A stretch of 64,000 nucleotides of DNA from Symbiodinium sp. CCMP2592 (lineage: Eukaryota; Sar; Dinophyceae; Suessiales; Symbiodiniaceae): NCBI GenBank assembly GCA_905221615.1, contig CAJNDT010004868.1:248001-312000 (forward strand), in the 5' to 3' direction. The translations under genes were made by a program, and so were the position numbers. The notes beneath the pieces are model-generated. The model made no database searches. It saw only the letters and a program-made list of their open reading frames with translations, and was not told the origin of the DNA. Of this stretch, positions 1 through 64,000 are shown piece by piece (the stretch's first letter is position 1; the number at the start of each line of letters is the position of its first letter).

Positions 1-44
1 CAGCAAGTGGCGCCGGTATCTGGTTTGTTCAACTCTCTGAACAG

Positions 45-75
45 GTACTTCGCTCTGAAGCAGATGACAAAGCAG
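45..75 (+). CDS. AGC kinase exon: subdomain II, ATP-binding lysine
   Basis: After the acceptor ending at 44 (GAACAG) the frame reads YFALKQMTK. This matches the beta-3 strand motif in which the lysine (codon 58-60) anchors ATP phosphates. The glycine-rich loop must lie left of the window. The 3' limit is uncertain because CAAAG at about 70 and a GA donor at about 76 both fit; the frame then meets a stop at about 112. The motif is short, and the assignment rests mainly on the following exons continuing the same fold. Confidence 0.55.
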
Positions 76-635
76 AGGCGCAGACACAGACTTCGCAACA
101 TTTCGATAGCTTAAGGCTTCGGAGTGGCTCTGTTCCGAAGACTCATTTGCAGCTTTGCGGCCGTACCCTCATTCCTACGGGGTTGAGGGATTCTGCAGAC
201 TCAATGCTGTCGTCTCTGTGCAGGCATGCGAAGAAGAATATCAAGAAGGGCGTGTACAACGAGCCCATAGCTCGGATTCTCTTGCTTAAGTTCGACAGCA
301 TAAAGACTGTACAGCGATAGTTGTCGGTTGTACGTAGGCATCAGCGCGAGAAGCTGGCCAGCAAAGTGTAGATCTGCATTCAAGATACATAGTGATGTGT
401 TATGACTGACGCTACCAACACAAAACCGTTGGCTAACTGACCAGCCAGCTAACAATCGTAAGCTTTGCACTTTCCTGAGCGAAAGCCAAGAGGCATTTGT
501 TGTTCAAGCAGTGTTTTAGCCACCAAGCTTTGTCGCTAGTCAGTTGATGCACAACTGACTGGCCCGTCAAGCTGTTCGTGAAATGCTTGGACAGGCACAA
601 GAATCGCTTGTTTGATTCAGGTTAGTTGGTTGCCT

Positions 636-666
<31 letters not shown>

Positions 667-1317
667 GCACTCATGCACTGACTCACTGACTCACTGAACT
701 GAAAGAACGCGACTGCATGAACGACTGCCCGCAGCAGGCAGGCAGGTAGGCAGGCAGTAAATTCGTCATCCACTCAGGTTGCTTTACGACCTATGCTAGC
801 CGTAGCATGGCTATCCAGCTAGAGTACGCTGCTTCAGACAAGGACAAGGAAGAACAAGCCACTTTGGCCAGTCGCGCGACGGGTCTATGGGTCTGCGAGC
901 AAACCACCAACCAGACAAATGGCTGCAAGTGGAGCAGTACATCTCCCTCACCTCTTCAGTCAGACTTCACGTTCCCTATACAATCATGCTGATGATGTTG
1001 GTGCGGCAGCACATTCTGCCGTGCAGGCGAGACGTTCTGGCACAGGCTCGGAACAGGCGTGCTGCTTCGTCTCCGTATGTATGTTTTCTTTGCGCCGGAA
1101 GCTGCAACAGCAGGCGTACTTCAGAAATCCAACACCTAGCCGAGCTGCAGCGAACTTGTGGATGAGTATCTTTCAGGCTACAGGCAACGGGGATCTCTGC
1201 TTCTTTCACGGGTCAGGAGGATGCTGTGTCGCTCTTACGACGCCAAAACGACCTGATTTCGAGAAGCCAGATGTGCTCTCTCGATACCTCATCCTGCCGT
1301 GGGCATCGTTTCTCCAG
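76..1317 (+). other. Kinase intron with ACTG microsatellite
   Basis: No convincing coding sequence was seen. At 634-701 there is a degenerate ACTG tetranucleotide run. Several open frames overlap between 800 and 1340 in all phases, but none shows a recognisable family or a coding-like bias, so I treat the stretch as intron. Confidence 0.45.
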
Positions 1318-1397
1318 CCTGGGCTCCCGAGAAGCTCGTAGAAGCGCTGGCAACGCTTGATGGCAGGTGGTTCGTGGAGCTCTTCGCCACTTTCCAG
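1318..1397 (+). CDS. AGC kinase exon: helix C to beta-4/5
   Basis: The acceptor TTTCTCCAG ends at 1317. The frame then reads EKLVEALATLDGRWFVELF followed by ATFQ, which is the helix-C/beta-4 region of ROCK/NDR-like AGC kinases; the helix-C glutamate should be within EKLVEAL. The exon ends CAG at 1397, followed by GACTC (a GA-type donor). Joining to 1477 keeps frame and gives the expected TFQ-DTNH wording. Confidence 0.75.
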
Positions 1398-1476
1398 GAC
1401 TCAACAACTCTTCTCTGGCTGGGTTGTCTTGAGAGTCGAAACCGACACCGCTAACCCGGAAAACTTACAGCTGCAG

Positions 1477-1514
1477 GACACCAACCACATCTACATGCTG
1501 ATGGAGTGCCTCTG
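1477..1514 (+). CDS. AGC kinase exon: hinge
   Basis: The acceptor GCTGCAG ends at 1476. The frame reads DTNHIYMLMECL, the beta-5/hinge stretch that precedes the GGDLF block. The best donor is GCAAGC at 1515 (GC type). With the simplest acceptor for the next exon (1995) the junction codon becomes TGA, so either the splice site is different or this copy carries a defect (see findings). Confidence 0.75.
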
Positions 1515-1995
1515 GCAAGCTTTGACAGAGCCGAAACACCTCTAGCCCCAAACCCGAAACGGACCCACATACCAAAACCATCATCTACAACCCAATCCTA
1601 AACCCTAAACCCACAGTCGTACTGGGTGCTGAACCCAGGGCTCGAGACAGGTGACTGCCATGTGCTGTCGGACATTCTTATAGGCTCAAGGGTTGTGCGT
1701 GCAAGTGTCTGACTGTCGCTGCAGGTACCGCTAGCCCTGCAAGAAGAACCATAATTCATACTTATAGCTGTTGCTGTCACATTGCTATACAGACTCATGT
1801 GTATTGACACTCTTCAGGACTGTGGGTTCTAGGCTCTAGACCCGACAACGTCATCATGTCGCCTGGAGAGCTCACTACAATCCCAAAATGCGGCAACTAA
1901 AGCCCGAAACAGCGAAATGCCTATATGCCCCAAACCCAGTAGCCAAACAGCCGGAGCCCTAAACGCTAAATGCCCTAAAGACTCGAGCCTGGCAG

Positions 1996-2059
1996 ATTTC
2001 TTCCCGGGGGCGACCTCTTCAAGTGGATCGAGGTGAAGAACCGCTTTTCTGCTGCCCTG
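1996..2059 (+). CDS. AGC kinase exon: GGDLF, helices D/E
   Basis: The frame reads FLPGGDLFKWIEVKNRFSAAL. PGGDL is the signature after the hinge in ROCK/NDR/MAST-like AGC kinases. CCCTAAA-like heptamers lie just before the acceptor (about 1956-1980), and TTTAAGGG-like ones follow the exon (2103-2142). The probable donor is GCCTGAG at 2060; the open frame ends at TGA 2063-2065. Confidence 0.75.
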
Positions 2060-2843
2060 GCCTGAGAAATAGACCATTATATACTTTATAGTAGTTTATA
2101 TCAGGGTTTAAGGAACCCTACTTTAAGGGTTCAGGGTTTAAGGGTGTGAGGGACATATTCTACGATAATCGGAGCAGTTCAGATAAAGCTTTGTTGTGGC
2201 AAGCCCGAGGAATGAAGCTGAAACCCCGAACTATTGATGATAGGATCACCCCACACCGGGGGTACTTCAGGGAGTCCGTGGCTGTCCCAGGAGCTCTGAA
2301 AAGCAACTCGAGTCTAAGCACCTCGTACCGTGGTTTCATAAATGGTTGCTGGGCCACCTTGCTCCTCTTCTGACCCCTTTGCAGCTGCAGCAAGGATGAG
2401 ACTCGGTTCTACATGGCAGAGCTCCTGGAGGCATCCGAGCCCAGGTTTGAAACCTGCAGTCCCAGAACCCTGAAGTCCGCAGTCGCTCAAAGCGTGTGAG
2501 GTGAAGGTTTAATTATTTGCAATCTTAGAAACCTTGACGTCGGGATTCCCCAGCCGAAGTCCCAGGATTCTCGAAGGCCACTCTAAACCTCGAAGTCAAA
2601 ACGACCTGAAGAAGATTAATTCCGAAGCCGTGACATTTGCTGCATGGCAATCGCTGTGTGGTGTGGGGTCTTGCGTCTCGGATGTCGGACAAGATAATTT
2701 CGAGAAACTGTGCAACGTTTCAAGGTTGGGAACCCCGTGTTTAAGGCCAGCATAGGGGCCATCGTTCCGGGTGGGGCATAGCATGGGTCTGGTTGGAGGC
2801 GATCGAGCGGGACCTCGCACTTCGGAGATAAATTTTCCGACAG

Positions 2844-2900
2844 CTTCCACAGGCGCTGGATGTGCTTCATCGCCATGGCTTCATCCACCGAGATGTGAAG
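2844..2900 (+). CDS. AGC kinase exon: catalytic loop HRDVK
   Basis: The frame reads LPQALDVLHRHGFIHRDVK. HRD holds the catalytic aspartate and the following lysine contacts phosphate, as in active Ser/Thr kinases. The GT donor GTGTGC starts at 2901 in phase 0. The next exon begins in phase 0 with FDNMIL, giving the expected HRDVK-x-DN. Acceptor choice (2834, 2843 or 2852) is open. A few residues between this and the GGDLF exon may lie in another tiny exon. Confidence 0.85.
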
Positions 2901-3280
2901 GTGTGCGATGGCGTGCGGGGTTGCACAGGATGTTGCTAAACAGACCAAGCCCTGCAATTTCGTGTAATCGACTCACATGTTATGAGCTTGAGGTCTGAGT
3001 TTGTAGATGTCAGGGTTCATTGGCGGTGCGCCAGCTTGCGTTGATTCATCTAAAATGCCGTGTCAACGCCCTTGGCCTCGTCTTCAGCCAGAAGGTGCGC
3101 CCTGCATGCTTGAAGACTCAGTGCCTGCTTGCACGCTGACGTTGAAAGGTTTGATTCTCGCAAAAATTGGACAGGGAGGCCTGGATTGGCTCAGTTTAGG
3201 CAGCAGCCGCCAACACGCACAGTAGCGAGAATAAAGCACGGCGGATCACATTACAAACGCTCTCGAAGCGAGGGTAAGCC

Positions 3281-4105
3281 ATGGATCGGCAGCCTCGGAT
3301 GTTTCGGATTGTCGCGAAAGACGACAATCGTCTAATCCTTGCTGTCGAATGGTGCCACAGCATTGGGTCCAAGTTGATCCACAGCAACCTGACTTGCCAC
3401 CGAAGCACTGACCATCCGTGGCCGAACGAAATAAGACCCATAGCGAGGGCACTGCGAATGGCGGACGACGACCTGCACTTATTCTATTGGTGCGAGGACG
3501 AAGACAAACAACTACTCGCGCTGGGTTTGGGAAGCAACAAGAAGAGGCAAACGCAAGCCATGCACGTTGCTTACGATCTATGTCGGTCCTGGTCCAAAGA
3601 TGGGAATCGCGCGGCTGCAGCAAAAACGATCTTTGTAGATCCAACAGAGTATTACTCGGATGACTATATTCCACCCGGCAGTGTTTCAGCAATGTCTAGC
3701 CCGCAGTTGTGCAACTATGCCGTAGCCTTGCACAAGTACAACCACCTCAACTCCGAAGCGGTTGAAGGCTTCTTCTTCAGTGTTTTGGAGGACGCGCGTC
3801 ATTTCTTCAACCGCGTGAAGTACGGCGAGTGGCCGGCAGCCCTGATCGCTGGGGGAAAACAAGTTGAAGCTTGGAGTTATAGCCGGAAAAACATGTTTGA
3901 TTCGGCGTGGAAGTGGTGGAGCGAGGCACGAGCAACAGGCTCCGCGGTTCCAGAGTCAGAGGAATCGCCACCTCCTTGTGATGCCATCAACTTGGAGGCA
4001 GATGCGGAAGGCATCGAGATGGTCAAATGGATCAAAGCTTCCTTCAACGGTCACTGGGTTCTGGAGCGCCGTGCTTTATTGCTTTTTTGGGGACCGGTTC
4101 CTTAA
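3281..4105 (+). CDS. Intronless nested protein, unknown function (upstream partner of ParB-like ORF)
   Basis: A 274-codon frame with an ATG start lies entirely inside the kinase intron 2901-5877, on the same strand. It has no introns and no telomere-like heptamers, unlike the host gene, so it looks like a retroposed or foreign insertion. The middle (LLALGLGSNKKRQTQAMHVA, about residues 77-96) resembles a short alpha/beta module I associate with multi-copy dinoflagellate proteins, but I cannot name it. It stops 10 nt before the ATG of the ParB-like frame at 4116, in another phase, so the two may be one gene split by a frameshift. At 3187-3196 a TTGGCTCA string could be a worn spliced-leader end. 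Confidence 0.6.
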   Translation: MDRQPRMFRIVAKDDNRLILAVEWCHSIGSKLIHSNLTCHRSTDHPWPNEIRPIARALRMADDDLHLFYWCEDEDKQLLALGLGSNKKRQTQAMHVAYDLCRSWSKDGNRAAAAKTIFVDPTEYYSDDYIPPGSVSAMSSPQLCNYAVALHKYNHLNSEAVEGFFFSVLEDARHFFNRVKYGEWPAALIAGGKQVEAWSYSRKNMFDSAWKWWSEARATGSAVPESEESPPPCDAINLEADAEGIEMVKWIKASFNGHWVLERRALLLFWGPVP

Positions 4106-4115
4106 AGGCACCATT

Positions 4116-4736
4116 ATGAATAATATGCCTCCTTTTACTCACCGGTTGCTTCAAAGCTCAGGTGAGGAAGACACCGTGGAGAGGGTGTTTGAAAAGATGC
4201 GCCGTGAAATCCAGTCCAACATCAAGCAAGAGGAAATCATCCTGACGGTTCCTGTGAGCGAGGTGCTCTTCACACAGAAACAGTGCCACCCTTATTTTAG
4301 GTGTGAGTGTGAACGCAGGCGGATGTCTTATGAGTGCCAGCACTGCCCGACAAGATCAGTGCAGAGGACCGCAGAGGAGATCGTTCGTGGCATGGATCCC
4401 TCAACCGAGAAATGGGCCATGCTTGAAGTTGTCATGTACCATGGGCGTTTCAGGTCCATTGACAACAGAAGGCTAGCCGCTTTTCGTCGTGCACAGGAAC
4501 TGCTGCGAGAGCAGGGTTCGGAGCGAGTAGTTCGGACAAGGATTCGGGTTTTTGTCTGGCGCGACGAGTTCTGGAGATTCTGGGACCACATGGACTACCG
4601 GAATGACCCTGATGGCGGGGAGAGCATTCATATCAAAGGTCACAAAAGGCGCAGAGAGGAAGGAGCCGAGGGTGGCAGATCCTTCTATGAAGGTGGCCGG
4701 CGGCCTCGTCGCAGCTGGCACCACCATGCCTATTAA
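4116..4736 (+). CDS. ParB-like (DNRRL) domain protein, nested in kinase intron
   Basis: From ATG 4116 the frame encodes about 206 residues. The core reads VPVSEVLFTQ, then a Cys-rich stretch (FRCECERRRMSYECQHC), then LEVVMYHGRFRSIDNRRLAA and RIRVFVWRDEF. The order VLFTQ - DP - LEV - DNRRL - (I/V)RV is what I recall of a ParB/sulfiredoxin-like nuclease-fold domain common in dinoflagellate gene models. The C-terminus is Arg/Gly-rich and basic. The open frame extends upstream to 3864, but that part overlaps the preceding ORF and looks non-coding. Role unknown; a nucleic-acid function is a guess from fold and basic tail. Confidence 0.6.
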   Translation: MNNMPPFTHRLLQSSGEEDTVERVFEKMRREIQSNIKQEEIILTVPVSEVLFTQKQCHPYFRCECERRRMSYECQHCPTRSVQRTAEEIVRGMDPSTEKWAMLEVVMYHGRFRSIDNRRLAAFRRAQELLREQGSERVVRTRIRVFVWRDEFWRFWDHMDYRNDPDGGESIHIKGHKRRREEGAEGGRSFYEGGRRPRRSWHHHAY

Positions 4737-4997
4737 TCAAGCCGCGAGGGGTTTCTTAGCATGGCCGCGTCTTGCATCTGTCCGTCGCACAGCTGTCTCT
4801 TTCAATGCTCGGAAACAAGCAGTTTGGAAGAGCATTTTTATTGAAGCACCGTTTGCAATGCTCGAAAGAAGCAGTCCGGAAGGGCATTGTTAGAGAAGAT
4901 GCGACGGCAATGCTGGTTCCAGCAGACCAGACTGGATACAGCGTTTCGTCTAACCGAGTTTACCCTGAGGTGGCAATTGTCGTGAATCTACTGGGAA

Positions 4998-5141
4998 CCG
5001 TATTGGGAAGCAGTGGAATTTCCAAAGGCGCAGCGCATCTGCTCGTGACCCGTATTGGGAAGCAGTGGAATTTCCAAAGGCACAGCGCATCTGCTCGTGA
5101 CCCGTATTGGGAAGCGGTGGAATTTCCAAAGGCGCAGTTTC
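4998..5141 (+). repeat. 52-bp tandem repeat, about 2.8 copies
   Basis: The string CCGTATTGGGAAGCAGTGGA starts at 4998, 5050 and 5102, giving a 52-bp period. Copies are almost identical, so the expansion is recent. It lies downstream of the nested ParB-like gene, still inside the kinase intron. Confidence 0.9.
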
Positions 5142-5877
5142 TCAATCACGGAGGCGTAGTACAGGCATGCGCTCTATTTGAAAAGATCGTTGCGTGCCTG
5201 AGTGCTTTGCAGTAAACTGCGAGCCTTCAAGCCGAAGCCCCAACTGCATGAACCCAACCACCCTGTAAACCCCAACACCTTTCATGTCAGGTCGAGCTCT
5301 TCAGCTTGCTCTCTCCCGGTGGATGGCAGACTCACCGATGAGCTTCGGGTTTAGTGACATTATATAGGGGAACCGTCGTCACAAGCAGCCAATGATGCAG
5401 GCCCTCGGAGCTATGAAGGCTGCCGCGGAAATCTGGAAACGTAACATATAGGGCATGGAATCCAAACAACTACCGAAGAATCATCGTCATTAGGCCGAAG
5501 ATGGCCCTTTGCAGAATCGTGGGGTGAAGAGAGAAGACGGAAAGCAAGCTCAAGTCAGGGTTTAGGGTTCTAGTGTTTAGGGCGGCTTGGTTGCAAATGT
5601 TCCGGTAACGCATATTTGTTCTTGGTTCATTGGCAGGCAGCACAGCTGGATGCATCCAATGCTTTGAGTCTCCCGAACTCCGTCAGCATGTTCCCTGGCT
5701 ACGCCCCCGTAGCGTTCACGACATGATCGAGGGTAGGTGGAGACGTTTGTCCCGTTTTTGCTTTTGTTTTTTCGCTCATCTCCCTTCCGGTCCCTCCCTC
5801 TCCCTCTCCAGACGCAAAATCTCCTGCAACATTCACTTCCTGTGGGTGTTGCCTATACTCCCAAGTTGAACGGCCAG
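5142..5877 (+). other. Rest of kinase intron
   Basis: Nothing beyond scattered CCCTAAA-like heptamers (5250-5275, 5565-5580) and a pyrimidine-rich tract (5760-5815) was seen. The tract may serve the acceptor at 5877. Confidence 0.4.
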
Positions 5878-5934
5878 TTCGACAATATGATCCTCACGGC
5901 CGCCGGACACCTGAAGCTCTTGGATTTCGGCAGG
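5878..5934 (+). CDS. AGC kinase exon: DFG
   Basis: The acceptor GGCCAG ends at 5877. The phase-0 frame reads FDNMILTAAGHLKLLDFGR. The DN asparagine and DFG aspartate are the Mg-binding residues. A GT donor at 5935 (GTGCCT) joined to 9013 gives DFGR-LKQGAV without a frame break. The junction G can be assigned to either side, as at other junctions in this window. Confidence 0.85.
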
Positions 5935-6041
5935 GTGCCTGGAAAGGTTTCAAGACTTCCGGGGTGGGCGTCAAGGTCAACACCAATCCGAGATGAGACT
6001 CAAGAAAGCCACAGGAACGCCCAGCGGAGTGTAGGTACCCA

Positions 6042-6122
6042 TAGGCCCCAAAGTAGTTCCTTTTTGGGATTACCTTATAGGATTCTATATACGAACCCCA
6101 AAAAGGAACTACTTTGGGGCCT
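6042..6122. mobile_element. Introner/MITE-like palindrome, family A copy 1
   Basis: A 26-bp near-perfect inverted repeat (AGGCCCCAAAGTAGTTCC... at 6042-6067 against 6097-6122) surrounds a 29-bp loop. The internal string TTCCTTTTTGGGATTACC is repeated in the element at 17663-17758, so both belong to one family. Confidence 0.75.
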
Positions 6123-7249
6123 TAGGGTAGCCACAGCCCAGCCAAATCCCAGCCCGGCTTCTGTTTTTCGTATTGCTTCCACTGATCTTAGGCGTACTTA
6201 GGAGTATTTTTTAATTTTTGGTGATTATTATCCCTAAGAAACAGCTAAAATTTTAATTTGTGCTAGGATTCTAAGTTCAGTATAGTGATATCTACTTCCA
6301 CTGATTCTACTGCTTGTTTCATCTTGACTGCTGCCGTGACGGGTGCCACAACAACTCAAGACTGAAACAAGAAGAGCAGACCAGGAACGAGAATCGTGAT
6401 ATCAACACAGACCTCACACGCGCAACATTAATTACTTGGCAAAGGGGAACACAAGCCGCTCCTGCTGCATTGTCAGCCCGAAGGTCCACAGCAGTCGCGA
6501 GAGCGCAAGCATTGGGCATTCTGAACAGGGACTTGGTGGTGACAGCATTTGGGATGCAATCCGTGCGAATCACAATAACTTGGCAGCCGATTTTTTTTGC
6601 TACATGAGAAGGAATGCAATCTTCGCAGATGGTAGTGGCACTGTCCCTGATCACCAGCATCCCTAGCAAAGACGGGACCACGAGTTAAGTTAGTTGTAAT
6701 AACAGGAACAGCACCACCAACAACGCATACCAGTCATCATATTCATCTTCAACCTCACCATCACTATTGCCATCATAGTCGCAGCCATCACGTTGATCAA
6801 GGTGCGAGTTGACAGTTCTGAGACGACAACGACTACTACTACCACTGATGGGCATTGCAAGACGTCACTATTGATGATGGCCATGGCAATGACACGACTG
6901 TTCCGGGCTTTGCGATGACTGTGGTACCAGCAGCAGGGACACTAAACAACAGAATGAAAGTATCTGTTGAAACTCAATGCAGCAACAAAGACACTAGTAC
7001 GGGCAGGTGTACTGCCTGCAAGCGCAAGCTTGCTCCCATGACGGTCGGCTTCCGGTAGTTAGCTTTCTCGGGAGTGGAAGTATAAGACTGCTCATTATAA
7101 GGTTAACCAGGTTAACTTTTGGTGCCATCATACTCGTCTAGAATGAGAGTACCGGACAACTACAGCTTTGTATTAGCATAAGCCCACATGACACAATACA
7201 CTGCGTTATGGCATCGTACTGTCTTGGACACCAGGCGTAGACATTGACA

Positions 7250-7460
7250 AATACGCACGAACATACATACAGACACATACAGACATATATTTGCAGACCC
7301 ACACAGACACACAGAGATACATGCACGCCTGCGGACACACAGACATACACAACATGCATGCGTGCATGCAGAAATACATGCGCACATGCATGCATGCATA
7401 ACTACGTACATAGACTTAGATGCAGCCATGCATGCATGCATGCATGCATGCATACGTACA
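7250..7460. repeat. ACAYRCATGC-type simple repeat block
   Basis: Degenerate alternating purine-pyrimidine repeats (ACATACAGAC, then ATGCATGCATGC at 7430-7452). They generate open frames on both strands, which I do not accept as genes. Confidence 0.85.
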
Positions 7461-9011
7461 TGCGTACGTGCATCCCTTCTCATACATACACTGACATCGT
7501 TTGGAATGTTTACAAACATTGTACGGGGTTCCTTTGCAGAATCTTCGCATCTTGTTGCATCGTTGTCTCATTCTCCACTGTATTGCACTAATGCTGAATT
7601 TGCATTGGTCCATGGATCCTGTCCGGTATCATGTTGCTTTCGGATGACGACGGTGAGGCTGTCTTATGTTGACTGCGATCATGCAGATTCGCCTCTGCCA
7701 CCCTCCAGTGAGCGAGTCCATGCCATTGCTGCCCTGTTCGGAAAGTATGTGGACCAGACAGGTTCCGAGGTTGAGGGTTCAGTTCTTTACAGTTTTCATC
7801 ACGGCAACATTCATAGCAAATTCAATATCTTCCCAAGGCAGGTCGGTTTGGGGAGGCCCTGCTCACCAGTAGCTAGGCAGAACCCCCTTGCACGCGACAG
7901 TTCGCCGAAACCCGAACGACAGACTTGTCTTCCTCATTTGCTCAGAAAAAGCAGTCCCATACAAGGCCTCTGCCGTGCCGAGCCCGTCGTCCATCCCCCA
8001 GCCTTTTCCGAAGTGAGGCCCTTTGTTTGGCTGGTTGGGGTCTTCAGACTTCTTATGTTCGGGGTGGTTGAAGACTCTCACAACAACATGTCGTCAGAAG
8101 GCTTAGGTTTACGGCTTTGAAGTGACCTCAGCCTTCCCTTTTAAGCACCCTCTGACAGATTCATGGCTGAGCTCTTTGTCCTCTGGCGATACACCCTAAA
8201 CCCTAAGCTCTAAGCCCAAACCCCTAGCCAGCGACCAAGGAGGACAAGGTCTCCTCCAAAGACGTGTCGCTAATGTCACCACCGAAAGGGCCTGGCAAAC
8301 CCAAATCTTGCCTGAAGCAAGGCCGGCATTGCTTCATTTATTCGTGTGGGTTCTATTTTCGTGCAAGAGGTGTTCTAAAGCGTTGTAAGGTTTATGGTTT
8401 AGGGTACAAGGCTTTGGGGTTTTGATGAGTGTTGGCACTTTTTCGCAGTTTCCATGTCATGTCGGCGGCTGCTACGACGCGTTATGGTCGTCGTCGCCTT
8501 TGTTGCTGACTGCGGCAACGGTGATCACAACTAGAAGTACTCATTTCCGATGACTTAACAAGGTACTGCTATGCTGGTACTGCCAATGCTTCTGCTGCTG
8601 CTGGCAATGCTGCTCCGACTGCAGCTGTTGGTACGAGCAGTGGCACTGTTAGTAGTGTTTAGAGTAGCTACTGCTGTGGTGCTGATGGTGGTGCCAATGA
8701 CGATGCGGATGAGGGCGAGGAATAGGTTGTGATGCTTGTTGATGATGATGACGATGCTGATGATGACGACGGATATGGTGATGGCAATGACGACGACGAT
8801 GCTGAAGGTTAAGATATTTGCTTTCCAGTGTTCATACGATTCTCCAGCACAGGGTTGATAGCACATAAGTGCGAGTGACCAGGTTGCATTTCGAGGATGA
8901 AGGCTTAGGGCTTGGGGAGTGCTGGAGGTTCCGTAAGATGGGATCACATATAGCTTGTCCAAACCCCAAACCCTAAACTAAACCCAAAACCCTAAACCTG
9001 AAGCCCCGTAG

Positions 9012-9087
9012 GCTTAAACAAGGCGCGGTCTTTCAGCTTGCTGCTTCAGGAGGCCCCAGCCCGAAGCGGCAGCAGATTGCGACACAG
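9012..9087 (+). CDS. AGC kinase exon: activation-segment insert
   Basis: The acceptor CCCCGTAG ends at 9011, immediately after a run of CCCTAAA heptamers (8964-9000). In the phase set by the DFG exon, the frame reads LKQGAVFQLAAS, then GGPSPKRQQIATQ. It ends in phase 0 before a GC donor (GCGGGA, 9088). Joined to the next exon it gives KRQQIATQ-VGTVYYMAPEV, which parallels the basic insert and activation-loop end of NDR-like kinases. Found by phase logic, not by a strong motif. Confidence 0.6.
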
Positions 9088-9327
9088 GCGGGATGTTGGT
9101 GGTTTCGGGCACTCGAAGAGTTTGGATCAATGAACCGTAGCAAGGCCGAACGTTTTCAGCACCGCCCGAAGCCTTGTAAGAGAAGTCGCACTGGCTACTG
9201 ATTCCAAGAAATCGTGAAATGAGTCAGTAGTAGATGCACACCTGCAATCATACTCAGCAGCTGCCGGTGGCACTTATCACCTGCAGCTACCCCCCCCCAA
9301 AACATAGAGGCGTAAGCCCCCTGGCAG

Positions 9328-9378
9328 GTAGGCACCGTGTACTACATGGCCCCAGAGGTCATGCGCGGGGAGGCCACG
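9328..9378 (+). CDS. AGC kinase exon: activation loop end, APE
   Basis: The acceptor CTGGCAG ends at 9327. The frame reads VGTVYYMAPEVMRGEAT, with the GT...APE signature of subdomain VIII. The likely donor is GAAATT (GA type) at 9379 in phase 0, which joins in phase to 9644. Confidence 0.85.
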
Positions 9379-9643
9379 GAAATTGCGTGTGCTGCCAAAT
9401 TTTGAGGACAATCGATCATCATCGTCGTCGTCTCATGGTTTTAATAATAGCTTTTCTACCTTGTAGGAACTTCAGCGCGACGTAACTAAGCCTTGACAGC
9501 GCTATTGTGTGGCACCTTCATGTGCAGCTTACTTAACTGCGAGTTCCGTTCAAGGGTTCCTGAGTTTGGTGAACTCTGCTACTCCTTGCCATGGCTAAGG
9601 ACGACCTTCAAGCAGATGAAAACCTCCAAACGACTGGCCGAAG

Positions 9644-9682
9644 GTAAGCCCCGCGTCTGACATCTGGGCGGTGGGGGCCACG
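9644..9682 (+). CDS. AGC kinase exon: subdomain IX (DIWAVG)
   Basis: The acceptor GGCCGAAG ends at 9643. The phase-0 frame reads VSPASDIWAVGAT. DxWAxG is the helix-F motif whose aspartate stabilises the catalytic loop. The donor may be GCCACG at 9677 or lie a few bases later; TTGTAAGGGTTC and GAGGGTG follow on the intron side. Confidence 0.75.
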
Positions 9683-10342
9683 CCCTCAGTTGTAAGGGTT
9701 CACTGAGGGTGTACTGTAGGGTTGTACCTCGACAAGCTGTCAGCTACTTTTGCCATGCTTTGGGCTGACCGTCATATTGCCAACCCCACAGCTTGAATGC
9801 CGAAGATTAGGCAATGAGACTTGAACCGGACCGCGGCTTACACCCTCAATCGTGGTGGACCATGTCGAAATGGATTTATTCTTTTCACGTCATGTCCTGG
9901 AGTCCTGGCATGCCTCGCTTGGAAGCCCGCTTCGCACAATAGAAACAGCAGTCACGAGTCACAAGGCAACATCGAGGAGTGATACGGTTCTGAAGAATTC
10001 TGCTCTTGCAAGCAATGGCGATCGGAATGGCAACAAAGCCATCAACAAACGCGGGAAGCGTAGCAATCATCACAACTGTGTGTCTTCAGAACTCTATGCT
10101 GTCGCCATAGGTGTAGTCACCTTCATCCTGCTCAGCAATTTCGTCAGCAGTAGCATCACCAAGCACCAACATCAATACGCTTCTTTCCTTGTCAGGTCAT
10201 GACCTTCGAGACCTAGCCTCAGATTAGGGGGACCTCTCCCCCGTTAAGGAAACGGGATTTAGGGTGGGTATTTCGACATACATGTACGTAGTTGTAGATA
10301 TATGTCTACATTTTTCCTTACGTATGTCTATGTGTGTATGTC

Positions 10343-10375
<33 letters not shown>

Positions 10376-11312
10376 ACATACAGCGTTTTCGGGTTCTGAA
10401 GCCTAGACTTGTGTGCAGTGGTTCGTGATTCGCAGTTCCGGGTCGGGTGTCGCCGGAACTACGGTATGTATGGTGCATCTCTGAATATGTTGTTTCCACA
10501 TGGCTCTCGTCTTGCCGGCTCCTTTACAAAAAAGGGTCGCATGCGGGATCGACGAAACCCCTCAGGTGTCTCTATGGTTCTCCACCTTTCCATGCCCACG
10601 ACGAAGAGGACGAGGCCTGACTTCAGGGTTCTGACGAAGATTTCGTTGGCATGCGTCATTTATGACAGCGGACACAAAACATCTATGTCAATGTAGGGAC
10701 AACGAGGACAAACGGATGTTTGTTATCTGTCCTGTTCTACCATGAACTCATTCATGCTGCATGTCTGTATGAGACTATGCCGCAAAGTTTGTATACCGGT
10801 TTCATTGTACCTCGTTTTTGAGTTGTATGTGTTGCTCGATCACTCCGTGTGGCCTCGAAGCCCATCCTCTTGACTGCGGCTGCTGCTTGCCATTGAGCAC
10901 CACGACAGACTGTCACTCGCCATGCAGATTCTGCCGAGTCTGGCAAGAAGCTAGGCGCCTGGGGTTATGCTGTAACGACAGAGGCCCTCGTCCATTATTG
11001 TAGTTAGAGTATAACAAAGTTTGAAATAGTACAATGGTGAATTACAGCACGACACCCTGTAGCAATCATCAAGGCCCCCATGCTATCCAGTATGCCCTGC
11101 CATGGATGCGAGGTTCAGCCTTTTTCACTGGACCTGCCTAGCTGTAGGTCTTCTGCTAGCTAACCTCAGAGCATCACCCTCAGCCCTAAATGCCCGGAAT
11201 CCCTAAACTCTAAACCGTGAACCCTAAAGGCCTCAACCCGTGAAGCCCTGGAGCCTGACAGTTTAGCCCGCAAGCCTTACACCCCAGAACCCCCAAGCCT
11301 GCACCATCAGGC
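9683..11312 (+). other. Kinase intron
   Basis: No gene was recognised. A (TA)n-rich run is at 10330-10380. CCCTAAA-like heptamers build up from 11180 to 11300, just before the candidate exon at 11313. Confidence 0.4.
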
Positions 11313-11358
11313 AAAGCGACGCCAAGTGCTGCGGCAGATGGCCGGCGCCCTGAAAGTT
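11313..11358 (+). CDS. Candidate AGC kinase exon (subdomain X region)
   Basis: It follows a CCCTAAA-like block and the acceptor CACCATCAG, and is followed by GTTAGGGTTTT at about 11391. One frame reads AKRRQVLRQMAGALKV, which could be the segment ending in the 'I..G.L.FP' stretch of AGC kinases. The match is weak; position and flanking heptamers are the main support. Confidence 0.3.
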
Positions 11359-13359
11359 TGCTACAAAGGGGTCGAGGGATGTTAGATAAATGTTAGGGTT
11401 TTCAGCTTTGGCGAATTTGTCGAGCTAGATGGAGGGGTCATTATATTGTATTTGAAGGCCAGTATGGCGTAGTAAAATGTAGTATGGTGTATTGGTCAAG
11501 TATGTTCGTGCGCTGTAGTCGGTCATGCTACAGTGTGAACTATTGTTGTACACTACAACATTGCTACACTGCATTTTTCTTGATTGGACTATGCACTGCA
11601 ACATTACACGATCCACGAAGGGACCTTGGTAATCTAGCAGCTTCATGTGACACTACACACTCCTTGTCCATAAACCCATAGACATCGCCCACTCCTACGT
11701 ATCTGGCACGACAGTGTGACGCCATATAAGCGTCATTCATGAATATGTCAACAACCCGAACAACCCTTAACTCTAAACCGAAGTCCAGGTTCTGAGCCAC
11801 AGGAAGGTTTTCCCTACGTCGGGCTCTTAGTGCTTTGTGTGGTCAGACCCTTGGTTAGGACTTTCCGGATTCAGGCTAGTCTAGGATAAGGGGCTGAAAA
11901 GTGATACTGTTATCCACCATGGTGCCTCCAAGAACCATACTAAAGTCATAATGTGGCATAGCCCAAACTGCAATTTCAATCGCTACGGTTTCTGTATGGG
12001 GTCCTATCGTTTGGCTTCGAGGTATCAGGCCTTCAGCATGTCCGTACTGTTGCTACTGCTGCTTGCTGTTAGGGCGCCAGGCCAACAGGAAGCCTCAAAG
12101 GGCGTCCTTTGTGGTTTCAAATTCTTTGGCCCGAGACCCCATTTCCCCAAATCTCATGCTTCAAGTTGGAAGTTTGGGGTTTCAGGTTTGCAGCGTCAAA
12201 CCCCCAAGAAGCCGTGACAAAGAACATTCTCGAAGAGGAAAGCCGGAAAGCCTCATCAGGAGAGTAGGAGACTATAGAACAACACGAAGACTCTGAGAAG
12301 TACCCGACCAAGTAATGCCGCTGAACCTAGAATGTTACTCCAGTCTGGTTGTTTTCTCTGAGCCCAGGCGCCTGGCAAAGGCCAAGAAGCATGGTGTCCG
12401 GGGCCCGAAGAGGTCATTGAATGAAATCTTATAGGAATCATGTAGGAACCCGTCAAAAGCCTTGGTACAGCCTGCCGTTTGCGTGCTTTGCGTTTTCATG
12501 CGGCACTCTGTGCATATTTCGGGCTTTCGGATTTCGGGGTGAAGTTTTGGAGTTTGCATGGTTGCAGACAGACTCCAGGTCATCTCTGCCGATGCCGAGT
12601 CCTTTCTGAAGGGCGTGGTCTGCGATCCGCCACAATCCCATCATGTTTCTGCAAGGTTCAGCATGCGCTTCCGAAAGTAGGTTTAACAGGAGGCGGATCT
12701 TGTGGCTCGTCATGCCCGCTCTTACCAGTTCCTTGAAACGTCCATGTTTGGCCTTATCTGTTACCACAGTTGCCACTACTGATGCGCTGAGGATGTCGAT
12801 AAATATTGATCGGGCATGGTGATGATATTGTTGTATGACATGGTGGTGATGATGACGGTCCGGCAACCGCGGAAACGATGGTGGTTCTGAGGATAAGTAT
12901 CAGGATGACGATGCACATTGTGGTGATGTGGCTTGACGATGTTGACGATCTTTCGATAACGGTGACGAAGAGTAGGATGGGGATGAAGATGAGCATGAAT
13001 AAAGATGATGATGATTAGGATGACAAGGATTACAAAGGGTGAGGATCAGGGTGAAGACGAGGATGACGGTGAGGATGAGGACGACGACGATGATGATGAT
13101 GGTGATGCTGATGAGTGTTGTTGGAGTTAAGATATGTTTCGAGGTCCGATCGACTGACCATGGGGTGGGGCCTGGCATGATTGGATTGACTTGTCACGCC
13201 AGGGTGCTGCAGCACAGACTGTACAGCACTGTGTAGTTGCAAAGATGCTCGGAAGTTTCGTCTGGCACAAAGCGAGACGTCAGTCGGGAGTCCTGATCCG
13301 ATCGACCCACGAGACGAACGTTTGCCACCTTCGGTTGCCCCCTGCCTATAGTTAGCAGA
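11359..13359 (+). other. Kinase intron with GAT-rich low-complexity tract
   Basis: Heptamers and a long GATGAT/GACGAT-type low-complexity region (about 12790-13110). The ORFs here are repeat artefacts. No motif was recognised. Confidence 0.5.
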
Positions 13360-13404
13360 AATCATAATTAATGAATTATGCTAAATATTGCAAAATAATG
13401 TAAT

Positions 13405-13662
13405 ATGACAGTATATGTTGATAACATCTCCATGGATTTTCAGAATAATGAGCATCATCCTTCACATGGTGAAAGGCAGTTTGCTAGATGTAAAGAGTGT
13501 AAGAGTCTAGTATGTTTTAAGAGATTTTACTATTGTAAAACGGGTAGGCATTCAACGCAGTGTAGAAACACTGCTACTTGTTGTGAATGTTTAGATAGCA
13601 TGAAAAAGTACAACGATAAACGGAAAGAAATGAGTTTCAATGATAAACGGAAAAGGGCTTAA
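13405..13662 (+). CDS. Small Cys-rich zinc-ribbon-like protein
   Basis: An 85-codon ATG frame. Cysteine pairs CKEC, then C-x-C spacing and CCEC near the end, followed by a lysine-rich KKYNDKRKEM tail, suggest a zinc ribbon with a basic helix. The pattern C-x2-C...F...C-x2-C-x(n)-KKY is like small ribbons common in large DNA viruses and their relatives; no specific family is claimed. AT-rich codons set it apart from its surroundings. It overlaps the next frame by a few codons. Confidence 0.4.
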   Translation: MTVYVDNISMDFQNNEHHPSHGERQFARCKECKSLVCFKRFYYCKTGRHSTQCRNTATCCECLDSMKKYNDKRKEMSFNDKRKRA

Positions 13663-13879
13663 AATGATAGTGTCTTTTATACGTAACGTGGATGATTCAA
13701 AAGTTAAATGCACAAGGTGTCACAGTAAAAAGACAGCTGAAGAATTCGGATACAGTAAGAATAACAAACTATTTGCAAATTCCATTCAATGCAGAGAGAA
13801 GAGGAAAGAGTACAGTCAGAAGTACAAAAAGCAAGCTGACAAGCCGTCAGAAGTTGATAACGTGTTTAATCAAGTTTAA
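13640..13879 (+). CDS. Second zinc-ribbon-like frame in AT-rich island
   Basis: The frame shows KCTRCHSKKTAEEFGYS, then QCREKRKEYSQKYKK: a C-x2-C pair, EF, then CRE-K-EY. This is a second copy of the ribbon plan of the preceding ORF. A further frame (13692-14072) carries the open reading past this stop, so a single longer gene may have been broken by frameshifts. Function unknown. Confidence 0.35.
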   Translation: MINGKGLKMIVSFIRNVDDSKVKCTRCHSKKTAEEFGYSKNNKLFANSIQCREKRKEYSQKYKKQADKPSEVDNVFNQV

Positions 13880-14148
13880 TCATGCACGACAATTACTGCT
13901 GAACGATGGGTTTCTTGAGAATTACTTTCTTGAATTTAGTAAGCAGGACAAAAAGGTAATAATGGCAATTTCAATGAACAATGAGGTAAAGGATCTCAAT
14001 AGTAAGCAATCAGAACAAACCAGTGAAAATTGCCATACTGTATCGGTTAATGCATTCATAAGTATAATATGAACTTCATAAGAATTTACGAGATTTGAGC
14101 ACAATATGATTACAACCTTTGAAACCAAGCCTAGTAAAATCTATGAGG

Positions 14149-14439
14149 GAACCCTTGCCCACTTTGGGATGATAATACCACCTTAGGGAATATGGATGGG
14201 GTAATCGGGTATTCCTATACTTGTATTGGCAATGGGAAGTAGTGGTGTTACAGTTGGTGAGATATAGGGGGAGTATAGGCATAATCCCATTATAGGGATG
14301 AGGTAATCGGTTATCCCTATACTTGTAATGGTAATGGGGAAGTAGTGATGATAAAGTTGGTTAGATGTAGGGGGGAGTATAGGAATAATAGTCTAATGGG
14401 TTGACTGGTGGTATTATTACCCAAAACGGGCAAGGGTTC
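14149..14439. mobile_element. Palindromic element with internal tandem duplication
   Basis: Outer arms GAACCCTTGCCCACTTTGGG (from about 14149) and its near-complement ending at 14439 form inverted repeats of about 34 bp. Between them a unit of about 110 bp is duplicated (both copies contain CCTATACTTGTA near 14215 and 14318, and GGGGAGTATAGG). It looks like a MITE or introner with an internal duplication, lying just right of the AT-rich island. Confidence 0.7.
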
Positions 14440-14843
14440 TGCTAACCCCTACACCTTGCACCATTTTACGCGTTGTATCGCTCAGTGCGGCAGGCATCTT
14501 CGGCCCGCTTTGAAGTGATCAGACTATGTACATCCTACACCCTCAACGCTTTCATCCTTAAGCTGCACCTTACACAAGAATTGGACTGTAGAATTCGGGA
14601 TTCAGGGTTCGGGACAGTGTAGGTTATAGTAACCGAGGATTTAGGGAATAGGGTTCTGCGTGTTTTAGGTCGCAATGTCGGTATCGGGGTGTATGTGCTG
14701 CGAGCGGCTCAGAGAACGGTTAAGGAAACCTACATGCACTATAAGCCTGAAGCCCCACACATGAAGATCCTAAACCCTGAAACACCAAAGCCCCAGCCCC
14801 CAATCAAAACACCTTAGGAAAGTAGACGTCGTCGAAGTGCCAG

Positions 14844-14897
14844 GGAATGCAAGAGCCACGCCTTCTTTAGCGGCCTCAACTTCGAGCGAGGCCCCTG
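14844..14897 (+). CDS. AGC kinase exon: C-terminal end of catalytic domain
   Basis: The acceptor GTGCCAG ends at 14843. The frame reads ECKSHAFFSGLNFERGP, the 'eIK.HpFF.gi.fe' block that closes AGC kinase domains. Ending at 14897 before GAATCAG (a GA donor) and joining to 15317 restores frame into WQLHLMDPPF. CCCTAAA heptamers lie at 14745-14800. Confidence 0.8.
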
Positions 14898-15316
14898 GAA
14901 TCAGCGGCATGCCGGCCGACAACAGCACCGAACTAGTACAAAGGGCTTCAAAGCGCTACAGCCCGGCATCCTTTCCCTGGTGCAAGACGGTTCTAAGCAT
15001 GAGGCCGTTTCAGATCCTTACGCAATGCTTTAAGATTTTGCGCCGTAAAAACTTTGATATCCCTTTAGCCCAGCTCCGATCACTCTGACTGAACCCGTGC
15101 AGCCCAAGGCTTCCAAGCTATTTCTAAGGGTCCCGTATGAAATTTATTAACTCAAGCATACCCAAGACCGTCTTCTACTTATTCACGCCCCTATATTGCA
15201 GCAGTCCCTACGAAATTGTTCCGTATATTATCGCAGGCCCAAAACCATCCCCCTAAACCCGAAACTCTGAACCTCCTAAATCCCAAACCCGAGCATTCCT
15301 ACAACAGTCCTCCGAG

Positions 15317-15360
15317 GCAGCTTCATCTCATGGATCCTCCTTTCAAGCCGGAGCTCTCAG
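15317..15360 (+). CDS. AGC kinase exon: C-tail PPFKPEL
   Basis: The frame reads QLHLMDPPFKPELS. PPFxPxL is the AGC-specific C-tail anchor and settles the family. The exon ends TCAG at 15360, before a GC donor (GCTCGG), in phase with the last exon. G-rich TTTAGG-like heptamers follow (15385-15470), with CCCTAAA-like ones before (15250-15295). Confidence 0.85.
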
Positions 15361-16687
15361 GCTCGGGGCTGCCACCTTGATCTGGGTTTCGGGTTCATTT
15401 AGTGTTGAGGGGTTTTTTGGGGTTGATTTAAAGTTTAGGTTTTGGGGTTCATTTGAAGTTGAGTTGTCAGGGTGTAAGGTTAAGAAGTTTGCAAGTTTCT
15501 ATAGGTTGACTTTTTGTTTGTCCCCGGATTAGCAGCCCACAGTTCCTCAAGGAGCTGAGTATTTGGGTGCCAATGTTTATCCTTGGTCAGCAACGGGGGA
15601 TTCTTGGTCGCAACGGGGGATTCTTGGTCAGAAGTGTGCATTGCACCCATTAGCGTTCGATACTACGAGCACATGCCCGCAGTGTACACCTCTTTAGTGT
15701 TAGAAGCAGCAATCATGCTGGCGGCGATGATGATGAATATAATGAGGATGATGGTGATGGTGGTGACGATGATGCTAGCGGTGAGCATTAGCTTCGATAC
15801 AGATGTGTTCCATTCTGTCTGCGCGGGTCTCTGGCGCTATGTTACATTAATGGTGATCACAACGTGGTAGTACCTGACTGCGACTGCGACGTTCTCGATT
15901 ATTGATTCTCGTGCTTCGTGTGAGCGAATCTCCGACAGTTGTGATTCCCTTTTGTTCTTTTTACCTTTTTTCACTTCGTCGTTCGTCCGCATTGCGACTA
16001 CTGTGCCAGTTTCCCCCGAAACCAAGCTGTGTGGGGTGGACCGCTGGCTTCGTCAGAGCTCGGCCACACGGTCTGATGAGTTGCGATTAGACTCAGGGCG
16101 AAGCCAACCCGTACCTGCCATGCCTGAGCTTGTTTCACACCGTAGCTGCGCCCGCAGTTAAGTTCGACACCCTACACAGGCGCGACATTGACGGCTCCTC
16201 TTTGCTAATATCGTTCGACATGATGTGGATGATGAGGATGAGGGTGATTGTCGTTGCAACCAGCGAATATTATTTGTCGTTCAGTGCTGCGCCACTGGCT
16301 ACACCCAGCATGTTGAAAAAGGTGCACTGAGACTATCTGAGTCATTGAGCCTGGCATCACATTCCTGCCCACAGATGTTTCATGCGCCGGTATACAGGGC
16401 GAAACATGTGCTGCATGGCGTGTTTATGGCTCTGTCGCCCAGTGCCATATCACGTGACAACACAACACCAGCGCAAGATAGCTTCGCCCAATCTTCACGC
16501 CAACTCCCAAAGTCCCAAACTCCCGAATTTTGCACCGACACCTCCAGAGCTGTACCTCCTGAATCCCCGATCCCGACATGCGTATGTCCTGGATCCGAAA
16601 GCCCTGAAATCTCTAAGTCCTTAATGCAGAGATAGTAGTCCGTTTCATAGGTAGAGCCCCGAAAATATCCCATTCATATTGAGCGAG
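15361..16687 (+). other. Kinase intron
   Basis: It holds a duplicated GGATTCTTGGTC unit (15597-15632), a GATGATG tract (15725-15785) and heptamers. Overlapping open frames at 16130-16670 lack motifs and I do not accept them. Confidence 0.4.
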
Positions 16688-16788
16688 GCCCTACCGACCT
16701 GCGAAACTTCGATGAGCATCCCTTCAGAGCACTCCCGGCTGCTGATGCCGGGAACTTTGAGCAGAATTTCTTCGTCTGCAGTGTTTAG
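16688..16788 (+). CDS. AGC kinase terminal exon with hydrophobic-motif tail
   Basis: The acceptor GAGCGAG ends at 16687. The frame continues the previous exon as GPTDLRNFDEHPF, then RALPAADAGNFEQNFFVCSV and the stop TAG at 16786-16788. NFD-x-P followed by an FxxxFF cluster matches the turn and hydrophobic motif of AGC C-tails, the site usually phosphorylated by an upstream kinase. No Ser/Thr sits in the canonical FxxF-S/T spacing. Confidence 0.7.
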
Positions 16789-17287
16789 GGGTTTAGAGAG
16801 TACGGGGGAGGGTTCCGGGTAGGGTTTAGGGTATAAAGAGCTTGGAGTTCCGGTTTCGGGTTTATGGTTTAGCTCTCGGAGAAGGGGCAGATTCCGGACT
16901 GCCCAGGCATGTGCCGCGATGAAGGACCCGACTGGGGCTGGCTTAGAGCTTAGAGGCTTCTATGTCCCCCCACTGATACCTGCGTGCCCTTCTTGTTTTG
17001 GGGTTCCTTCTAAACAACAGGAGAAGGGTGCTCCGTATTGATAAGGTTACCGGAGAGCGTAGGCTTATAGAGATTCGAAAAATGAAGCTTCAGGCTTGGA
17101 GTAGCCTGTTAGTGAGACTTTCGTTTTGAATGGACCAGTGACAAGCCGTGTAAACTCTAGAAATGGGAGCCAAACCTCCCTCCTAGGGTAGCCTTGCTTG
17201 AACGTTGGGTTTCGAGGGGGTCCGAAGGCCTAGTGGGGCCTGTTCCAAAAAAGTGCTACTGCAGACCCTCAGCCTTCAACATCCGCA
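16789..17287. other. Kinase 3' flank
   Basis: No gene was seen. TTTAGGG-like heptamers occur just after the kinase stop (16787-16840). I cannot mark a polyadenylation signal with confidence. Confidence 0.4.
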
Positions 17288-17536
17288 CGGTTTAGGGTTT
17301 AGGGGTTTAGGGGTTTAGGGTTTAGGGTTTAGGGTTTGGGGGTTTGGGGGTTTAGGGGTGTAGGGTTTAGGGTTTGGGGGTTTGGGGGTTTAGGGGTTTA
17401 GGGTTTAGGGGTTTAGGGTTTAGGGGTTTAGGGTTTGGGGGTTTAGGGGTTTAGGGTTTAGGGGTTTAGGGGGGTTTAGGGGTTTAGGGTTTAGGGGTTT
17501 AGGGTTTGGGGGTTTAGGGGTTTAGGGTTTAGGGTC
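17288..17536 (+). repeat. Interstitial telomere-like array (TTTAGGG variants)
   Basis: About 250 bp of head-to-tail TTTAGGG, TTTAGGGG and TTTGGGGG units. The mix of 7- and 8-nt units and ordinary sequence on both sides show an internal array, not a chromosome end. It is the longest of the many heptamer tracts in the window. Confidence 0.9.
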
Positions 17537-17662
17537 CGCCGCCTGAGGCTTCATGCAGATTGCCGCCTCACTTTCACGCACATCAGAGACAACAGCAAGT
17601 AGCAAGGTATTCCCCAGCAGCCCTCAATAATCCTTACGCTTGAACTTCCAATCAGAAACAAA

Positions 17663-17758
17663 CTACCTAGAGGCTCCATGGTCGTTCCTTTTTGGGATTA
17701 CCTTATAGAGTCCTAAATATGAGCCACAAAAAGGACCTACTTTTGAGCCCATGGGTAG
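17663..17758. mobile_element. Introner/MITE-like palindrome, family A copy 2
   Basis: Shares TTCCTTTTTGGGATTACC with the element at 6042-6122 and has the same arm plan: left CTACC...CCATGG and TTCCTTTTTGGG, right CACAAAAAGGACCTACTT and CCCATGGGTAG. It lies 80 bp upstream of the U-box gene. Confidence 0.7.
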
Positions 17759-17837
17759 TTCCATTGAAGGTTTTTGCTAGGGTCTCCAGCCTCTGAAGGC
17801 TAGTCCGAGTTGTGTCCTTGGCTGTTGCGGGCCATTG

Positions 17838-18635
17838 ATGCGCGACACCGAGGAGTCTGGGGAGCTTGGAGGTAAGGCAGTGCCACACGAGCCGCCTCAC
17901 CTCTGCTGCCCAATTACTCATGCCTTGTACGAAGATCCGGTCGTGGCTATGTCTGGAAACACCTACGAACGGGCCGCCATCGTGGCCTACTGGGATCAAC
18001 AGGAGAACCTTTGTGATCCTCTGACAAATGTGCCTTTGCAGAATGCCACCTTGATCCCCAACTGGGACAAGCGGCGAGAGGTCCAAAGCTTCCTGGCCAA
18101 GCACCCAGAGCTCAAAGAGCAGAGGGAGAGGGACGCAGCGGAGCTTACGCCACGGCCGCTGAGGAGAGGGGACTCCTCCATGTCAAGGCTGACGATGTCC
18201 CAGTCCGTGCGAGTCGAGCGGACGGAGGAAGTGGGATTGTTCTCCCTCCAGTTCCCGGTAGAGATGCCCACAAGCTTGCAGTATCGTATTCAGGAAGATG
18301 AGTTCCGAAGCTTGGTGCAGAAGCTGAACGAGAAGCTGCAAGGAACTGAGCCCAGCTTGCTAAGGAAGCTGGCAACTACAGGAGCTTTTGCACTTCTCTG
18401 TGCGGGACTTACTATGAGGAGGCCTCGAAGTTGCATCGTTTCCGGTACATCCGCCCTCTCCTTCCTGTACCTCTGCCGCATGCCAGAAGGCAACTCGACG
18501 GCAGCATGCCGGAAAGAAGCGGAGCGATTCTTTCGGGAAGAGTTCGTGCCGTTTTTCCAAGTCCGAGGTGTCCAGGTACAGACTGCCAACGTCTCGAGTG
18601 TTTGCTACGCTTCAGAGCTTCTGCTGTCGTGCTAA
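17838..18635 (+). CDS. U-box protein fused to Erf4/Golgin-A7-like domain
   Basis: An intronless frame of 265 residues from ATG 17838. Residues about 20-90 form a U-box: HLCCPITHALYEDPVVAMSG, NTYERAAIVAYW, then CDPLTNVPL and LIPNWDKRREVQSFL. This has the E2-binding hydrophobics of U-box E3 ubiquitin ligases and lacks RING cysteines. After a Ser/Arg-rich linker, residues about 130-245 read FSLQFPVEM..., RIQEDEFRSLVQKLNEKL and later ERFFREEFVPFFQVRGV. These match the plan of Erf4/GOLGA7 (F.FP.E.., I....F......N), the accessory subunit of protein palmitoyltransferases. Lack of introns suggests a retrogene. The second domain is less certain than the first. Confidence 0.85.
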   Translation: MRDTEESGELGGKAVPHEPPHLCCPITHALYEDPVVAMSGNTYERAAIVAYWDQQENLCDPLTNVPLQNATLIPNWDKRREVQSFLAKHPELKEQRERDAAELTPRPLRRGDSSMSRLTMSQSVRVERTEEVGLFSLQFPVEMPTSLQYRIQEDEFRSLVQKLNEKLQGTEPSLLRKLATTGAFALLCAGLTMRRPRSCIVSGTSALSFLYLCRMPEGNSTAACRKEAERFFREEFVPFFQVRGVQVQTANVSSVCYASELLLSC

Positions 18636-19676
18636 GTTCACGGATTGCGATGTACTGCAACCTCAACCAAAACCCCCTTAACAATAATAGTCCATGTATA
18701 ACTCCACTATAATGATCCATAGTAATGTACCCCCGAAGCACGTTCGGCAGAGGGTTGCTGGAAGTCGATGCTCGACTTCGTAGGCTCACAGACACCGTCG
18801 TCTGCGATAATGCACCTTTGAAGGGCGGAGAGTCCCGCAGAATCGAACCAGAGACAAAATGTTCGGACTGCTGCTGGTCAGAAGCGGACTTGCGTGCAGC
18901 GCCCCAAAGCCAAGAACCAGAAACTCCGCAGTCGAACCGGTCGCATGTTCAGCCCCTTACCTAAACCCTAAAAGCCCGGAATTCCCTGCTCTGCACTCAG
19001 CCCTCTTAGTCTTGCGACGGGAGCGGATGACAGGATCCTTCATTGGAGTGGGCCAACTATGAGTTCGACCGCTCTGCCTACGAACTGCAACGGCCGGAGG
19101 TCGCTATCCGCAGATTTTGAGGTTTTGAGGTTGTCATAAGTATAAGAACCTCGTTAAGAAGCCCTCCTTCTTGTTGGGGTTCCGTATACAAATCTGATTG
19201 TTGTTTGGTCTTAAAAACCCAGGGGGTTCTTCATCGGTTAACGGTCAGGGTTTGTCGGGAGCTCACACACGAGGTTAGTGTCCAAGGCGAGGGTAGCGGA
19301 ACAAAAGAGTCCTGGCTGTTGCTGTGTCTAGCATGTAACGGGGTAGGCTTATGCACAGTGCGGGACGAAGTGCGGCCTATGCATGGGGATATAGCTCTCA
19401 TACTTCTTGAAAACTGCAAGGATCCAGTTTGCTTGGCGACTAAATGCTTGCACTATTCGTTGACTCGTCTTTACGTCGTTGTGATTAGCTAACCACTAGT
19501 TTAATGACCCTAAACCCTGAAACCTAAAGCCTAAACTCCCAAGAAGACCCCAAACAGCAGGATCCTTCCCATGATCCCCCAAAAGAGGACCCCCAAATGG
19601 TCTACAACCCTACAACGCCTATAACACTAAACCCCCTTTTGAAACGTCTGAAGCCTCACCCGCCCCGACCTGCCAA
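18636..19676. other. Between U-box gene and TBC exons
   Basis: Coding-like stretches at 18725-18850 and 19040-19095 could be 5' exons of the TBC gene, but no motif supports them. CCCTAAA-like heptamers at 19505-19640 lead up to the next candidate exon. Confidence 0.3.
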
Positions 19677-19730
19677 GGCTGTGAGGGAGCTTCTCTCCCA
19701 GGAGGCAAGCCCGACTCCCTCACTGCACGC
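19677..19730 (+). CDS. Candidate exon (possibly TBC gene 5' part)
   Basis: After a long CCCTAAA-like block and the acceptor CTGCCAAG, one frame reads AVRELLSQEASPTPSLHAR. There is no family match. It is predicted from the heptamer-then-acceptor pattern seen at verified exons. Confidence 0.25.
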
Positions 19731-22578
19731 CAGGAAAGCCCATGGTACCCCTTGAGGCAGGAATAGATGCCCTTGAGTGAGACATAGAGTTGACTATGTA
19801 TACATCTTACCGATATGTATTTAAACTGTTGTTAAATACGTATACTCTAATATATGGAGTATCGTTTCAGCAATATTCCTGGACCACGGGGTCTGGGGCC
19901 TGTGGATAGTCAACTGAGCAATGGACGAAAGGGTCCAATCGGAGCTTTCTGTCCGACCAGCATGTCGAAGACCGGCCAAGAACGCGACGACATGTCCCAA
20001 AAGGGTTTGAGCCACCATAGAGCTGCGTTCTTGGACTTGGCCGGTCTTTCGTTGATCACTTCTACTACCATCTTCATTCTTACAGTGGCTCCGCAAACGC
20101 CACGTTGCAACTTGCAAGCGCTCCCAAACCTGATCTGCACCCGCTGCGAAATCGCACAGGGTGCAGACTCCCAAGTGGCCCAAGTGCTTGTCAGATGTAG
20201 CCGACTTGACCTTGCTGGATTTAGAGTATAGTGTCTTGGTCAAGGACTCCAGAATGTGGGGCTTCTGAAGCCGACGATCTACACCCAAAAGATCGCAAAA
20301 GGCATCCTATCCCTATCATGCTCGACCCATTTGCAGATTTCAATGAGGTTCTTGCAGGGTTGGGCCACGTGCTGGGAGTATCTGTGACTGCCCAACATGC
20401 TGTTGTCCGTTCATCCTTGTGTCGGTGACTCTTCTCACATATCTTAGTGGTACTCATGTATGTCTGACAAGTCGCTAGCCCGTAGGCCAGCTGGTGTGTG
20501 TGTGTGTGTGCAGGGTTCGGTTATCCTAAACCAAGCCATCCTAGACTTTACACCTAAACTTAACGGTAAACACCGAAAAAACCCAAACCTAAATCCCAAT
20601 CCCCCGATGAAGACCAGGCTCTAGCGTGCTGGGAAGCTTGCCGAATTAGCTAGCATGTGCGGCCCTTCTGTTTGGGGCTGCTGGACGTGGCTGCTGGTTT
20701 TTTTCGGCCTCCATAGCCTTAAGGGAATGAGGGTTTAGGGTTTCTAAGGCAGGAGTTAGGGTCTAGGGCCCAGGACAAAGCGCTTAAGGCTTCGCCAGGG
20801 ACGACGGTCCCATGGGCGGGTTTAGGATTTCGGGTCTCGCAGCTTTGGCAAGCTGAGCAGAGCTTCTGATTCTAGCAGCAGGAGCAACCGCAGCATCAAC
20901 CAGCGGAGTGGCAACCAAAGCGACGATACTAGCAGCCACGGTAGGAAGGTCAGGTGAGCAAATAGGAAGGCTAACATCATGAACGCCACTGCGACACTGG
21001 CAAGATCGCCAGCCAGAATCGAAACACATTCACAAGAGCTGCAACCTCTGTGGTAGAAAGGCCGAACCTGTGCCAGCCCGCGGCCGCAGACTTCGCCCAA
21101 CGATTCGAGCGTATACATCTACGGAGGTACACATCGCTGTGGCCTCTATAGTAGACCCTATAGTCGGTGTGACTACCATGATGATTCTCTTGTGAACTGG
21201 TATGTAGTGATTTAGCGCGATTACTCGGTGTGGTACTATTCGTGCAATAATCGCGCAGCAAGTACGAGAGCAGCAATCGGCAGTAGGTGTTACTACAATT
21301 TGTGGATGTATCCGCGTAGAGTGTTGCTTCCGTTACCTTTAGAGTTTAGAGCTTGTCTTTGATTTAGGATTCGGAGACGTGCTCAAAAGAGCCCGTGCCT
21401 TCGAGGGTAGCTGCCCGCAGCGACGGGTAGCCTCAGGCTCCATCTCGCCAGAAAGAGTGTCATCTGACCCTCTTGTTTAATATACGGCAAAAGTATAGTG
21501 TAATATGTGTGCATATATAATACATTGTATATATGTACGTAGTATATTATCGCCTTTTATGCACATGAGATTGCTTAATTACACTTATATCTCTCACGCC
21601 CTCTTGAAGTCGCCGTCCAACTTAGTCACCTAGCTTCTCGCGTGCTCTCTTCTTCGCCGTTGCTTCAGGCATCTACGTCTACAAGTGAATTTTTGTATGC
21701 ATCTATGCGTACATGCGCATATGGATGTGTGTATACACACATAATGCATGTATATCACACCTAGAAATACAAACACACATGTACAAGCATGCGCACACAG
21801 CGCGGGCACCCGCGGAGCCCCAAAACCCTGAGCCCGGAAGCCCTGAACCTCAAACCCTTTGTCCCCTTGCATCCCTTTCCCGAAACCTTGAAATTGTACA
21901 AGCACTCTCTCTCTCTCTCTCTCTCTCTTCGCCACCTGTCCTCCCAAAATCCGATTTCGACGGAGAGCCAGATGTCTCATCTTGTTTGGAGAGGGACTGG
22001 CTTCAAAATAATGGACCTAACAGCAGCTTTCAATAAGGTGCCCCAAACCCCTCCAAGTTTTGCAGATCCGTCCCTCCTCGCAGGGGAATCCTCACAGGCT
22101 ACCCACAAGGCGCTAGGGGATGTGGGGGAGTTTGAACCGGGGTGCTTCGGGAAGAGAGCTCAGTGCCTCTTCAGTACGGAATCTACCTTAAGTAAAAGGC
22201 GGCCTGCAGACATTTAGGTGCATTGCTTAATTGAGGGTTATTGGGCCTCGGCTCTTTGCTTTGGGAAGGACGTTGCCACGAGATGTTGGATCTCGAATGC
22301 ATTAGCAAGCCCGGAGAGCCTGCTAACCATGAGACCACAGCACGGGTGAACAGTTTAGGGTCTAAAACCTCTAGACCCCAGACCTTGAACTTTGCCCCTG
22401 AGAACGTTTGTAACCCTGGGCACTATGCCTTCGACCCCTCGCAAGAAACCCTTGTAGGCCTTTGAACCCTAGAGCCTTGCACCGTACACCATCCTAAGCC
22501 CTGAACACGGCTGAGCCCTACAACTCCGAAACCCTAGATCCCTAAACCGTAATACCCGTAAAGCCCCAAACCCTTCGT
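19731..22578. other. Intron/intergenic stretch with microsatellites
   Basis: It holds (TG)n at 20491-20510, (CT)n at 21902-21928, a TA-rich region (21480-21600) and heptamers. Expected TBC motifs upstream of the Gln-finger exon (IxxDxxR) were not located. No other gene was recognised. Confidence 0.4.
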
Positions 22579-22670
22579 CATAGTTGGGTAACATCTTACA
22601 TGTTTATGGGTACTTAAACCCAATAAGGAGCAAGAATGTACATTTTAATCCTCTCCCAACCATGAACTAG
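22579..22670. mobile_element. Introner/MITE-like element, family B copy 1
   Basis: A 92-bp unit from CATAGTTGGGTAACAT to CCCAACCATGAACTAG. It is closely similar along its whole length to 27555-27645. The ends form a 13-bp imperfect inverted repeat (GTTCATAGTTGGG type). Confidence 0.8.
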
Positions 22671-22795
22671 AGCCCTAGATCTTCTTGGTAGATCCCTAAA
22701 CCGTAATGGCCGCAAGGCCCCAAAACCCTAGGGTTTAGGATTTAGGGCTATAGATCCCTGAACCCTAAACCCTAAACCTCTTGGTAAGCCGGCAG

Positions 22796-22840
22796 GCCTG
22801 AATTTCCTGGCCGGCATGGGCCTCCTGGCCTTATCTTCCG
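22796..22840 (+). CDS. TBC domain exon: GLNFLAG block
   Basis: The acceptor GCCGGCAG ends at 22795, straight after CCCTAAA heptamers. The frame reads LNFLAGMGLLALSS, the TBC segment that follows the catalytic YCQG glutamine finger. A GC donor (GCGCTC) starts at 22841. Joining to 23112, with the junction G shared, gives LLALSS-AKLEEDTFWLL, the exact order of TBC Rab-GTPase-activating domains. Confidence 0.8.
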
Positions 22841-23111
22841 GCGCTCTGCCAACACAGAGGGCCCGGATCCCGAGCTGGTTGGTGTTTGGGGTTTAGGGTT
22901 CAGGGTTTGGGATCGCGATTAGGGTTTAGGGTTTGGTGTGTAAGGCTTGGGTCCTTAACAACAACGCATAGACCCTACAACCCCAACTTTAGACCCTTCA
23001 CAACCCTGTAACTTCTATTTAAACGGTATATACAGCTTGTGCAAAGAACTTATAAACAAAAACCCACAAACACGATGTGTACCCCAATCCCTCACCTCAG
23101 CCTTTTACCAG

Positions 23112-23158
23112 GCCAAGCTCGAGGAGGACACCTTCTGGCTGCTATCGCACCTCTTGGA
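23112..23158 (+). CDS. TBC domain exon: EEDTFWLL block
   Basis: The acceptor TTTTACCAG ends at 23111. The frame reads AKLEEDTFWLLSHLLE, the conserved 'EEDaFWll..Ll' motif of TBC domains. The donor is probably GCGACT or nearby at 23159; the frame closes at TAG about 23171. This domain stimulates GTP hydrolysis by Rab proteins in membrane traffic. The Arg and Gln fingers are not visible in the exons found. Confidence 0.8.
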
Positions 23159-25111
23159 GGCGACTCTGTAGGGGAAGTCTCTTTTGATGGATGGTCGTTT
23201 TACTGATATGGATAGGGTTTGTAAAGGTTGTGTAAACGAGTGACACGTTTCATAAGTGCTTTGGGATCTTTGCCGGGATTGAGGGCTGCAGGGGGGGAGG
23301 CATTTGGTTTTGGGGGTTTAGATCGTTTTGTCTTCGGAGTGTTGGGGGTCGTAGAGTGCAGATAGGCCAGGAGGGCTGTGTAGGTAGGCGTGGGATGTAT
23401 CCGCATACTACAAGCCCAACCAATGGGCCAGCGACTCATCATGATCCTCTCTTTGTACGATGCCTGCAGTGATGGACTCATCGGGTCTAAGATTCTTGGA
23501 TGCAGCGCCGTAGGATGGAGGACTGCGGAATGTGGCACATGAGTTTGGGTTTCGAGCTTGTGACGGCATCCTAAAACCTACGGCGTAGCAGCGCTTCCGA
23601 CAGAACACTAGTCATGTTGAACGTGTGCGGCTTCTCGAGTCAATCCTGCGACGGGGGCCCAGGCTAGTAATTGCGTGGTGCTCCTTATCGGGATTCTTAT
23701 CGCACGTACTCTTGTCGGGATCCCAAAGGCGGGGTTGACCCTAATTCAGAGACCTAACCGGTAGTGCTTGCGAGGATGTGCTGGACCCTGACTTCTTTGG
23801 TGCCGATGTAAGCATCTCAGTGGATCAGCAACCCCCAGGTACCCAGTGCCGGGCTCGAGATGGGGATTACATGGGATGTTAATCGTAGAACCCTATGAAG
23901 GCCTTCGTGGGTAGACCGTCGTGCTTCCTGACTTAAGCCTTAAACCCTGAACACACTATCAGTTCGATGAGGTGTTTGATTGCTTGCGATTCACGGGCTA
24001 AAAAGCTAAAGGGCGTTCGTGCGAGGTGACACTCAAAGCTTGGGCTTCTTCGTCCCCACCCTAAATAGTAGGATCCTTCTTGTAAGGACCCCAAAATGAG
24101 GTACCCCCTAATTTTCGGAAACTCTAAACCCTTATAGAGCCCTTTAAAGGAACCCTTAGAGTACCCTTATGGTAACCCTTTAAAGGAACCCTAAGGTACC
24201 CTAATATGTGGGCTCTTAGGGTTTAGAGATTCCTCGCACATGGGCTTGGTCTCTAGCTCTGCATGAGTATCCCGAAGACATCCTTAGCAGCCCTTAACCG
24301 GAACGGGATCCTAAACCCCTGAGTCTATAACACCGGTGGCCCGACATCCTTTCACAACCCCATAAACACGCGGTTAGGTTCAGGGGTTAGGGTTTTTTTT
24401 TAGGGCCGGGTTACAATTATTTTCGTAATTATTGAGGCCCCTATACGATACTAAACCCCCATAATACCCCTTAGAGTAATCCCTATAGACCCCTTTAAAC
24501 GGAACTCCCCATAGGCCCCCCTAAACGCTAAACGTTAGAGCCTAAGGTCAGGGGAAACCTGAAGATGGTGCACATTGGCGGCCTGGGAATGAGGCCTGGG
24601 CCTGAGAATCATCCGTCAAAGGCAGATACAGGCTCCTTCAAGGGCTCTATGATCTGTAGGGGTTCAGTACCGGGGCTTGAAGTTGTGTGGGAATGGGGCT
24701 GAGGGTATAATGAACTTGCGTTCGTACCTTGCAAGTTGTGATCCTTCGGACTCCTGAAAGTTATGATAGTTTGGTTCAGCCCAAAGCTCTATCATATGAC
24801 AATACCGGGAACCTCTCCGGTACACTCAGGGTTTTGGATGCATAGTTGAGGAGGTAGGGTATAGAGGAGAGGCCTTTGGGGTCTAGGGTTCATGGATCGG
24901 CGTGCAAACAGCCTGAAAGCCGGAACTGTATATCCCAAGCCCTAAATCCCAATCTTGCCTCTACACCATGACTCCTAAACCCGTGAACCCAAAACCCAAC
25001 CAATAAACTAAACCCTAAACCCTGAACCCTAAACCCTTAAAAACAAAATCCAAACCCTAAAACCTAATAAACCCCACACCCCAAACCAACACGAGCCATG
25101 GTACCAGGTCT
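23159..25111 (+). other. TBC gene intron(s)
   Basis: Heptamers of both orientations, dense CCCTAAA at 24940-25085, and a stretch with repeated CCCTTTAAAGGAACCCT (24140-24195). A minus-strand open frame at 23200-23538 is compositionally biased by the heptamers and I reject it. No motif was recognised. Confidence 0.4.
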
Positions 25112-25150
25112 TTCATCCTCGAGAAGGCCAAGGCGGCCTGGTGCGTTCGA
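25112..25150 (+). CDS. Candidate exon in TBC gene
   Basis: It follows the densest CCCTAAA tract of the region and the acceptor GGTACCAG. One frame reads SFILEKAKAAWCV. There is no family match; pattern-based prediction only. Confidence 0.2.
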
Positions 25151-26018
25151 AGAGCTTTCCGCTTTGGGTTTATGGTGAACCCCAGAAAGTTGGAACATAG
25201 AGTAGGATGATTCATGCTGGGATTCCCTATACTTTACTGCAAGGGCACGAGGCTAATGATGTTTCAACTTTCTGGCTTCTACTGTACAGTGTAGGATTGG
25301 GTATGTTTTAGAGTCCGTCGGTTTAACGTTTGCGAGGATTACGATTCAGGGTTTTGGAGTTCAGCGTCTGGGGTTTCGGGTTGAGGATTCGGAGTTCAGG
25401 ATTTAAGGGCCGGGAGTTTAGGATTGACTGTTTAGGATTTTGGCATAGGGGTTGTAGGGTATGGATTCAGAGATCCATTTTGCGAGGCTTGGGATCGAGG
25501 GTTGACGACAGTTACCGGGATGACGGCGTAAGACTCGAAGTGACGATTCTCCACAGCCAGGCCCCCGAATAGAACATTCAGGAAGAGTCCTACGATTGAA
25601 CAGTGACATTGCTGTCATGGTTAACGGTGGTTATGACGACTACTATGATCGCTATGACTACTCAGATACTGTGGCTATCGTACTTCTCATGGCTATTCTG
25701 CTTGCTACTTGTGCTGTCACACGTGTTTTGTGCGTTTTGGGTCACTACTACTTGCCATATCACGAGTATTATCGACAAAGCTGTGCATTGTCATGCCCCT
25801 CTTTCTTGTGGACTGGAGGTCTACTGTCCCAAAATCTTCAAAGCGTTGGGCGAAGAGGTGCCTTGACTGGACGATCGAGGATTAATACCAGCATCAGTTG
25901 CTTGTGGGTGTCCTTAAGCTAGTTTCAACGTGTATGTTCGGATATATGAGGTGGAACCCCTAAACACTAAGACCCCGAAGCAGCTATCTACACGACCCAG
26001 CTTCTACTGTCTTTGCAG

Positions 26019-26163
26019 GGAGTCTGGGATCTTCTATTGTCCATGGCTCAACTAAGGGTTCTTTCCAGGGAGCTACGAACTTTGCAGTTCAAGAGAAAGG
26101 TTGCGCATAATGATCTCAGGACGCTTCGCAGCAGGGGAGGTTTGCCCGAGGGTTGCGGGAAGG
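26019..26163 (+). CDS. Candidate exon in TBC gene (VWDLLL)
   Basis: The acceptor CTTTGCAG ends at 26018 after C-rich heptamers. The frame opens GVWDLLLSMAQLRVLS and stays open to a strong GT donor (GTAAGG, 26164), followed by G-rich sequence. 'WDLLL' resembles a TBC C-terminal motif, but a better match for that motif lies at 27453, so placement is unclear. Confidence 0.3.
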
Positions 26164-27452
26164 TAAGGTTTCGGGCCACAGTTAGGCTCTTCGCACAACC
26201 TGCGCTGAACAGTGCATGGCAGGTTTACATGCGTTTCAACGAGCACGGGACCCCCAAAGTGGCCCCTGTGTCATATCCCCGAAGCACCGGATGATACTGT
26301 AACGCTACCTTACACCCGAAAATCCCGAACCTTCCAATGCGAAACCTCTAAGTCCGCGAAGCCCGTCTAAACCCTTCTATTACCCCCCCCCCCCCTTCTT
26401 TTGAGACCCTTCGCATGCCCCATTCATGAAACTCTGAACCTTGAAGCCCTCAGATGGCAGGCTTGCTCGAGCTGCTTAGGCTCGCTTCTCGATAGTTGGG
26501 CACGGGCCCTGGTCCAACTCAACAGCATTTAAACTTTCAGAAAGGAATAGATGACAGCGCATTTAGGGATTAAAATTAGGGTTTGGGTTTGGTGTCAGGG
26601 GTATGGGGTTTGGGGTATAGGATTAGGGATTTGAGGTTTGAGGTTTAGGGCTTAGAGTCTAAGAGGGTTTTTAATTTATTTGGGGCTTAAAGTTTAGAGT
26701 TCTCGGTTGGGGGCTGAGGGCCGTGGGCCTAAAGTTTAGGATGCAGTGGTTATAGGAACAACCAGTAAGAGCATCTCCTCACAAAAGTCCGTATGTGTGT
26801 ATATGAGGAGTATCCTCCCGAACCCTACTTTAGTGATTAAAGCCCCTATTTTACTACCAGCCCTCAAGTCCCTATCCGGCGTACAAGTGGGTGCAAGGCT
26901 TTCAAGGAATAGCAGCTTGCTTAGAGCCTCTTATAGCATAATCTCTGAAGCGGTCCTTATAATGATCTGACTCAAAGTATGTCCAGGATTGTTGGGACCG
27001 CCCTCAGGTCGGTTCTTCTAAAACACTACGGTTCCCTTCCAGCTGTTTCAACTGCGTATGTTCATGACATTTCTAAGCCGCCATCTTGATAAAGCGCTCT
27101 CAGCAGCGACTCTGTTGTGGGCTTTGGCTAGGGATCGAGTAGTCTCGGTCTTCGTTGCAGGTTCTATTGACATCGCAACGAGCGGAACTTTGGACTGGAA
27201 ACATGTGGTTTGTTCAGCAGCGGTTTTGGGCTGTGGGGGTTTGGTGCACCGACTGCCCGTCAACCTCCTCCCATGCAGAGACTCCAGCCTGAAGAGCCCA
27301 AAACTTGCTGTCCAAGAGGGTCCAGATATACTACCGTTATGGAATCAGGTCCCCGAAACCATAATAGGGAGGGTCCTTTGGTACCTATAACTCCATTATG
27401 GTAGTACTTATTGGCCCTCTAACCCTAAACCCTAAGCCCTCTGGCTGTCGAG
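26164..27452 (+). other. TBC gene intron(s)
   Basis: A C-homopolymer is at 26381-26396. A short candidate exon at about 26455-26480 (GLLELLRL after a CCCTCAG acceptor) cannot be verified. G-rich heptamers occupy 26575-26740. Confidence 0.35.
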
Positions 27453-27539
27453 GTGCTGGCTCTGTTTGTCGGCTGTGCTCCTCATCGTCTCCTAGAGCAC
27501 CTGTGGGACACCTTTGCTGAGCTGGGGCTTTCCGGGAGA
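27453..27539 (+). CDS. TBC domain exon: WFLxLF...LWD region
   Basis: The acceptor GCTGTCGAG ends at 27452, right after CCCTAAA heptamers (27420-27440). The frame reads VLALFVGCAPHRLLEHLWD, then TFAELGLSGR. This fits the TBC block '(WF)l.LF...P....LWD.ff..G'. A GC donor (GCAAGG) follows at 27540. Together with the two upstream exons it places at least half of a TBC domain on the plus strand between 22.8 and 27.5 kb. Confidence 0.65.
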
Positions 27540-27554
27540 GCAAGGTTCCTTGTT

Positions 27555-27645
27555 CATAGTTGGGTAACATATTGCATTTCAAGGGTACCTAAACCCAATA
27601 AGGAATATAAATGTACATTTTAATCCTATCCCAACAATGAACTAG
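27555..27645. mobile_element. Introner/MITE-like element, family B copy 2
   Basis: A 91-bp near-duplicate of 22579-22670 (shared TAGTTGGGTAACAT, AAACCCAATAAGGA, ATGTACATTTTAATCCT, TGAACTAG). It begins only 15 bp after the donor of the preceding TBC exon. Confidence 0.8.
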
Positions 27646-27969
27646 GTTCTGGTTTTGGGGGTGACAAGGTTCAGTCAGGGTTTAGGGATGGGTTTAGGGT
27701 AAGCATTGCGATTTTGTGTGCTGTGGAACTGTATGCGGCTGTGTCTGAATTGTTAGTGACACTGATTTTTTCTTGCTCAAGTTTCTGTGAGCAAGCCTGA
27801 AGTACCAGCCTGATACCATCGTTGTTTTTCTACTCCTCCTAATGGTCTTTCCCTGCGGAGTCATCCTTCGTGCTCTCCTCCCTGCATATGCAAAGCTCAG
27901 TCTGTCTCCAGGTGTTTTGGCCAGGGCCTGTGTCTATTTAGACAAGGCGAAGCATGCAGCTGTTCTTAG

Positions 27970-28080
27970 ACTACTGTTGATGATATAAATCCTGCATTGC
28001 CCATAATAAGGAATATACTATAATTCCCATAGTTTAGGGTGCTTAAGGTAATGCAGGATCTATATATCATCAACCGTAGT
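27970..28080. mobile_element. Palindromic element, family D
   Basis: Arms ACTACTGTTGATGATATAAA (27970) and its near-complement ending ATCATCAACCGTAGT at 28080 form an inverted repeat of about 30 bp around a 50-bp AT-rich core. No second copy was seen. Confidence 0.7.
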
Positions 28081-28298
28081 GCTGGAAACCTGCTTTTCGT
28101 TGCCACCCGCAGCCAAGGCAGCCAAGGGCTTTCTAGGCCTGAAATCCTGGAACCTAAACCCTGATCCCTGACATCTAAACCCCAAGCCACATACACTAGA
28201 ACCTGAACCGCGCAACGTAAACTTTAGACCCGTATAACCCCTAAACCGAACTCTCCGGTTTGCCAAACGGTACGTGCGTGTACTTGTGTGTGTATATA

Positions 28299-28407
28299 AT
28301 ATGGGTGGTCGTCAAAATTAGGGTCCCCTTTTGGGTCCGTAATATATTACGGCACCTAGTATTTAGGGTACCCGAAACGGGACCCTAATTTTGACAACCA
28401 ACCATAT
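28299..28407. mobile_element. MITE-like element, family C copy 1
   Basis: The 109-bp element starts ATATGGGTGGTCGTCAAAAT and ends in the complementary ATTTTGACAACCAACCATAT. It shares plan and sequence with 29041-29152. Confidence 0.85.
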
Positions 28408-29040
28408 ATACACATAGTTTGCATACATGCATGCATGCATGCATACATACATATACATGTAGTAATTACTCAGGTTTAAATACACAGCCTTAACCCTCTG
28501 CCCCAAATATTCATTGCCCGTCTGCTGCTTCATCGAAACGGCTGCTATGTACTGTACTTGCCGGCGAGTTCGTCATACTCTAAATCCGGAACCCTATGGT
28601 TTGACCCGTAGCCAGCGTCTTTCGAGCCGCAAATGCTTGCGCCACATGGCGGCTTCGAGCCAAGGTCAGGGCGAGTTTCTTGGGGGGCAGCTTCCGGACA
28701 ATTTCGAGCTCGGAAACCATTCCTTCCTGGTAGAAGATCACAAATTGCAACTAACCAAAGTCTCAAAACCAAGCCCTCGAACTTGAGCCGCAGAAGGCTT
28801 GGGTCGAATTGCGGGGGAAAAGTTCAAGGCTTTGGGTGGGTGCAGGGATAGTGGCTCGTGAATGTCGTTTTCCTGGGGATCCAAAAGCCTACCGTTTTAG
28901 GGGTCAGACCCTCTATTTAAGGGGTCATAACCTACTATTTTGTAGGGTTTGGGGTCACAGGTTCACCATGACAACTGAAGCTCATATCACGATTACTGGG
29001 ATTAATACTAGCTATCACTTGACGACTAAACTTGACTCAG

Positions 29041-29152
29041 ATATGGGTAGTTGTCAAAATGATGGTCCCTTTTTGGGTTCTTATTGCAATTACGGCACCT
29101 ATAATTTTTAGGGTACCCAATAAGGGACCATAATTTTGACGTCTACCCATAT
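29041..29152. mobile_element. MITE-like element, family C copy 2
   Basis: The 112-bp element starts ATATGGGTAGTTGTCAAAAT and ends ATTTTGACGTCTACCCATAT. Its core, with TACGGCACCTA and TTTAGGGTACCC, matches copy 1. Two copies 740 bp apart imply recent activity. Confidence 0.85.
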
Positions 29153-29577
29153 GACTGTTTCTGTACGCTTTTTCAGAAAACTCCAGGCGCGTTCATCCAC
29201 TGGACTCGGCGCCTCTGGCGAGGTGCGATGCTCGGCGCATAGGCCAAAAAAGACTCGCGTCCTTAAGCCACCCTGTGACATACGTTTGCAGAGGAGTAGT
29301 GTCAGTAGTGTATGTTCTGATGGATTTCTTAATGGTTCTATTTAATTTGTTGTGAATCTTGGTTGTTTGTGTGTTGATTTTTTCGGTTGGGGTGTTAGGC
29401 TTTAACGGTTCGGGTTCGGGTGGTTGACTGGAAAGATGCTATCTCTGATCCATGCCGCCCAGGCCTAAATCCTGAACCCCCGAACCCTTAGACCCTCAAG
29501 TCTCAACCCATGTCAAGCCCAAACCGCGAAACCCTTAAACCCCGAACCACCAAACTCCTTAACCCTAGTAAGCCCCG

Positions 29578-29618
29578 CAGAGGAACCGCGGGCTTCGGGA
29601 AGTGCCTGAAGAGATCTG
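29578..29618 (+). CDS. Candidate exon, unassigned
   Basis: It follows CCCTAAA-like heptamers and the acceptor CCCCGCAG. One frame reads RNRGLREVPEEI before a GT donor (GTGATG) and G-rich sequence. No family is recognised. Confidence 0.25.
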
Positions 29619-29921
29619 GTGATGTTTGGGTATCGTCTTAGGTCTCAGGTTCAGGGCAAATTAGGGCTTAAGTCAGGATTGAGTCCAAAAGTTTGGATGA
29701 TGTCATTATTTCATTATGAAAGTACAAGGTTCCTGGTATCTTATTAGGGGCTCTTTAGAAAAAATCCTGTCTGGTGATGTTTTTTTCGGGACTCTGTTGT
29801 TAGGATTTCTGCGAGCTCCAAAGCCAAGATCCGGAGGTCGGTTTCTCGGCGGCCTTGCGGCAGGCCGAGTGCTTGGCTCTGCGAGGCTTGTGCCGCAGTG
29901 TCTGGACCAAAAAAATCAGGC

Positions 29922-30017
29922 CTATAGTCTCCATTTTCGTTCCTTTGTTGGTTTAAGCAAAAAGAATTAGCATCCAAAAAGGTAACCCCCAAAAAGGAAC
30001 TGGAATGGAGACTATAG
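29922..30017. mobile_element. Palindromic element, family E
   Basis: Terminal inverted repeats CTATAGTCTCCATT at 29922 and AATGGAGACTATAG ending at 30017, with inner GTTCCTTTG and AAAAAGGAAC arms. The inner arm resembles family A. Confidence 0.75.
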
Positions 30018-32880
30018 GGTGTTTCGATACAGCTTCAGGATTGAGGGTTTGTGGGTTTCTTGGGTTATCAGTTCCAGCTGGTAATGAAAGGCAAGAGATG
30101 AAGAGTAGAAACCATGGTCGCGCAAGCTATGAACAGACCACTCACAAGCGTGTGTAGTAGTATCAGGCCGCTGTTCAATTGCCCAAACTCCCAGCTCCTG
30201 GGTAGACCGACAGCTACATGCATCTCGGCAGGGAGGACAGACATGCAGTTCGAGAGAGGGAGAGGGCGAGATAGAGAGAGTACTCTTCAGCACGATTCAG
30301 TCACAGTCCTTTAAGCTTCCTACCCTTCATAGCCCTGTAGTCTTGTCTACTACATGTATATAGTCTCTATGGGCTTTTTCGGGCCAAATGCCTCCCGAAG
30401 CAATATTCGTATTGGAGGGCCGTTCAAGCAGGAGGAATTGGTTTGTCGACAGTTGCTGAGGTGGCTGTCGTCGCCGCCCGACCATCTCCGACAGTGCCTG
30501 GGTCACTACATTACTACACGGGATGTTAAGAGAGCCAGGAACCCAAATACACATCCCAAACCATGGGATCTCTTCCCTCTGGTGTTTGCGCCCGTGTGAA
30601 AGCAGAAGGGGCTCAAAAAGCATGGCAGCATTGCTTGTGCGTCATTGTACGGCACTCAGGCAACGGCAGGCAGAAGGCATGCAACCAGACACAAGGCGCG
30701 ATGTGTGAGGGCTGGGGCCCATGTCATGAGCAACGTCATCGCCGTTTCCATGGTCATGATTAATAGACTAATAGCTGGTGCACCTGCCTATCAACTGTTC
30801 GTCTCTACCTACTGCGATGAAGCTTCACGGTGTTTGCTGGGGGCAGGTTTGCCTTCGGGTGTCTGTAGAAGAGCTTGGTCTGACCCCGGCGGTGGAGAGG
30901 CCCTGCCAGGATGTTCTGGGGTTTCTCGATGTTATCTTTGTAGTGTTCAGGAGCCTCTTCTATACAGGGTTTTTCCGTTGGGTGAGATTGCAGGGCTTAG
31001 TGTTTTGCGTGGGTCAATGACATTGGCATTTCCCACGAGCCCTTAACTTTCCGACGATGGAGCAGAAGCCAAAAAAATTGAACAAGACTTGAACGAAACC
31101 TTCGTATTGGGACTCCCGGCATGTCCGGCGTCAGGCTGTAGAGGTGGGATCATGAAGTCACTTCGCTGAATGCGCACTGTCATAGGGCCATGGGGATGAC
31201 AAACAGGAGTTGCTTCCAAGTCTCACTTGTTCTCTCATAAAGGGCACTCTAAGGAGTGTTACCCAGGGTATCCCAGGGTACTACAACAATATGCAGTTGC
31301 CATAAGGGTACTATACTATAAGGGTACTTTCCTACGTGGTTCCCGTGAACAGTGGCCTCCAGCTGGCAATGGCTGCAAAGGCGTATTGTTTGCAGACCGT
31401 ATATATGTACGCGTCTGTACTCTTGTCGGATATCGTTTTGTATCTTTAGATACCCATGCATGTCTTTAGGCACACATACTTCCCCCTTCTTGGAACATCC
31501 ACTTCCTTGTTCGTTTACATCCCTCCATCCATCTGTCCATCCATCCATAATGCATGCATATGATTGTAACCGAGACATGTCAGACCCGGAAGCCAGGGCC
31601 ATTCGCCTCATCGGACCAGACGAGGAGATTCCAGACTTAATTTCTCGAACACTTCACGCACAGATTCGGTACTGCACGTACAGTACAGGCCTGCCTCATT
31701 CTGCTTTGCGTTTGGTGGCGTGCGGGTGTCGGTTCTGTTCCTTTAAGTCTCCTAGCTGCCCAAGTGTCGTCTTCGGCTTTGGCATCGAGTTAGGTTACGA
31801 CCTGTGCCACATCCATTGCTGATCTCCTCAACCCTCAAACCTCGAGTCTACTGTAGCACTCAAAATTGGAAACCCTGAAATGTGCTCAGTGCGCTGTGGC
31901 AGGACTTGCTAATCACGGGAGAAAGCGGAGCCTGCGTGCAGCGAGATGGTGCCTGGGCAGTGTTCGAAGTGACGTTTGATGATTCGTATAGCATGATTTC
32001 GAAGTATGTTGTGACCGCAGCAATAAGCAACAGGAATAGGAGCAAACCTTGGTGACCAGTAGGTTAATGGGACAAGACCCTGAGCTGCGTGGAGGTGACA
32101 CTTTCGAGCTGAAAGAGGAGGGCCTTTCGGGCATTGAACCAGGCCGTTGGTGTGGCCTGCGGTGCTAGGGATCGTAGCTCTGGCTTTTTGTTGTTCCTTC
32201 CTGTGCCTCTGAGGGCTAGGGCTCTAGCTATAGTTTCTTTTGGTGGTGTTGTGGGTTTGTCTGGCTGTTGTGGGCTTTCAGGGACACCAGGTCTTGGGGT
32301 TTCCCCTCTTCCGTTGCAGGATGTATCTTTCTCTTTTCGGTTTCCCTACACACTGCAATTTTCTCGAAGGCTCTAGGCTGTAAAGTTCCACTCCTGAAGC
32401 CCATCTGAGTTGTGGCGCTCAGCGCGAAACACAATGAACATGAGAAGAATGACCGTATGAGCAAAACCGTTGCTATTCAAGCGCTCTAGATAGCCCCATT
32501 GCTCGAAACGGAAATCGATGCCGGGATATCACACCACGGACTCTCACGTTGATGCCGCTAGGATCCGCTATGTGGGGCGGGCTTTGACTGCAACCATAGA
32601 TGCCATAGAAGAGTGTGTGCGAAAGGCACCGGTGCGTTGCAACGACCTGCTAACAACGAGGTATCGCGCAACCTACTCGTGTCCCCTTGCCCAGCATTCT
32701 TGTTCGCGGAAGCGGGCATAAATCAGATGCAAGACACAAGACTAACACCCCCCAAAACTGTAAAGCGCTCACACCTTAAAGCTCCCAAACCTGCAACCCG
32801 GGGAACATCCCTGGTGTCCTAGACGAGTGTCTACAACAAACACTAAACCACCAAGCCCTGATCGCCTAAATTTCCTGAGA
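30018..32880. other. No gene recognised
   Basis: Several medium open frames exist on both strands, but none has a recognisable motif. A coding-like piece at 31579-31668 (DPEARAIRLIGPDEEIPDLI) may be an exon of an unknown gene. Confidence 0.3.
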
Positions 32881-33165
32881 CTATGAGCAATAATTAGCGC
32901 CGACTCGATAGAGCTAGTGTAGTTAAGAGCCCTATAGAAACCCTCATATATGGAACCCCTTATAAACCCTTCTAGACCCTAATGTCACCCTTAATCGAAC
33001 TCTTATCGAACTCCCATAAACCCCTTTGAGCCCCTATAAACCCTCTGAGCCCTTACCTCTAGAATCGAAGCCTTCTAGAACCCCTCATAAACCCTATAAT
33101 TATCGAGTTTATAAACCCTAAACCCCTATATAAACCCAAACCCCAGAACCCCAGAGCCCAGAGTC
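32881..33165. repeat. Degenerate CCCTATAAAC repeat tract
   Basis: Irregular repeats of CCCTATAAACCC and AACCCTTATA, a variant of the telomere-like heptamer, run up to the candidate exon at about 33180. Confidence 0.6.
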
Positions 33166-33179
33166 TCCAAGACTAGAGC

Positions 33180-33270
33180 TCGCAGGATCTGCCGGCCACG
33201 TGGCCTTGGCCGAGACTCTGCCAACTTCCGACCTGGCGCCCGCGCAGCTGCTGCCCGGGCCCCGGCGGGG
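33180..33270 (+). CDS. Candidate exon, unassigned, GC-rich
   Basis: GC-rich and open as AGSAGHVALAETLPTSDLAP and onward. It is flanked by C-rich heptamers upstream and TTTAGGG downstream (33297-33320), as at verified exons. No family was recognised. Confidence 0.3.
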
Positions 33271-33606
33271 TTTACTCAGAGACTCCGGGGTTTACAGTTT
33301 AAGGGTTTAGGGGTTTAGGGTTGAAGGGTGTAGGGGCCAGTGTAGGGCTCAATATAAACAGATAGCGGTATGTTTAGGGCTTCTTAATGGTGTGAGTATA
33401 TCATAATATGCCCCGGCATTTGGGCTTCAGTGTAGCAGTATGTTGTTTTCTGATTGCTTGATTGGACAGAGCTTAAAGACACAGAATATCTCGAGATCCT
33501 ATAATCAAGTCTCAAACCCTGAAGCCTTAAATCCTGAGCTACTAAACCCCTATAAACCCCTGAACCCTGAGACCGCATCACCTGCAAAACAAACCCCTCC
33601 AGAGGT

Positions 33607-33690
33607 CATGGGTGCGTCAGGCCGTGCAAGCGCTGCAGGACGGCGGTACCTTGCCCCTCGCCGTGGCACTGGGAAGCCGTCCCGAACCCT
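33607..33690 (+). CDS. Candidate exon, unassigned
   Basis: It follows CCCTGAACCC-type heptamers and the acceptor CTCCAGAG. Two frames are open; one reads SWVRQAVQALQDGGTLPLAV, the other starts VMGASGRASAAGRRYL. No family was recognised. Confidence 0.25.
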
Positions 33691-33726
33691 ACTCCCGCCT
33701 CCCCTAATTGACCTTTAATCCCTAAA

Positions 33727-33823
33727 CTTACCTTTGGTTAGTAGGGAATGAAGGAATGGGGTGCAATTATAACTACTATTACTGCCATTCTTCCGTTCCC
33801 TACTACAGGTAGCCAAAGGTAAG
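33727..33823. mobile_element. Palindromic element, family F
   Basis: CTTACCTTTGGTTAGTAGGG at 33727 is mirrored by CCCTACTACAGGTAGCCAAAGGTAAG ending at 33823. The ends resemble a GT donor complement, so this could be a young introner. Confidence 0.75.
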
Positions 33824-35189
33824 CGTGAATTATTGACCTTTACTCCCTACAACCCGAAACCCCTGGGTGTCTTCGAGGCTTCTGACCAGCTTTTGGGGCC
33901 CAAGTGGGCCTCTGAAGCCGCTGCGCCCGGGCTGAAAGTGTGGGGCGTTTTGGGGGCTTAGGGTCTTTGGGCTTTTGAGGGGGGCTCAGCGTGTTTAAGG
34001 CTCTGGGGTTTAGATGGGTTTAGGCTTTTTTCGGTTTTAGGGCTTTGGGTTGCAGGTTTTCGGAGTTTAGTTTAGAAGGGTGTGTTTAGGAGGGTTGCAT
34101 GACCTTGTCGTTGTTCGCCTGTTGTCGTCTCAGGGAGCATAGGAGGGTCATCCAGGTTTCAGGGGTTTGGGTTCCTAAACCCTAAACCCTAAACCGTCGA
34201 CGGCAACTCATGATGTAAGATGTAAGCATTTCGGGGTTCGGACTTGGGGTCTTGGGGAGGGGTTTGGGGTTGAAGACTGTCCTTGTGCAGCCTGATACAA
34301 CCCAGCCCAAACCCTATATATGCAAAATACTTAGACCCGTTATAAACCCAAAAGTCATCAGTGCCAAGCCCAAAATAGTCCGATGATCGAGCCCTCAACA
34401 GGTTGACCCTTCCAGAGCTTCGTCTCGAGGTGGCAGGGGATGCTCGGGGTTAGTGGCTGTAGGGGTTTTGGAGTTTCGGGTTTAGTTAGGGCAAAGGGGC
34501 CGAGGGGTTTGCCATGGGTTTCGAGTATGAGTACGGTTTGGGGTTTATAGGCTGAGGGATAGGCGTTCATTTAAGCGTTTTAGTATCAGGGCTTCGGCAC
34601 AGTCTTAAGGTTGGGAGCTTGGAGATTCAGAGTTGTTGGTCTGGTCCGGCGTTTCGCTAGTTACGTAGCTGCAGACATGTTGGTTGTGGTACGGGGGTCT
34701 GTCTAGATTCCGGTTAATTTTGCGGTATGCATCTAGGCTTGATTGTTTGGGGTGTTGTTTCACATGCAGACTAGTCTTTTTTTGCAGCATCTTTTCAGGG
34801 GATATTTCGGGTGTTTACGGCGGAGGTGTTCTCAGTAAATAAGAGGATGCGTCCGCGATGTGATTGCTTGGGAGCAGCTGGGGAGAGCTTGCGGAGTGGG
34901 TTGGGAGTTATGTAGTTGGGAGCAGCTGGGGAGTGGGTTGGGAGCACTAAAGAAGATAACTGCTGAAGCCGGCACTTGGGCCCTCCCAAGCCGATCCGGA
35001 TTCTTAAGGAAGCCCGAACCACCCTCCCGAAGACGACCCGACTACTCAGAGAAATCCTAGCCATCCTCCCGAAGACGACCCCGCTACTTGCCCAAAAAGA
35101 ATTCGGACTTGCATCCGGAAGAAGGCCCAGTTTTACAGAGCGAATTTGGTGAGGTGTGTCTTGGAGGGCGTTTGGCGTAGACTGGAGGG
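33824..35189. other. No gene recognised; G-rich heptamers and exon-like scraps
   Basis: TTTAGGG-like tracts occupy 33950-34180. A short open piece at 33875-33945 (FEASDQLLGPKWASEAAAPG) could be an exon. A repeated motif, CGAAGACGACCC, occurs at 35030-35085 and again at 35615-35675. Confidence 0.35.
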
Positions 35190-35605
35190 TAGCGAGTCGG
35201 TTGGGAGTGGTGGGTTGGGTGGGGTACGGAGTGGGAGAGGGTTGGAGAGGGTTGGGAGAGGGTCGGGAGAAGGTTGGGTTGGGAGGGGTTGGGAGAGGGT
35301 TGGGAGAGGGTGGGAGAGGGTTGGGAGAGGGTTGGGAGAGGGTTGGGAAAGGGTTGGGAGAGGGGGTTGGGAGGGGGTTGGGTGGGTTGGGAGTGGGTTG
35401 GGAGGGTGGTTTGGGAGTGGGTTGGGAGAGGGTTGGAGAGGGTTGGGAGAGAGTTGGGAGAGGGGGTTGGGAGAGGGTTGGGAGAGGGTTGGGAGAGGGT
35501 TGGGAGAGGGTTGGGAAAGGGTTGGGAGAGGGGGTTGGGAGGGGGTTGGGTGGGTTGGGAGTGGGTTGGGAGGGTTGGGAGTGGGGTTGGGAGTGGGTTG
35601 GCACC
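35190..35605 (+). repeat. G-rich minisatellite (GGGTTGGGAGA, 11 bp)
   Basis: About 400 bp of GGGTTGGGAGAGG-type units, all G on the plus strand, with a higher-order duplication: the two halves near 35280-35400 and 35460-35560 are alike. It could form G-quadruplexes. It makes long spurious open frames in five phases. Confidence 0.95.
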
Positions 35606-37425
35606 CAACACCATGCTTACGAAGACGACCCAGAGAAAGCTGTGACCGAACACCACACTTACGAAGACGACCAAACAAACATGCATACCCCAACACCCTT
35701 TCTTACTAGGTGAGAACACCTACTTTGTAGACGCCAGAACAATGCGTGGATCTTTCGTGCAGTCAAGGCATGTCAAGGCCGGCGCTGCTTCACCATCGCT
35801 GTCGCTGCAATCTGCCGTCGATGCCAAAGCGACCCTAACCCCTGCGCTAGTTAGATCCTCAACTCTCGAACCCGTAGACCCCCAAACCCCAAGTAAGATC
35901 CCAGAAACCGAAGCCCTAAACCCCAAGGACCTAGATCCCTAACCTCTAAACCCTGAACCCTCTAATCCAGTTGCCTTACATATACCGAAACTCCCCCTTA
36001 AACCCGAAGCCCTGACACGAACCCTAAACCCGAACCGTTTGCCAAAATCCCCAAGCCCGAATCTCCCATTGTCGCCAGGTTTGTGTCCGGCCACCGGAGA
36101 AGGCATCGAATCTACAAGCGTGGTAGGGTTTAAGGGGGTTTGGGTTTAAGTCGGTTTAGGGTTTAGGGGTTGAGGGTTTAGGGGTTTCGGGATTAGAGTT
36201 TAGGGGGTTTGGGTTTAAGTTTTAGGAGCTCTGCCAGTGATCTACCCCACGATCGAATTTGACACGGGATAGTGGGGGGTTGAAGCCAGGAACAGCCGGG
36301 GTTTAGGGTCGAGGGTGAAGGGTTGGTCCTTGGCAACGATGCTGGCAGGACGACAGCGCAGTGTGGACCTACGCCTGCCCATCTTGTTGCACAGCTCGGA
36401 GCAAGTTGTGATATTTGATAGCTTGCTAATCTAGGGCCTAACCGTGCGCAGCATCTACATCCTACTGGTCGCATAAATCTACGACATGGAAGTCGCCAAT
36501 TTAAAGCAAGGGTCATTGCTGTTGTGCTCAGATGTCGTGCCAGGTCTGCACTAGACTCAGCCATCCATCCTCGCTGCCATGCAGAGCCATGCAAGTTGTT
36601 CTGGAGGCTGGGGGTTTGGGACACCGCAGCCCACACGGTACTCAGAGAATATAAACAGACAAGATCTAAGTCCAATGAGCGTGAATGCGCAGGGGGCAAG
36701 GCAATCAAGTTGCACTCCACTTCCACTACTCTTGCAGAGACCACAACGTTCGAGCATGCCACCCACTTGTTGTACTCATGCCTCCTCTCCAGGAACTCCA
36801 AACAAGGCACTAGGCGGCTAAGTGCCGACTGCAATTGCTACACCATAAACCCTAAAGCCTTCCACTATTTGATTCTTCATAGCAGCATAGCAGTTGCAGG
36901 AGAGATGGCAAGGAGTGTCGGAGGACGACTTCGGGAAAAGAACGTTTCAGTCCCCCTGCGTCCCATGGGTCTCTTCCCTTCGAGCCCAAATGCCTAGTCC
37001 TTAACCGCATCTTAACATTCATCCTGAGCCCTGACTCCCAAACGCCAACAAATAGACCCTGATCCCCGGATCCCCCCGTCGAAAACTCCAGAGACATCAC
37101 AAAGCCATACACGCTCCACCCCGGTGCCTGAATGCTGAATGTAGACCCCAAAGAGGCCAATCCCACTGGTGAGCGGCGTCCTCAGATGTCAGCTATGGAC
37201 TCAGGTACCGAGTCTTAGATTGTCGGGGTTGGTTGGGTATCAACCCTAAACCCTTAACCCTTAACCCTAAACCCCTACACCCTAAACCCCTAAACCCTTT
37301 AAAAAAAAAACCTGCACCCTAAAGACCCTAAACCCTAAACCCTATCTGGCGTGATTGAGGCTCCAGGTTGCATAGGTTTCACGTCTTGGAGGTTTTGGGG
37401 TTTGGCGCCTTTTTCGTTTGGGGTA
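35606..37425. other. No gene recognised; C-rich heptamers 35840-36080
   Basis: A possible exon is at 36079-36118 (FVSGHRRRHRIYK in one frame), bounded by a CGCCAG acceptor and by TTTAAGGGG downstream. The minus-strand open frame 36193-36834 overlaps heptamers and shows no motif. C-rich heptamers recur at 37240-37345. Confidence 0.3.
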
Positions 37426-37550
37426 TCAAGGGGGAAAAGGAGGCACCCTTAATGGGGACCCTACAATATAATGGGCTATATGATAATATAATAGCTGTAT
37501 TAAGGGTATATAGGGGTTCTTATTAAGGGTCCCCCCTTTTACCCTTGGAG
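37426..37550. mobile_element. Palindromic element, family G
   Basis: Imperfect inverted arms TCAAGGGGGAAAAGGAGG / CCCCCCTTTTACCCTTGG flank CCCTTAAT and ATTAAGGG and an AT-rich core. No second copy was seen. Confidence 0.6.
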
Positions 37551-37744
37551 GGTAGGACCCTCTGGATCTGCGCATCTCTGTGTCTGTCAATGGAGATAGC
37601 GCTCTCTCGCTCTGACTGCCACCACTTGCATGCCTCTACTTTCGTCTTCACAACCGCGTCCATGCATCCCTGTATCAGGCTGTATCATTGTGTCTTCAAG
37701 ATATTCTTTCTAGAGTTTGCGTATATTCGCGCATATGTCTTCGT

Positions 37745-37793
37745 TGGTGGGTGGGTGGGTGGGTGGGTGGGTGGGTTGGTTGGTTGGTTGGTG
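37745..37793 (+). repeat. (GGTG)n/(GGTT)n microsatellite
   Basis: Perfect GTGG units followed by GGTT units. Confidence 0.9.
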
Positions 37794-38203
37794 TATTGGT
37801 GAGTTTCTTTGCCTATCTGTCTATCCATCTTCTTACATGATATATGTTTGCATGGCGCAAACACACAGATGTAATGCTTGCACACACCGCTGACATCCGG
37901 CATCCCTTAAGAGGAAGCAGGGAAGCACAAACTGCAAGCTCGGGAAACCTTGTCCGACTCCAGTTGTGTTTATTTAGCATGGGTGATTGCCTGTAGAAAT
38001 ATTGTCCATGTAAAGTTTCTGAGCTGATATTTAGTGCTGCGGTGCTTCGGATCTGGATTGGGGTTTTAGGCTTTGTATTCTTCAATGGTCGAGTCCTTTG
38101 TAGTAGCGCTTCGACGGGCTGTGAGGTCTTGAGACCCAAATGTCATGCCTATTGCCGGAATCCTCACTCCTCGAACCTTGAATATGAAACTCTAACACCA
38201 TAA

Positions 38204-38316
38204 CCCTAAGGGTCCAAGTACCTATATAATAATCATATACTCTCCTAAATATTGGGCTACATAACTAGTATCCTAAACCCAAGTACCTGATTATTGGGTC
38301 CTTTGGACCCTTAGGG
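38204..38316. mobile_element. Palindromic element, family H
   Basis: CCCTAAGGGTCCAAGTACC at 38204 and GGTCCTTTGGACCCTTAGGG ending at 38316 form terminal inverted repeats around an AT-rich core. Confidence 0.7.
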
Positions 38317-40212
38317 TAATCCTGAAGACCTTAACCCCAGTCCCCAAACCTTTCTCGAAACCCTGCGACGTTCCGGAACCCTGCGTTTGGCTCTTCGCAT
38401 GTCGGGCAGCCTCTCGTAGCCTCGTCAAGCGCGGCCTTTGCTCGCCAGGCCTCGAGAGAAATCACAAGCAAAGGCCAACAAGGACAAGTAGTGAAAGCAA
38501 ACAGGTTAGCAGTATTTGCAACACTCACTGCCGGACAGTCGATAAACGTCACAATGAAAACGGTCGAAATCATCATGATGTGACCGATTTGGCTGTCAGT
38601 CTCCGCGTTCACGTATGTGTGTTTTTATGTGTGTATGTAGGCAGGTAGGCACTCCCTCAGAAATGTAAGCAGTGTGGCATCGCCAGGGCAGGCGGGGGAA
38701 TGTTGAGGCTTTGGGTTAAGGGTTTTTGCAGTCTAGGGCAGTCTAATGTTGAGGGGGGGGTGGCGGGCTTGGCAACTTGTAGGGTACCGGGCGCTTCGGG
38801 TTTTGAAGGTTTAGGACCTGTAGAGTTTCGGAACTAGTGGACTTGTGGCATTTTGTGTCTTCGGTTTCAGGGTCCAGGGCCTGGGGCTTGCACGCCATGC
38901 TACTATTCCCCAATGTGAGAGGCACGGAAAGACCAAACAGAAGCGGGCTACAGCTCCTGAAGCCAGAACTCCGGCCCATGACACCAGCCTTGCGCAGGTA
39001 TGCCCCGGCGGTGGTAGAGCTCACATCGAAGTGAAAGCAGCACGACTGAACACTGGTGATCATGGTGATTTCCATTCCGGTTTTTGCGATTGTGAAGGTC
39101 TTGGTTGACTGACTGTGCATTATTCTTGTCCTTGTTATGCAAGCCCTTGATGCCACGGTTGTGCCTGCTGTGATCGTAATCGCGATGGGACCACTTTTAT
39201 CAGGATGGCTGGGACGGCCGCGCCGACCCCGGTGATGAAGCCATCTGCGGTGTGCGTAGACAACCCCTATCCGCAGGCGGGAGCCCGGATCGACGGGCTA
39301 CCAGTAGCAGACCGTAAGACAAACAGCAGCCTTGGTCCTGCAGCACTAAATGCAAGACAGAGACCAGAGATCATGTGAGAACACACCGAAGAAACAACTC
39401 AAACCTCAGCACTCGACCGCTTCAACCCATCATTTTGGTTTCGGGCTTGTGCTCTGAGACTTGTTTTTCCGGGCTACAGGCAACTGGCAGTTAGTTTGCA
39501 TCTCAGTTTGGGAATCCGGTTGTGGGAGATACGTGCTCTTGACGCTGCCGGGGCCTTGATAATTAGCACAGGGTCTTGGGGCATATTACCTGAACGTATT
39601 GTGGTTTGCCGGGACTTTAGGAGGATAGCCGTCTGCCAGCATCGCGAATGGAAGGTTGTAGGAGGCTGCCATCGTGCCGTGGTTCGTCGGCTTTCTTGCA
39701 GCATGCTCTTCTTGAAGTGCCCTTTCCCTGGCAAGCGGCACTAAGCACGATGTAGAAAAACAGTTGTGGTGCTAAATGTCGGCAAGTGGTTCGGGGCTGC
39801 CTTTGCACATCGCCGGATGCCGTGCATGCAGGTCTGGGGTCCTCCGGCGCTACTTGGCTGCAACTGAACTTTGGCGATAGCAAGGGCCAGCATGAAGTGG
39901 TCAGGCAAGAACCACAGGCAGGGAGCGATCCGCATGCTTACGGACTTTTGGTCGAAGCTTAGCTTGGCAACTCTCTGGTTCCCTGTTACTGGCGGGAAGA
40001 GGAATCAACATCTGAAGTATCTCTAATTCACTATAGCAGTAGTCATGATTACGATGATGATGTTGCTGTTCCGGGTGATCTGTGTAATTCCGGCTTCACG
40101 TGCAACATTCCCACGGGCTGCACAAGCCAGACTCTGCTGCTTGTATCATGCACCAGCCATAAACTGTGTTCAATCACAACTGCATAGATGAGGTGCCAAG
40201 CATACTACCGGT
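38317..40212. other. No gene recognised
   Basis: Presumed 5' region of the PFK-2 gene. Open frames at 38331-39156 and 39474-39883 occur on both strands without motifs. Confidence 0.3.
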
Positions 40213-40351
40213 TTGAGTTATCTGTTGCCTGGCTTCTACAGCAGCACGAACAGCACCGCGCTCTCGGTGTTGCAGCCCAGGACGCTGGCCACACGCCGCT
40301 CGACTGATGCAAGACCAGCGCCAATGAACTCCAACCTCTTTGCTGGTCCAG
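40213..40351 (+). CDS. Probable N-terminal exon of PFK-2/FBPase-2
   Basis: An open, coding-like piece reads LPGFYSSTNSTALSVLQPRT, ends ...NLFAGPG and stops at a clean GT donor (CCAG|GTGGTTTAGG). It lies 5' of the P-loop exon, on the same strand. No ATG is in frame, so an earlier exon is needed. It is low in motifs, as expected for the variable N-terminus of this enzyme. Confidence 0.4.
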
Positions 40352-40589
40352 GTGGTTTAGGCTTCAGCGCTTCGGGGCCCGGGGATCTCGAAGATTGACG
40401 GTCAGGTTATAGTCCGTACCCACAGAAGCTCGAAGCGTGCTTAATTTTCGATCTTTCGGAACAGGGCGGTCGCTGAGTTGACATGCCATGTTGTAAGCTG
40501 CCAGAGGCTTGCTGGCTGTGGCAAGCTTTACGCCCGCAACGTCCTTCTGTCAGTGATTCGCAGACTGGCCTAGACCAGAGACCTGACCA

Positions 40590-40676
40590 AGGTTCAGACA
40601 ATCTGGTCTGTTGCATGGTTGGTCTGCCGGCCAGAGGCAAGACCTTCATCGCCCGGAAGCTATGTCAGCACCTTTG
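40590..40676 (+). CDS. PFKFB-like: 6-phosphofructo-2-kinase exon: Walker A
   Basis: The frame reads DNLVCCMVGLPARGKTFIAR, then KLCQHL. GLPARGKT is the diagnostic P-loop of 6-phosphofructo-2-kinase, which makes fructose-2,6-bisphosphate, the cytosolic switch between glycolysis and gluconeogenesis. The exon ends in phase 2 at 40676 before a GC donor. Joining to 41480 in phase gives QHL-C-PCKVFNVGEY, the expected continuation. The 5' limit is uncertain because the frame is open upstream to about 40480. Confidence 0.9.
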
Positions 40677-41479
40677 GCGGAAGTTCGAGCTTCGGTACAC
40701 GCCATGGGACTAATCTTTCTATCTCAGATACAGATACAGGTATAGGTTCGTAGATGGAGATTGGCACACATACGCTCTTGAAACGTGCCGAAACACAGCA
40801 TGACGATACAAAAACATTGGTTAGTGAGTCAGTCGATATGTTTGGCTCTTTGCTGGTTCTGTCTTTGTCGGTCTAAATGGTACCGAAAGTTCTTTGCAAC
40901 TGTGCTCTGGGCTGGAGGCCAATGACTTTCGTCCCAGCATGAACGAAGACCTCGAAGCATGCAGTCGGATCTTTGGGCATAGATGACGATGAAGCTGCTG
41001 TACGTTATTTTTGATTACATACCTCTATAGATATACATACATGTATATAGTGAATAGTGTTGCATATTTTGCCTGGCGATAGCGAGGTACATCAGACGCT
41101 CAGCTGCATGAAGACTTCGGGCTATGTTGGATCTTGTCTTGCTGCTGGATAGCTTGGACAGGTTGCGGGGTTGAAGGTTTTGGATCCAGGGTTTATAGGA
41201 GGCTGTCAGATGTTGGCTGCTGCCAGATCCTTGCAAAACCCTGCCGTGACAGCGTCGTTCTTCAGTCTCCGCTTTTCGCGGAAAGAACCGAGCTAGTGCC
41301 TGTGAAGCCCATCCTGCATGCTAGAATGCCGGAGCCACCGCCGCCGACATCAACACCACCGCCATTGCTAAGTGATACCGTTGCTACACTGTCAAAACTT
41401 GTGAGTTCACGTTGTGTGGAGATCCTATGCCCCAAAGGCTGAGCCTCTGAGCCACAACTTCAGGTTTCTTCTATGGCAG
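40677..41479 (+). other. PFK-2 intron
   Basis: A GC-AG intron with little heptamer content. A proline-rich open stretch (41290-41440) with no match may be intronic. Confidence 0.5.
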
Positions 41480-41518
41480 CCCCTGCAAAGTCTTCAACGT
41501 CGGAGAGTACCTGCTCAG
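41480..41518 (+). CDS. PFKFB-like: PFK-2 exon: FNVGEY
   Basis: The acceptor TATGGCAG ends at 41479. The frame reads CKVFNVGEYLLR. FNVGxYRR is a hallmark of PFK-2, here with LLR after GEY. The phase agrees with the P-loop exon. The donor is either GAAGCT at 41519 or just before; the junction to the next exon was not resolved. Confidence 0.85.
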
Positions 41519-41923
41519 GAAGCTTTGCTGCGCTACCTCCGGTTTGTTCAGGGTTTTAGGGTTCAGGGTTTGGGTTTAGTTGTTTGTGCCTCTTCCTCCA
41601 CGTCAGCTCCTAAACAATTCAGATTGCCGCGAATGAGTTTCAAGTGGTTCGAACCATGCTGTTCTTGCCTTTTTTGTGTTGTGCGTCCACCGTCGTTAAG
41701 TCAGTTCTTCGCCGGGGGTCCAAACCCTAAACCCCGAACCAACCTTTCCGCCCTTGAAACAAGGAATATACCCCGCACTATCCAGACCACAAGGTAGCCA
41801 GGCCTTCATACTACAATGTAAGGCATGTTCCGTAATTCAGGGGTATTGCGCTCTTTTGGTACCCCTCAAACGGCAAACTCTAAACCCAACCCCAAAGGCT
41901 TGTGGATGGCAAGTTCCAGCCAG

Positions 41924-41979
41924 CTTCCTTCTTCGACGAGTCCAACGAAGAAGCCCGCGCACTACGCGCCTTTGTGGAT
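41924..41979 (+). CDS. PFKFB-like: PFK-2 exon: FFDxxNEEA
   Basis: The frame reads ASFFDESNEEARALRAFVD, the PFK-2 'FFdp.Neea...R..va..al' block. C-rich heptamers (41877-41895) lie before it and G-rich ones (42030-42090) after. Ending at GAT (with the junction G shared) and joining to the micro-exon 42326-42339 gives FVD-ALEL, as in the family. Confidence 0.9.
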
Positions 41980-42325
41980 GGATTTGGTGTTCAGGGCTTA
42001 TATAAGGCTTGTGGTTTCGGTTAAGGGCTCATCGCGCTTGGGATTAAAGTTTGTAGGGTTTCTCGGGTTCGGGCTTTATAGGGCTTGGGTTGGTGACTGT
42101 TCCAAGCAGGGTTCCATGTGAGTGATGGAGGCTAATCTTGAATTGTCTTCATGCCCCTGGAGCTATTTACAAACCGGCCAAACAGAAAGCCTTGAACTCT
42201 AATTTACAACCCTAAACATTAAACCCTGAACCGAGATAGCCTCAAACTCCATGCCCGGCCCGAACCTTTACTCCTGATCCCTGACATCTCGACGCACTCG
42301 CTTGACCTTTTCACCCTCAGCCCAG

Positions 42326-42339
42326 GCTTTGGAGCTCAG
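42326..42339 (+). CDS. PFKFB-like: PFK-2 micro-exon (14 nt)
   Basis: GCTTTGGAGCTCAG sits between the acceptor CTCAGCCCAG and the donor GTAGGG. Phase 0 in and phase 2 out fit both neighbours, giving FVD-ALEL-S-SYISGEFGAVAIYD; without it the family alignment lacks this piece of helix. Identified by phase and spacing. Confidence 0.65.
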
Positions 42340-42351
42340 GTAGGGTTGACT

Positions 42352-42443
42352 TAGTAGCTGAGTGGATACACTTTACACTTTTATCATTACCCACTATAAA
42401 TCTGAAAGTGTACACTTTTAGGGGCTTATGGACTCAGCAACTA
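42352..42443. mobile_element. Palindromic element, family I
   Basis: TAGTAGCTGAGT and ACTCAGCAACTA are complementary ends. Inner repeats ACACTTTACACTTTTA and AAAGTGTACACTTTTA are direct-like. It starts 12 bp after the micro-exon donor. Confidence 0.6.
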
Positions 42444-43758
42444 TTGAAGTTGAGCGTCAGAACCCCCGAGCCTCAAAGCCCACCCAGAGAACAGAAACCG
42501 GAACTTTCGACGACAAGTCGTAAAGCCTCATCCCTCAAATCCCGAAACCCAGTCCCCGAAACCGTTGAGGCTGGAAGTGAGCCGGCACATAGATCCGTAC
42601 AGAAATCCCAAACCCTGTAAACCCTACAGCTCTAAAGCCCTGCAGACCCTAAGCCTTAGACCACCTACCGCCCTAGAGACCCGCAAGCTTAAACTTGAAA
42701 CCCTTGATCTATGAAAAGAGTCCTAAACTCTAAAAAGGGTATATCATCCCTGATGGAAACCTTGCAGCAACCCTTGGAGCCCCCCCCCCCCACCGAACAT
42801 ACGAAAGCCGTCGAAATCTTTCCTTGGAGGTCGCCAGGCTTCGGAGCATGCCGTGGTGGAGTCTGGGACTTTCTTTTTGTACTTTGGGCTTAGGGTTTTT
42901 ATATTGTTTAGGGTTTCAGGTTTTAGGGAGCAGGGTTTAGGGGTTAGGGATTTAGGGGTAGTCTATATTAAGGTGTTGTGAGCAGCTTATACAAGCATCT
43001 TTTTGACGATATTGAAAGGAGTTTACAAGAAGTTTATTGATCCTGCAAGGGATCGAAAAGTCGATAAGGGATTTAGCCTGTAGGTTGCTGTGGCAGCAAG
43101 CACCCAGGACTTGTGCGAATGGATGAGCGGCCAAAGCCCTAAGAAAAGGAAGCTTTCCTCGTGCCCTGGCTGCTTTGATCTTACAGGGAAGGTGCGAAGG
43201 CTTAATTACAATTAAGGATTCCGCTACGTGCGGCAATTTAAGGTCTATGCTTAGGTCCGCCCTTCAGTGAAACTCAAACATGTCTTGTGGGGTTTCGGCT
43301 TTGGGCTGAGGCACCTGTAATAGCAATTTGGGCAATAGTGCTAATTAATAGTAGTAATTACAGTTCTGAGCCTGGATTAGAGATTTGGGAATTGGTGCAG
43401 TTGTGCTTCCTTATCACAGTGCAGGAGCCAGAAGAGTGGTCGTTCGACTTCTTGCTGCTGGCTTTGTACCCCAAACCCCTACACTCCCTAAACTCGTGAG
43501 CCCCTAGCCCTAAACTCTAAACCCCTGCACCCTTAAGCCCCAAACCCTTTTGGAGCTGTGTGGCTCGAACCAGGCACGACCTTGTGGAGGACAAGTGTGA
43601 CGACCTCAGCTTATAGGAGTTTCGGGTTTGGATTTGAATGAGGGTTTAGGTGTTTAGGGTTTAGGGGTTCATGGCTTACGGGTTCGGGGTTTGGGGGTTT
43701 TGGAAGTTGGGATAGCCTAATACCCTAAGCCCGAAGCCGCCAGATGCTGTAGAGGCAG

Positions 43759-43827
43759 CAGCTATATCTCCGGGGAGTTTGGCGCCGTGGCGATCTATGA
43801 TGCCACGAACTCCACAAAGGAGTGCAG
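43759..43827 (+). CDS. PFKFB-like: PFK-2 exon: DATNST
   Basis: The acceptor GAGGCAG ends at 43758. The frame reads SYISGEFGAVAIYDATNSTK, then EC(R). (V/A)x(I/F)(Y/F)DATN(S/T)T is the Walker-B-like signature of PFK-2. The exact 3' end is uncertain (GGAGC after TGCAG, or GCGCAT at about 43840). Confidence 0.9.
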
Positions 43828-43839
43828 GGAGCTTTCAGG

Positions 43840-44721
43840 GCGCATAGGTTCGGGTTTACCTTTCCTAACCCACAAATCCTTATAAACCCTAAACCATAGC
43901 ACTTTAAACTTTGTACGCCCTACAGGAGCGTTTCCACTAAACCGAGCCTGCGACGAGGCCTCCGAGACGCGAAGAGATAGAGGCATAATTTATGAGTTCC
44001 CGCCGTGTTTCTCCCGCAAGGAATATGCCTGGCATTCTGGTTTCTGACCTCCTCATACTAGCCTGTAGTTGAATAGTCCCGAAGCTGTGCGGGGACAGCC
44101 AAGAAGAGCAACCAGCAACGCTGCGTTTATCAAGTCAAAGTTGTTGCTTGTAGAAGCATTGACCTGTGAGCAGTAGGATGCATACTACAAGGATACCCCT
44201 CGTTGTAAGAAGTGCCATGTACAAACACATGCAAAGACATGCCCTGCCAGCGCAAACCGCCAGACCACAGATGGATCCCGAGAAGCCATGTCTTCAACTA
44301 CACATGCAAGTAACTCTCGCAGTCCATCCAATCACAGCAGCATTCATAGCTTGACTTGTCATACGCTAATCCCAAGCCCTGACACCCAAACCCCAATTCC
44401 AGCCATCAGCTGCCTCCCGGAAGGAGAGGCGGCGATGGCTCGTAGAACGTCTTCAGGACCTAGGCGCGAAGGCCCGCGACTCTGAAGCTTAGGGTTCTTG
44501 CGGTGGTTGGTCGGGGGGCGATCTCCGTGGCTCTGTCGCTTCATGTGGCCCTCGGCTCTCGGATGTCGTCGGCGACGCCGACAACAGAAAAGAGCGTGTT
44601 CAGAACCTTTAAAGCGGTCAAGAGGATGACCTGCGTCCGAGAAGAAGCATCTTCGGACCCATTAACAGAGCGCTAGCAGCGGCAACGGCACCAAGAGAAA
44701 CTCCCAGCAAAACAACACATG

Positions 44722-44765
<44 letters not shown>

Positions 44766-45179
44766 ATAGCCAGCGTCGTCGCCCTTGTAGTTGCAACTAG
44801 CCATGCTCCTCGTCATTGGTGTCACCAGCGCACCTCCATCGACGCCGCCACCATCACCACCATCATCGTCATCATCATCATCAGCAGCAGCATCGTCATA
44901 GCCATCATCGTCATCAACAGCATCGTGATCATCATCATGAGCATCATCCTCATCGTCGTCATGGACGTCACCACCATAATCATCACCATCAGTATCACCG
45001 TCATGATCACCAGGCCCATCAGTATGTTTCATCATGTTCAGTACCTTCTTCATGTATTCATCTTCGTCTGCATTTTCATCATCCCCATCGTCATCATCAC
45101 CACCATCATCATCACCACTAGCATCATCGCGATGTTCATGATGAGAAGCAAGGACAATCCTCTTCAAGACTCGTCCAGG
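43840..45179 (+). other. PFK-2 intron(s) with (CA)n and (CAT)n tracts
   Basis: (CA)n at 44728-44760 and a long CAT/ATC low-complexity tract at 44840-45125, which makes His-rich and Asp-rich spurious frames. One family block between DATNST and VIFLE was not found and may be another small exon. Confidence 0.6.
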
Positions 45180-45255
45180 TCATCTTCCTGGAGGTTACCT
45201 GCAGCGATTCCGAGCGCATCTCCGAAAACATCCAGTCCACGCACAAGAGCCTGCA
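45180..45255 (+). CDS. PFKFB-like: PFK-2 exon: core beta-strand (VIFLE)
   Basis: The acceptor CTCGTCCAG ends at 45179. The frame reads VIFLEVTCSDSERISENIQS, corresponding to '(V/L)FiEs.C.d...i..NI' in PFK-2. The GT donor GTGCAA at 45256 is plausible. Simple repeats crowd both sides. Confidence 0.8.
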
Positions 45256-45319
45256 AGTGCAACAGGCCGGCAACCTAAGAACCCGAATAACTGGCAATCA
45301 ATCATTATAATATCGACAT

Positions 45320-45325
45320 ATACAC

Positions 45326-45406
<81 letters not shown>

Positions 45407-45545
45407 CATATACAGATACATACGGGCACGCACACACACGCATAAATTGATAGATAACTACTAACTAGGGAATTACATGAGCAAATATATACAAGTATAT
45501 ATATATATATATACACACACACACATTCTCTCTCTCTCTCTCCCT
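45320..45545. repeat. (TA)n and (CT)n microsatellites in PFK-2 intron
   Basis: (TA)n at 45330-45360, (CT)n at 45363-45402, then (TA)n and (CT)n again at 45497-45545: a duplicated composite microsatellite. Confidence 0.9.
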
Positions 45546-45766
45546 CTCGGCCGTTGAGACAGTAGGGAACCTTTGTAAAGGTCCGAACCGAGTCCGGAGT
45601 GTTGGGAAACGCTTAGGGAGTTCTGTTTAGGGTTGAGGGTTGAAAGGCCGGTTTAGGGGTTGGGGGGGATCAAGGGATGTCGGGTTTTGGGTTTGGGAAG
45701 TGCTGTGATCTAGAGCACAGGCCCTAAACCAAATCCTTTTTCCTATAAGCCGTGACCATGTTTCAG

Positions 45767-45826
45767 GTCTTGAGCGCGGAAGAGGCAGGTGCAGACTTCA
45801 TGAAGCGAATCGGCTTCTACAACGAG
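45767..45826 (+). CDS. PFKFB-like: PFK-2 exon: AEEAxxDFxxRI
   Basis: The acceptor ATGTTTCAG ends at 45766. The frame reads VLSAEEAGADFMKRIGFYNE, matching 'pdY....eeA..DF..RI..Ye' near the end of the kinase domain. The GT donor is at 45827. In phase with the next exon it gives FYNE-VYETL. TTTAGG/GGGTTT heptamers follow (45895-45940). Confidence 0.9.
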
Positions 45827-46403
45827 GTGGGGCTTGAAGATTGTTGTGTGTAGAGATGTGTAGAGTCTCCGAGGGTCTTCAAGGTTTTGGAGTTCAGGCT
45901 TAGGGTTTGGAGTTTACGGGTTTACGGTTTGAGTTTAGGACAAGATAGTTGTCAGGGTTTGAGGTTGCGTTGATATTAGGTGTCAGCAGTTTCCGAACCA
46001 AGATCCTGTTTCGAAGGTTCAGCACCCTTTCCAACAAGCAGTTTACAGTGTCCACAGTCGGGACCTCAAAAGGCACCACATTCCTGAAGGACGAGATGGG
46101 GACCTCAGAACCTTTTATGGTTCAAATTCCAAATTCATAACATGACCCTCACTTTTCAGTGCCATTTGGCCCCCAAGGCTTTAGAAGAAGCTGCAGGTGG
46201 CCTGTCAGACCTGAAGCCTCTAGATCCTTTCTTGACGTAACCGAGACAACAGCCATAAACGGCGACAAGCACTTAAGTGTTGAAAGTACGGGGCGCAGGC
46301 TTGCACTTAGGGTTTAAGGTTTGATGTACGCCGAACAGAAGCAGACCTTCGTACTTCTGCATGCTCGAAGCTTGGCCCGTGTCTCTTTCTGCCACCACGG
46401 CAG

Positions 46404-46465
46404 GTGTACGAGACGCTCCAGAGCTGCACTCAAGACCCCAAGAGCTGGAAACCTCTGCGAAACTC
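46404..46465 (+). CDS. PFKFB-like: PFK-2 exon: VYETL
   Basis: The acceptor CACGGCAG ends at 46403. The frame reads VYETLQSCTQDPKSWKPL, in phase with the previous exon (YNE-VYETL). The 3' limit is uncertain: GC donors near 46420 and 46459 are possible, and the frame stops at about 46470. Confidence 0.7.
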
Positions 46466-47330
46466 TGGCTAGGTCTGAGGTTGAGGATAGAAACCTTACT
46501 TGAGGCTTAAAAGGTAAGAGGAGTAGCATGTAGTACTCCACAACACTGGTGAACAGCAGAAAGCTCTTGAAAGCATTCTAAAAGCAGTATAGAGAGTCCA
46601 AAGACACCGTGTATAAACTACCCCACACCCTCCCAGGCTCTCGGAAACCGAATATAGCTGGATCAAATTCGTAGATGGCGGGAGAGAGCCTTGGCAGCAG
46701 CTTTTCTTTTGGGAGCAGGGTTGTGGTTTCATGGTGCTTGATAAGTTCTACAGGTTTTTTCAAGGGCTATTTTGAGCTTCGTAGGTGTTAAGTATAGACG
46801 GGTCGTATGGTGGGTTTGCGAGGCTTTAACGTCCAGAAGAGAATTATGGAGTGTTGGGGTTGAGGGTTAGGGTTTTGGGTGTGCAGGGCTTTTCTGGATT
46901 TCGGATGTTTACGTGTTTGGGGCTATGGGGTTTGAAGGTTAGAGGGGTTGGGCAGCGCTGTAGGGCATTTTGGGATTCTGAAAATCGTTTTCCGATCAGT
47001 ACGACAGTCAATACGTCAAAGGCTGTTGTCTAGAGCTAGGATTGCTGTAGATCTGCTTCTGGGTTTTGGGCCGTCATGTCGATAAACGTGTGCTGCAGAC
47101 TGCCAAACCTCCATTGGCCATGCTTTCAGATGTGCAATCCCAAAGCATAGCACGCAAATTTATTGAATCGCCTGCATGCAGCAACGCCGTCAGCAGCAAT
47201 TCGAAGGCTAACAGAGGGTCCGCAAGCCCAATTGAAGAGCTTTCACCGAAAGCTCTACTGCCAGCTTGAAAGCTTCATGTTGCTTCGCACTCACCGATAC
47301 GAAACCGTCCATACTTGGGATGGATGACAG

Positions 47331-47422
47331 TTGCTGACAATGGCTGCCATCAGTTGTCTCTCGTATATGAGGAGATTTCCCTCCATAATATGCGCGGCTT
47401 TTTGGCATCGCGGATTGCGCAG
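47331..47422 (+). CDS. PFKFB-like: PFK-2/FBPase-2 exon: linker to phosphatase domain
   Basis: The frame reads ADNGCHQLSLVYEEISLHNM, then RGFLASRIAQ. This corresponds to '(K)L.D.G........N...Gyl.SRI..yL', the segment just before the histidine-phosphatase motif. Edges are approximate. G-rich TTTAGGG heptamers follow (47480-47510). Confidence 0.7.
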
Positions 47423-48325
47423 CTACCTGTGCAGCAAGATTTCGTTTATCTGGGATTGGGAGGGCTTTGCTTAGTTTGGGTACTTTGTGTCGCTTGGTTT
47501 AGGGTTTAGGATATGAGCAGAATAGCATCGTCGTACTTATGAATCATGCAATGTTGCTGTGCTTGCGATCTGAGGTTCCTGCTGAACCTGCACGGGCAAC
47601 GAAGACCTATCTTCCTGTCCCGGCACGGCCAGTCTGAGTACAACCGACTGGGCAAGATAGGCTGCTTGGACCGATGCATGGGGCGAGGGTGGGGATGGTG
47701 ACATTGACGAGGGTGAGGATGGGTATGATGGTGAGCGATAGGATGACATGTTGATACGGGTGCTGGTAATTGTTCTTTGTGAAAACAGGCTTTGGCTTTG
47801 GGTTTCCGGTTTCCCGGACATTGCAATTTGGCAGGATGGGGTCAAAGGTAGCTTTCCGGTTATGTTGTGCTCTGCATACCATGAGGCCTTTGTCACTGAC
47901 AAGCGGAAAGACCGAGACTAAGAATCATGCCAGACACTGAGATGGCACTGCCAAGCTGTCTAATAAGTGGTCTCGGAAGACTAGCTGCGCATCCATGCCA
48001 GGATGCGGCTGACACCAAGCCGCTACAACAGGTTTTTGCGAAGTTTTGCCTGGAACATCTCCGAAGCCAAAGTAACTTCGAGCATGTGTCTCACTGGCCC
48101 TTAGACCCTGCAACCCTAACAAAGCCCTGAAGCCCCTGAACCCTAAAATCATTTATGTCAGACACCAGCACCAAGAAGGTGTGGGCACAGTCACTCATTT
48201 TGCAAAGACGTCTTCCCCACCTGGCCCTTATCATGTACATGAAGAACCCCTACACAGGACCTTCGCAAAAACGTCACGAGGCGCTTCTGAAGCCTTTATG
48301 AATGACAGAAATCAGAAGCATGCAG

Positions 48326-48366
48326 GTGGGGACTCCGTGTTGACATCGCACGGGGAGGAGAGCTCG
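48326..48366 (+). CDS. PFKFB-like: Candidate FBPase-2 exon: HGE motif lacking Arg
   Basis: The acceptor AGCATGCAG and a strong GT donor (GTGAGG, 48367) bound a frame reading GDSVLTSHGEES. It sits where the family has LTRHGES, whose histidine is the phospho-acceptor. Here Ser replaces the Arg before His and one Glu is extra. The same frame is open upstream to 48148 (IIYVRHQHQEG), an alternative RH-containing candidate. The motif assignment is tentative. Confidence 0.4.
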
Positions 48367-48837
48367 TGAGGGCTAGGTTTGGGTTCGGGGTTTGGGATCC
48401 CCGCGAGACTTAAATTCCACACCGAAGGCCCAAAGCTTAAACCTTACACTTTGCACCCGGCAGCGATGAAGCCTCAAATGTGAAACCGACACCCTCCGAT
48501 AATTCGAAAGGTAACGAGAGCAGCAATCGGAAGAAGAAACGCAGCCAGAGTGGGAGTCGGAGTAGCAGCACCGACAGCAATAGCAGCAGCAGTAGCTGTA
48601 GCCGTAGCAGTTGCAGTAGCAGAAGTAAGGAGTCGTGATATGGAGTAACATGGCGGTAGTAGTTGACATCATCGTCATTGTCTTCGGCGTGGTGGTAGCA
48701 TTGGTGTACTGTAACTATTTCTCTATATACATCTACGTCCATGTTTTTTGGGGTCTATACTGGGACCTTATGTATCGCTATTCATCTCTTTAAACCTTTA
48801 CATTAAGTTGACTCCAGTGATGCTGGGCACTGCGCAG

Positions 48838-48882
48838 GAGTACGCCACCGCCCTTGCCGACTGGGTGGACAAAGAGGCCAGA
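48838..48882 (+). CDS. PFKFB-like: FBPase-2 exon: LSxxGxxYAxxLxxW helix
   Basis: The acceptor ACTGCGCAG ends at 48837. The frame reads EYATALADWVDKEAR, the helix after 'LS.rG' in histidine-phosphatase domains. The GT donor GTCGTT at 48883, phase 0, matches the phase-0 start of the next exon. Confidence 0.75.
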
Positions 48883-49259
48883 GTCGTTAAAGTTTCAGTG
48901 TGTCGACCTTGCAGTGTTTTGGGACTTCATGTGCATGACGTTGCTGCATTTCGGATGCAAGTGGCTTGGGACTTATTGGTGTAAAGATGATGCGGCTGCC
49001 GGGCTCGGCAATCAGCCGGACGGAAGGTACAGATAGATGCACCAATCCTAAACCCTTAAATTCCGAAATTCTCAACTGGCCTTAAACCCTGAACCTCAGG
49101 GCCCTAAACTCTAAAACTTTGAAGCCCTAAAGTCTAAAAGCCTTTGAATTGAAGATAGACACCCTAAACCCTACACCCTCAAACCTTACACCCTTAAGCC
49201 CGAAGCCGTTAAGCCCATAAGACCTAAACCTGAAACCCAAAGCCCTGTAAGCCCCAGAG

Positions 49260-49364
49260 GTGAAGATAGATGCTACCGGAAAGCCCCGGCCTGCGCGGCT
49301 CTGGACTTCGTCGCTGAAGCGCACGAGGCTCACAGCCAGACATATCCGCGGCCTGCCTGCGAAG
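49260..49364 (+). CDS. PFKFB-like: FBPase-2 exon: WTSxLKRTxxTA
   Basis: The acceptor GCCCCAGAG ends at 49259, directly after a long CCCTAAA-like tract. The frame reads VKIDATGKPRPARLWTSSLK, then RTRLTARHIRGLPAK. '(V)WTS.L.RT..TA' is the second core signature of fructose-2,6-bisphosphatase, with a conserved substrate-binding Arg. The GT donor is at 49365, with TTTTAG/GGGTTT heptamers after. Downstream phosphatase blocks (catalytic Glu, second His) were not found in the window. Confidence 0.9.
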
Positions 49365-50609
49365 GTTTTTTGGGTTCCAGGATCTATGGTTTTAGTGTTT
49401 AGGACTCTTGGGTTTCGGGGGTTTGGTATAGGGGCTTCAGACTTAGAGTGCTTACTGTGAAGGCCCGGGGGGGGGGGGGGGTTTCCGACTTTAGGAGCAT
49501 CTAGAGAGTCCAAGTAAGGAGTTCTCTGACTACTGGCTTTGATAAGGGTTGGGTGTTGGGTTTACGGCCGTTAATTAAGGTTTGTGCTGCGAATGATAAG
49601 GTCCGGGACATGACAATTGCATCAGGTTGAGAAGCACAAGAAGGTCCAGTCATAGCAGTGCGGCAAATTTCGGGTCTTGGCCGTAAGTCCATTGAGTGGG
49701 AGTCCACTGGTGCACCTCACGGTCATGTAGGCACATTTCGGGACGGAAAGCGCTCTTTCAGGTCGTACCCTGAACCCTAAACTCTTCATGCACTCGTGGA
49801 ATGGTAGCTCCTACAGTGACAGCAGGTCTATCTTGTCTTGGCAGCAGCAGCTTCGGTCTTTCAACCCCGATGTCGCTGCAAAACTCCATAAGCCTAAACC
49901 CAGCCCCTCTGCTGGCAAAAATAGTTGTTTGCAGGTCTATGCTAGCGGTCCCTTACTCAAACCGGAAGAAAGAACAGCAAACTGGCTTAGGATCCATGTT
50001 AGCTTCCCTTGTTTTCTGAAAATCCCATATAGCGGATTTGAGGACACGACAGTCTGACGTTGCCGTCTGGCACGCAGTGGGCTCCTTGCATGGACGTGGA
50101 GTCGAAATCTTCGTATTAGCACGGCTGGACTGGGAACTGACATTATGATCAAAACACGGATATTCACTAGTCATGCTAGTTAACAGTATTACGAACCTTG
50201 ATAGCACTTGTAGTAGCAATTGGCAACGACGAGATCGAAAGCAATGGCATTAACAGAAACGATACCAATAACCACCGTAGTCATCACTACACAGTTGAAT
50301 ACTGGTGTTTGAATAACGAAAGATGAGCAGTACAAATGTCAAAAATCAACAATATCAATAGCAAGATACGAGCAGTGTTAATATGTACGATGAAAAACTA
50401 GCAAGGTCAATGCTACTAGTGATCTCATGGGTTTTTTCTACGAGGAAAAGCATGGCAACATGTATTTTGGTGGCAGCATCTGGACATTGCAGACGCCAAG
50501 GTGAGGGTTTAGTATTTAGGGATTCGAGTGTGATGTGGGGTTTGAGGTTTCAGATTCCGCTTGGCAGAGAAGCTTCATCAAATGTGGAGACAGGTCCCCC
50601 AGTGATCCC
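49365..50609. other. Downstream of last PFK-2 exon found
   Basis: G-homopolymer at 49469-49481, heptamers, then AT-rich sequence from 50150 to 50400. The next exon of the FBPase-2 domain was not recognised here. Confidence 0.4.
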
Positions 50610-50875
50610 GGGCACAAGGGCGCAAGGGCACAAGGGCACAAGGGCACGGCAAGGGCACGGCAAGGGCACGGCAAGGGCACCACAAGGGCACCACAAGGGC
50701 ACGGCAAGGGCACAAGGGCACAAGGGCACAAGGGCACAAGGGCACAAGGGCACAAGGGCACAAGGGCACAAGGGCACAAGGGCACAGGGGCACAGGGGCA
50801 CAAGGGCACAAGGGCACAAGGGCATGAGGGCATACCGGCACGAGGGCACAAGAGCAAAGGGGCACAAGAGCGCGA
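50610..50875 (+). repeat. 9-bp minisatellite (GGGCACAAG)
   Basis: About 29 units of GGGCACAAG with GGGCACGGCAA variants. The same minisatellite, with the GGCAAGGGCAC variant, reappears at 63925-64000. Confidence 0.95.
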
Positions 50876-50997
50876 CAGCACATATACGTACATATATATA
50901 CATATATACATATATACATATATACATATATACATATATACATATATACATATATACATATATACATATATACATATATACATATACACATACATAC

Positions 50998-51033
<36 letters not shown>

Positions 51034-51352
51034 GTATGTACATATATACATATATACGTATATACGTATATACATATATACATATATACATATATACATA
51101 TATACATATATACATATATACGTATATACGTATATACATATATATATATACATATACATATACATATACATCTACATCTACATATACATATACATCTACC
51201 TCTACGTCTACATATACATATACATATACATCTACATCTACATCCACATCTACACCTACATCTACATCTACCTCTACCTCTACATCTACATCTACATCTA
51301 CATCTACATCTACATCTACATATACATCTACATCTACATCTACATCTACATC

Positions 51353-51414
<62 letters not shown>

Positions 51415-51480
51415 TACATATACATATACATATGCATATACATACACATAGACATATACATCTACATCTACATCTACATC

Positions 51481-51511
<31 letters not shown>

Positions 51512-51567
51512 GCATATACACATACATATACATAAACACATACATATACATAAACATATACACAATC
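50876..51567 (+). repeat. TATACA / TACATC satellite tract
   Basis: About 690 bp of TATACATA, then TACATC hexamers, then TATACA again, with no mononucleotide interruption. It yields five overlapping long open frames (300-400 codons) on both strands that are not genes. Confidence 0.95.
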
Positions 51568-52129
51568 ATCCTGGACAGCTAAGCGAACTCGTTCGCTTAG
51601 TTTTGTGAACGCCGTGTCGTCGCATCTTCGCTGGTTGGCGCTTTGCTCCTGCAAGGCCACATTGATGCTTGTTCCTTTTGCGAGAAATGTTATATTCTTC
51701 TTGTGTCGAAATAAAGCGGAAAATGAAGGGCTTCCTTGTTCCAGATCCACACAATAGCTTAGCATCTTGAAACTTTCACAGCGTCATTGCAGACTCGGCC
51801 TTCGACTTTCGAAGCTTGCTGCTGGGGGCTACAAGTATACATTGACTCTTTGTTTTACTAGGGTTCCCACAATTAGAAGTCTTTTTCCAGCATCTGTTCT
51901 TCAGGGGTCTTAGGGCTTAGAAGGCTGCTGGAAGTACTTTGATAATACTCCAAAGCTTCCTCGGGGCTACAAGTATAGCTTCAGACATTCGTTTTGCAAA
52001 GGGGTCTCAAAGCAACATGTATCTTTCCAGCATTTGTTCTTCAAAAGTTTTAGGGTTTAGAAGGCTGTTTGCAATACTCTGATAGAATCTCCTCTTGTCA
52101 TCATAACCTAGACAGGCAGGATTTGAAGC
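51568..52129. other. No gene recognised; duplicated unit
   Basis: A unit containing GGCTACAAGTATA ... CAGCATCTGTTCTTC ... TTAGAAGGCTG occurs at about 51825-51925 and again at 51964-52075, a diverged direct duplication of about 130 bp. Confidence 0.6.
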
Positions 52130-52291
52130 TGAATTTACTTAGTGCACCATCGCATTCACAAGAACCCGGAACTGAATTTGCTTAATGCACCACTCAGGTA
52201 ACCATTCTTAGAAGCCGGATTTGTTTAATGCACTAGAAAGAAAGAGCTCATAAGGACGAAAACTACGTGACTCGAACCTGAATTTGCTTAA
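52130..52291. repeat. GAATTTGCTTAATGCACCAC repeat, cluster 1
   Basis: Three to four diverged copies of GAATTTGCTTAATGCACCAC, irregularly spaced by about 42-58 bp. They lie just 3' of the minus-strand GT25 stop codon (52370). The same core is tandemly arrayed at 58449-58800 and 59222-59310. Confidence 0.85.
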
Positions 52292-52369
52292 TGTGGAAAG
52301 CATTGAATACGCTTGTTCATCTTTTCAGGCAACAGCCACGTGCTACCGCGTGAGACAATCATCAGGCGA

Positions 52370-53518
52370 CTATGCATCAGGTTGGGAAGCCAAAAACTCT
52401 TTTCTCAGTCGTTCCCAAACAGATTTACTTATTCCCCATTTAGACGAGGCCTGGTTGCGTGAAGGAAAAGGTCCCTTCTTCGATGACAAAAATCTCTTCA
52501 AGGCTTTGATCTTGGTTTCGACTTGGCGTTGATTGGAACCGTGTCCTGCTGACTTCTTTCCTCCAATACGTCCCGCTTCAGCGCGTGCCTTTTTGAGGGT
52601 CTTCTTGTTGATAGGAAAGGATCCTCGAGAGTTTGAGGAGAGATGATCGTTCTTGCGGGCAATAGAACGCACGGCTCTGTTGGAGATGCCTTTCATAAGT
52701 TTGTGGGCAGCGTTGTAGCCACTTTGCCCTCCAGCCTTGGATACAATCTGTAGATTCGACTTAACCTTCGGATTCTGCGCTAATAGGGCAGGGTGCAGGT
52801 AGAAGCACAGGCCTGGGAAGTGCGACATAGTCGCTGCAACAGCGTTATCGTTTTGATAACCTTTGTCCATAAGGTCAAGTGCATGTTCTAGCAGCTCGTC
52901 ACTCTTCTCGGCATGCCGCCAAAGTACTGCATGGGACTGCATGACATACCCCGCTTTGTTGATACCAGAAATATCTGTTGGGGCGTTCTTGCCCCCATAG
53001 CCAAAGACTGGAGTGCCACCGAGCAATAAGCAGACCCATTGAGGATGTTCCCCTGTAAGCTTGTCCACGAACGATTCGAGTGCGGGAAGGAACCCTGCGG
53101 ACCTCCAGCTCACGTTAGGTACAATAAGATCATCTTCGCATACCAAAACAAACTTTTCATTGCAAAGATCGCGGCGAACCATACGCAACACTGATTGATG
53201 GGACTTCATGCATCCGTATTGCGCCCACACATTTGTGCCTCCTTTGGAGGCAAGGCCAGACACCCGAAGTCGATCAGTTGTGCGTTTTGTTTCAGATGCT
53301 ATGGTCTGGTCGTATGATATTCGCCAAACTTTCTTTTGTCTCATCAATCTCCCACCTGCCTTAAAAAGCTGTTGCCCATCGATGGCTGGAAACACAGCAA
53401 TGCGTGAGAATCCACAGCTCTCAAGCAACTGAACAGTGGTTTCTCGTCGCTGATTCTGTCGTTCCAGGTTGATCACATAAACCAGAACATTTGCTAGCAG
53501 TTGGGCGATTGTCTTCAT
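52370..53518 (-). CDS. GT25-family glycosyltransferase with basic C-terminal extension
   Basis: The minus-strand ATG at 53518 starts 382 residues without introns. N-terminal VYVINLERQNQRRETTVQLL and FPAIDG, then GCMKSHQSVLRMV, then FVLVCEDDLIV are the classic blocks of glycosyltransferase family 25 (LPS and collagen galactosyltransferases); EDD supplies the metal/nucleotide-sugar acidic residues. No signal peptide or membrane helix is clear. Residues about 290-382 are very basic (KKTLKKARAEAGRIGGKK), end in PFPSRNQASSKWGISKSVWE and look like a helix-turn-helix, which is unusual for GT25. It is followed by the 43-bp-family repeats and shares strand with the KDZ block. Single-exon structure suggests a retrogene or mobile cargo. 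Confidence 0.85.
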   Translation of the reverse strand: MKTIAQLLANVLVYVINLERQNQRRETTVQLLESCGFSRIAVFPAIDGQQLFKAGGRLMRQKKVWRISYDQTIASETKRTTDRLRVSGLASKGGTNVWAQYGCMKSHQSVLRMVRRDLCNEKFVLVCEDDLIVPNVSWRSAGFLPALESFVDKLTGEHPQWVCLLLGGTPVFGYGGKNAPTDISGINKAGYVMQSHAVLWRHAEKSDELLEHALDLMDKGYQNDNAVAATMSHFPGLCFYLHPALLAQNPKVKSNLQIVSKAGGQSGYNAAHKLMKGISNRAVRSIARKNDHLSSNSRGSFPINKKTLKKARAEAGRIGGKKSAGHGSNQRQVETKIKALKRFLSSKKGPFPSRNQASSKWGISKSVWERLRKEFLASQPDA

Positions 53519-55311
53519 GGCTCGCACACAACAAATTTACCCGACCGTTTATCTGTGTCTGGCAGCCTATAACCCGTGGGGACAGCCTACAATCTACGGG
53601 CATCAGCATATAACAACAGCGAACGGCTAATGTGACGTGGAGTGGGTAGATATGTCGTTGAACAACTGAAAACCTGACGGCTGAAGAGCCTAGAAGGCCT
53701 AGGACAAGAAAGCTGTAGCCAGGAATCCCCCGAATCATATGTTAGTGATTGTCTGAGCCTCTGTATAATACCGATCGTTACACGAGCAGGTCGTTCTAAG
53801 GAACTTACAGTCACATTTTCTAGGACTACCTTGCATGCGAAATTTCTGCTGCCATCGTGTAACGATTCAGAGTTTATAGGGCTTATTCTCAACGCTTGAT
53901 CAACAAGGAAGCGACTGTCCTCAGGCAGAAGAGGTCGCAGTAGTCCCGCCGGCGGCTGTTTCCGCTTCTCGAATGGAAACCTTTGCGTTTCCAAGACAAA
54001 AGTAAACGAGATCGAGGTTTAGATTTCAGATTCAGGGTTTCGGGTTTAAGAGTTACAGTCTCAGGTTTAAAGCTTCGGGCTTAGGATTGAGGGGTCTAAG
54101 ATTTCAGGTTCAGTGTGTAGAAAGTAAAGTTTCGTGTTTAAGGGTCAGTACCTAGGGATTACAGATTCAGACGCTTCTACAGAACGTAAGCCCACAACGA
54201 AAAAAAAAGGTAACGATCGCCTACTAGGAAACCTGGGGAAATAGGCTCTGAATTGAGAACTTGAGAATTAATTAGGATAGAGTTGTGATGTTTCTTTTTT
54301 TTTCCGGATTGTTGTCCGTTGCATTATACCCAGTTCTCATACATAACCCACAAGATAGTACATAGCCCCTAAGATAGTATAAGATCGTATTGGTAATTGT
54401 TTAGGCTAATATATTTACACCTGCTGCCCGAATGGTCTGCTAAGGACCGCTTGCCAGGCTCTCTCTAAGGCAAAGTCGTTGATGAAATATCTGTGCGTTA
54501 CCTGCCGACTGCTTGCTTGCAGGCTTAGGGTTTAAAAGCGCTAGGGGTTTATAGAGTTAAGGGTTGTGCGTGCAGGGTTAAGGGTTACATTTTAAGGATT
54601 TGGGATGGAACACCTAGAGCTTTTGATATGTCTCTATACTCCTACGAAAAAAAAAACTCCATGGATCTCAAGAACTGCCAAGGATGCAACCTGAGGGCGA
54701 TGCGGGTTACACTATGTAAACGGTCACGTCCAAACCTTATAAACCCCAAACCCTATAATTATAAATGCCTCACCACACCCTGACCCATAGTCTCTAAACT
54801 CTAAACCGACAGCTGGAGGACACTGATCATCAGTGGTATATGCTCCAAAGCGGCGGCGGCAAAAAAAAAAGCCCCTGCGAGCTGAGTCTAAGCAGTTTCG
54901 GGGAACAAAACTTTCGGGGTTAAGCTTACGGTTTAGGGCTCTTTGCAGGTGGAGCCTTTCGGCTCAGAATCGCTTCTTGGCTGACATTTGTTGGCTGGTC
55001 TAGGGTTTAAGGTTTAGCATGTAAGGTTTAGGGTTTAAGGTTTTGGTTTTGTTTTTTGTTTCAGTATAGGTCATTGTTATAACAAACACCTTGAAGGAAC
55101 TACCCCAAATTCGCACGGCCGGCCTCCTTGTGTGCGCTCCAGATCAACCGGAGGCCTGAAGTTTGAACAACTATAGGTTTGCAAGGGACCTCACCTCAAA
55201 GGCACGGCTCTCATATCAGCCCTTCCCTTTTACCCCGTCATCATAAGCTTCGTATGCAGTCTGACCGCAGAACGGTTTAGCTGGGCTTATTTGTCCGTGC
55301 AAAAGTTATCA
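53519..55311. other. Between GT25 and KDZ C-terminal exon
   Basis: Heptamer-like TTTAGGG/GGGTTT variants (54020-54110, 54520-54600, 54930-55050), A-runs and no gene. A minus-strand open frame (53587-53994) immediately 5' of GT25 has no motif. Confidence 0.4.
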
Positions 55312-55992
55312 TCATCGCTGCACAGCCAAACGATTGCGTGAGTCGGTGATTTCCGACAGAAAGAAGACACGAGTCCGAGAACCCATACATCTTACGGCAC
55401 ATTTGTACCGTGACAGCGTGCTGTTCGCCGTCTCAGCCGCTGACGTATTGTACCCATCTAGGAGTTCCTTATGCTTCTCTATGCCGCAATGCTCACGGCA
55501 CCATGGGTCTGTGTGACCAGACGAGTGAAACTTGTCAAGCGCGAACGTCATCTCAGACACTGACTTTGCTAGGCTCGAGCGTTCGGCATGCTTCAATGCA
55601 TACCGGTATAGATGGCAAGAGTCGTCATGAATGATTGCCTGCAGTTCTGGGATCTGAGATTTCAGATCTCCCACAAAAAAGTAGCGGATGGGCAGTGTCT
55701 CCGAGCCTACAAAACCTTGTAGGTGCAACACCAAACCCGACGATGTCGTAGCCAGTAGGACACCACCCAGGCGCCCACGCTTCACCATGCGCTTGTATTC
55801 TTTGCTGCCTTTGCTTTCCTTGTGGGTTCGACAGGACAGACATGCGAGATCTTGTGCTAGGGAGTCATGATACACGAAGCCGGCTGCCTCCTGTCGGGAC
55901 CAATAGTCCCAAAGCTGCATTTCAGACACGTTCGAAGCCTTCGTCCAGCGACCATTACACTGCGAACTGACTCCAGCAATGACGGCATCCAC
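55312..55992 (-). CDS. KDZ-type transposase, C-terminal catalytic part
   Basis: The frame contains, in order: LACLSCRTHKESKGSKEYKR, GRLGGVLLATTSSGLVLHLQ, IRYFFVGDL, IIHDDSCHLYRYAL, LDKFHSSGHTDPWCREHC and NTSAAETANSTLSRYK. These are the second-Asp block (DD-x-C-x-L), the FH...HxDPWC zinc-type motif and the N-T...E block of Kyakuja-Dileera-Zisupton transposases. The usual EQ of the last block is ET here, but the acidic residue is kept. With the DGNQKL block in the neighbouring exon, all three RNase-H-fold acidic residues appear present. The stop is at 55312-55314. Confidence 0.75.
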   Translation of the reverse strand: MDAVIAGVSSQCNGRWTKASNVSEMQLWDYWSRQEAAGFVYHDSLAQDLACLSCRTHKESKGSKEYKRMVKRGRLGGVLLATTSSGLVLHLQGFVGSETLPIRYFFVGDLKSQIPELQAIIHDDSCHLYRYALKHAERSSLAKSVSEMTFALDKFHSSGHTDPWCREHCGIEKHKELLDGYNTSAAETANSTLSRYKCAVRCMGSRTRVFFLSEITDSRNRLAVQR

Positions 55993-56016
55993 TGGCTTGA
56001 GCAGTACCTGCTAACG

Positions 56017-56595
56017 TCATGTCGTGTAAAAATCATCCCCTGCATGCGTGACGACGCCCCTGCGAGTGATGCATGCCAATTCATTGATTTCATGCATCCG
56101 ATCCCAACTCAGATCCGAAACCGGAAGCGTAACTAGCCTAGCCCTTGATAAAACCAGACACAGATCTTCTGGCCCAGGCTCCTCGTACGGCAAGGCACAT
56201 GGTTCCGTCATCACCACGCGCAGACGCCGATGAGCCACAACAACTTCCTCTGCGAGAGGCTCCGCGGATGGAGCCGCACACGTGCAGTGTAGCGAGCACC
56301 GCCTCTTCTTGTAAAGTGGTTGCAACGAGCATGGTGTTGCAGTGTACAGCCCAAGAGAAGGACTATGGGCCAGCTCGGCTACAGGTCTGCCACACACACG
56401 ACCGGAAAGCTTTTGATTGCCATCTATCACTAGTTTGCTCAGATCGTCCCCGCGTGCACGAGCCAGTGCAACGTTCCGTTCGAACATGAATTGAGGATAC
56501 CACGACCAGATGCTCTCCATCGTGCTCGCGATGGGGTCGCTCAACACAATCGCCTCTGTCTGCACACCTTGATCCCGACGTTGCTCCACTCGCAC
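56017..56595 (-). CDS. KDZ-type transposase, central part (first catalytic Asp)
   Basis: WYPQFMFERNVALARARGDD, then KLVIDGNQKLSGRVCGRPVA and a Cys-rich RRCSLHCTC. 'V.DGN.KL.r..C' is the first catalytic-Asp block of KDZ transposases, followed by a cysteine cluster. It is on the same strand and just upstream of the C-terminal part; a short intron or frameshift at about 55993-56040 separates them. The start codon given is nominal because the exon is internal. Confidence 0.7.
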   Translation of the reverse strand: MRVEQRRDQGVQTEAIVLSDPIASTMESIWSWYPQFMFERNVALARARGDDLSKLVIDGNQKLSGRVCGRPVAELAHSPSLGLYTATPCSLQPLYKKRRCSLHCTCAAPSAEPLAEEVVVAHRRLRVVMTEPCALPYEEPGPEDLCLVLSRARLVTLPVSDLSWDRMHEINELACITRRGVVTHAGDDFYTT

Positions 56596-57049
56596 GACCT
56601 TGGTACTGTTAAATCACACAGATATGTCAGCGTGCACTCCTGCCTCCAGCCGTTGAGAATCGAACATGCATGTGTTTCTACCATCTCTCTACGACATGAT
56701 CGCACACACACTCACTCACACACAGAGTTAACTCCGAGACGGAAGAAATGCGCGGCTCGCGTATGACGCACACAGCTTGGTCTTTCCCTGGTGTAGCGCG
56801 AGCATCAGCATCTACTAATTATCCCACAGGAAATGTGAGCCCAGTGGTGTATCGGTAATAATGATACTGCAGAAGCACGGGTCGCTACTCCGATCTGCAT
56901 CCTGTACAGAACGATCAGAGACGATAGCAACAGCTGCTGCCCTGTGAAAAGAAGCTTGCTCTCTGTGAACAAACCGTCGCACAAAAATAATGATACACGT
57001 AGCCACTCCGATCAGCGTCCTGTACAGAGTAATCAGAGCAGCGATGACA

Positions 57050-57541
57050 TCAGCTGCTCCCCTGCGAAAGGAAACCTGCCCTCTTGGTGCCCTGTGAAGC
57101 CGCACTTGCTTCCATCGTGGGAGCTTCACCAATGGCGAGGTCTCCAGGAGCCGAAGGCTCTGCTGCGGCATGCTCAGGGCCCTGGACTTCACAGTGTTCC
57201 ATGCACTTCTGCGATAGCAGTGTAAATGGTACTTGACATAACATCATCAGACGGTTGTGGTAAGTGGCCACAGCATGTTCGTCATTCGCATTCGGAAGAT
57301 CCAGATACACTCGAGGAGCATTCTTTCGCACTGTGCAGTCAGAGCCATCCGAATACCGACCGATCCTGTACTGAGACAAACCAGCAGCCATGACGGCTTT
57401 CCAGTGGCCCATTTTCAAGCTCACTTTCTGGTATTTCTTTTTACCGTCCGGCCCATCCTCGACTCTCTTCCTTTGGCTGCAGGAGTCTACCACCTTGACT
57501 CCATATATGATAGCCTCGCCACGCAAGATTGTCTTCATCAT
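57050..57541 (-). CDS. C-terminal part of DUF3987-like protein (tentative)
   Basis: The frame reads MMKTILRGEAIIYGVKVVDS, then PDGKKKYQKVSLKMGHWKAV and RVYLDLPNANDEHAVATY. It is open for 163 codons, GC-rich and lies directly downstream of 57604-58434 in the same direction. It may be the terminal winged-helix-like part of the same protein, but no motif proves it. Confidence 0.4.
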   Translation of the reverse strand: MMKTILRGEAIIYGVKVVDSCSQRKRVEDGPDGKKKYQKVSLKMGHWKAVMAAGLSQYRIGRYSDGSDCTVRKNAPRVYLDLPNANDEHAVATYHNRLMMLCQVPFTLLSQKCMEHCEVQGPEHAAAEPSAPGDLAIGEAPTMEASAASQGTKRAGFLSQGSS

Positions 57542-57603
57542 GATGACCTGCTAGCTTGAGATGCGGATTCACGAGTAGTAAGGTAACACTACTTCCGCTA
57601 TAA

Positions 57604-58434
57604 TCACACAGGTCCAACTCTTGCTGTTTCATATTGACTAGGCACTCTGTCATCCAGCAGCTTCGGGCCATGTTTGGGATCCTGCACCGAGACCCCGTCC
57701 GTGCCATACCCAACCGACAATGCAGGAACATTCGGGTCTTCCACTGTCAGCAAGTCGATCATCGCCGGCCCAACGGTACCATCTGCTACTTCTGCGTCCG
57801 ACGAATTCCCTGCATTAGGATGATCTTGCAGAGGCTCAGACTGCGTCAGAGCGAATTCTCCGTAGTGGCCGATGGGGAGCTTGCTGGCATCGCATGCTGC
57901 CTTCAAGCGTTGCGCGTGTGTCATGGCCTCCGCCGCCCTTGTGTGCTCTGGACGATCCACTTGCTGAGCGTGAGCGTCTTTTCCACTCCACACTGCCGCA
58001 AGATCCTGCGACAACAGGATCTGCTCGTACGCTCGACTGACGTGTCGTTCCTCCACACAATGCCTCGTGTCTGGTGCACATGAGATTTGCCCAGTCGCGA
58101 TCTCGAACACGAGGCTGGCTGCCGACAACACTGACAAGTGCCATGGCCCAATGCCTTGCCGAGCTGCTCCCTGTCCGGGTTGGTCGCGTTGTACAGCAGC
58201 TGCGCAATTGAAACACGCTTGATAGCTGAGGAAGAGAGTATGAGCACGTGGAGAGAATTGCAGCACTTCATTGGGCCTTTCGAAGTACTTCAGAACGCGC
58301 TCAGCTAAGCTTCTCAGTCCTTCGCCCTCGGGAATAGGAATGTCGCGGTTTGCCAGGCGAAGTTCGGCGATCTTCCACTTTCGATCGCCCTCCTGCTTAT
58401 TCCAACACGAAATATGGCTTAACACATCACCCAT
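57604..58434 (-). CDS. DUF3987-like protein, C-terminal helical part (tentative)
   Basis: 276 codons. KWKIAELRLANRDIPIPEGE, a helical region with FLSYQACFNCAAAV, then LSVLSAASLVFEIATGQ and VEERHVSRAYEQI. The run of helices followed by 'V...hV.RA..' is the general plan of the C-terminal domain of DUF3987 primase-helicase-like proteins. The 43-bp repeat array lies immediately upstream (58449-58800), between this part and the N-terminal ORF. Confidence 0.4.
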   Translation of the reverse strand: MGDVLSHISCWNKQEGDRKWKIAELRLANRDIPIPEGEGLRSLAERVLKYFERPNEVLQFSPRAHTLFLSYQACFNCAAAVQRDQPGQGAARQGIGPWHLSVLSAASLVFEIATGQISCAPDTRHCVEERHVSRAYEQILLSQDLAAVWSGKDAHAQQVDRPEHTRAAEAMTHAQRLKAACDASKLPIGHYGEFALTQSEPLQDHPNAGNSSDAEVADGTVGPAMIDLLTVEDPNVPALSVGYGTDGVSVQDPKHGPKLLDDRVPSQYETARVGPV

Positions 58435-58448
58435 GCAGCAGAACTAAG

Positions 58449-58800
58449 CGCGGATTTTGCTTGATGCACAACCGCGGCAAGCGGAGCCGGGAACCTGAAT
58501 TTGCTCAGTGCACGAATTTGCTCAAGGCAGGCCTCAATGCACCACCCAGACATCCGGAGCCGGGAACCGAATTTGCTTAATGCACCACCCAGGCATCCGG
58601 AGCCAGGAACCGAATTTGCTTAATGCACCACCCAGGCATCCGCGGCCGGGAACCGAATTTGCTTAATGCACCACCCAGGCATCCGCGGCCGGGAACCGAA
58701 TTTGCTTAATGCACCACCCAGGCATCCGGAGCCTGGAGCCGAATTTGCTTAATGCACCACCCAGGCATCCGGAGCCAGGAACCGAATTTACTTCATGCAC
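58449..58800. repeat. 43-bp tandem repeat, GAATTTGCTTAATGCACCAC core
   Basis: GAATTTGCT starts at 58569, 58612, 58655, 58698 and 58741: an exact 43-bp period with near-identical units (CCAGGCATCCGGAGCCAGGA variable part). More diverged, irregular copies are at 58449-58560, and a worn copy starts at 58784. It is related to clusters at 52130-52291 and 59222-59310. Confidence 0.95.
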
Positions 58801-59221
58801 CACCTTGGCATCCGTGTCCACTTTGCGTTTCGAGGACAAGAAATAATACACAAGACTCAAGGGTCAGCAAAGGCGATAGTGCATCGGCATCCAAAGCCAC
58901 CCAAGACAACGAGTGGAGCCCAAGTCCAAGGCTCCGGCAGCCGTACTAGTCCCGTGGAACCGGAAAGCCCTCGTTCCTTTTTTTTTTCGAATCGTGCAGA
59001 CCAAAGTAGTCCAAGACAGTGACAGAGGCGAAAGAGAGGAGGGGGCAGTCGAGTGGGTGGATATCCGTATGACCTCCTCCACACAGAACGTATGCGACAG
59101 GTTTGAGGAAGGCTCGCACTGCTCTAGCACTAAGTTCTCTTTTGTACCGTGTGTGCAGAGATTCACGCAGCCCCCTAAAACATACCTAAACAAAAGCAGG
59201 AAACGACGCATGGTGCGACAG

Positions 59222-59310
59222 GTTCCATGCACCACCCAGGCATACGGAGCCGGGAAGCGAATTTGATTAATGCACCACCCAGGCAGTGGGAGCCGCCAAC
59301 CGAAATGCTT
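59222..59310. repeat. GAATTTGCTTAATGCACCAC repeat, cluster 3
   Basis: About two diverged units of the 43-bp family, ending about 40 bp 3' of the stop codon of the minus-strand ORF 59352-60563. The intervening 58801-59221 holds no gene. Confidence 0.85.
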
Positions 59311-59351
59311 AGGCCCAATAGAAAGACTGAGCATAAGGCTGTGCTTAAAGC

Positions 59352-60563
59352 CTAGTCCCTATCAAACCCAATGTAACCCAGGTCCTTGACTTCACGGAAA
59401 CGTAGCCTCGATGCTGTCCCGTCACGGAGATACACCAAGAATCCAGCTGAATCCGGAAGAAAACAATCCTCGTTGCCTTGATCCTCCATTTCCACATCGC
59501 ATCTTGGAAAAGTTTGAAGAGCGTACTCGTACTGCAAGGCCTCCGGCGAAAGGCCAAGAGGGTTCAGCATGCACGACATCAGAGGGCACCATCGCCATGG
59601 CTTGAAAGAGGGTGGCAACTCTAGCCCTGCCGGTAGGTCTGAATGTGGCTCCACTGGACGCCCAGTGCCCAGCAGAAAGCGCTCTAACCCAGCAACATGG
59701 TGTGAGCCAACCTCACCACGTAGCACAGGAAAGAATGCAGACGGGTGCACATTTCCGACTCCTGCCACATTCACAACTCTGCTGATTCCGCCGCCGTGCG
59801 ACGAGCCGGAATTTTTGCACACGTATGAAGACACACCACTTTGCAGCACCCGATTGAACTCGGAGGCTGTCTCGCAGGCATTTGCCGTTGTCTCACTGGA
59901 ACCGCCCTTGCCCCCAGCAGGTGAAAGCCCTAGCATCTTGAGAAACCTGTAAGCCTCGTCAACATTCAACAACGTCGAGTAGTGCACTCGTGCCGGACAT
60001 TGGCCTGCATCACCTGCGGCATCATCTTTGTCATCTTGGAAATCGACTTGACACTGCTGCCAGTCTGCCGCACATCGTTGAAAGAACGCCGCCTCGGTAA
60101 ATCGCTTCAGCTGAATTGACTGCACTTGCACTCGTTGCCCGTGAGCTGCAGCACGTGCACGCTGCCGCGCTGCAGCATCTACAGCCATCGAAACCTCCTC
60201 CACGCAGGAACTCAGCTGCGACTTGCGGGTCTGTACCATGTTGACGTTAAGGAAGATCATGCTCAGAGGACTGGGGGCACTGGGAAAGGCTTGAATCTGG
60301 GCGCCGTTGGTGCATCCCAGCAGCGCAGCCTGCAATGTCAAGCCATACGGCATACTGTGATGAGAAGCTTTAGCAGCTAGTCTGAGAAGCAATCGTGATC
60401 CGACTTCTCCATAGATTCGCTCTGCATCGAACTTCTTATCCACCACTTCGTAGCCTTCCTCCAGCTCAGCTGAAAACTTCTTTTCAACATCACCCATGGC
60501 TCTGACTCCTAGCTGCTGACTAGTTCGACAACTTGATATGAAAGCCTTAGCATCAGCAGACAT
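59352..60563 (-). CDS. DUF3987-like (primase-helicase-like) protein, N-terminal part
   Basis: The ATG at 60563 opens 403 codons with coding-like GC-rich composition. ERIYGEVGSRLLLRLAAKAS leads to LTLQAALLGCTNGAQIQAFP and SPLSMIFLNVNMVQTRKSQL. The last resembles the P-loop-like 'N...tgKS' strand of DUF3987, with Arg in place of the usual Gly. Later come LLNVDEAYRFLKMLGL (Walker-B-like DE) and VVNVAGVGNVHPSAFFPVLR, then GLERFLLGTGRP, as in the family's sensor region. It lies between the second KDZ exon (60611) and the KDZ catalytic exons, on the same strand. The family call is from memory of motif order and is uncertain; the ORF itself is convincing. Confidence 0.55.
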   Translation of the reverse strand: MSADAKAFISSCRTSQQLGVRAMGDVEKKFSAELEEGYEVVDKKFDAERIYGEVGSRLLLRLAAKASHHSMPYGLTLQAALLGCTNGAQIQAFPSAPSPLSMIFLNVNMVQTRKSQLSSCVEEVSMAVDAAARQRARAAAHGQRVQVQSIQLKRFTEAAFFQRCAADWQQCQVDFQDDKDDAAGDAGQCPARVHYSTLLNVDEAYRFLKMLGLSPAGGKGGSSETTANACETASEFNRVLQSGVSSYVCKNSGSSHGGGISRVVNVAGVGNVHPSAFFPVLRGEVGSHHVAGLERFLLGTGRPVEPHSDLPAGLELPPSFKPWRWCPLMSCMLNPLGLSPEALQYEYALQTFPRCDVEMEDQGNEDCFLPDSAGFLVYLRDGTASRLRFREVKDLGYIGFDRD

Positions 60564-60610
60564 CGGCTCGCATCAAGTTAGCTTGCATCACTGTTTGAGT
60601 TGTCACTAAC

Positions 60611-60773
60611 CTGGTGCCCTTGCACAATGGTCGACGACTGAGACATCGACCAGTCGATACAGTAGCCACGCGCGGAAAAGCTTGAGGCCAGCCTTATTAG
60701 GCACCCATTCCTTGTGACCTGCGTCTACAGCTGCTAGCCGATGGACCATCGCCTCGCCGCGGAACGATGCATA
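60611..60773 (-). CDS. KDZ-type transposase exon 2 (FRGEA region)
   Basis: The acceptor TTCCAG is read on the minus strand. The frame YASFRGEAMVHRLAAVDAG, then FRAWLLYRLVDVSVVDH, resembles the '(S/N)FRGEA......L....W' region between the N-terminal zinc domain and the catalytic core. A strong GT donor (CACCAG|GTTAGT) lies at 60610. It is not one of the long ORFs and was found by motif. Confidence 0.55.
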
Positions 60774-60876
60774 CTGGAACCTCAGCTATCCAGTCTATTT
60801 CGAGATATGTACAAGCCGAAGAGCGTCCCGACGCATAGCAACACGGTAAGAAGTTTCTATCATGAACAAGCTACAC

Positions 60877-61173
60877 TACTCTGCGGGACATCTGCCGAAG
60901 CCATTCAACGGTGACTCCGAAGCCAGGAGTCACAAAGAAATACTGCAGCGGCTGATCGCACCATTGCCAAACGCGCTTCGATTCAGGCGATGTGTAGTTG
61001 TACCACACAGGGACTTCGAAGAAGCTGCATGCCCGTCGCTTACATACCTGCATCACGTGCTGCACACGCGCCCAGCCCTGCACCGTCAAGACGCTGGCTT
61101 CTGCCTCTTTCTTCTTGCTGAGATTGCATCCGCAGCCCGGACATTTGCCTGGATATTTAACGACCTCTGCCAT
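60877..61173 (-). CDS. KDZ-type transposase, N-terminal zinc domain
   Basis: Minus-strand ATG at 61173. KCPGCGCNLSKKKEAEASVL, then VMQVCKRRACSFFEVPVWYN and LQYFFVTPGFGVTVEWLRQM. The C-x2-C...C-x4-C cluster followed by a hydrophobic '.yFf.t...' strand is the usual N-terminal lead of KDZ transposases. The frame ends at TAG 60871; a GT donor at 60876 (RRV|GTGTAG) joins in phase 0 to exon 2. Confidence 0.6.
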
Positions 61174-61916
61174 GGCCGAGCTGCACGCTTCCTTGTATTT
61201 TACACGTCTTCTAAATTACTTGGAGTAGGTCTGCATGCTTCTCTACGTCAATGGCAGATCTGTTCTGATGACTTGGAGCTGACTTGAATAACTGCGCGAG
61301 TTTCTTTGCCCTGCTGAATGCCAGCATCACTCGCCTTTTAGCCTCGTTACAACAAGGTTTAGGAATGTAGCATTAAGACTTTCGGGTCCATCATTTATCT
61401 CTTCACAGTTTACAAGACTTTATGATTGAGGATTGCCTCGTAGATATTTGTTTACTCTGGACTCCGGGGAGCCCCAACAATCGTGACACCAACCACCAAT
61501 CAGTAATACCAACCAGCCTGTCTAGAACGAAGACTACGGCCGCTGCAAGAAGGACGATGTCCGGACGGGCCTCGCGGTCATGGGGCTTCGGATTTCAAGT
61601 CTAGCTCAATACTCATAATGGTTTACGGTTAGGGATTCCAATTTTAGGGTTTAGGACTCAGGTCCTAGGGTTTGTGTTCCGTTTGAAGGAGTTCACGGTC
61701 GCTGTTGTTAAGTGTTTTTCAGGTTGCCTCTGGATTTGGGGAAAAATTGAACACTTTTGTTTCGACAAAATAACCACAAACTATGAACATTTCTACAACG
61801 GCCTTCATGTACCCAAGCACGTGGCAAACCTACAGGTTCCATGCTTCAGGGCAGTACAGCTTGGGAGCTGCCCTTGCTTGGTGATGCAAGGATTATAGGG
61901 GCCTCTAAGTCTCAGA
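61174..61916. other. No firm gene; possible phosphatase-like scrap at 61505-61560
   Basis: A plus-strand stretch reads TSLSRTKTTAAARRTMSG, loosely like the 'WTS.L.RT..TA' motif of histidine phosphatases. It is isolated, with no other matching exon nearby. TTTAGGG heptamers occur at 61640-61670. Confidence 0.3.
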
Positions 61917-62116
61917 CTAGGGTTCCTGTAAGGAGTCCCTTTGACGTGTTCTGCCAGTGTTCTCTAAGGGTTTCTGCAGTTCAGTTGCCAAGGGAAAGCG
62001 CCACTTGTCACCCAAGAGTGAACAACTTGTGTAAAAGCCGGCGTGCTGCTGTTCTTTGTCGCAGCCTTCTGCAAGTGCACACCTCCAGGGACCGGTGAAG
62101 AACGGACCCTGAGAGG
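61917..62116 (-). pseudogene. Possible retrocopied sequence 3' of spliced-leader relic
   Basis: Reading on the minus strand, sequence directly after the leader relic (62117-62140) is open for about 66 codons (GPFFTGPWRCALAEGCDKEQ and on) to a stop at 61917. It has no recognised domain. Position after a leader relic is the only reason to call it a retrocopy. Confidence 0.3.
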
Positions 62117-62140
62117 CTTGAGCCAAATTTTGAGCCAAAC
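62117..62140 (-). other. Relict dinoflagellate spliced-leader tandem
   Basis: The minus strand reads GTTTGGCTCAAAATTTGGCT followed by CAAG. Two head-to-tail copies of the 3' end of the dinoflagellate spliced leader (established 3' end ...TTTTGGCTCAAG), the first worn. Such tandems mark mRNAs that were trans-spliced, reverse-transcribed and reinserted more than once. Confidence 0.65.
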
Positions 62141-63924
62141 TTAGGATTTTCGGCAAACCTCCAAACCCCGGCCCGCATGCACTGAGGGGGTAAAGCAGCC
62201 GCAGCCGCTTCCCCTCCCCAGCTTCGCTCTCAATGTGGTCTCTTCTGACAGAGCGCGAGCACACAGGGTTTGGACGTTTGCCGAAAAGGTTCGTCTTTCT
62301 TTTTTTTTCCTCAGCGCATTGTTTTGTTAGACCTACTGCTAGAACCGCTGGAATCGCAAACAGCTGCTGCACACTGGCTCAAGCATCTAGTTTACAAGCA
62401 TGACCGAGGATCCCGATTGACACGGTTTCGCAGAATCCGCAAGTGCACATTGGACCTGGGACAACTTAGGGCCTGGACCATGCAGCAAACAAACACCGCA
62501 GATCATCACCTTGGAAGCCTTTCCCCTACACAACAAAGCTTCCTCCGAAGGTCTGGCGCTGCCGCGAACAGAACGCAACGACTTAGGCAAATGGGAGTAG
62601 CAGGAAGCTAGCACGCAACATTCTCTCTCGTCCCTCGTAACATGAAGCTAGCAGAGGTTTCTGCATGTCTGCGTTTCTATATGTCTGCGAGCTTCAGGGT
62701 TCGGGATGTCAAGGTCGCACGGGTTGCGGTCTGAGGATTGGGTCTAGGCTTCGGGGTTTGGGGATGTGGGGTCTCGTCCAAGCCAGCTGTCGCGCCTCAC
62801 GCGTCGGTGTCTTCGAAGCCAAGGGCCGAGCCTTGGTGAAGTTGCCACCGCTGTGATGTTTTGGCTAATGGGTTTAGTCAAGTGCAATGGGGGCTTCGGG
62901 TTTAGGATTTCGAATTTTCTAGTCCACTACTGTGATGTTTTGGCTGATGGGTTTCGTCAATTGAAGTGAGGGTTACAGCTATAGGATTTCGAGTTTTAGA
63001 ATAAACAAGGCATTCGTTTCATTGTCTCGGTCTGCGGCGAGACTCATCATAGAGAGCGCTCTGCGGGTCGAACAAGCGACTGTCGTTGACAATGGCCGGA
63101 TCGTAGTGGAACTCGGCACAGCTAGCTTCGAGGCAGCTATGTTTCCCGATGCTCTTGACTCATCCTAGCCGTCCTGCTTCGGGGTACTTCCTAGTCAAAG
63201 CGTGGCAGCAAGCATGCTTTCGAGGCTGTCTTGGTTTGGCGGATATCTCTCTAGACTCGATGCCAATCCGTCAAAATAAACATGTCGAATTTCTAGACTC
63301 GATGCCAATCCGTCAAAATAAACATGTCGAATTAGTTCCCCCAAACCGTTGACAAAACCCAGAATCTTCAACATCGTCTGAATCGTCATGGTCCTGCCTT
63401 GATCTGCTGGCATAGACTTCCAGCCGCACTCTCCCGCCATCGAGCAGTATAACCTGCACGTTGCGTAAAGGGTTTGGGTGGATGTTCAAGCTCACATTCA
63501 CATCGCAACCTGGTCTACGGCAAGGTTTCCAGTGGTGCTTCGTACTGTTGCAAACCATACTATACCAGATGCCGACATGAGCCATGCCGGAAGCCATGCA
63601 AAAAAAATGGCCTGCCTCCGCACTTTCCTAGTGCGTTGGCATCGCGCTCTGGAAGTGCGATCGGCACATGGCAGAAGCAATGGACAGCTACGAATTCAGG
63701 CTTCACGGTCTCGGCTGTAGGGTCCAGGGTTTGGGGCTAAGGCTTGGGCTTACATCATGTGTCCCTTACTAGGACCACTGGCAGCCACCTTCATTGCGCA
63801 TGGGTAACAACAACACATGGAAACCTGCACGACTCAAGCTTCTCACATCATCAGCAAAAGAACAGGACCGAAAGCGAGGCGTTCGAAACTTCATACCAGC
63901 TTGACAAGCCCGATGCCAGTGCAC
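62141..63924. other. No firm gene
   Basis: A plus-strand open frame to 62611 (from about 62310) and one at 63030-63168 (ending AAMFPDALDSS) are coding-like but unassigned. A 42-bp tandem repeat is inside. No motif was recognised. Confidence 0.35.
63250..63333. repeat. 42-bp perfect tandem duplication
   Basis: TCTAGACTCGATGCCAATCC starts at 63250 and again at 63292. The two 42-bp units are virtually identical. Confidence 0.95.
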
Positions 63925-64000
63925 AAGGACACCAGGGCACCAGGGCACAAGGGCACAAGGGCACGGCAAGGGCACGGCAAGGGCACGGCAAGGGCACGGC
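63925..64000 (+). repeat. 9-bp minisatellite (GGGCACAAG), second locus, runs off the window
   Basis: Same units and same GGCAAGGGCAC variant as 50610-50875. It continues past the right edge. Confidence 0.95.

Follow-up and report, generated by a model that had tools for sequence, protein, structure and literature searches.

Telomere-like heptamer arrays tend to flank exons with an outward polarity in the genome of the dinoflagellate Symbiodinium sp. CCMP2592

G-triplet intronic splicing enhancers near donors are established in other systems; like the arrays described here they place G runs just 3' of donors, but the known enhancers consist of short G runs that lack a C-type (CCCTAAA-like) partner ahead of the exon. 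The telomere repeat of dinoflagellates is given as (TTTAGGG)n in the accessible part of a review (PMC11453091). Mammalian interstitial telomeric sequences, which arise at double-strand breaks, are, as here, short, diverged, internal telomeric arrays, whereas the present arrays are oriented to exons in the order C-exon-G, a polarity not found in the available portions of PMC2246262, PMC8537989, and PMC7215372. Among introns, the introner-derived and noncanonical ones of Amoebophrya likewise combine a dinoflagellate host with complementary ends; in the available text of that report they carry 8- to 20-nt inverted repeats within one intron together with direct repeats, whereas the arrays here are generic, exon-centered, and built of non-intron-specific heptamers (PMC7789003). 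In Effrenium voratum and other Symbiodiniaceae, inverted-repeat introners occupy introns of about 3 to 6% of genes, and telomere-like arrays and exon polarity are not mentioned in the available sections of these papers (PMC11114475, PMC10522408). An earlier description of an exon-oriented telomere-repeat arrangement was not found in the literature searched.

The window, i.e., the whole stretch of 64,000 nt analyzed here, belongs to the 1.1-Gb genome of Symbiodinium sp. CCMP2592 (assembly GCA_905221615.1, contig CAJNDT010004868.1, positions 248,001 to 312,000, forward strand). It contains 462 exact heptamer rotations of G type (TTTAGGG-like) and 370 of C type, whereas 20 sequences simulated from a first-order Markov model average 37 and 25, respectively, and the triple telomere repeat has 73,488 forward and 75,164 reverse matches genome-wide, overlapping matches counted. 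An Rfam search returned no match at gathering scores. Tandem copies of the dinoflagellate-type telomere repeat thus lie at internal sites, and these arrays are interstitial telomeric repeats around exons, in which the G-rich strand, read 5' to 3', leads out of the exon on either DNA strand.

The initial annotation had placed C-type heptamers before exons and G-type heptamers after them, and all 16 of the intervals it listed carry heptamers in the claimed orientation. The eight "before" intervals (1956-1980, 8964-9000, 14745-14800, 15250-15295, 22750-22780, 27420-27440, 41877-41895, and 49090-49255) hold 3 to 14 C-type words each and zero G-type words, while the eight "after" intervals (2103-2142, 15385-15470, 22885-22935, 42030-42090, 45895-45940, 47480-47510, 48375-48400, and 49366-49440) hold 1 to 19 G-type words each, with one C-type word also present in 2103-2142. 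Although read as following an exon, 47480-47510 sits 64 nt before the database-matched exon at 47575 to 47660 and is a counterexample unless there is an unseen exon upstream.

One gene of the window mapped by homology is PFKFB, with six exons, four of which (starting at 40598, 41898, 43759, and 47575) are backed by database matches; all features given here and in the next paragraph are on the plus strand. The exon at 40598..40694 (VGLPARGKT; Pfam 6PF2K, E = 1.2e-4) has no heptamers within 200 nt on either side. The exon at 41898..41986 (FFDESNEEARALR), first recognized from its sequence and then found within a joined 6PF2K match (E = 4.4e-15), is preceded by a C-type cluster at 41880..41888, 10 nt ahead of the acceptor, and followed by a G-type cluster downstream of the donor at 42054..42062. 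Around the exon at 43759..43821 (DATNSTKE; Pfam E = 3.1e-6), a C-type word lies upstream of the acceptor at 43722..43728, with a G array farther upstream at 43624-43701, and a G-type word lies downstream of the donor at 43852..43858, followed by a C array at 43883-43943. The probable exon at 45750..45826 (SAEEAGADFMKRIGFYNE), which we take to be part of PFKFB from sequence resemblance and which had no database match, stands between a C-type cluster upstream of its acceptor (45722..45730) and a G-type cluster downstream of its donor (45900..45961). Upstream of the exon at 47575..47660 (RFLLNLHGQRRPIFLSRHGQSEYNRLGKI; donor GC), the counterexample cluster of G type occupies 47496..47510. The last probable exon, at 49258..49364 (LWTSSLKRTRLTARHI; donor GT), presumably belongs to PFKFB, judging from sequence resemblance and a weak Pfam His_Phos_1 match (E = 0.05); a large C-type array (49047..49239) lies upstream of its acceptor and a G-type cluster (49397..49564) downstream of its donor. 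Taking the nearest heptamer within 200 nt, 8 of the 9 informative edges of these six exons are oriented as claimed.

Elsewhere in the window, a C-type cluster at 1932..1979 lies upstream of a putative exon at 1981..2060 (reading GGDLFKWIEVKNRFSAALA; edges approximate), which we assume from its motif to encode a protein kinase, and G-type words with one C-type word among them follow at 2103..2140; a later putative kinase exon, at ~2826-2900, gave a weak Pfam PF00069 match (E = 0.054) below the Pfam cutoff. Another C-type cluster, at 8961..8998, is ahead of a proposed exon (9012). C-type and G-type clusters at 22761..22778 and 22889..22935 lie upstream and downstream, respectively, of a putative exon (GLNFLAGMGLLAL...) that we take, by resemblance, to be TBC/RabGAP-like; no TBC protein was among the PDB matches for this region. 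The only match in the PDB search of 15 to 30 kb of the window (plus strand) was a U-box, and Pfam gave none for 30 to 40 kb (plus strand).

Across genes, the C-before, G-after layout amounts to a strong bias rather than a strict rule, 18 of 55 informative edges having the opposite orientation. In three homology-mapped genes (PFKFB in the window and two beta-tubulin genes elsewhere), 10 of 23 exons lie inside CCCTAAA-to-TTTAGGG intervals versus 3 of 23 inside intervals arranged the other way around (P = 0.0066 by label shuffling). The claimed orientation was seen at 18 of 28 edges in the two tubulin genes, at 11 of 18 edges among 46 kinesin and tubulin exons outside the window (P = 0.24), and at 37 of 55 informative edges when all 70 exons were pooled (nearest heptamer within 200 nt, P = 0.0072); half of the exons (35/70) lack heptamers on both sides out to 200 nt. 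The nearest heptamer was of C type at 21 and of G type at 10 acceptor sides and of G type at 16 and of C type at 8 donor sides, the bias being equal in size on the two sides. Restricting the count to edges with at least three heptamers in 200 bp gave 22 of 39 in agreement, which is not significant, and this restriction is probably blurred by arrays that lie mid-intron or belong to the opposite end of a short intron. Counts in the first and last 150 nt of 21 introns (18 edges consistent, 10 not, P = 0.09) were also weaker than the nearest-cluster measure. The nearest C-type and G-type heptamers are 4 to 102 nt and 18 to 104 nt, respectively, from the splice site, with arrays mostly starting tens of nucleotides away, and in introns with a single array it is found at either side.

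The exon set took 48 of 140 kinesin and tubulin profile matches, and the edges of these family exons are profile-match edges rather than splice sites. The 70-exon set left out the family exons L069 and L071 (repeats of L074 and L073 exons), both of which were kept in the 54-exon set; four exon ends (three in PFKFB, one in L074) were shifted by 1 base between the intron-end count and the nearest-heptamer test, and last-exon ends were left unplaced in each tubulin gene. Family searches also returned 8 CCT, 11 TBC, and 14 dynein matches, none of which entered the exon sets (few of the CCT and TBC matches were single exons), and Pfam on six frames of L024 gave no match. An exon finder based on codon usage, for which 28 kinesin exons served as the training set, was rejected because reversed sequence gave about as many calls as real sequence.

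The outward polarity recurs across the genome. The pattern CCCTAAACCC-N100-130-GGGTTTAGGG occurs 30,554 times versus 9,660 for the opposite order, a strand-symmetric polarity, and at a spacing of 270 to 300 the C-to-G order still leads by 44,064 to 18,659. Because this excess persists at the longer spacing and long arrays inflate the counts, distance specificity was not read from pattern counts, and a nearest-cluster gap test was used instead. In 20 blindly picked 10-kb stretches, C-to-G gaps were exon-sized and G-to-C gaps intron-sized (P = 1.3e-5), and gaps longer than 400 bp made up 11 of 70 C-to-G versus 37 of 69 G-to-C gaps (P = 2.7e-6). In the window alone, the difference was not significant (rank test, P = 0.31; 7 of 29 versus 14 of 28 gaps longer than 400 bp, P = 0.057). 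Twenty C-to-G intervals, taken on their own, had a mean GC content of 0.544.

As the best explanation, held tentatively and at less than even confidence, we propose that telomeric repeats were added at breaks during intron gain or enlargement and that splicing then filtered the outcome. In the order CCCTAAA-exon-TTTAGGG, each exon resembles an end capped on both sides, and heptamers may have been attached to broken or exposed DNA ends as introns arose or expanded, for which the mammalian insertions at double-strand breaks are a precedent (PMC2246262, as far as the available text goes). Telomerase healing of the left end would give exon-TTTAGGG and of the right end CCCTAAA-exon. If the two ends were then rejoined, whether or not filler DNA came between them, the resulting intron would carry G repeats 5' and C repeats 3'. 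The survivors would then be selected by splicing: free of AG, a CCCTAAA array does no harm ahead of an acceptor, whereas TTTAGGG carries the decoy acceptor TTTAG|G. The equal bias on the acceptor and donor sides fits a DNA-level cause. Within introns, array sizes at the two ends were uncorrelated (rho = -0.23, n = 21), and G-to-C arrays were unremarkable in complementarity (percentile 0.477 of swaps, 113 pairs; 0.465 purity-matched, 73 pairs), which fits independent extension of two ends. Two tubulin paralogues, whose proteins are 99% identical over a 576-nt overlap with 60 of 98 fourfold sites different, have one intron position exactly in common (158.0) and a second pair one codon apart (141.1/142.1), and their arrays differ, indicating that arrays and introns turn over. 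Against the break model, most arrays begin some distance, in the tens of nucleotides, away from the splice site rather than at it, about one-third of informative edges are opposite, and one L073 intron carries large C and then G arrays in its interior. Array sizes also correlate across exon-like C-to-G intervals (rho = 0.36, n = 103, P = 2e-4; rho = 0.36, n = 67, P = 0.003 when only the 20 blind stretches are counted), unlike across G-to-C intervals, which independent break repair does not predict. In a stronger form, which we regard as unlikely, telomerase itself would be a source of introns, born or enlarged at telomere-extended breaks that left exons as telomere-flanked islands.

A splicing filter alone, acting on arrays that land either way, has an appreciable chance of being right, though we would not bet on it; one orientation would be tolerated or useful near splice sites, and neither pairing nor a special origin would be called for. 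The C-type array would supply the acceptor with an upstream tract rich in C and A and free of AG, and the G-type array would act as a putative G-triplet intronic enhancer after the donor, of the kind known elsewhere. By direct reading, CCCTAAA repeats contain no AG, GT, GC, or GA, while TTTAGGG repeats contain AG and GT, and C arrays finish near acceptors (within 27 nt for 9 of the 15 nearest distances). At heptamer-free exons, GGG exceeds CCC after 18 of 24 donors (P = 0.011) and CCC exceeds GGG before 17 of 25 acceptors (P = 0.054), with a base skew at 37 such exons of P = 0.079; this asymmetry points to splicing signals and counts against the break model, but with heptamers masked the skew difference over all 70 exons was not significant (P = 0.11). 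A filter of this kind also predicts a larger bias at acceptors than at donors, whereas the two are equal, and does not predict a size correlation restricted to C-to-G intervals. Acceptors read AG|G at 18 of 18 tubulin sites (the AG being mostly a placement requirement) and 2 of 6 PFKFB sites, which may be a direct repeat (target-site duplication) at the intron ends but could also be a splice consensus.

Pairing of C and G arrays across the exon in the pre-mRNA, which would set the exon in a loop and thereby mark it or favor its skipping and circular RNA, appears improbable. It accords with the size correlation, with the greater complementarity of adjacent C-to-G arrays (mean percentile versus swaps, 0.612 in 126 pairs; 0.558 ± 0.028 purity-matched in 103 pairs), and with the tendency of the nearest complementary array to lie on the far side of a short C-to-G interval. 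Nevertheless, duplexes spanning the exon were not significantly stronger than those of swaps (-43.1 versus -40.5 for 24 exons, P = 0.26; -44.4 versus -42.4 for 46 family exons, P = 0.14), and pairing alone leaves the C-first order unexplained.

Introns derived from transposons (introners or miniature elements [MITEs]) with telomere-like terminal inverted repeats, one of the two origins of the pattern suggested by the initial annotation, are very improbable here. Dinoflagellates do gain introns through introners (PMC11453091, available part), and foldback elements were seen by eye in introns of this genome. Yet 68 of 75 G-to-C intervals occurred just once within the 320 kb examined, as did 105 of 112 C-to-G intervals of the same size range (60 to 400 bp), which speaks against a high-copy introner family; sequence shared by many introns was not found in the 320 kb, a comparison that low-copy families would escape. 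The G-to-C percentiles give no sign of element-specific terminal inverted repeats, the ends of one intron being no more alike than those of different introns.

Least probable of all is the other proposal of the initial annotation, that an intron is defined by pairing of its G-type 5' end with its C-type 3' end, which would offset weak GC/GA donors: some introns have both arrays (L073 introns 3 to 5) and paired-end introns are known in Amoebophrya (PMC7789003, in the text available), but in many of the 21 introns one array is absent or both are, and the two ends of an intron pair no better than chance partners (mean, -38.9 kcal/mol versus -40.5 for swapped ends of different genes, P = 0.71). 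GA and GC donors are indeed common in the tubulin genes, while GT is the donor for 5 of the 6 PFKFB exons under the placement used, and G heptamers lie within 200 nt of 7 of 10 GT versus 5 of 13 GC/GA donors (24 exons, 23 placed donors), so that compensation of weak donors was not borne out.

The 3-to-1 polarity seen genome-wide at exon-sized intervals connects a telomere repeat with gene structure in a specific and so far unexplained way. It bears on intron origin and intron recognition in a group known for intron gain, and it makes testable both the source of new introns and the way in which GA and GC donors are spliced. The heptamer polarity also provides a sequence-based guide to exons in places where genes are poorly predicted.

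The genome comprised 1.098 Gb in 5,383 contigs, with the window (about 50% GC) occupying bases 248,001-312,000 of contig C4866, and perfect matches to the spliced leader of dinoflagellates numbered 217 and 212 on the two strands (reversed control, 0), which identifies the organism as a dinoflagellate. Exact heptamer rotations in the window amounted to 462 of the TTTAGGG-like type (G-type) and 370 of the CCCTAAA-like type (C-type), against a chance level, estimated from 20 Markov sequences, of 37 and 25 on average. The initial annotation had placed C-type heptamers before exons and G-type heptamers after them, and all 16 intervals cited there indeed carried heptamers in that orientation.

The same polarity emerged from tests without gene models. 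Twenty stretches of 10 kb on 17 contigs were picked at round coordinates before any sequence was seen, a blind selection rather than a random draw, and gaps between clusters of at least two heptamers were compared. Considering these stretches together with the window, the median gap was 165 bp from a C-type to a G-type cluster (C-to-G, exon-like) and 441 bp from a G-type to a C-type cluster (G-to-C, intron-like), with 11/70 versus 37/69 gaps exceeding 400 bp (P = 2.7e-6); the blind stretches alone gave 4/41 versus 23/41 (P = 1.3e-5), and the window alone 7/29 versus 14/28 (P = 0.057). Among intervals of 60 to 250 bp, the 92 C-to-G intervals exceeded the 59 G-to-C intervals both in GC content (0.526 versus 0.480, P = 1.5e-5) and in codon score (P = 1.4e-4). 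Genome-wide counts were 30,554 for CCCTAAACCC-N100-130-GGGTTTAGGG and 9,660 for the two words in opposite order (reversed controls, 3 and 1); since the C-to-G excess also appeared at a spacing of 270-300 (44,064 versus 18,659), such counts, which are of word pairs and not of independent loci, are by themselves no proof of exon-size specificity.

The plus strand of the window carries a PFKFB gene, two exons of which gave Pfam 6PF2K matches (E = 3.1e-6 and 1.2e-4) and a third of which matched PFKFB structures, while the fourth (41898-41986, plus strand) falls within the 6PF2K match of the joined exon peptides (E = 4.4e-15; E = 5e-17 against the PFKFB2 structure). A further exon (49258-49364, plus strand) gave a weak His_Phos_1 match (E = 0.05), and the one at 45750-45826 (plus strand), which had no database match, probably belongs to the gene, judging from its resemblance to PFKFB sequence. 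Donors as placed were GT in 5/6. The nearest heptamer agreed with the claimed orientation at eight of the nine informative edges: six of these, all agreeing, belong to exons first recognized by sequence resemblance rather than by a database match, and the three at the remaining exons split two agreeing to one opposite. The sole exception was a G-type cluster 64 nt upstream of exon 47575-47660, which the initial annotation had put after an exon. Elsewhere in the window, a long degenerate TTTAGGG/TTTAGGGG array (17289-17535) stands upstream of an exon with a U-box match (17892-18104), a 370-bp G-rich array of TGGGAGAGGGT units (35232-35601) is a candidate quadruplex former, large simple-repeat arrays of GGGCACAA and then TACATA/ATATATAC adjoin each other (50610-51562), and a weak kinase match is also present. 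A minus-strand open frame of 388 aa (VINLERQNQRRETTVQLL..., 52370-53536) may encode a protein similar to family 25 glycosyltransferases, and genes probably lie on the minus strand in this part of the window, given the further long open frames there at 55312-60572.

Beyond the window, Pfam matches supplied exon coordinates for kinesin (89) and tubulin (51), and flanks were retrieved for 48 of these 140 (44 kinesin, 4 tubulin); no exact heptamer occurred at 16 of the 36 kinesin loci L033-L068. In longer stretches around two beta-tubulin genes (loci L073 and L074), splice junctions were set by protein continuity with AG acceptors required; the donors were GA, GC and GT, and the acceptors, given that requirement, AG|G in 18/18. 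Across the three mapped genes, exons were held by 10/23 C-to-G versus 3/23 G-to-C intervals (one-sided Fisher P = 0.024; within-gene label shuffle P = 0.0066), and by 4/11 C-to-C and 1/11 G-to-G intervals. When the edges of 70 exons were scored by the closest heptamer no more than 200 nt away, 37 of the 55 informative edges agreed (P = 0.0072), with 21 C and 10 G on the acceptor side and 16 G and 8 C on the donor side; 35 exons had none within that distance on either side. The bias was nonsignificant in the 46 family exons alone (11/18 edges, P = 0.24) and in each tubulin gene alone.

The C-exon-G arrangement is its own reverse complement, with the G-rich strand directed away from the exon on both strands. 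Array sizes correlated across C-to-G intervals of 71 to 400 bp (rho = 0.36, n = 103, P = 2e-4; blind stretches alone, 0.36, n = 67, P = 0.003) and across mapped exons (0.51, n = 24, P = 0.011), and no correlation was found across G-to-C intervals (-0.16, n = 73; blind stretches, -0.10, n = 45) or between the two ends of mapped introns (-0.23, n = 21). Complementarity of neighboring C-to-G arrays was somewhat greater than that of exchanged partners (percentile 0.612, n = 126; purity-matched 0.558, n = 103), and that of G-to-C arrays was no better (0.477; purity-matched 0.465). A single L073 intron (about 4480-4870) holds a large C array and, ~100 bp on, a large G array, with a small C cluster and no tubulin exon between them; its polarity is reversed for an intron, yet its C-to-G spacing is as usual.

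The L073 and L074 proteins were 99% identical over a 576-nt overlap, with 60/98 fourfold sites differing. One intron position was exactly common (158.0) and one within a codon; the other introns differ, as do the arrays, and L074 contains a 17-nt microexon. These differences mark strong intron turnover between the two genes. By eye, both introns around one kinesin exon (L038, C5162:2353001-2354400) contain a MITE-like foldback element whose ends are close to CTACTTAGAGGATCATGGGACTTAGTAAGT, with similar stretches at two further loci, L044 and L048. Separately, Cpn60/TCP1 was matched over its full length three times on contig C5051, in open frames 542-597 aa long, suggesting retrogenes or a contaminant contig.

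Searches of open PubMed Central, covering titles and abstract openings, found no description of telomere-like arrays flanking exons; the literature considered comprised PMC11453091, PMC7789003, PMC11114475, PMC11508785, PMC6395649, PMC10522408 and the mammalian ITS papers. A splicing filter alone is a possible explanation, nearly as likely as the DNA-level origin that we tentatively prefer: C-type arrays lack AG, GT, GC and GA, G-type arrays carry decoy acceptors, and exons without heptamers also display GGG/CCC asymmetry, although the skew at 37 such exons was nonsignificant (P = 0.079), as was the skew difference once heptamers were masked (P = 0.11). The bias is equal on the acceptor and donor sides, which argues for a DNA-level origin. 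The mechanisms proposed initially drew no support. Most intervals were single-copy in the 320 kb compared (68/75 G-to-C, 105/112 C-to-G), which shows no sign there of introners in high copy number whose ends resemble telomere repeats, though rare families could escape; G arrays showed no preference for weak donors (5/13 at GC/GA versus 7/10 at GT donors); and the ends of 21 introns paired no better with each other than with swapped ends, pairing across the exon being slightly, nonsignificantly stronger than in swaps.

The DNA-level origin leaves unexplained the distances between arrays and splice sites (tens of nucleotides), the size correlation across exons and the many exceptions. According to this tentative reading, telomere-type repeats would have been added at breaks or exposed ends, tied to intron gain or growth, and a splicing filter would have acted on them afterwards.
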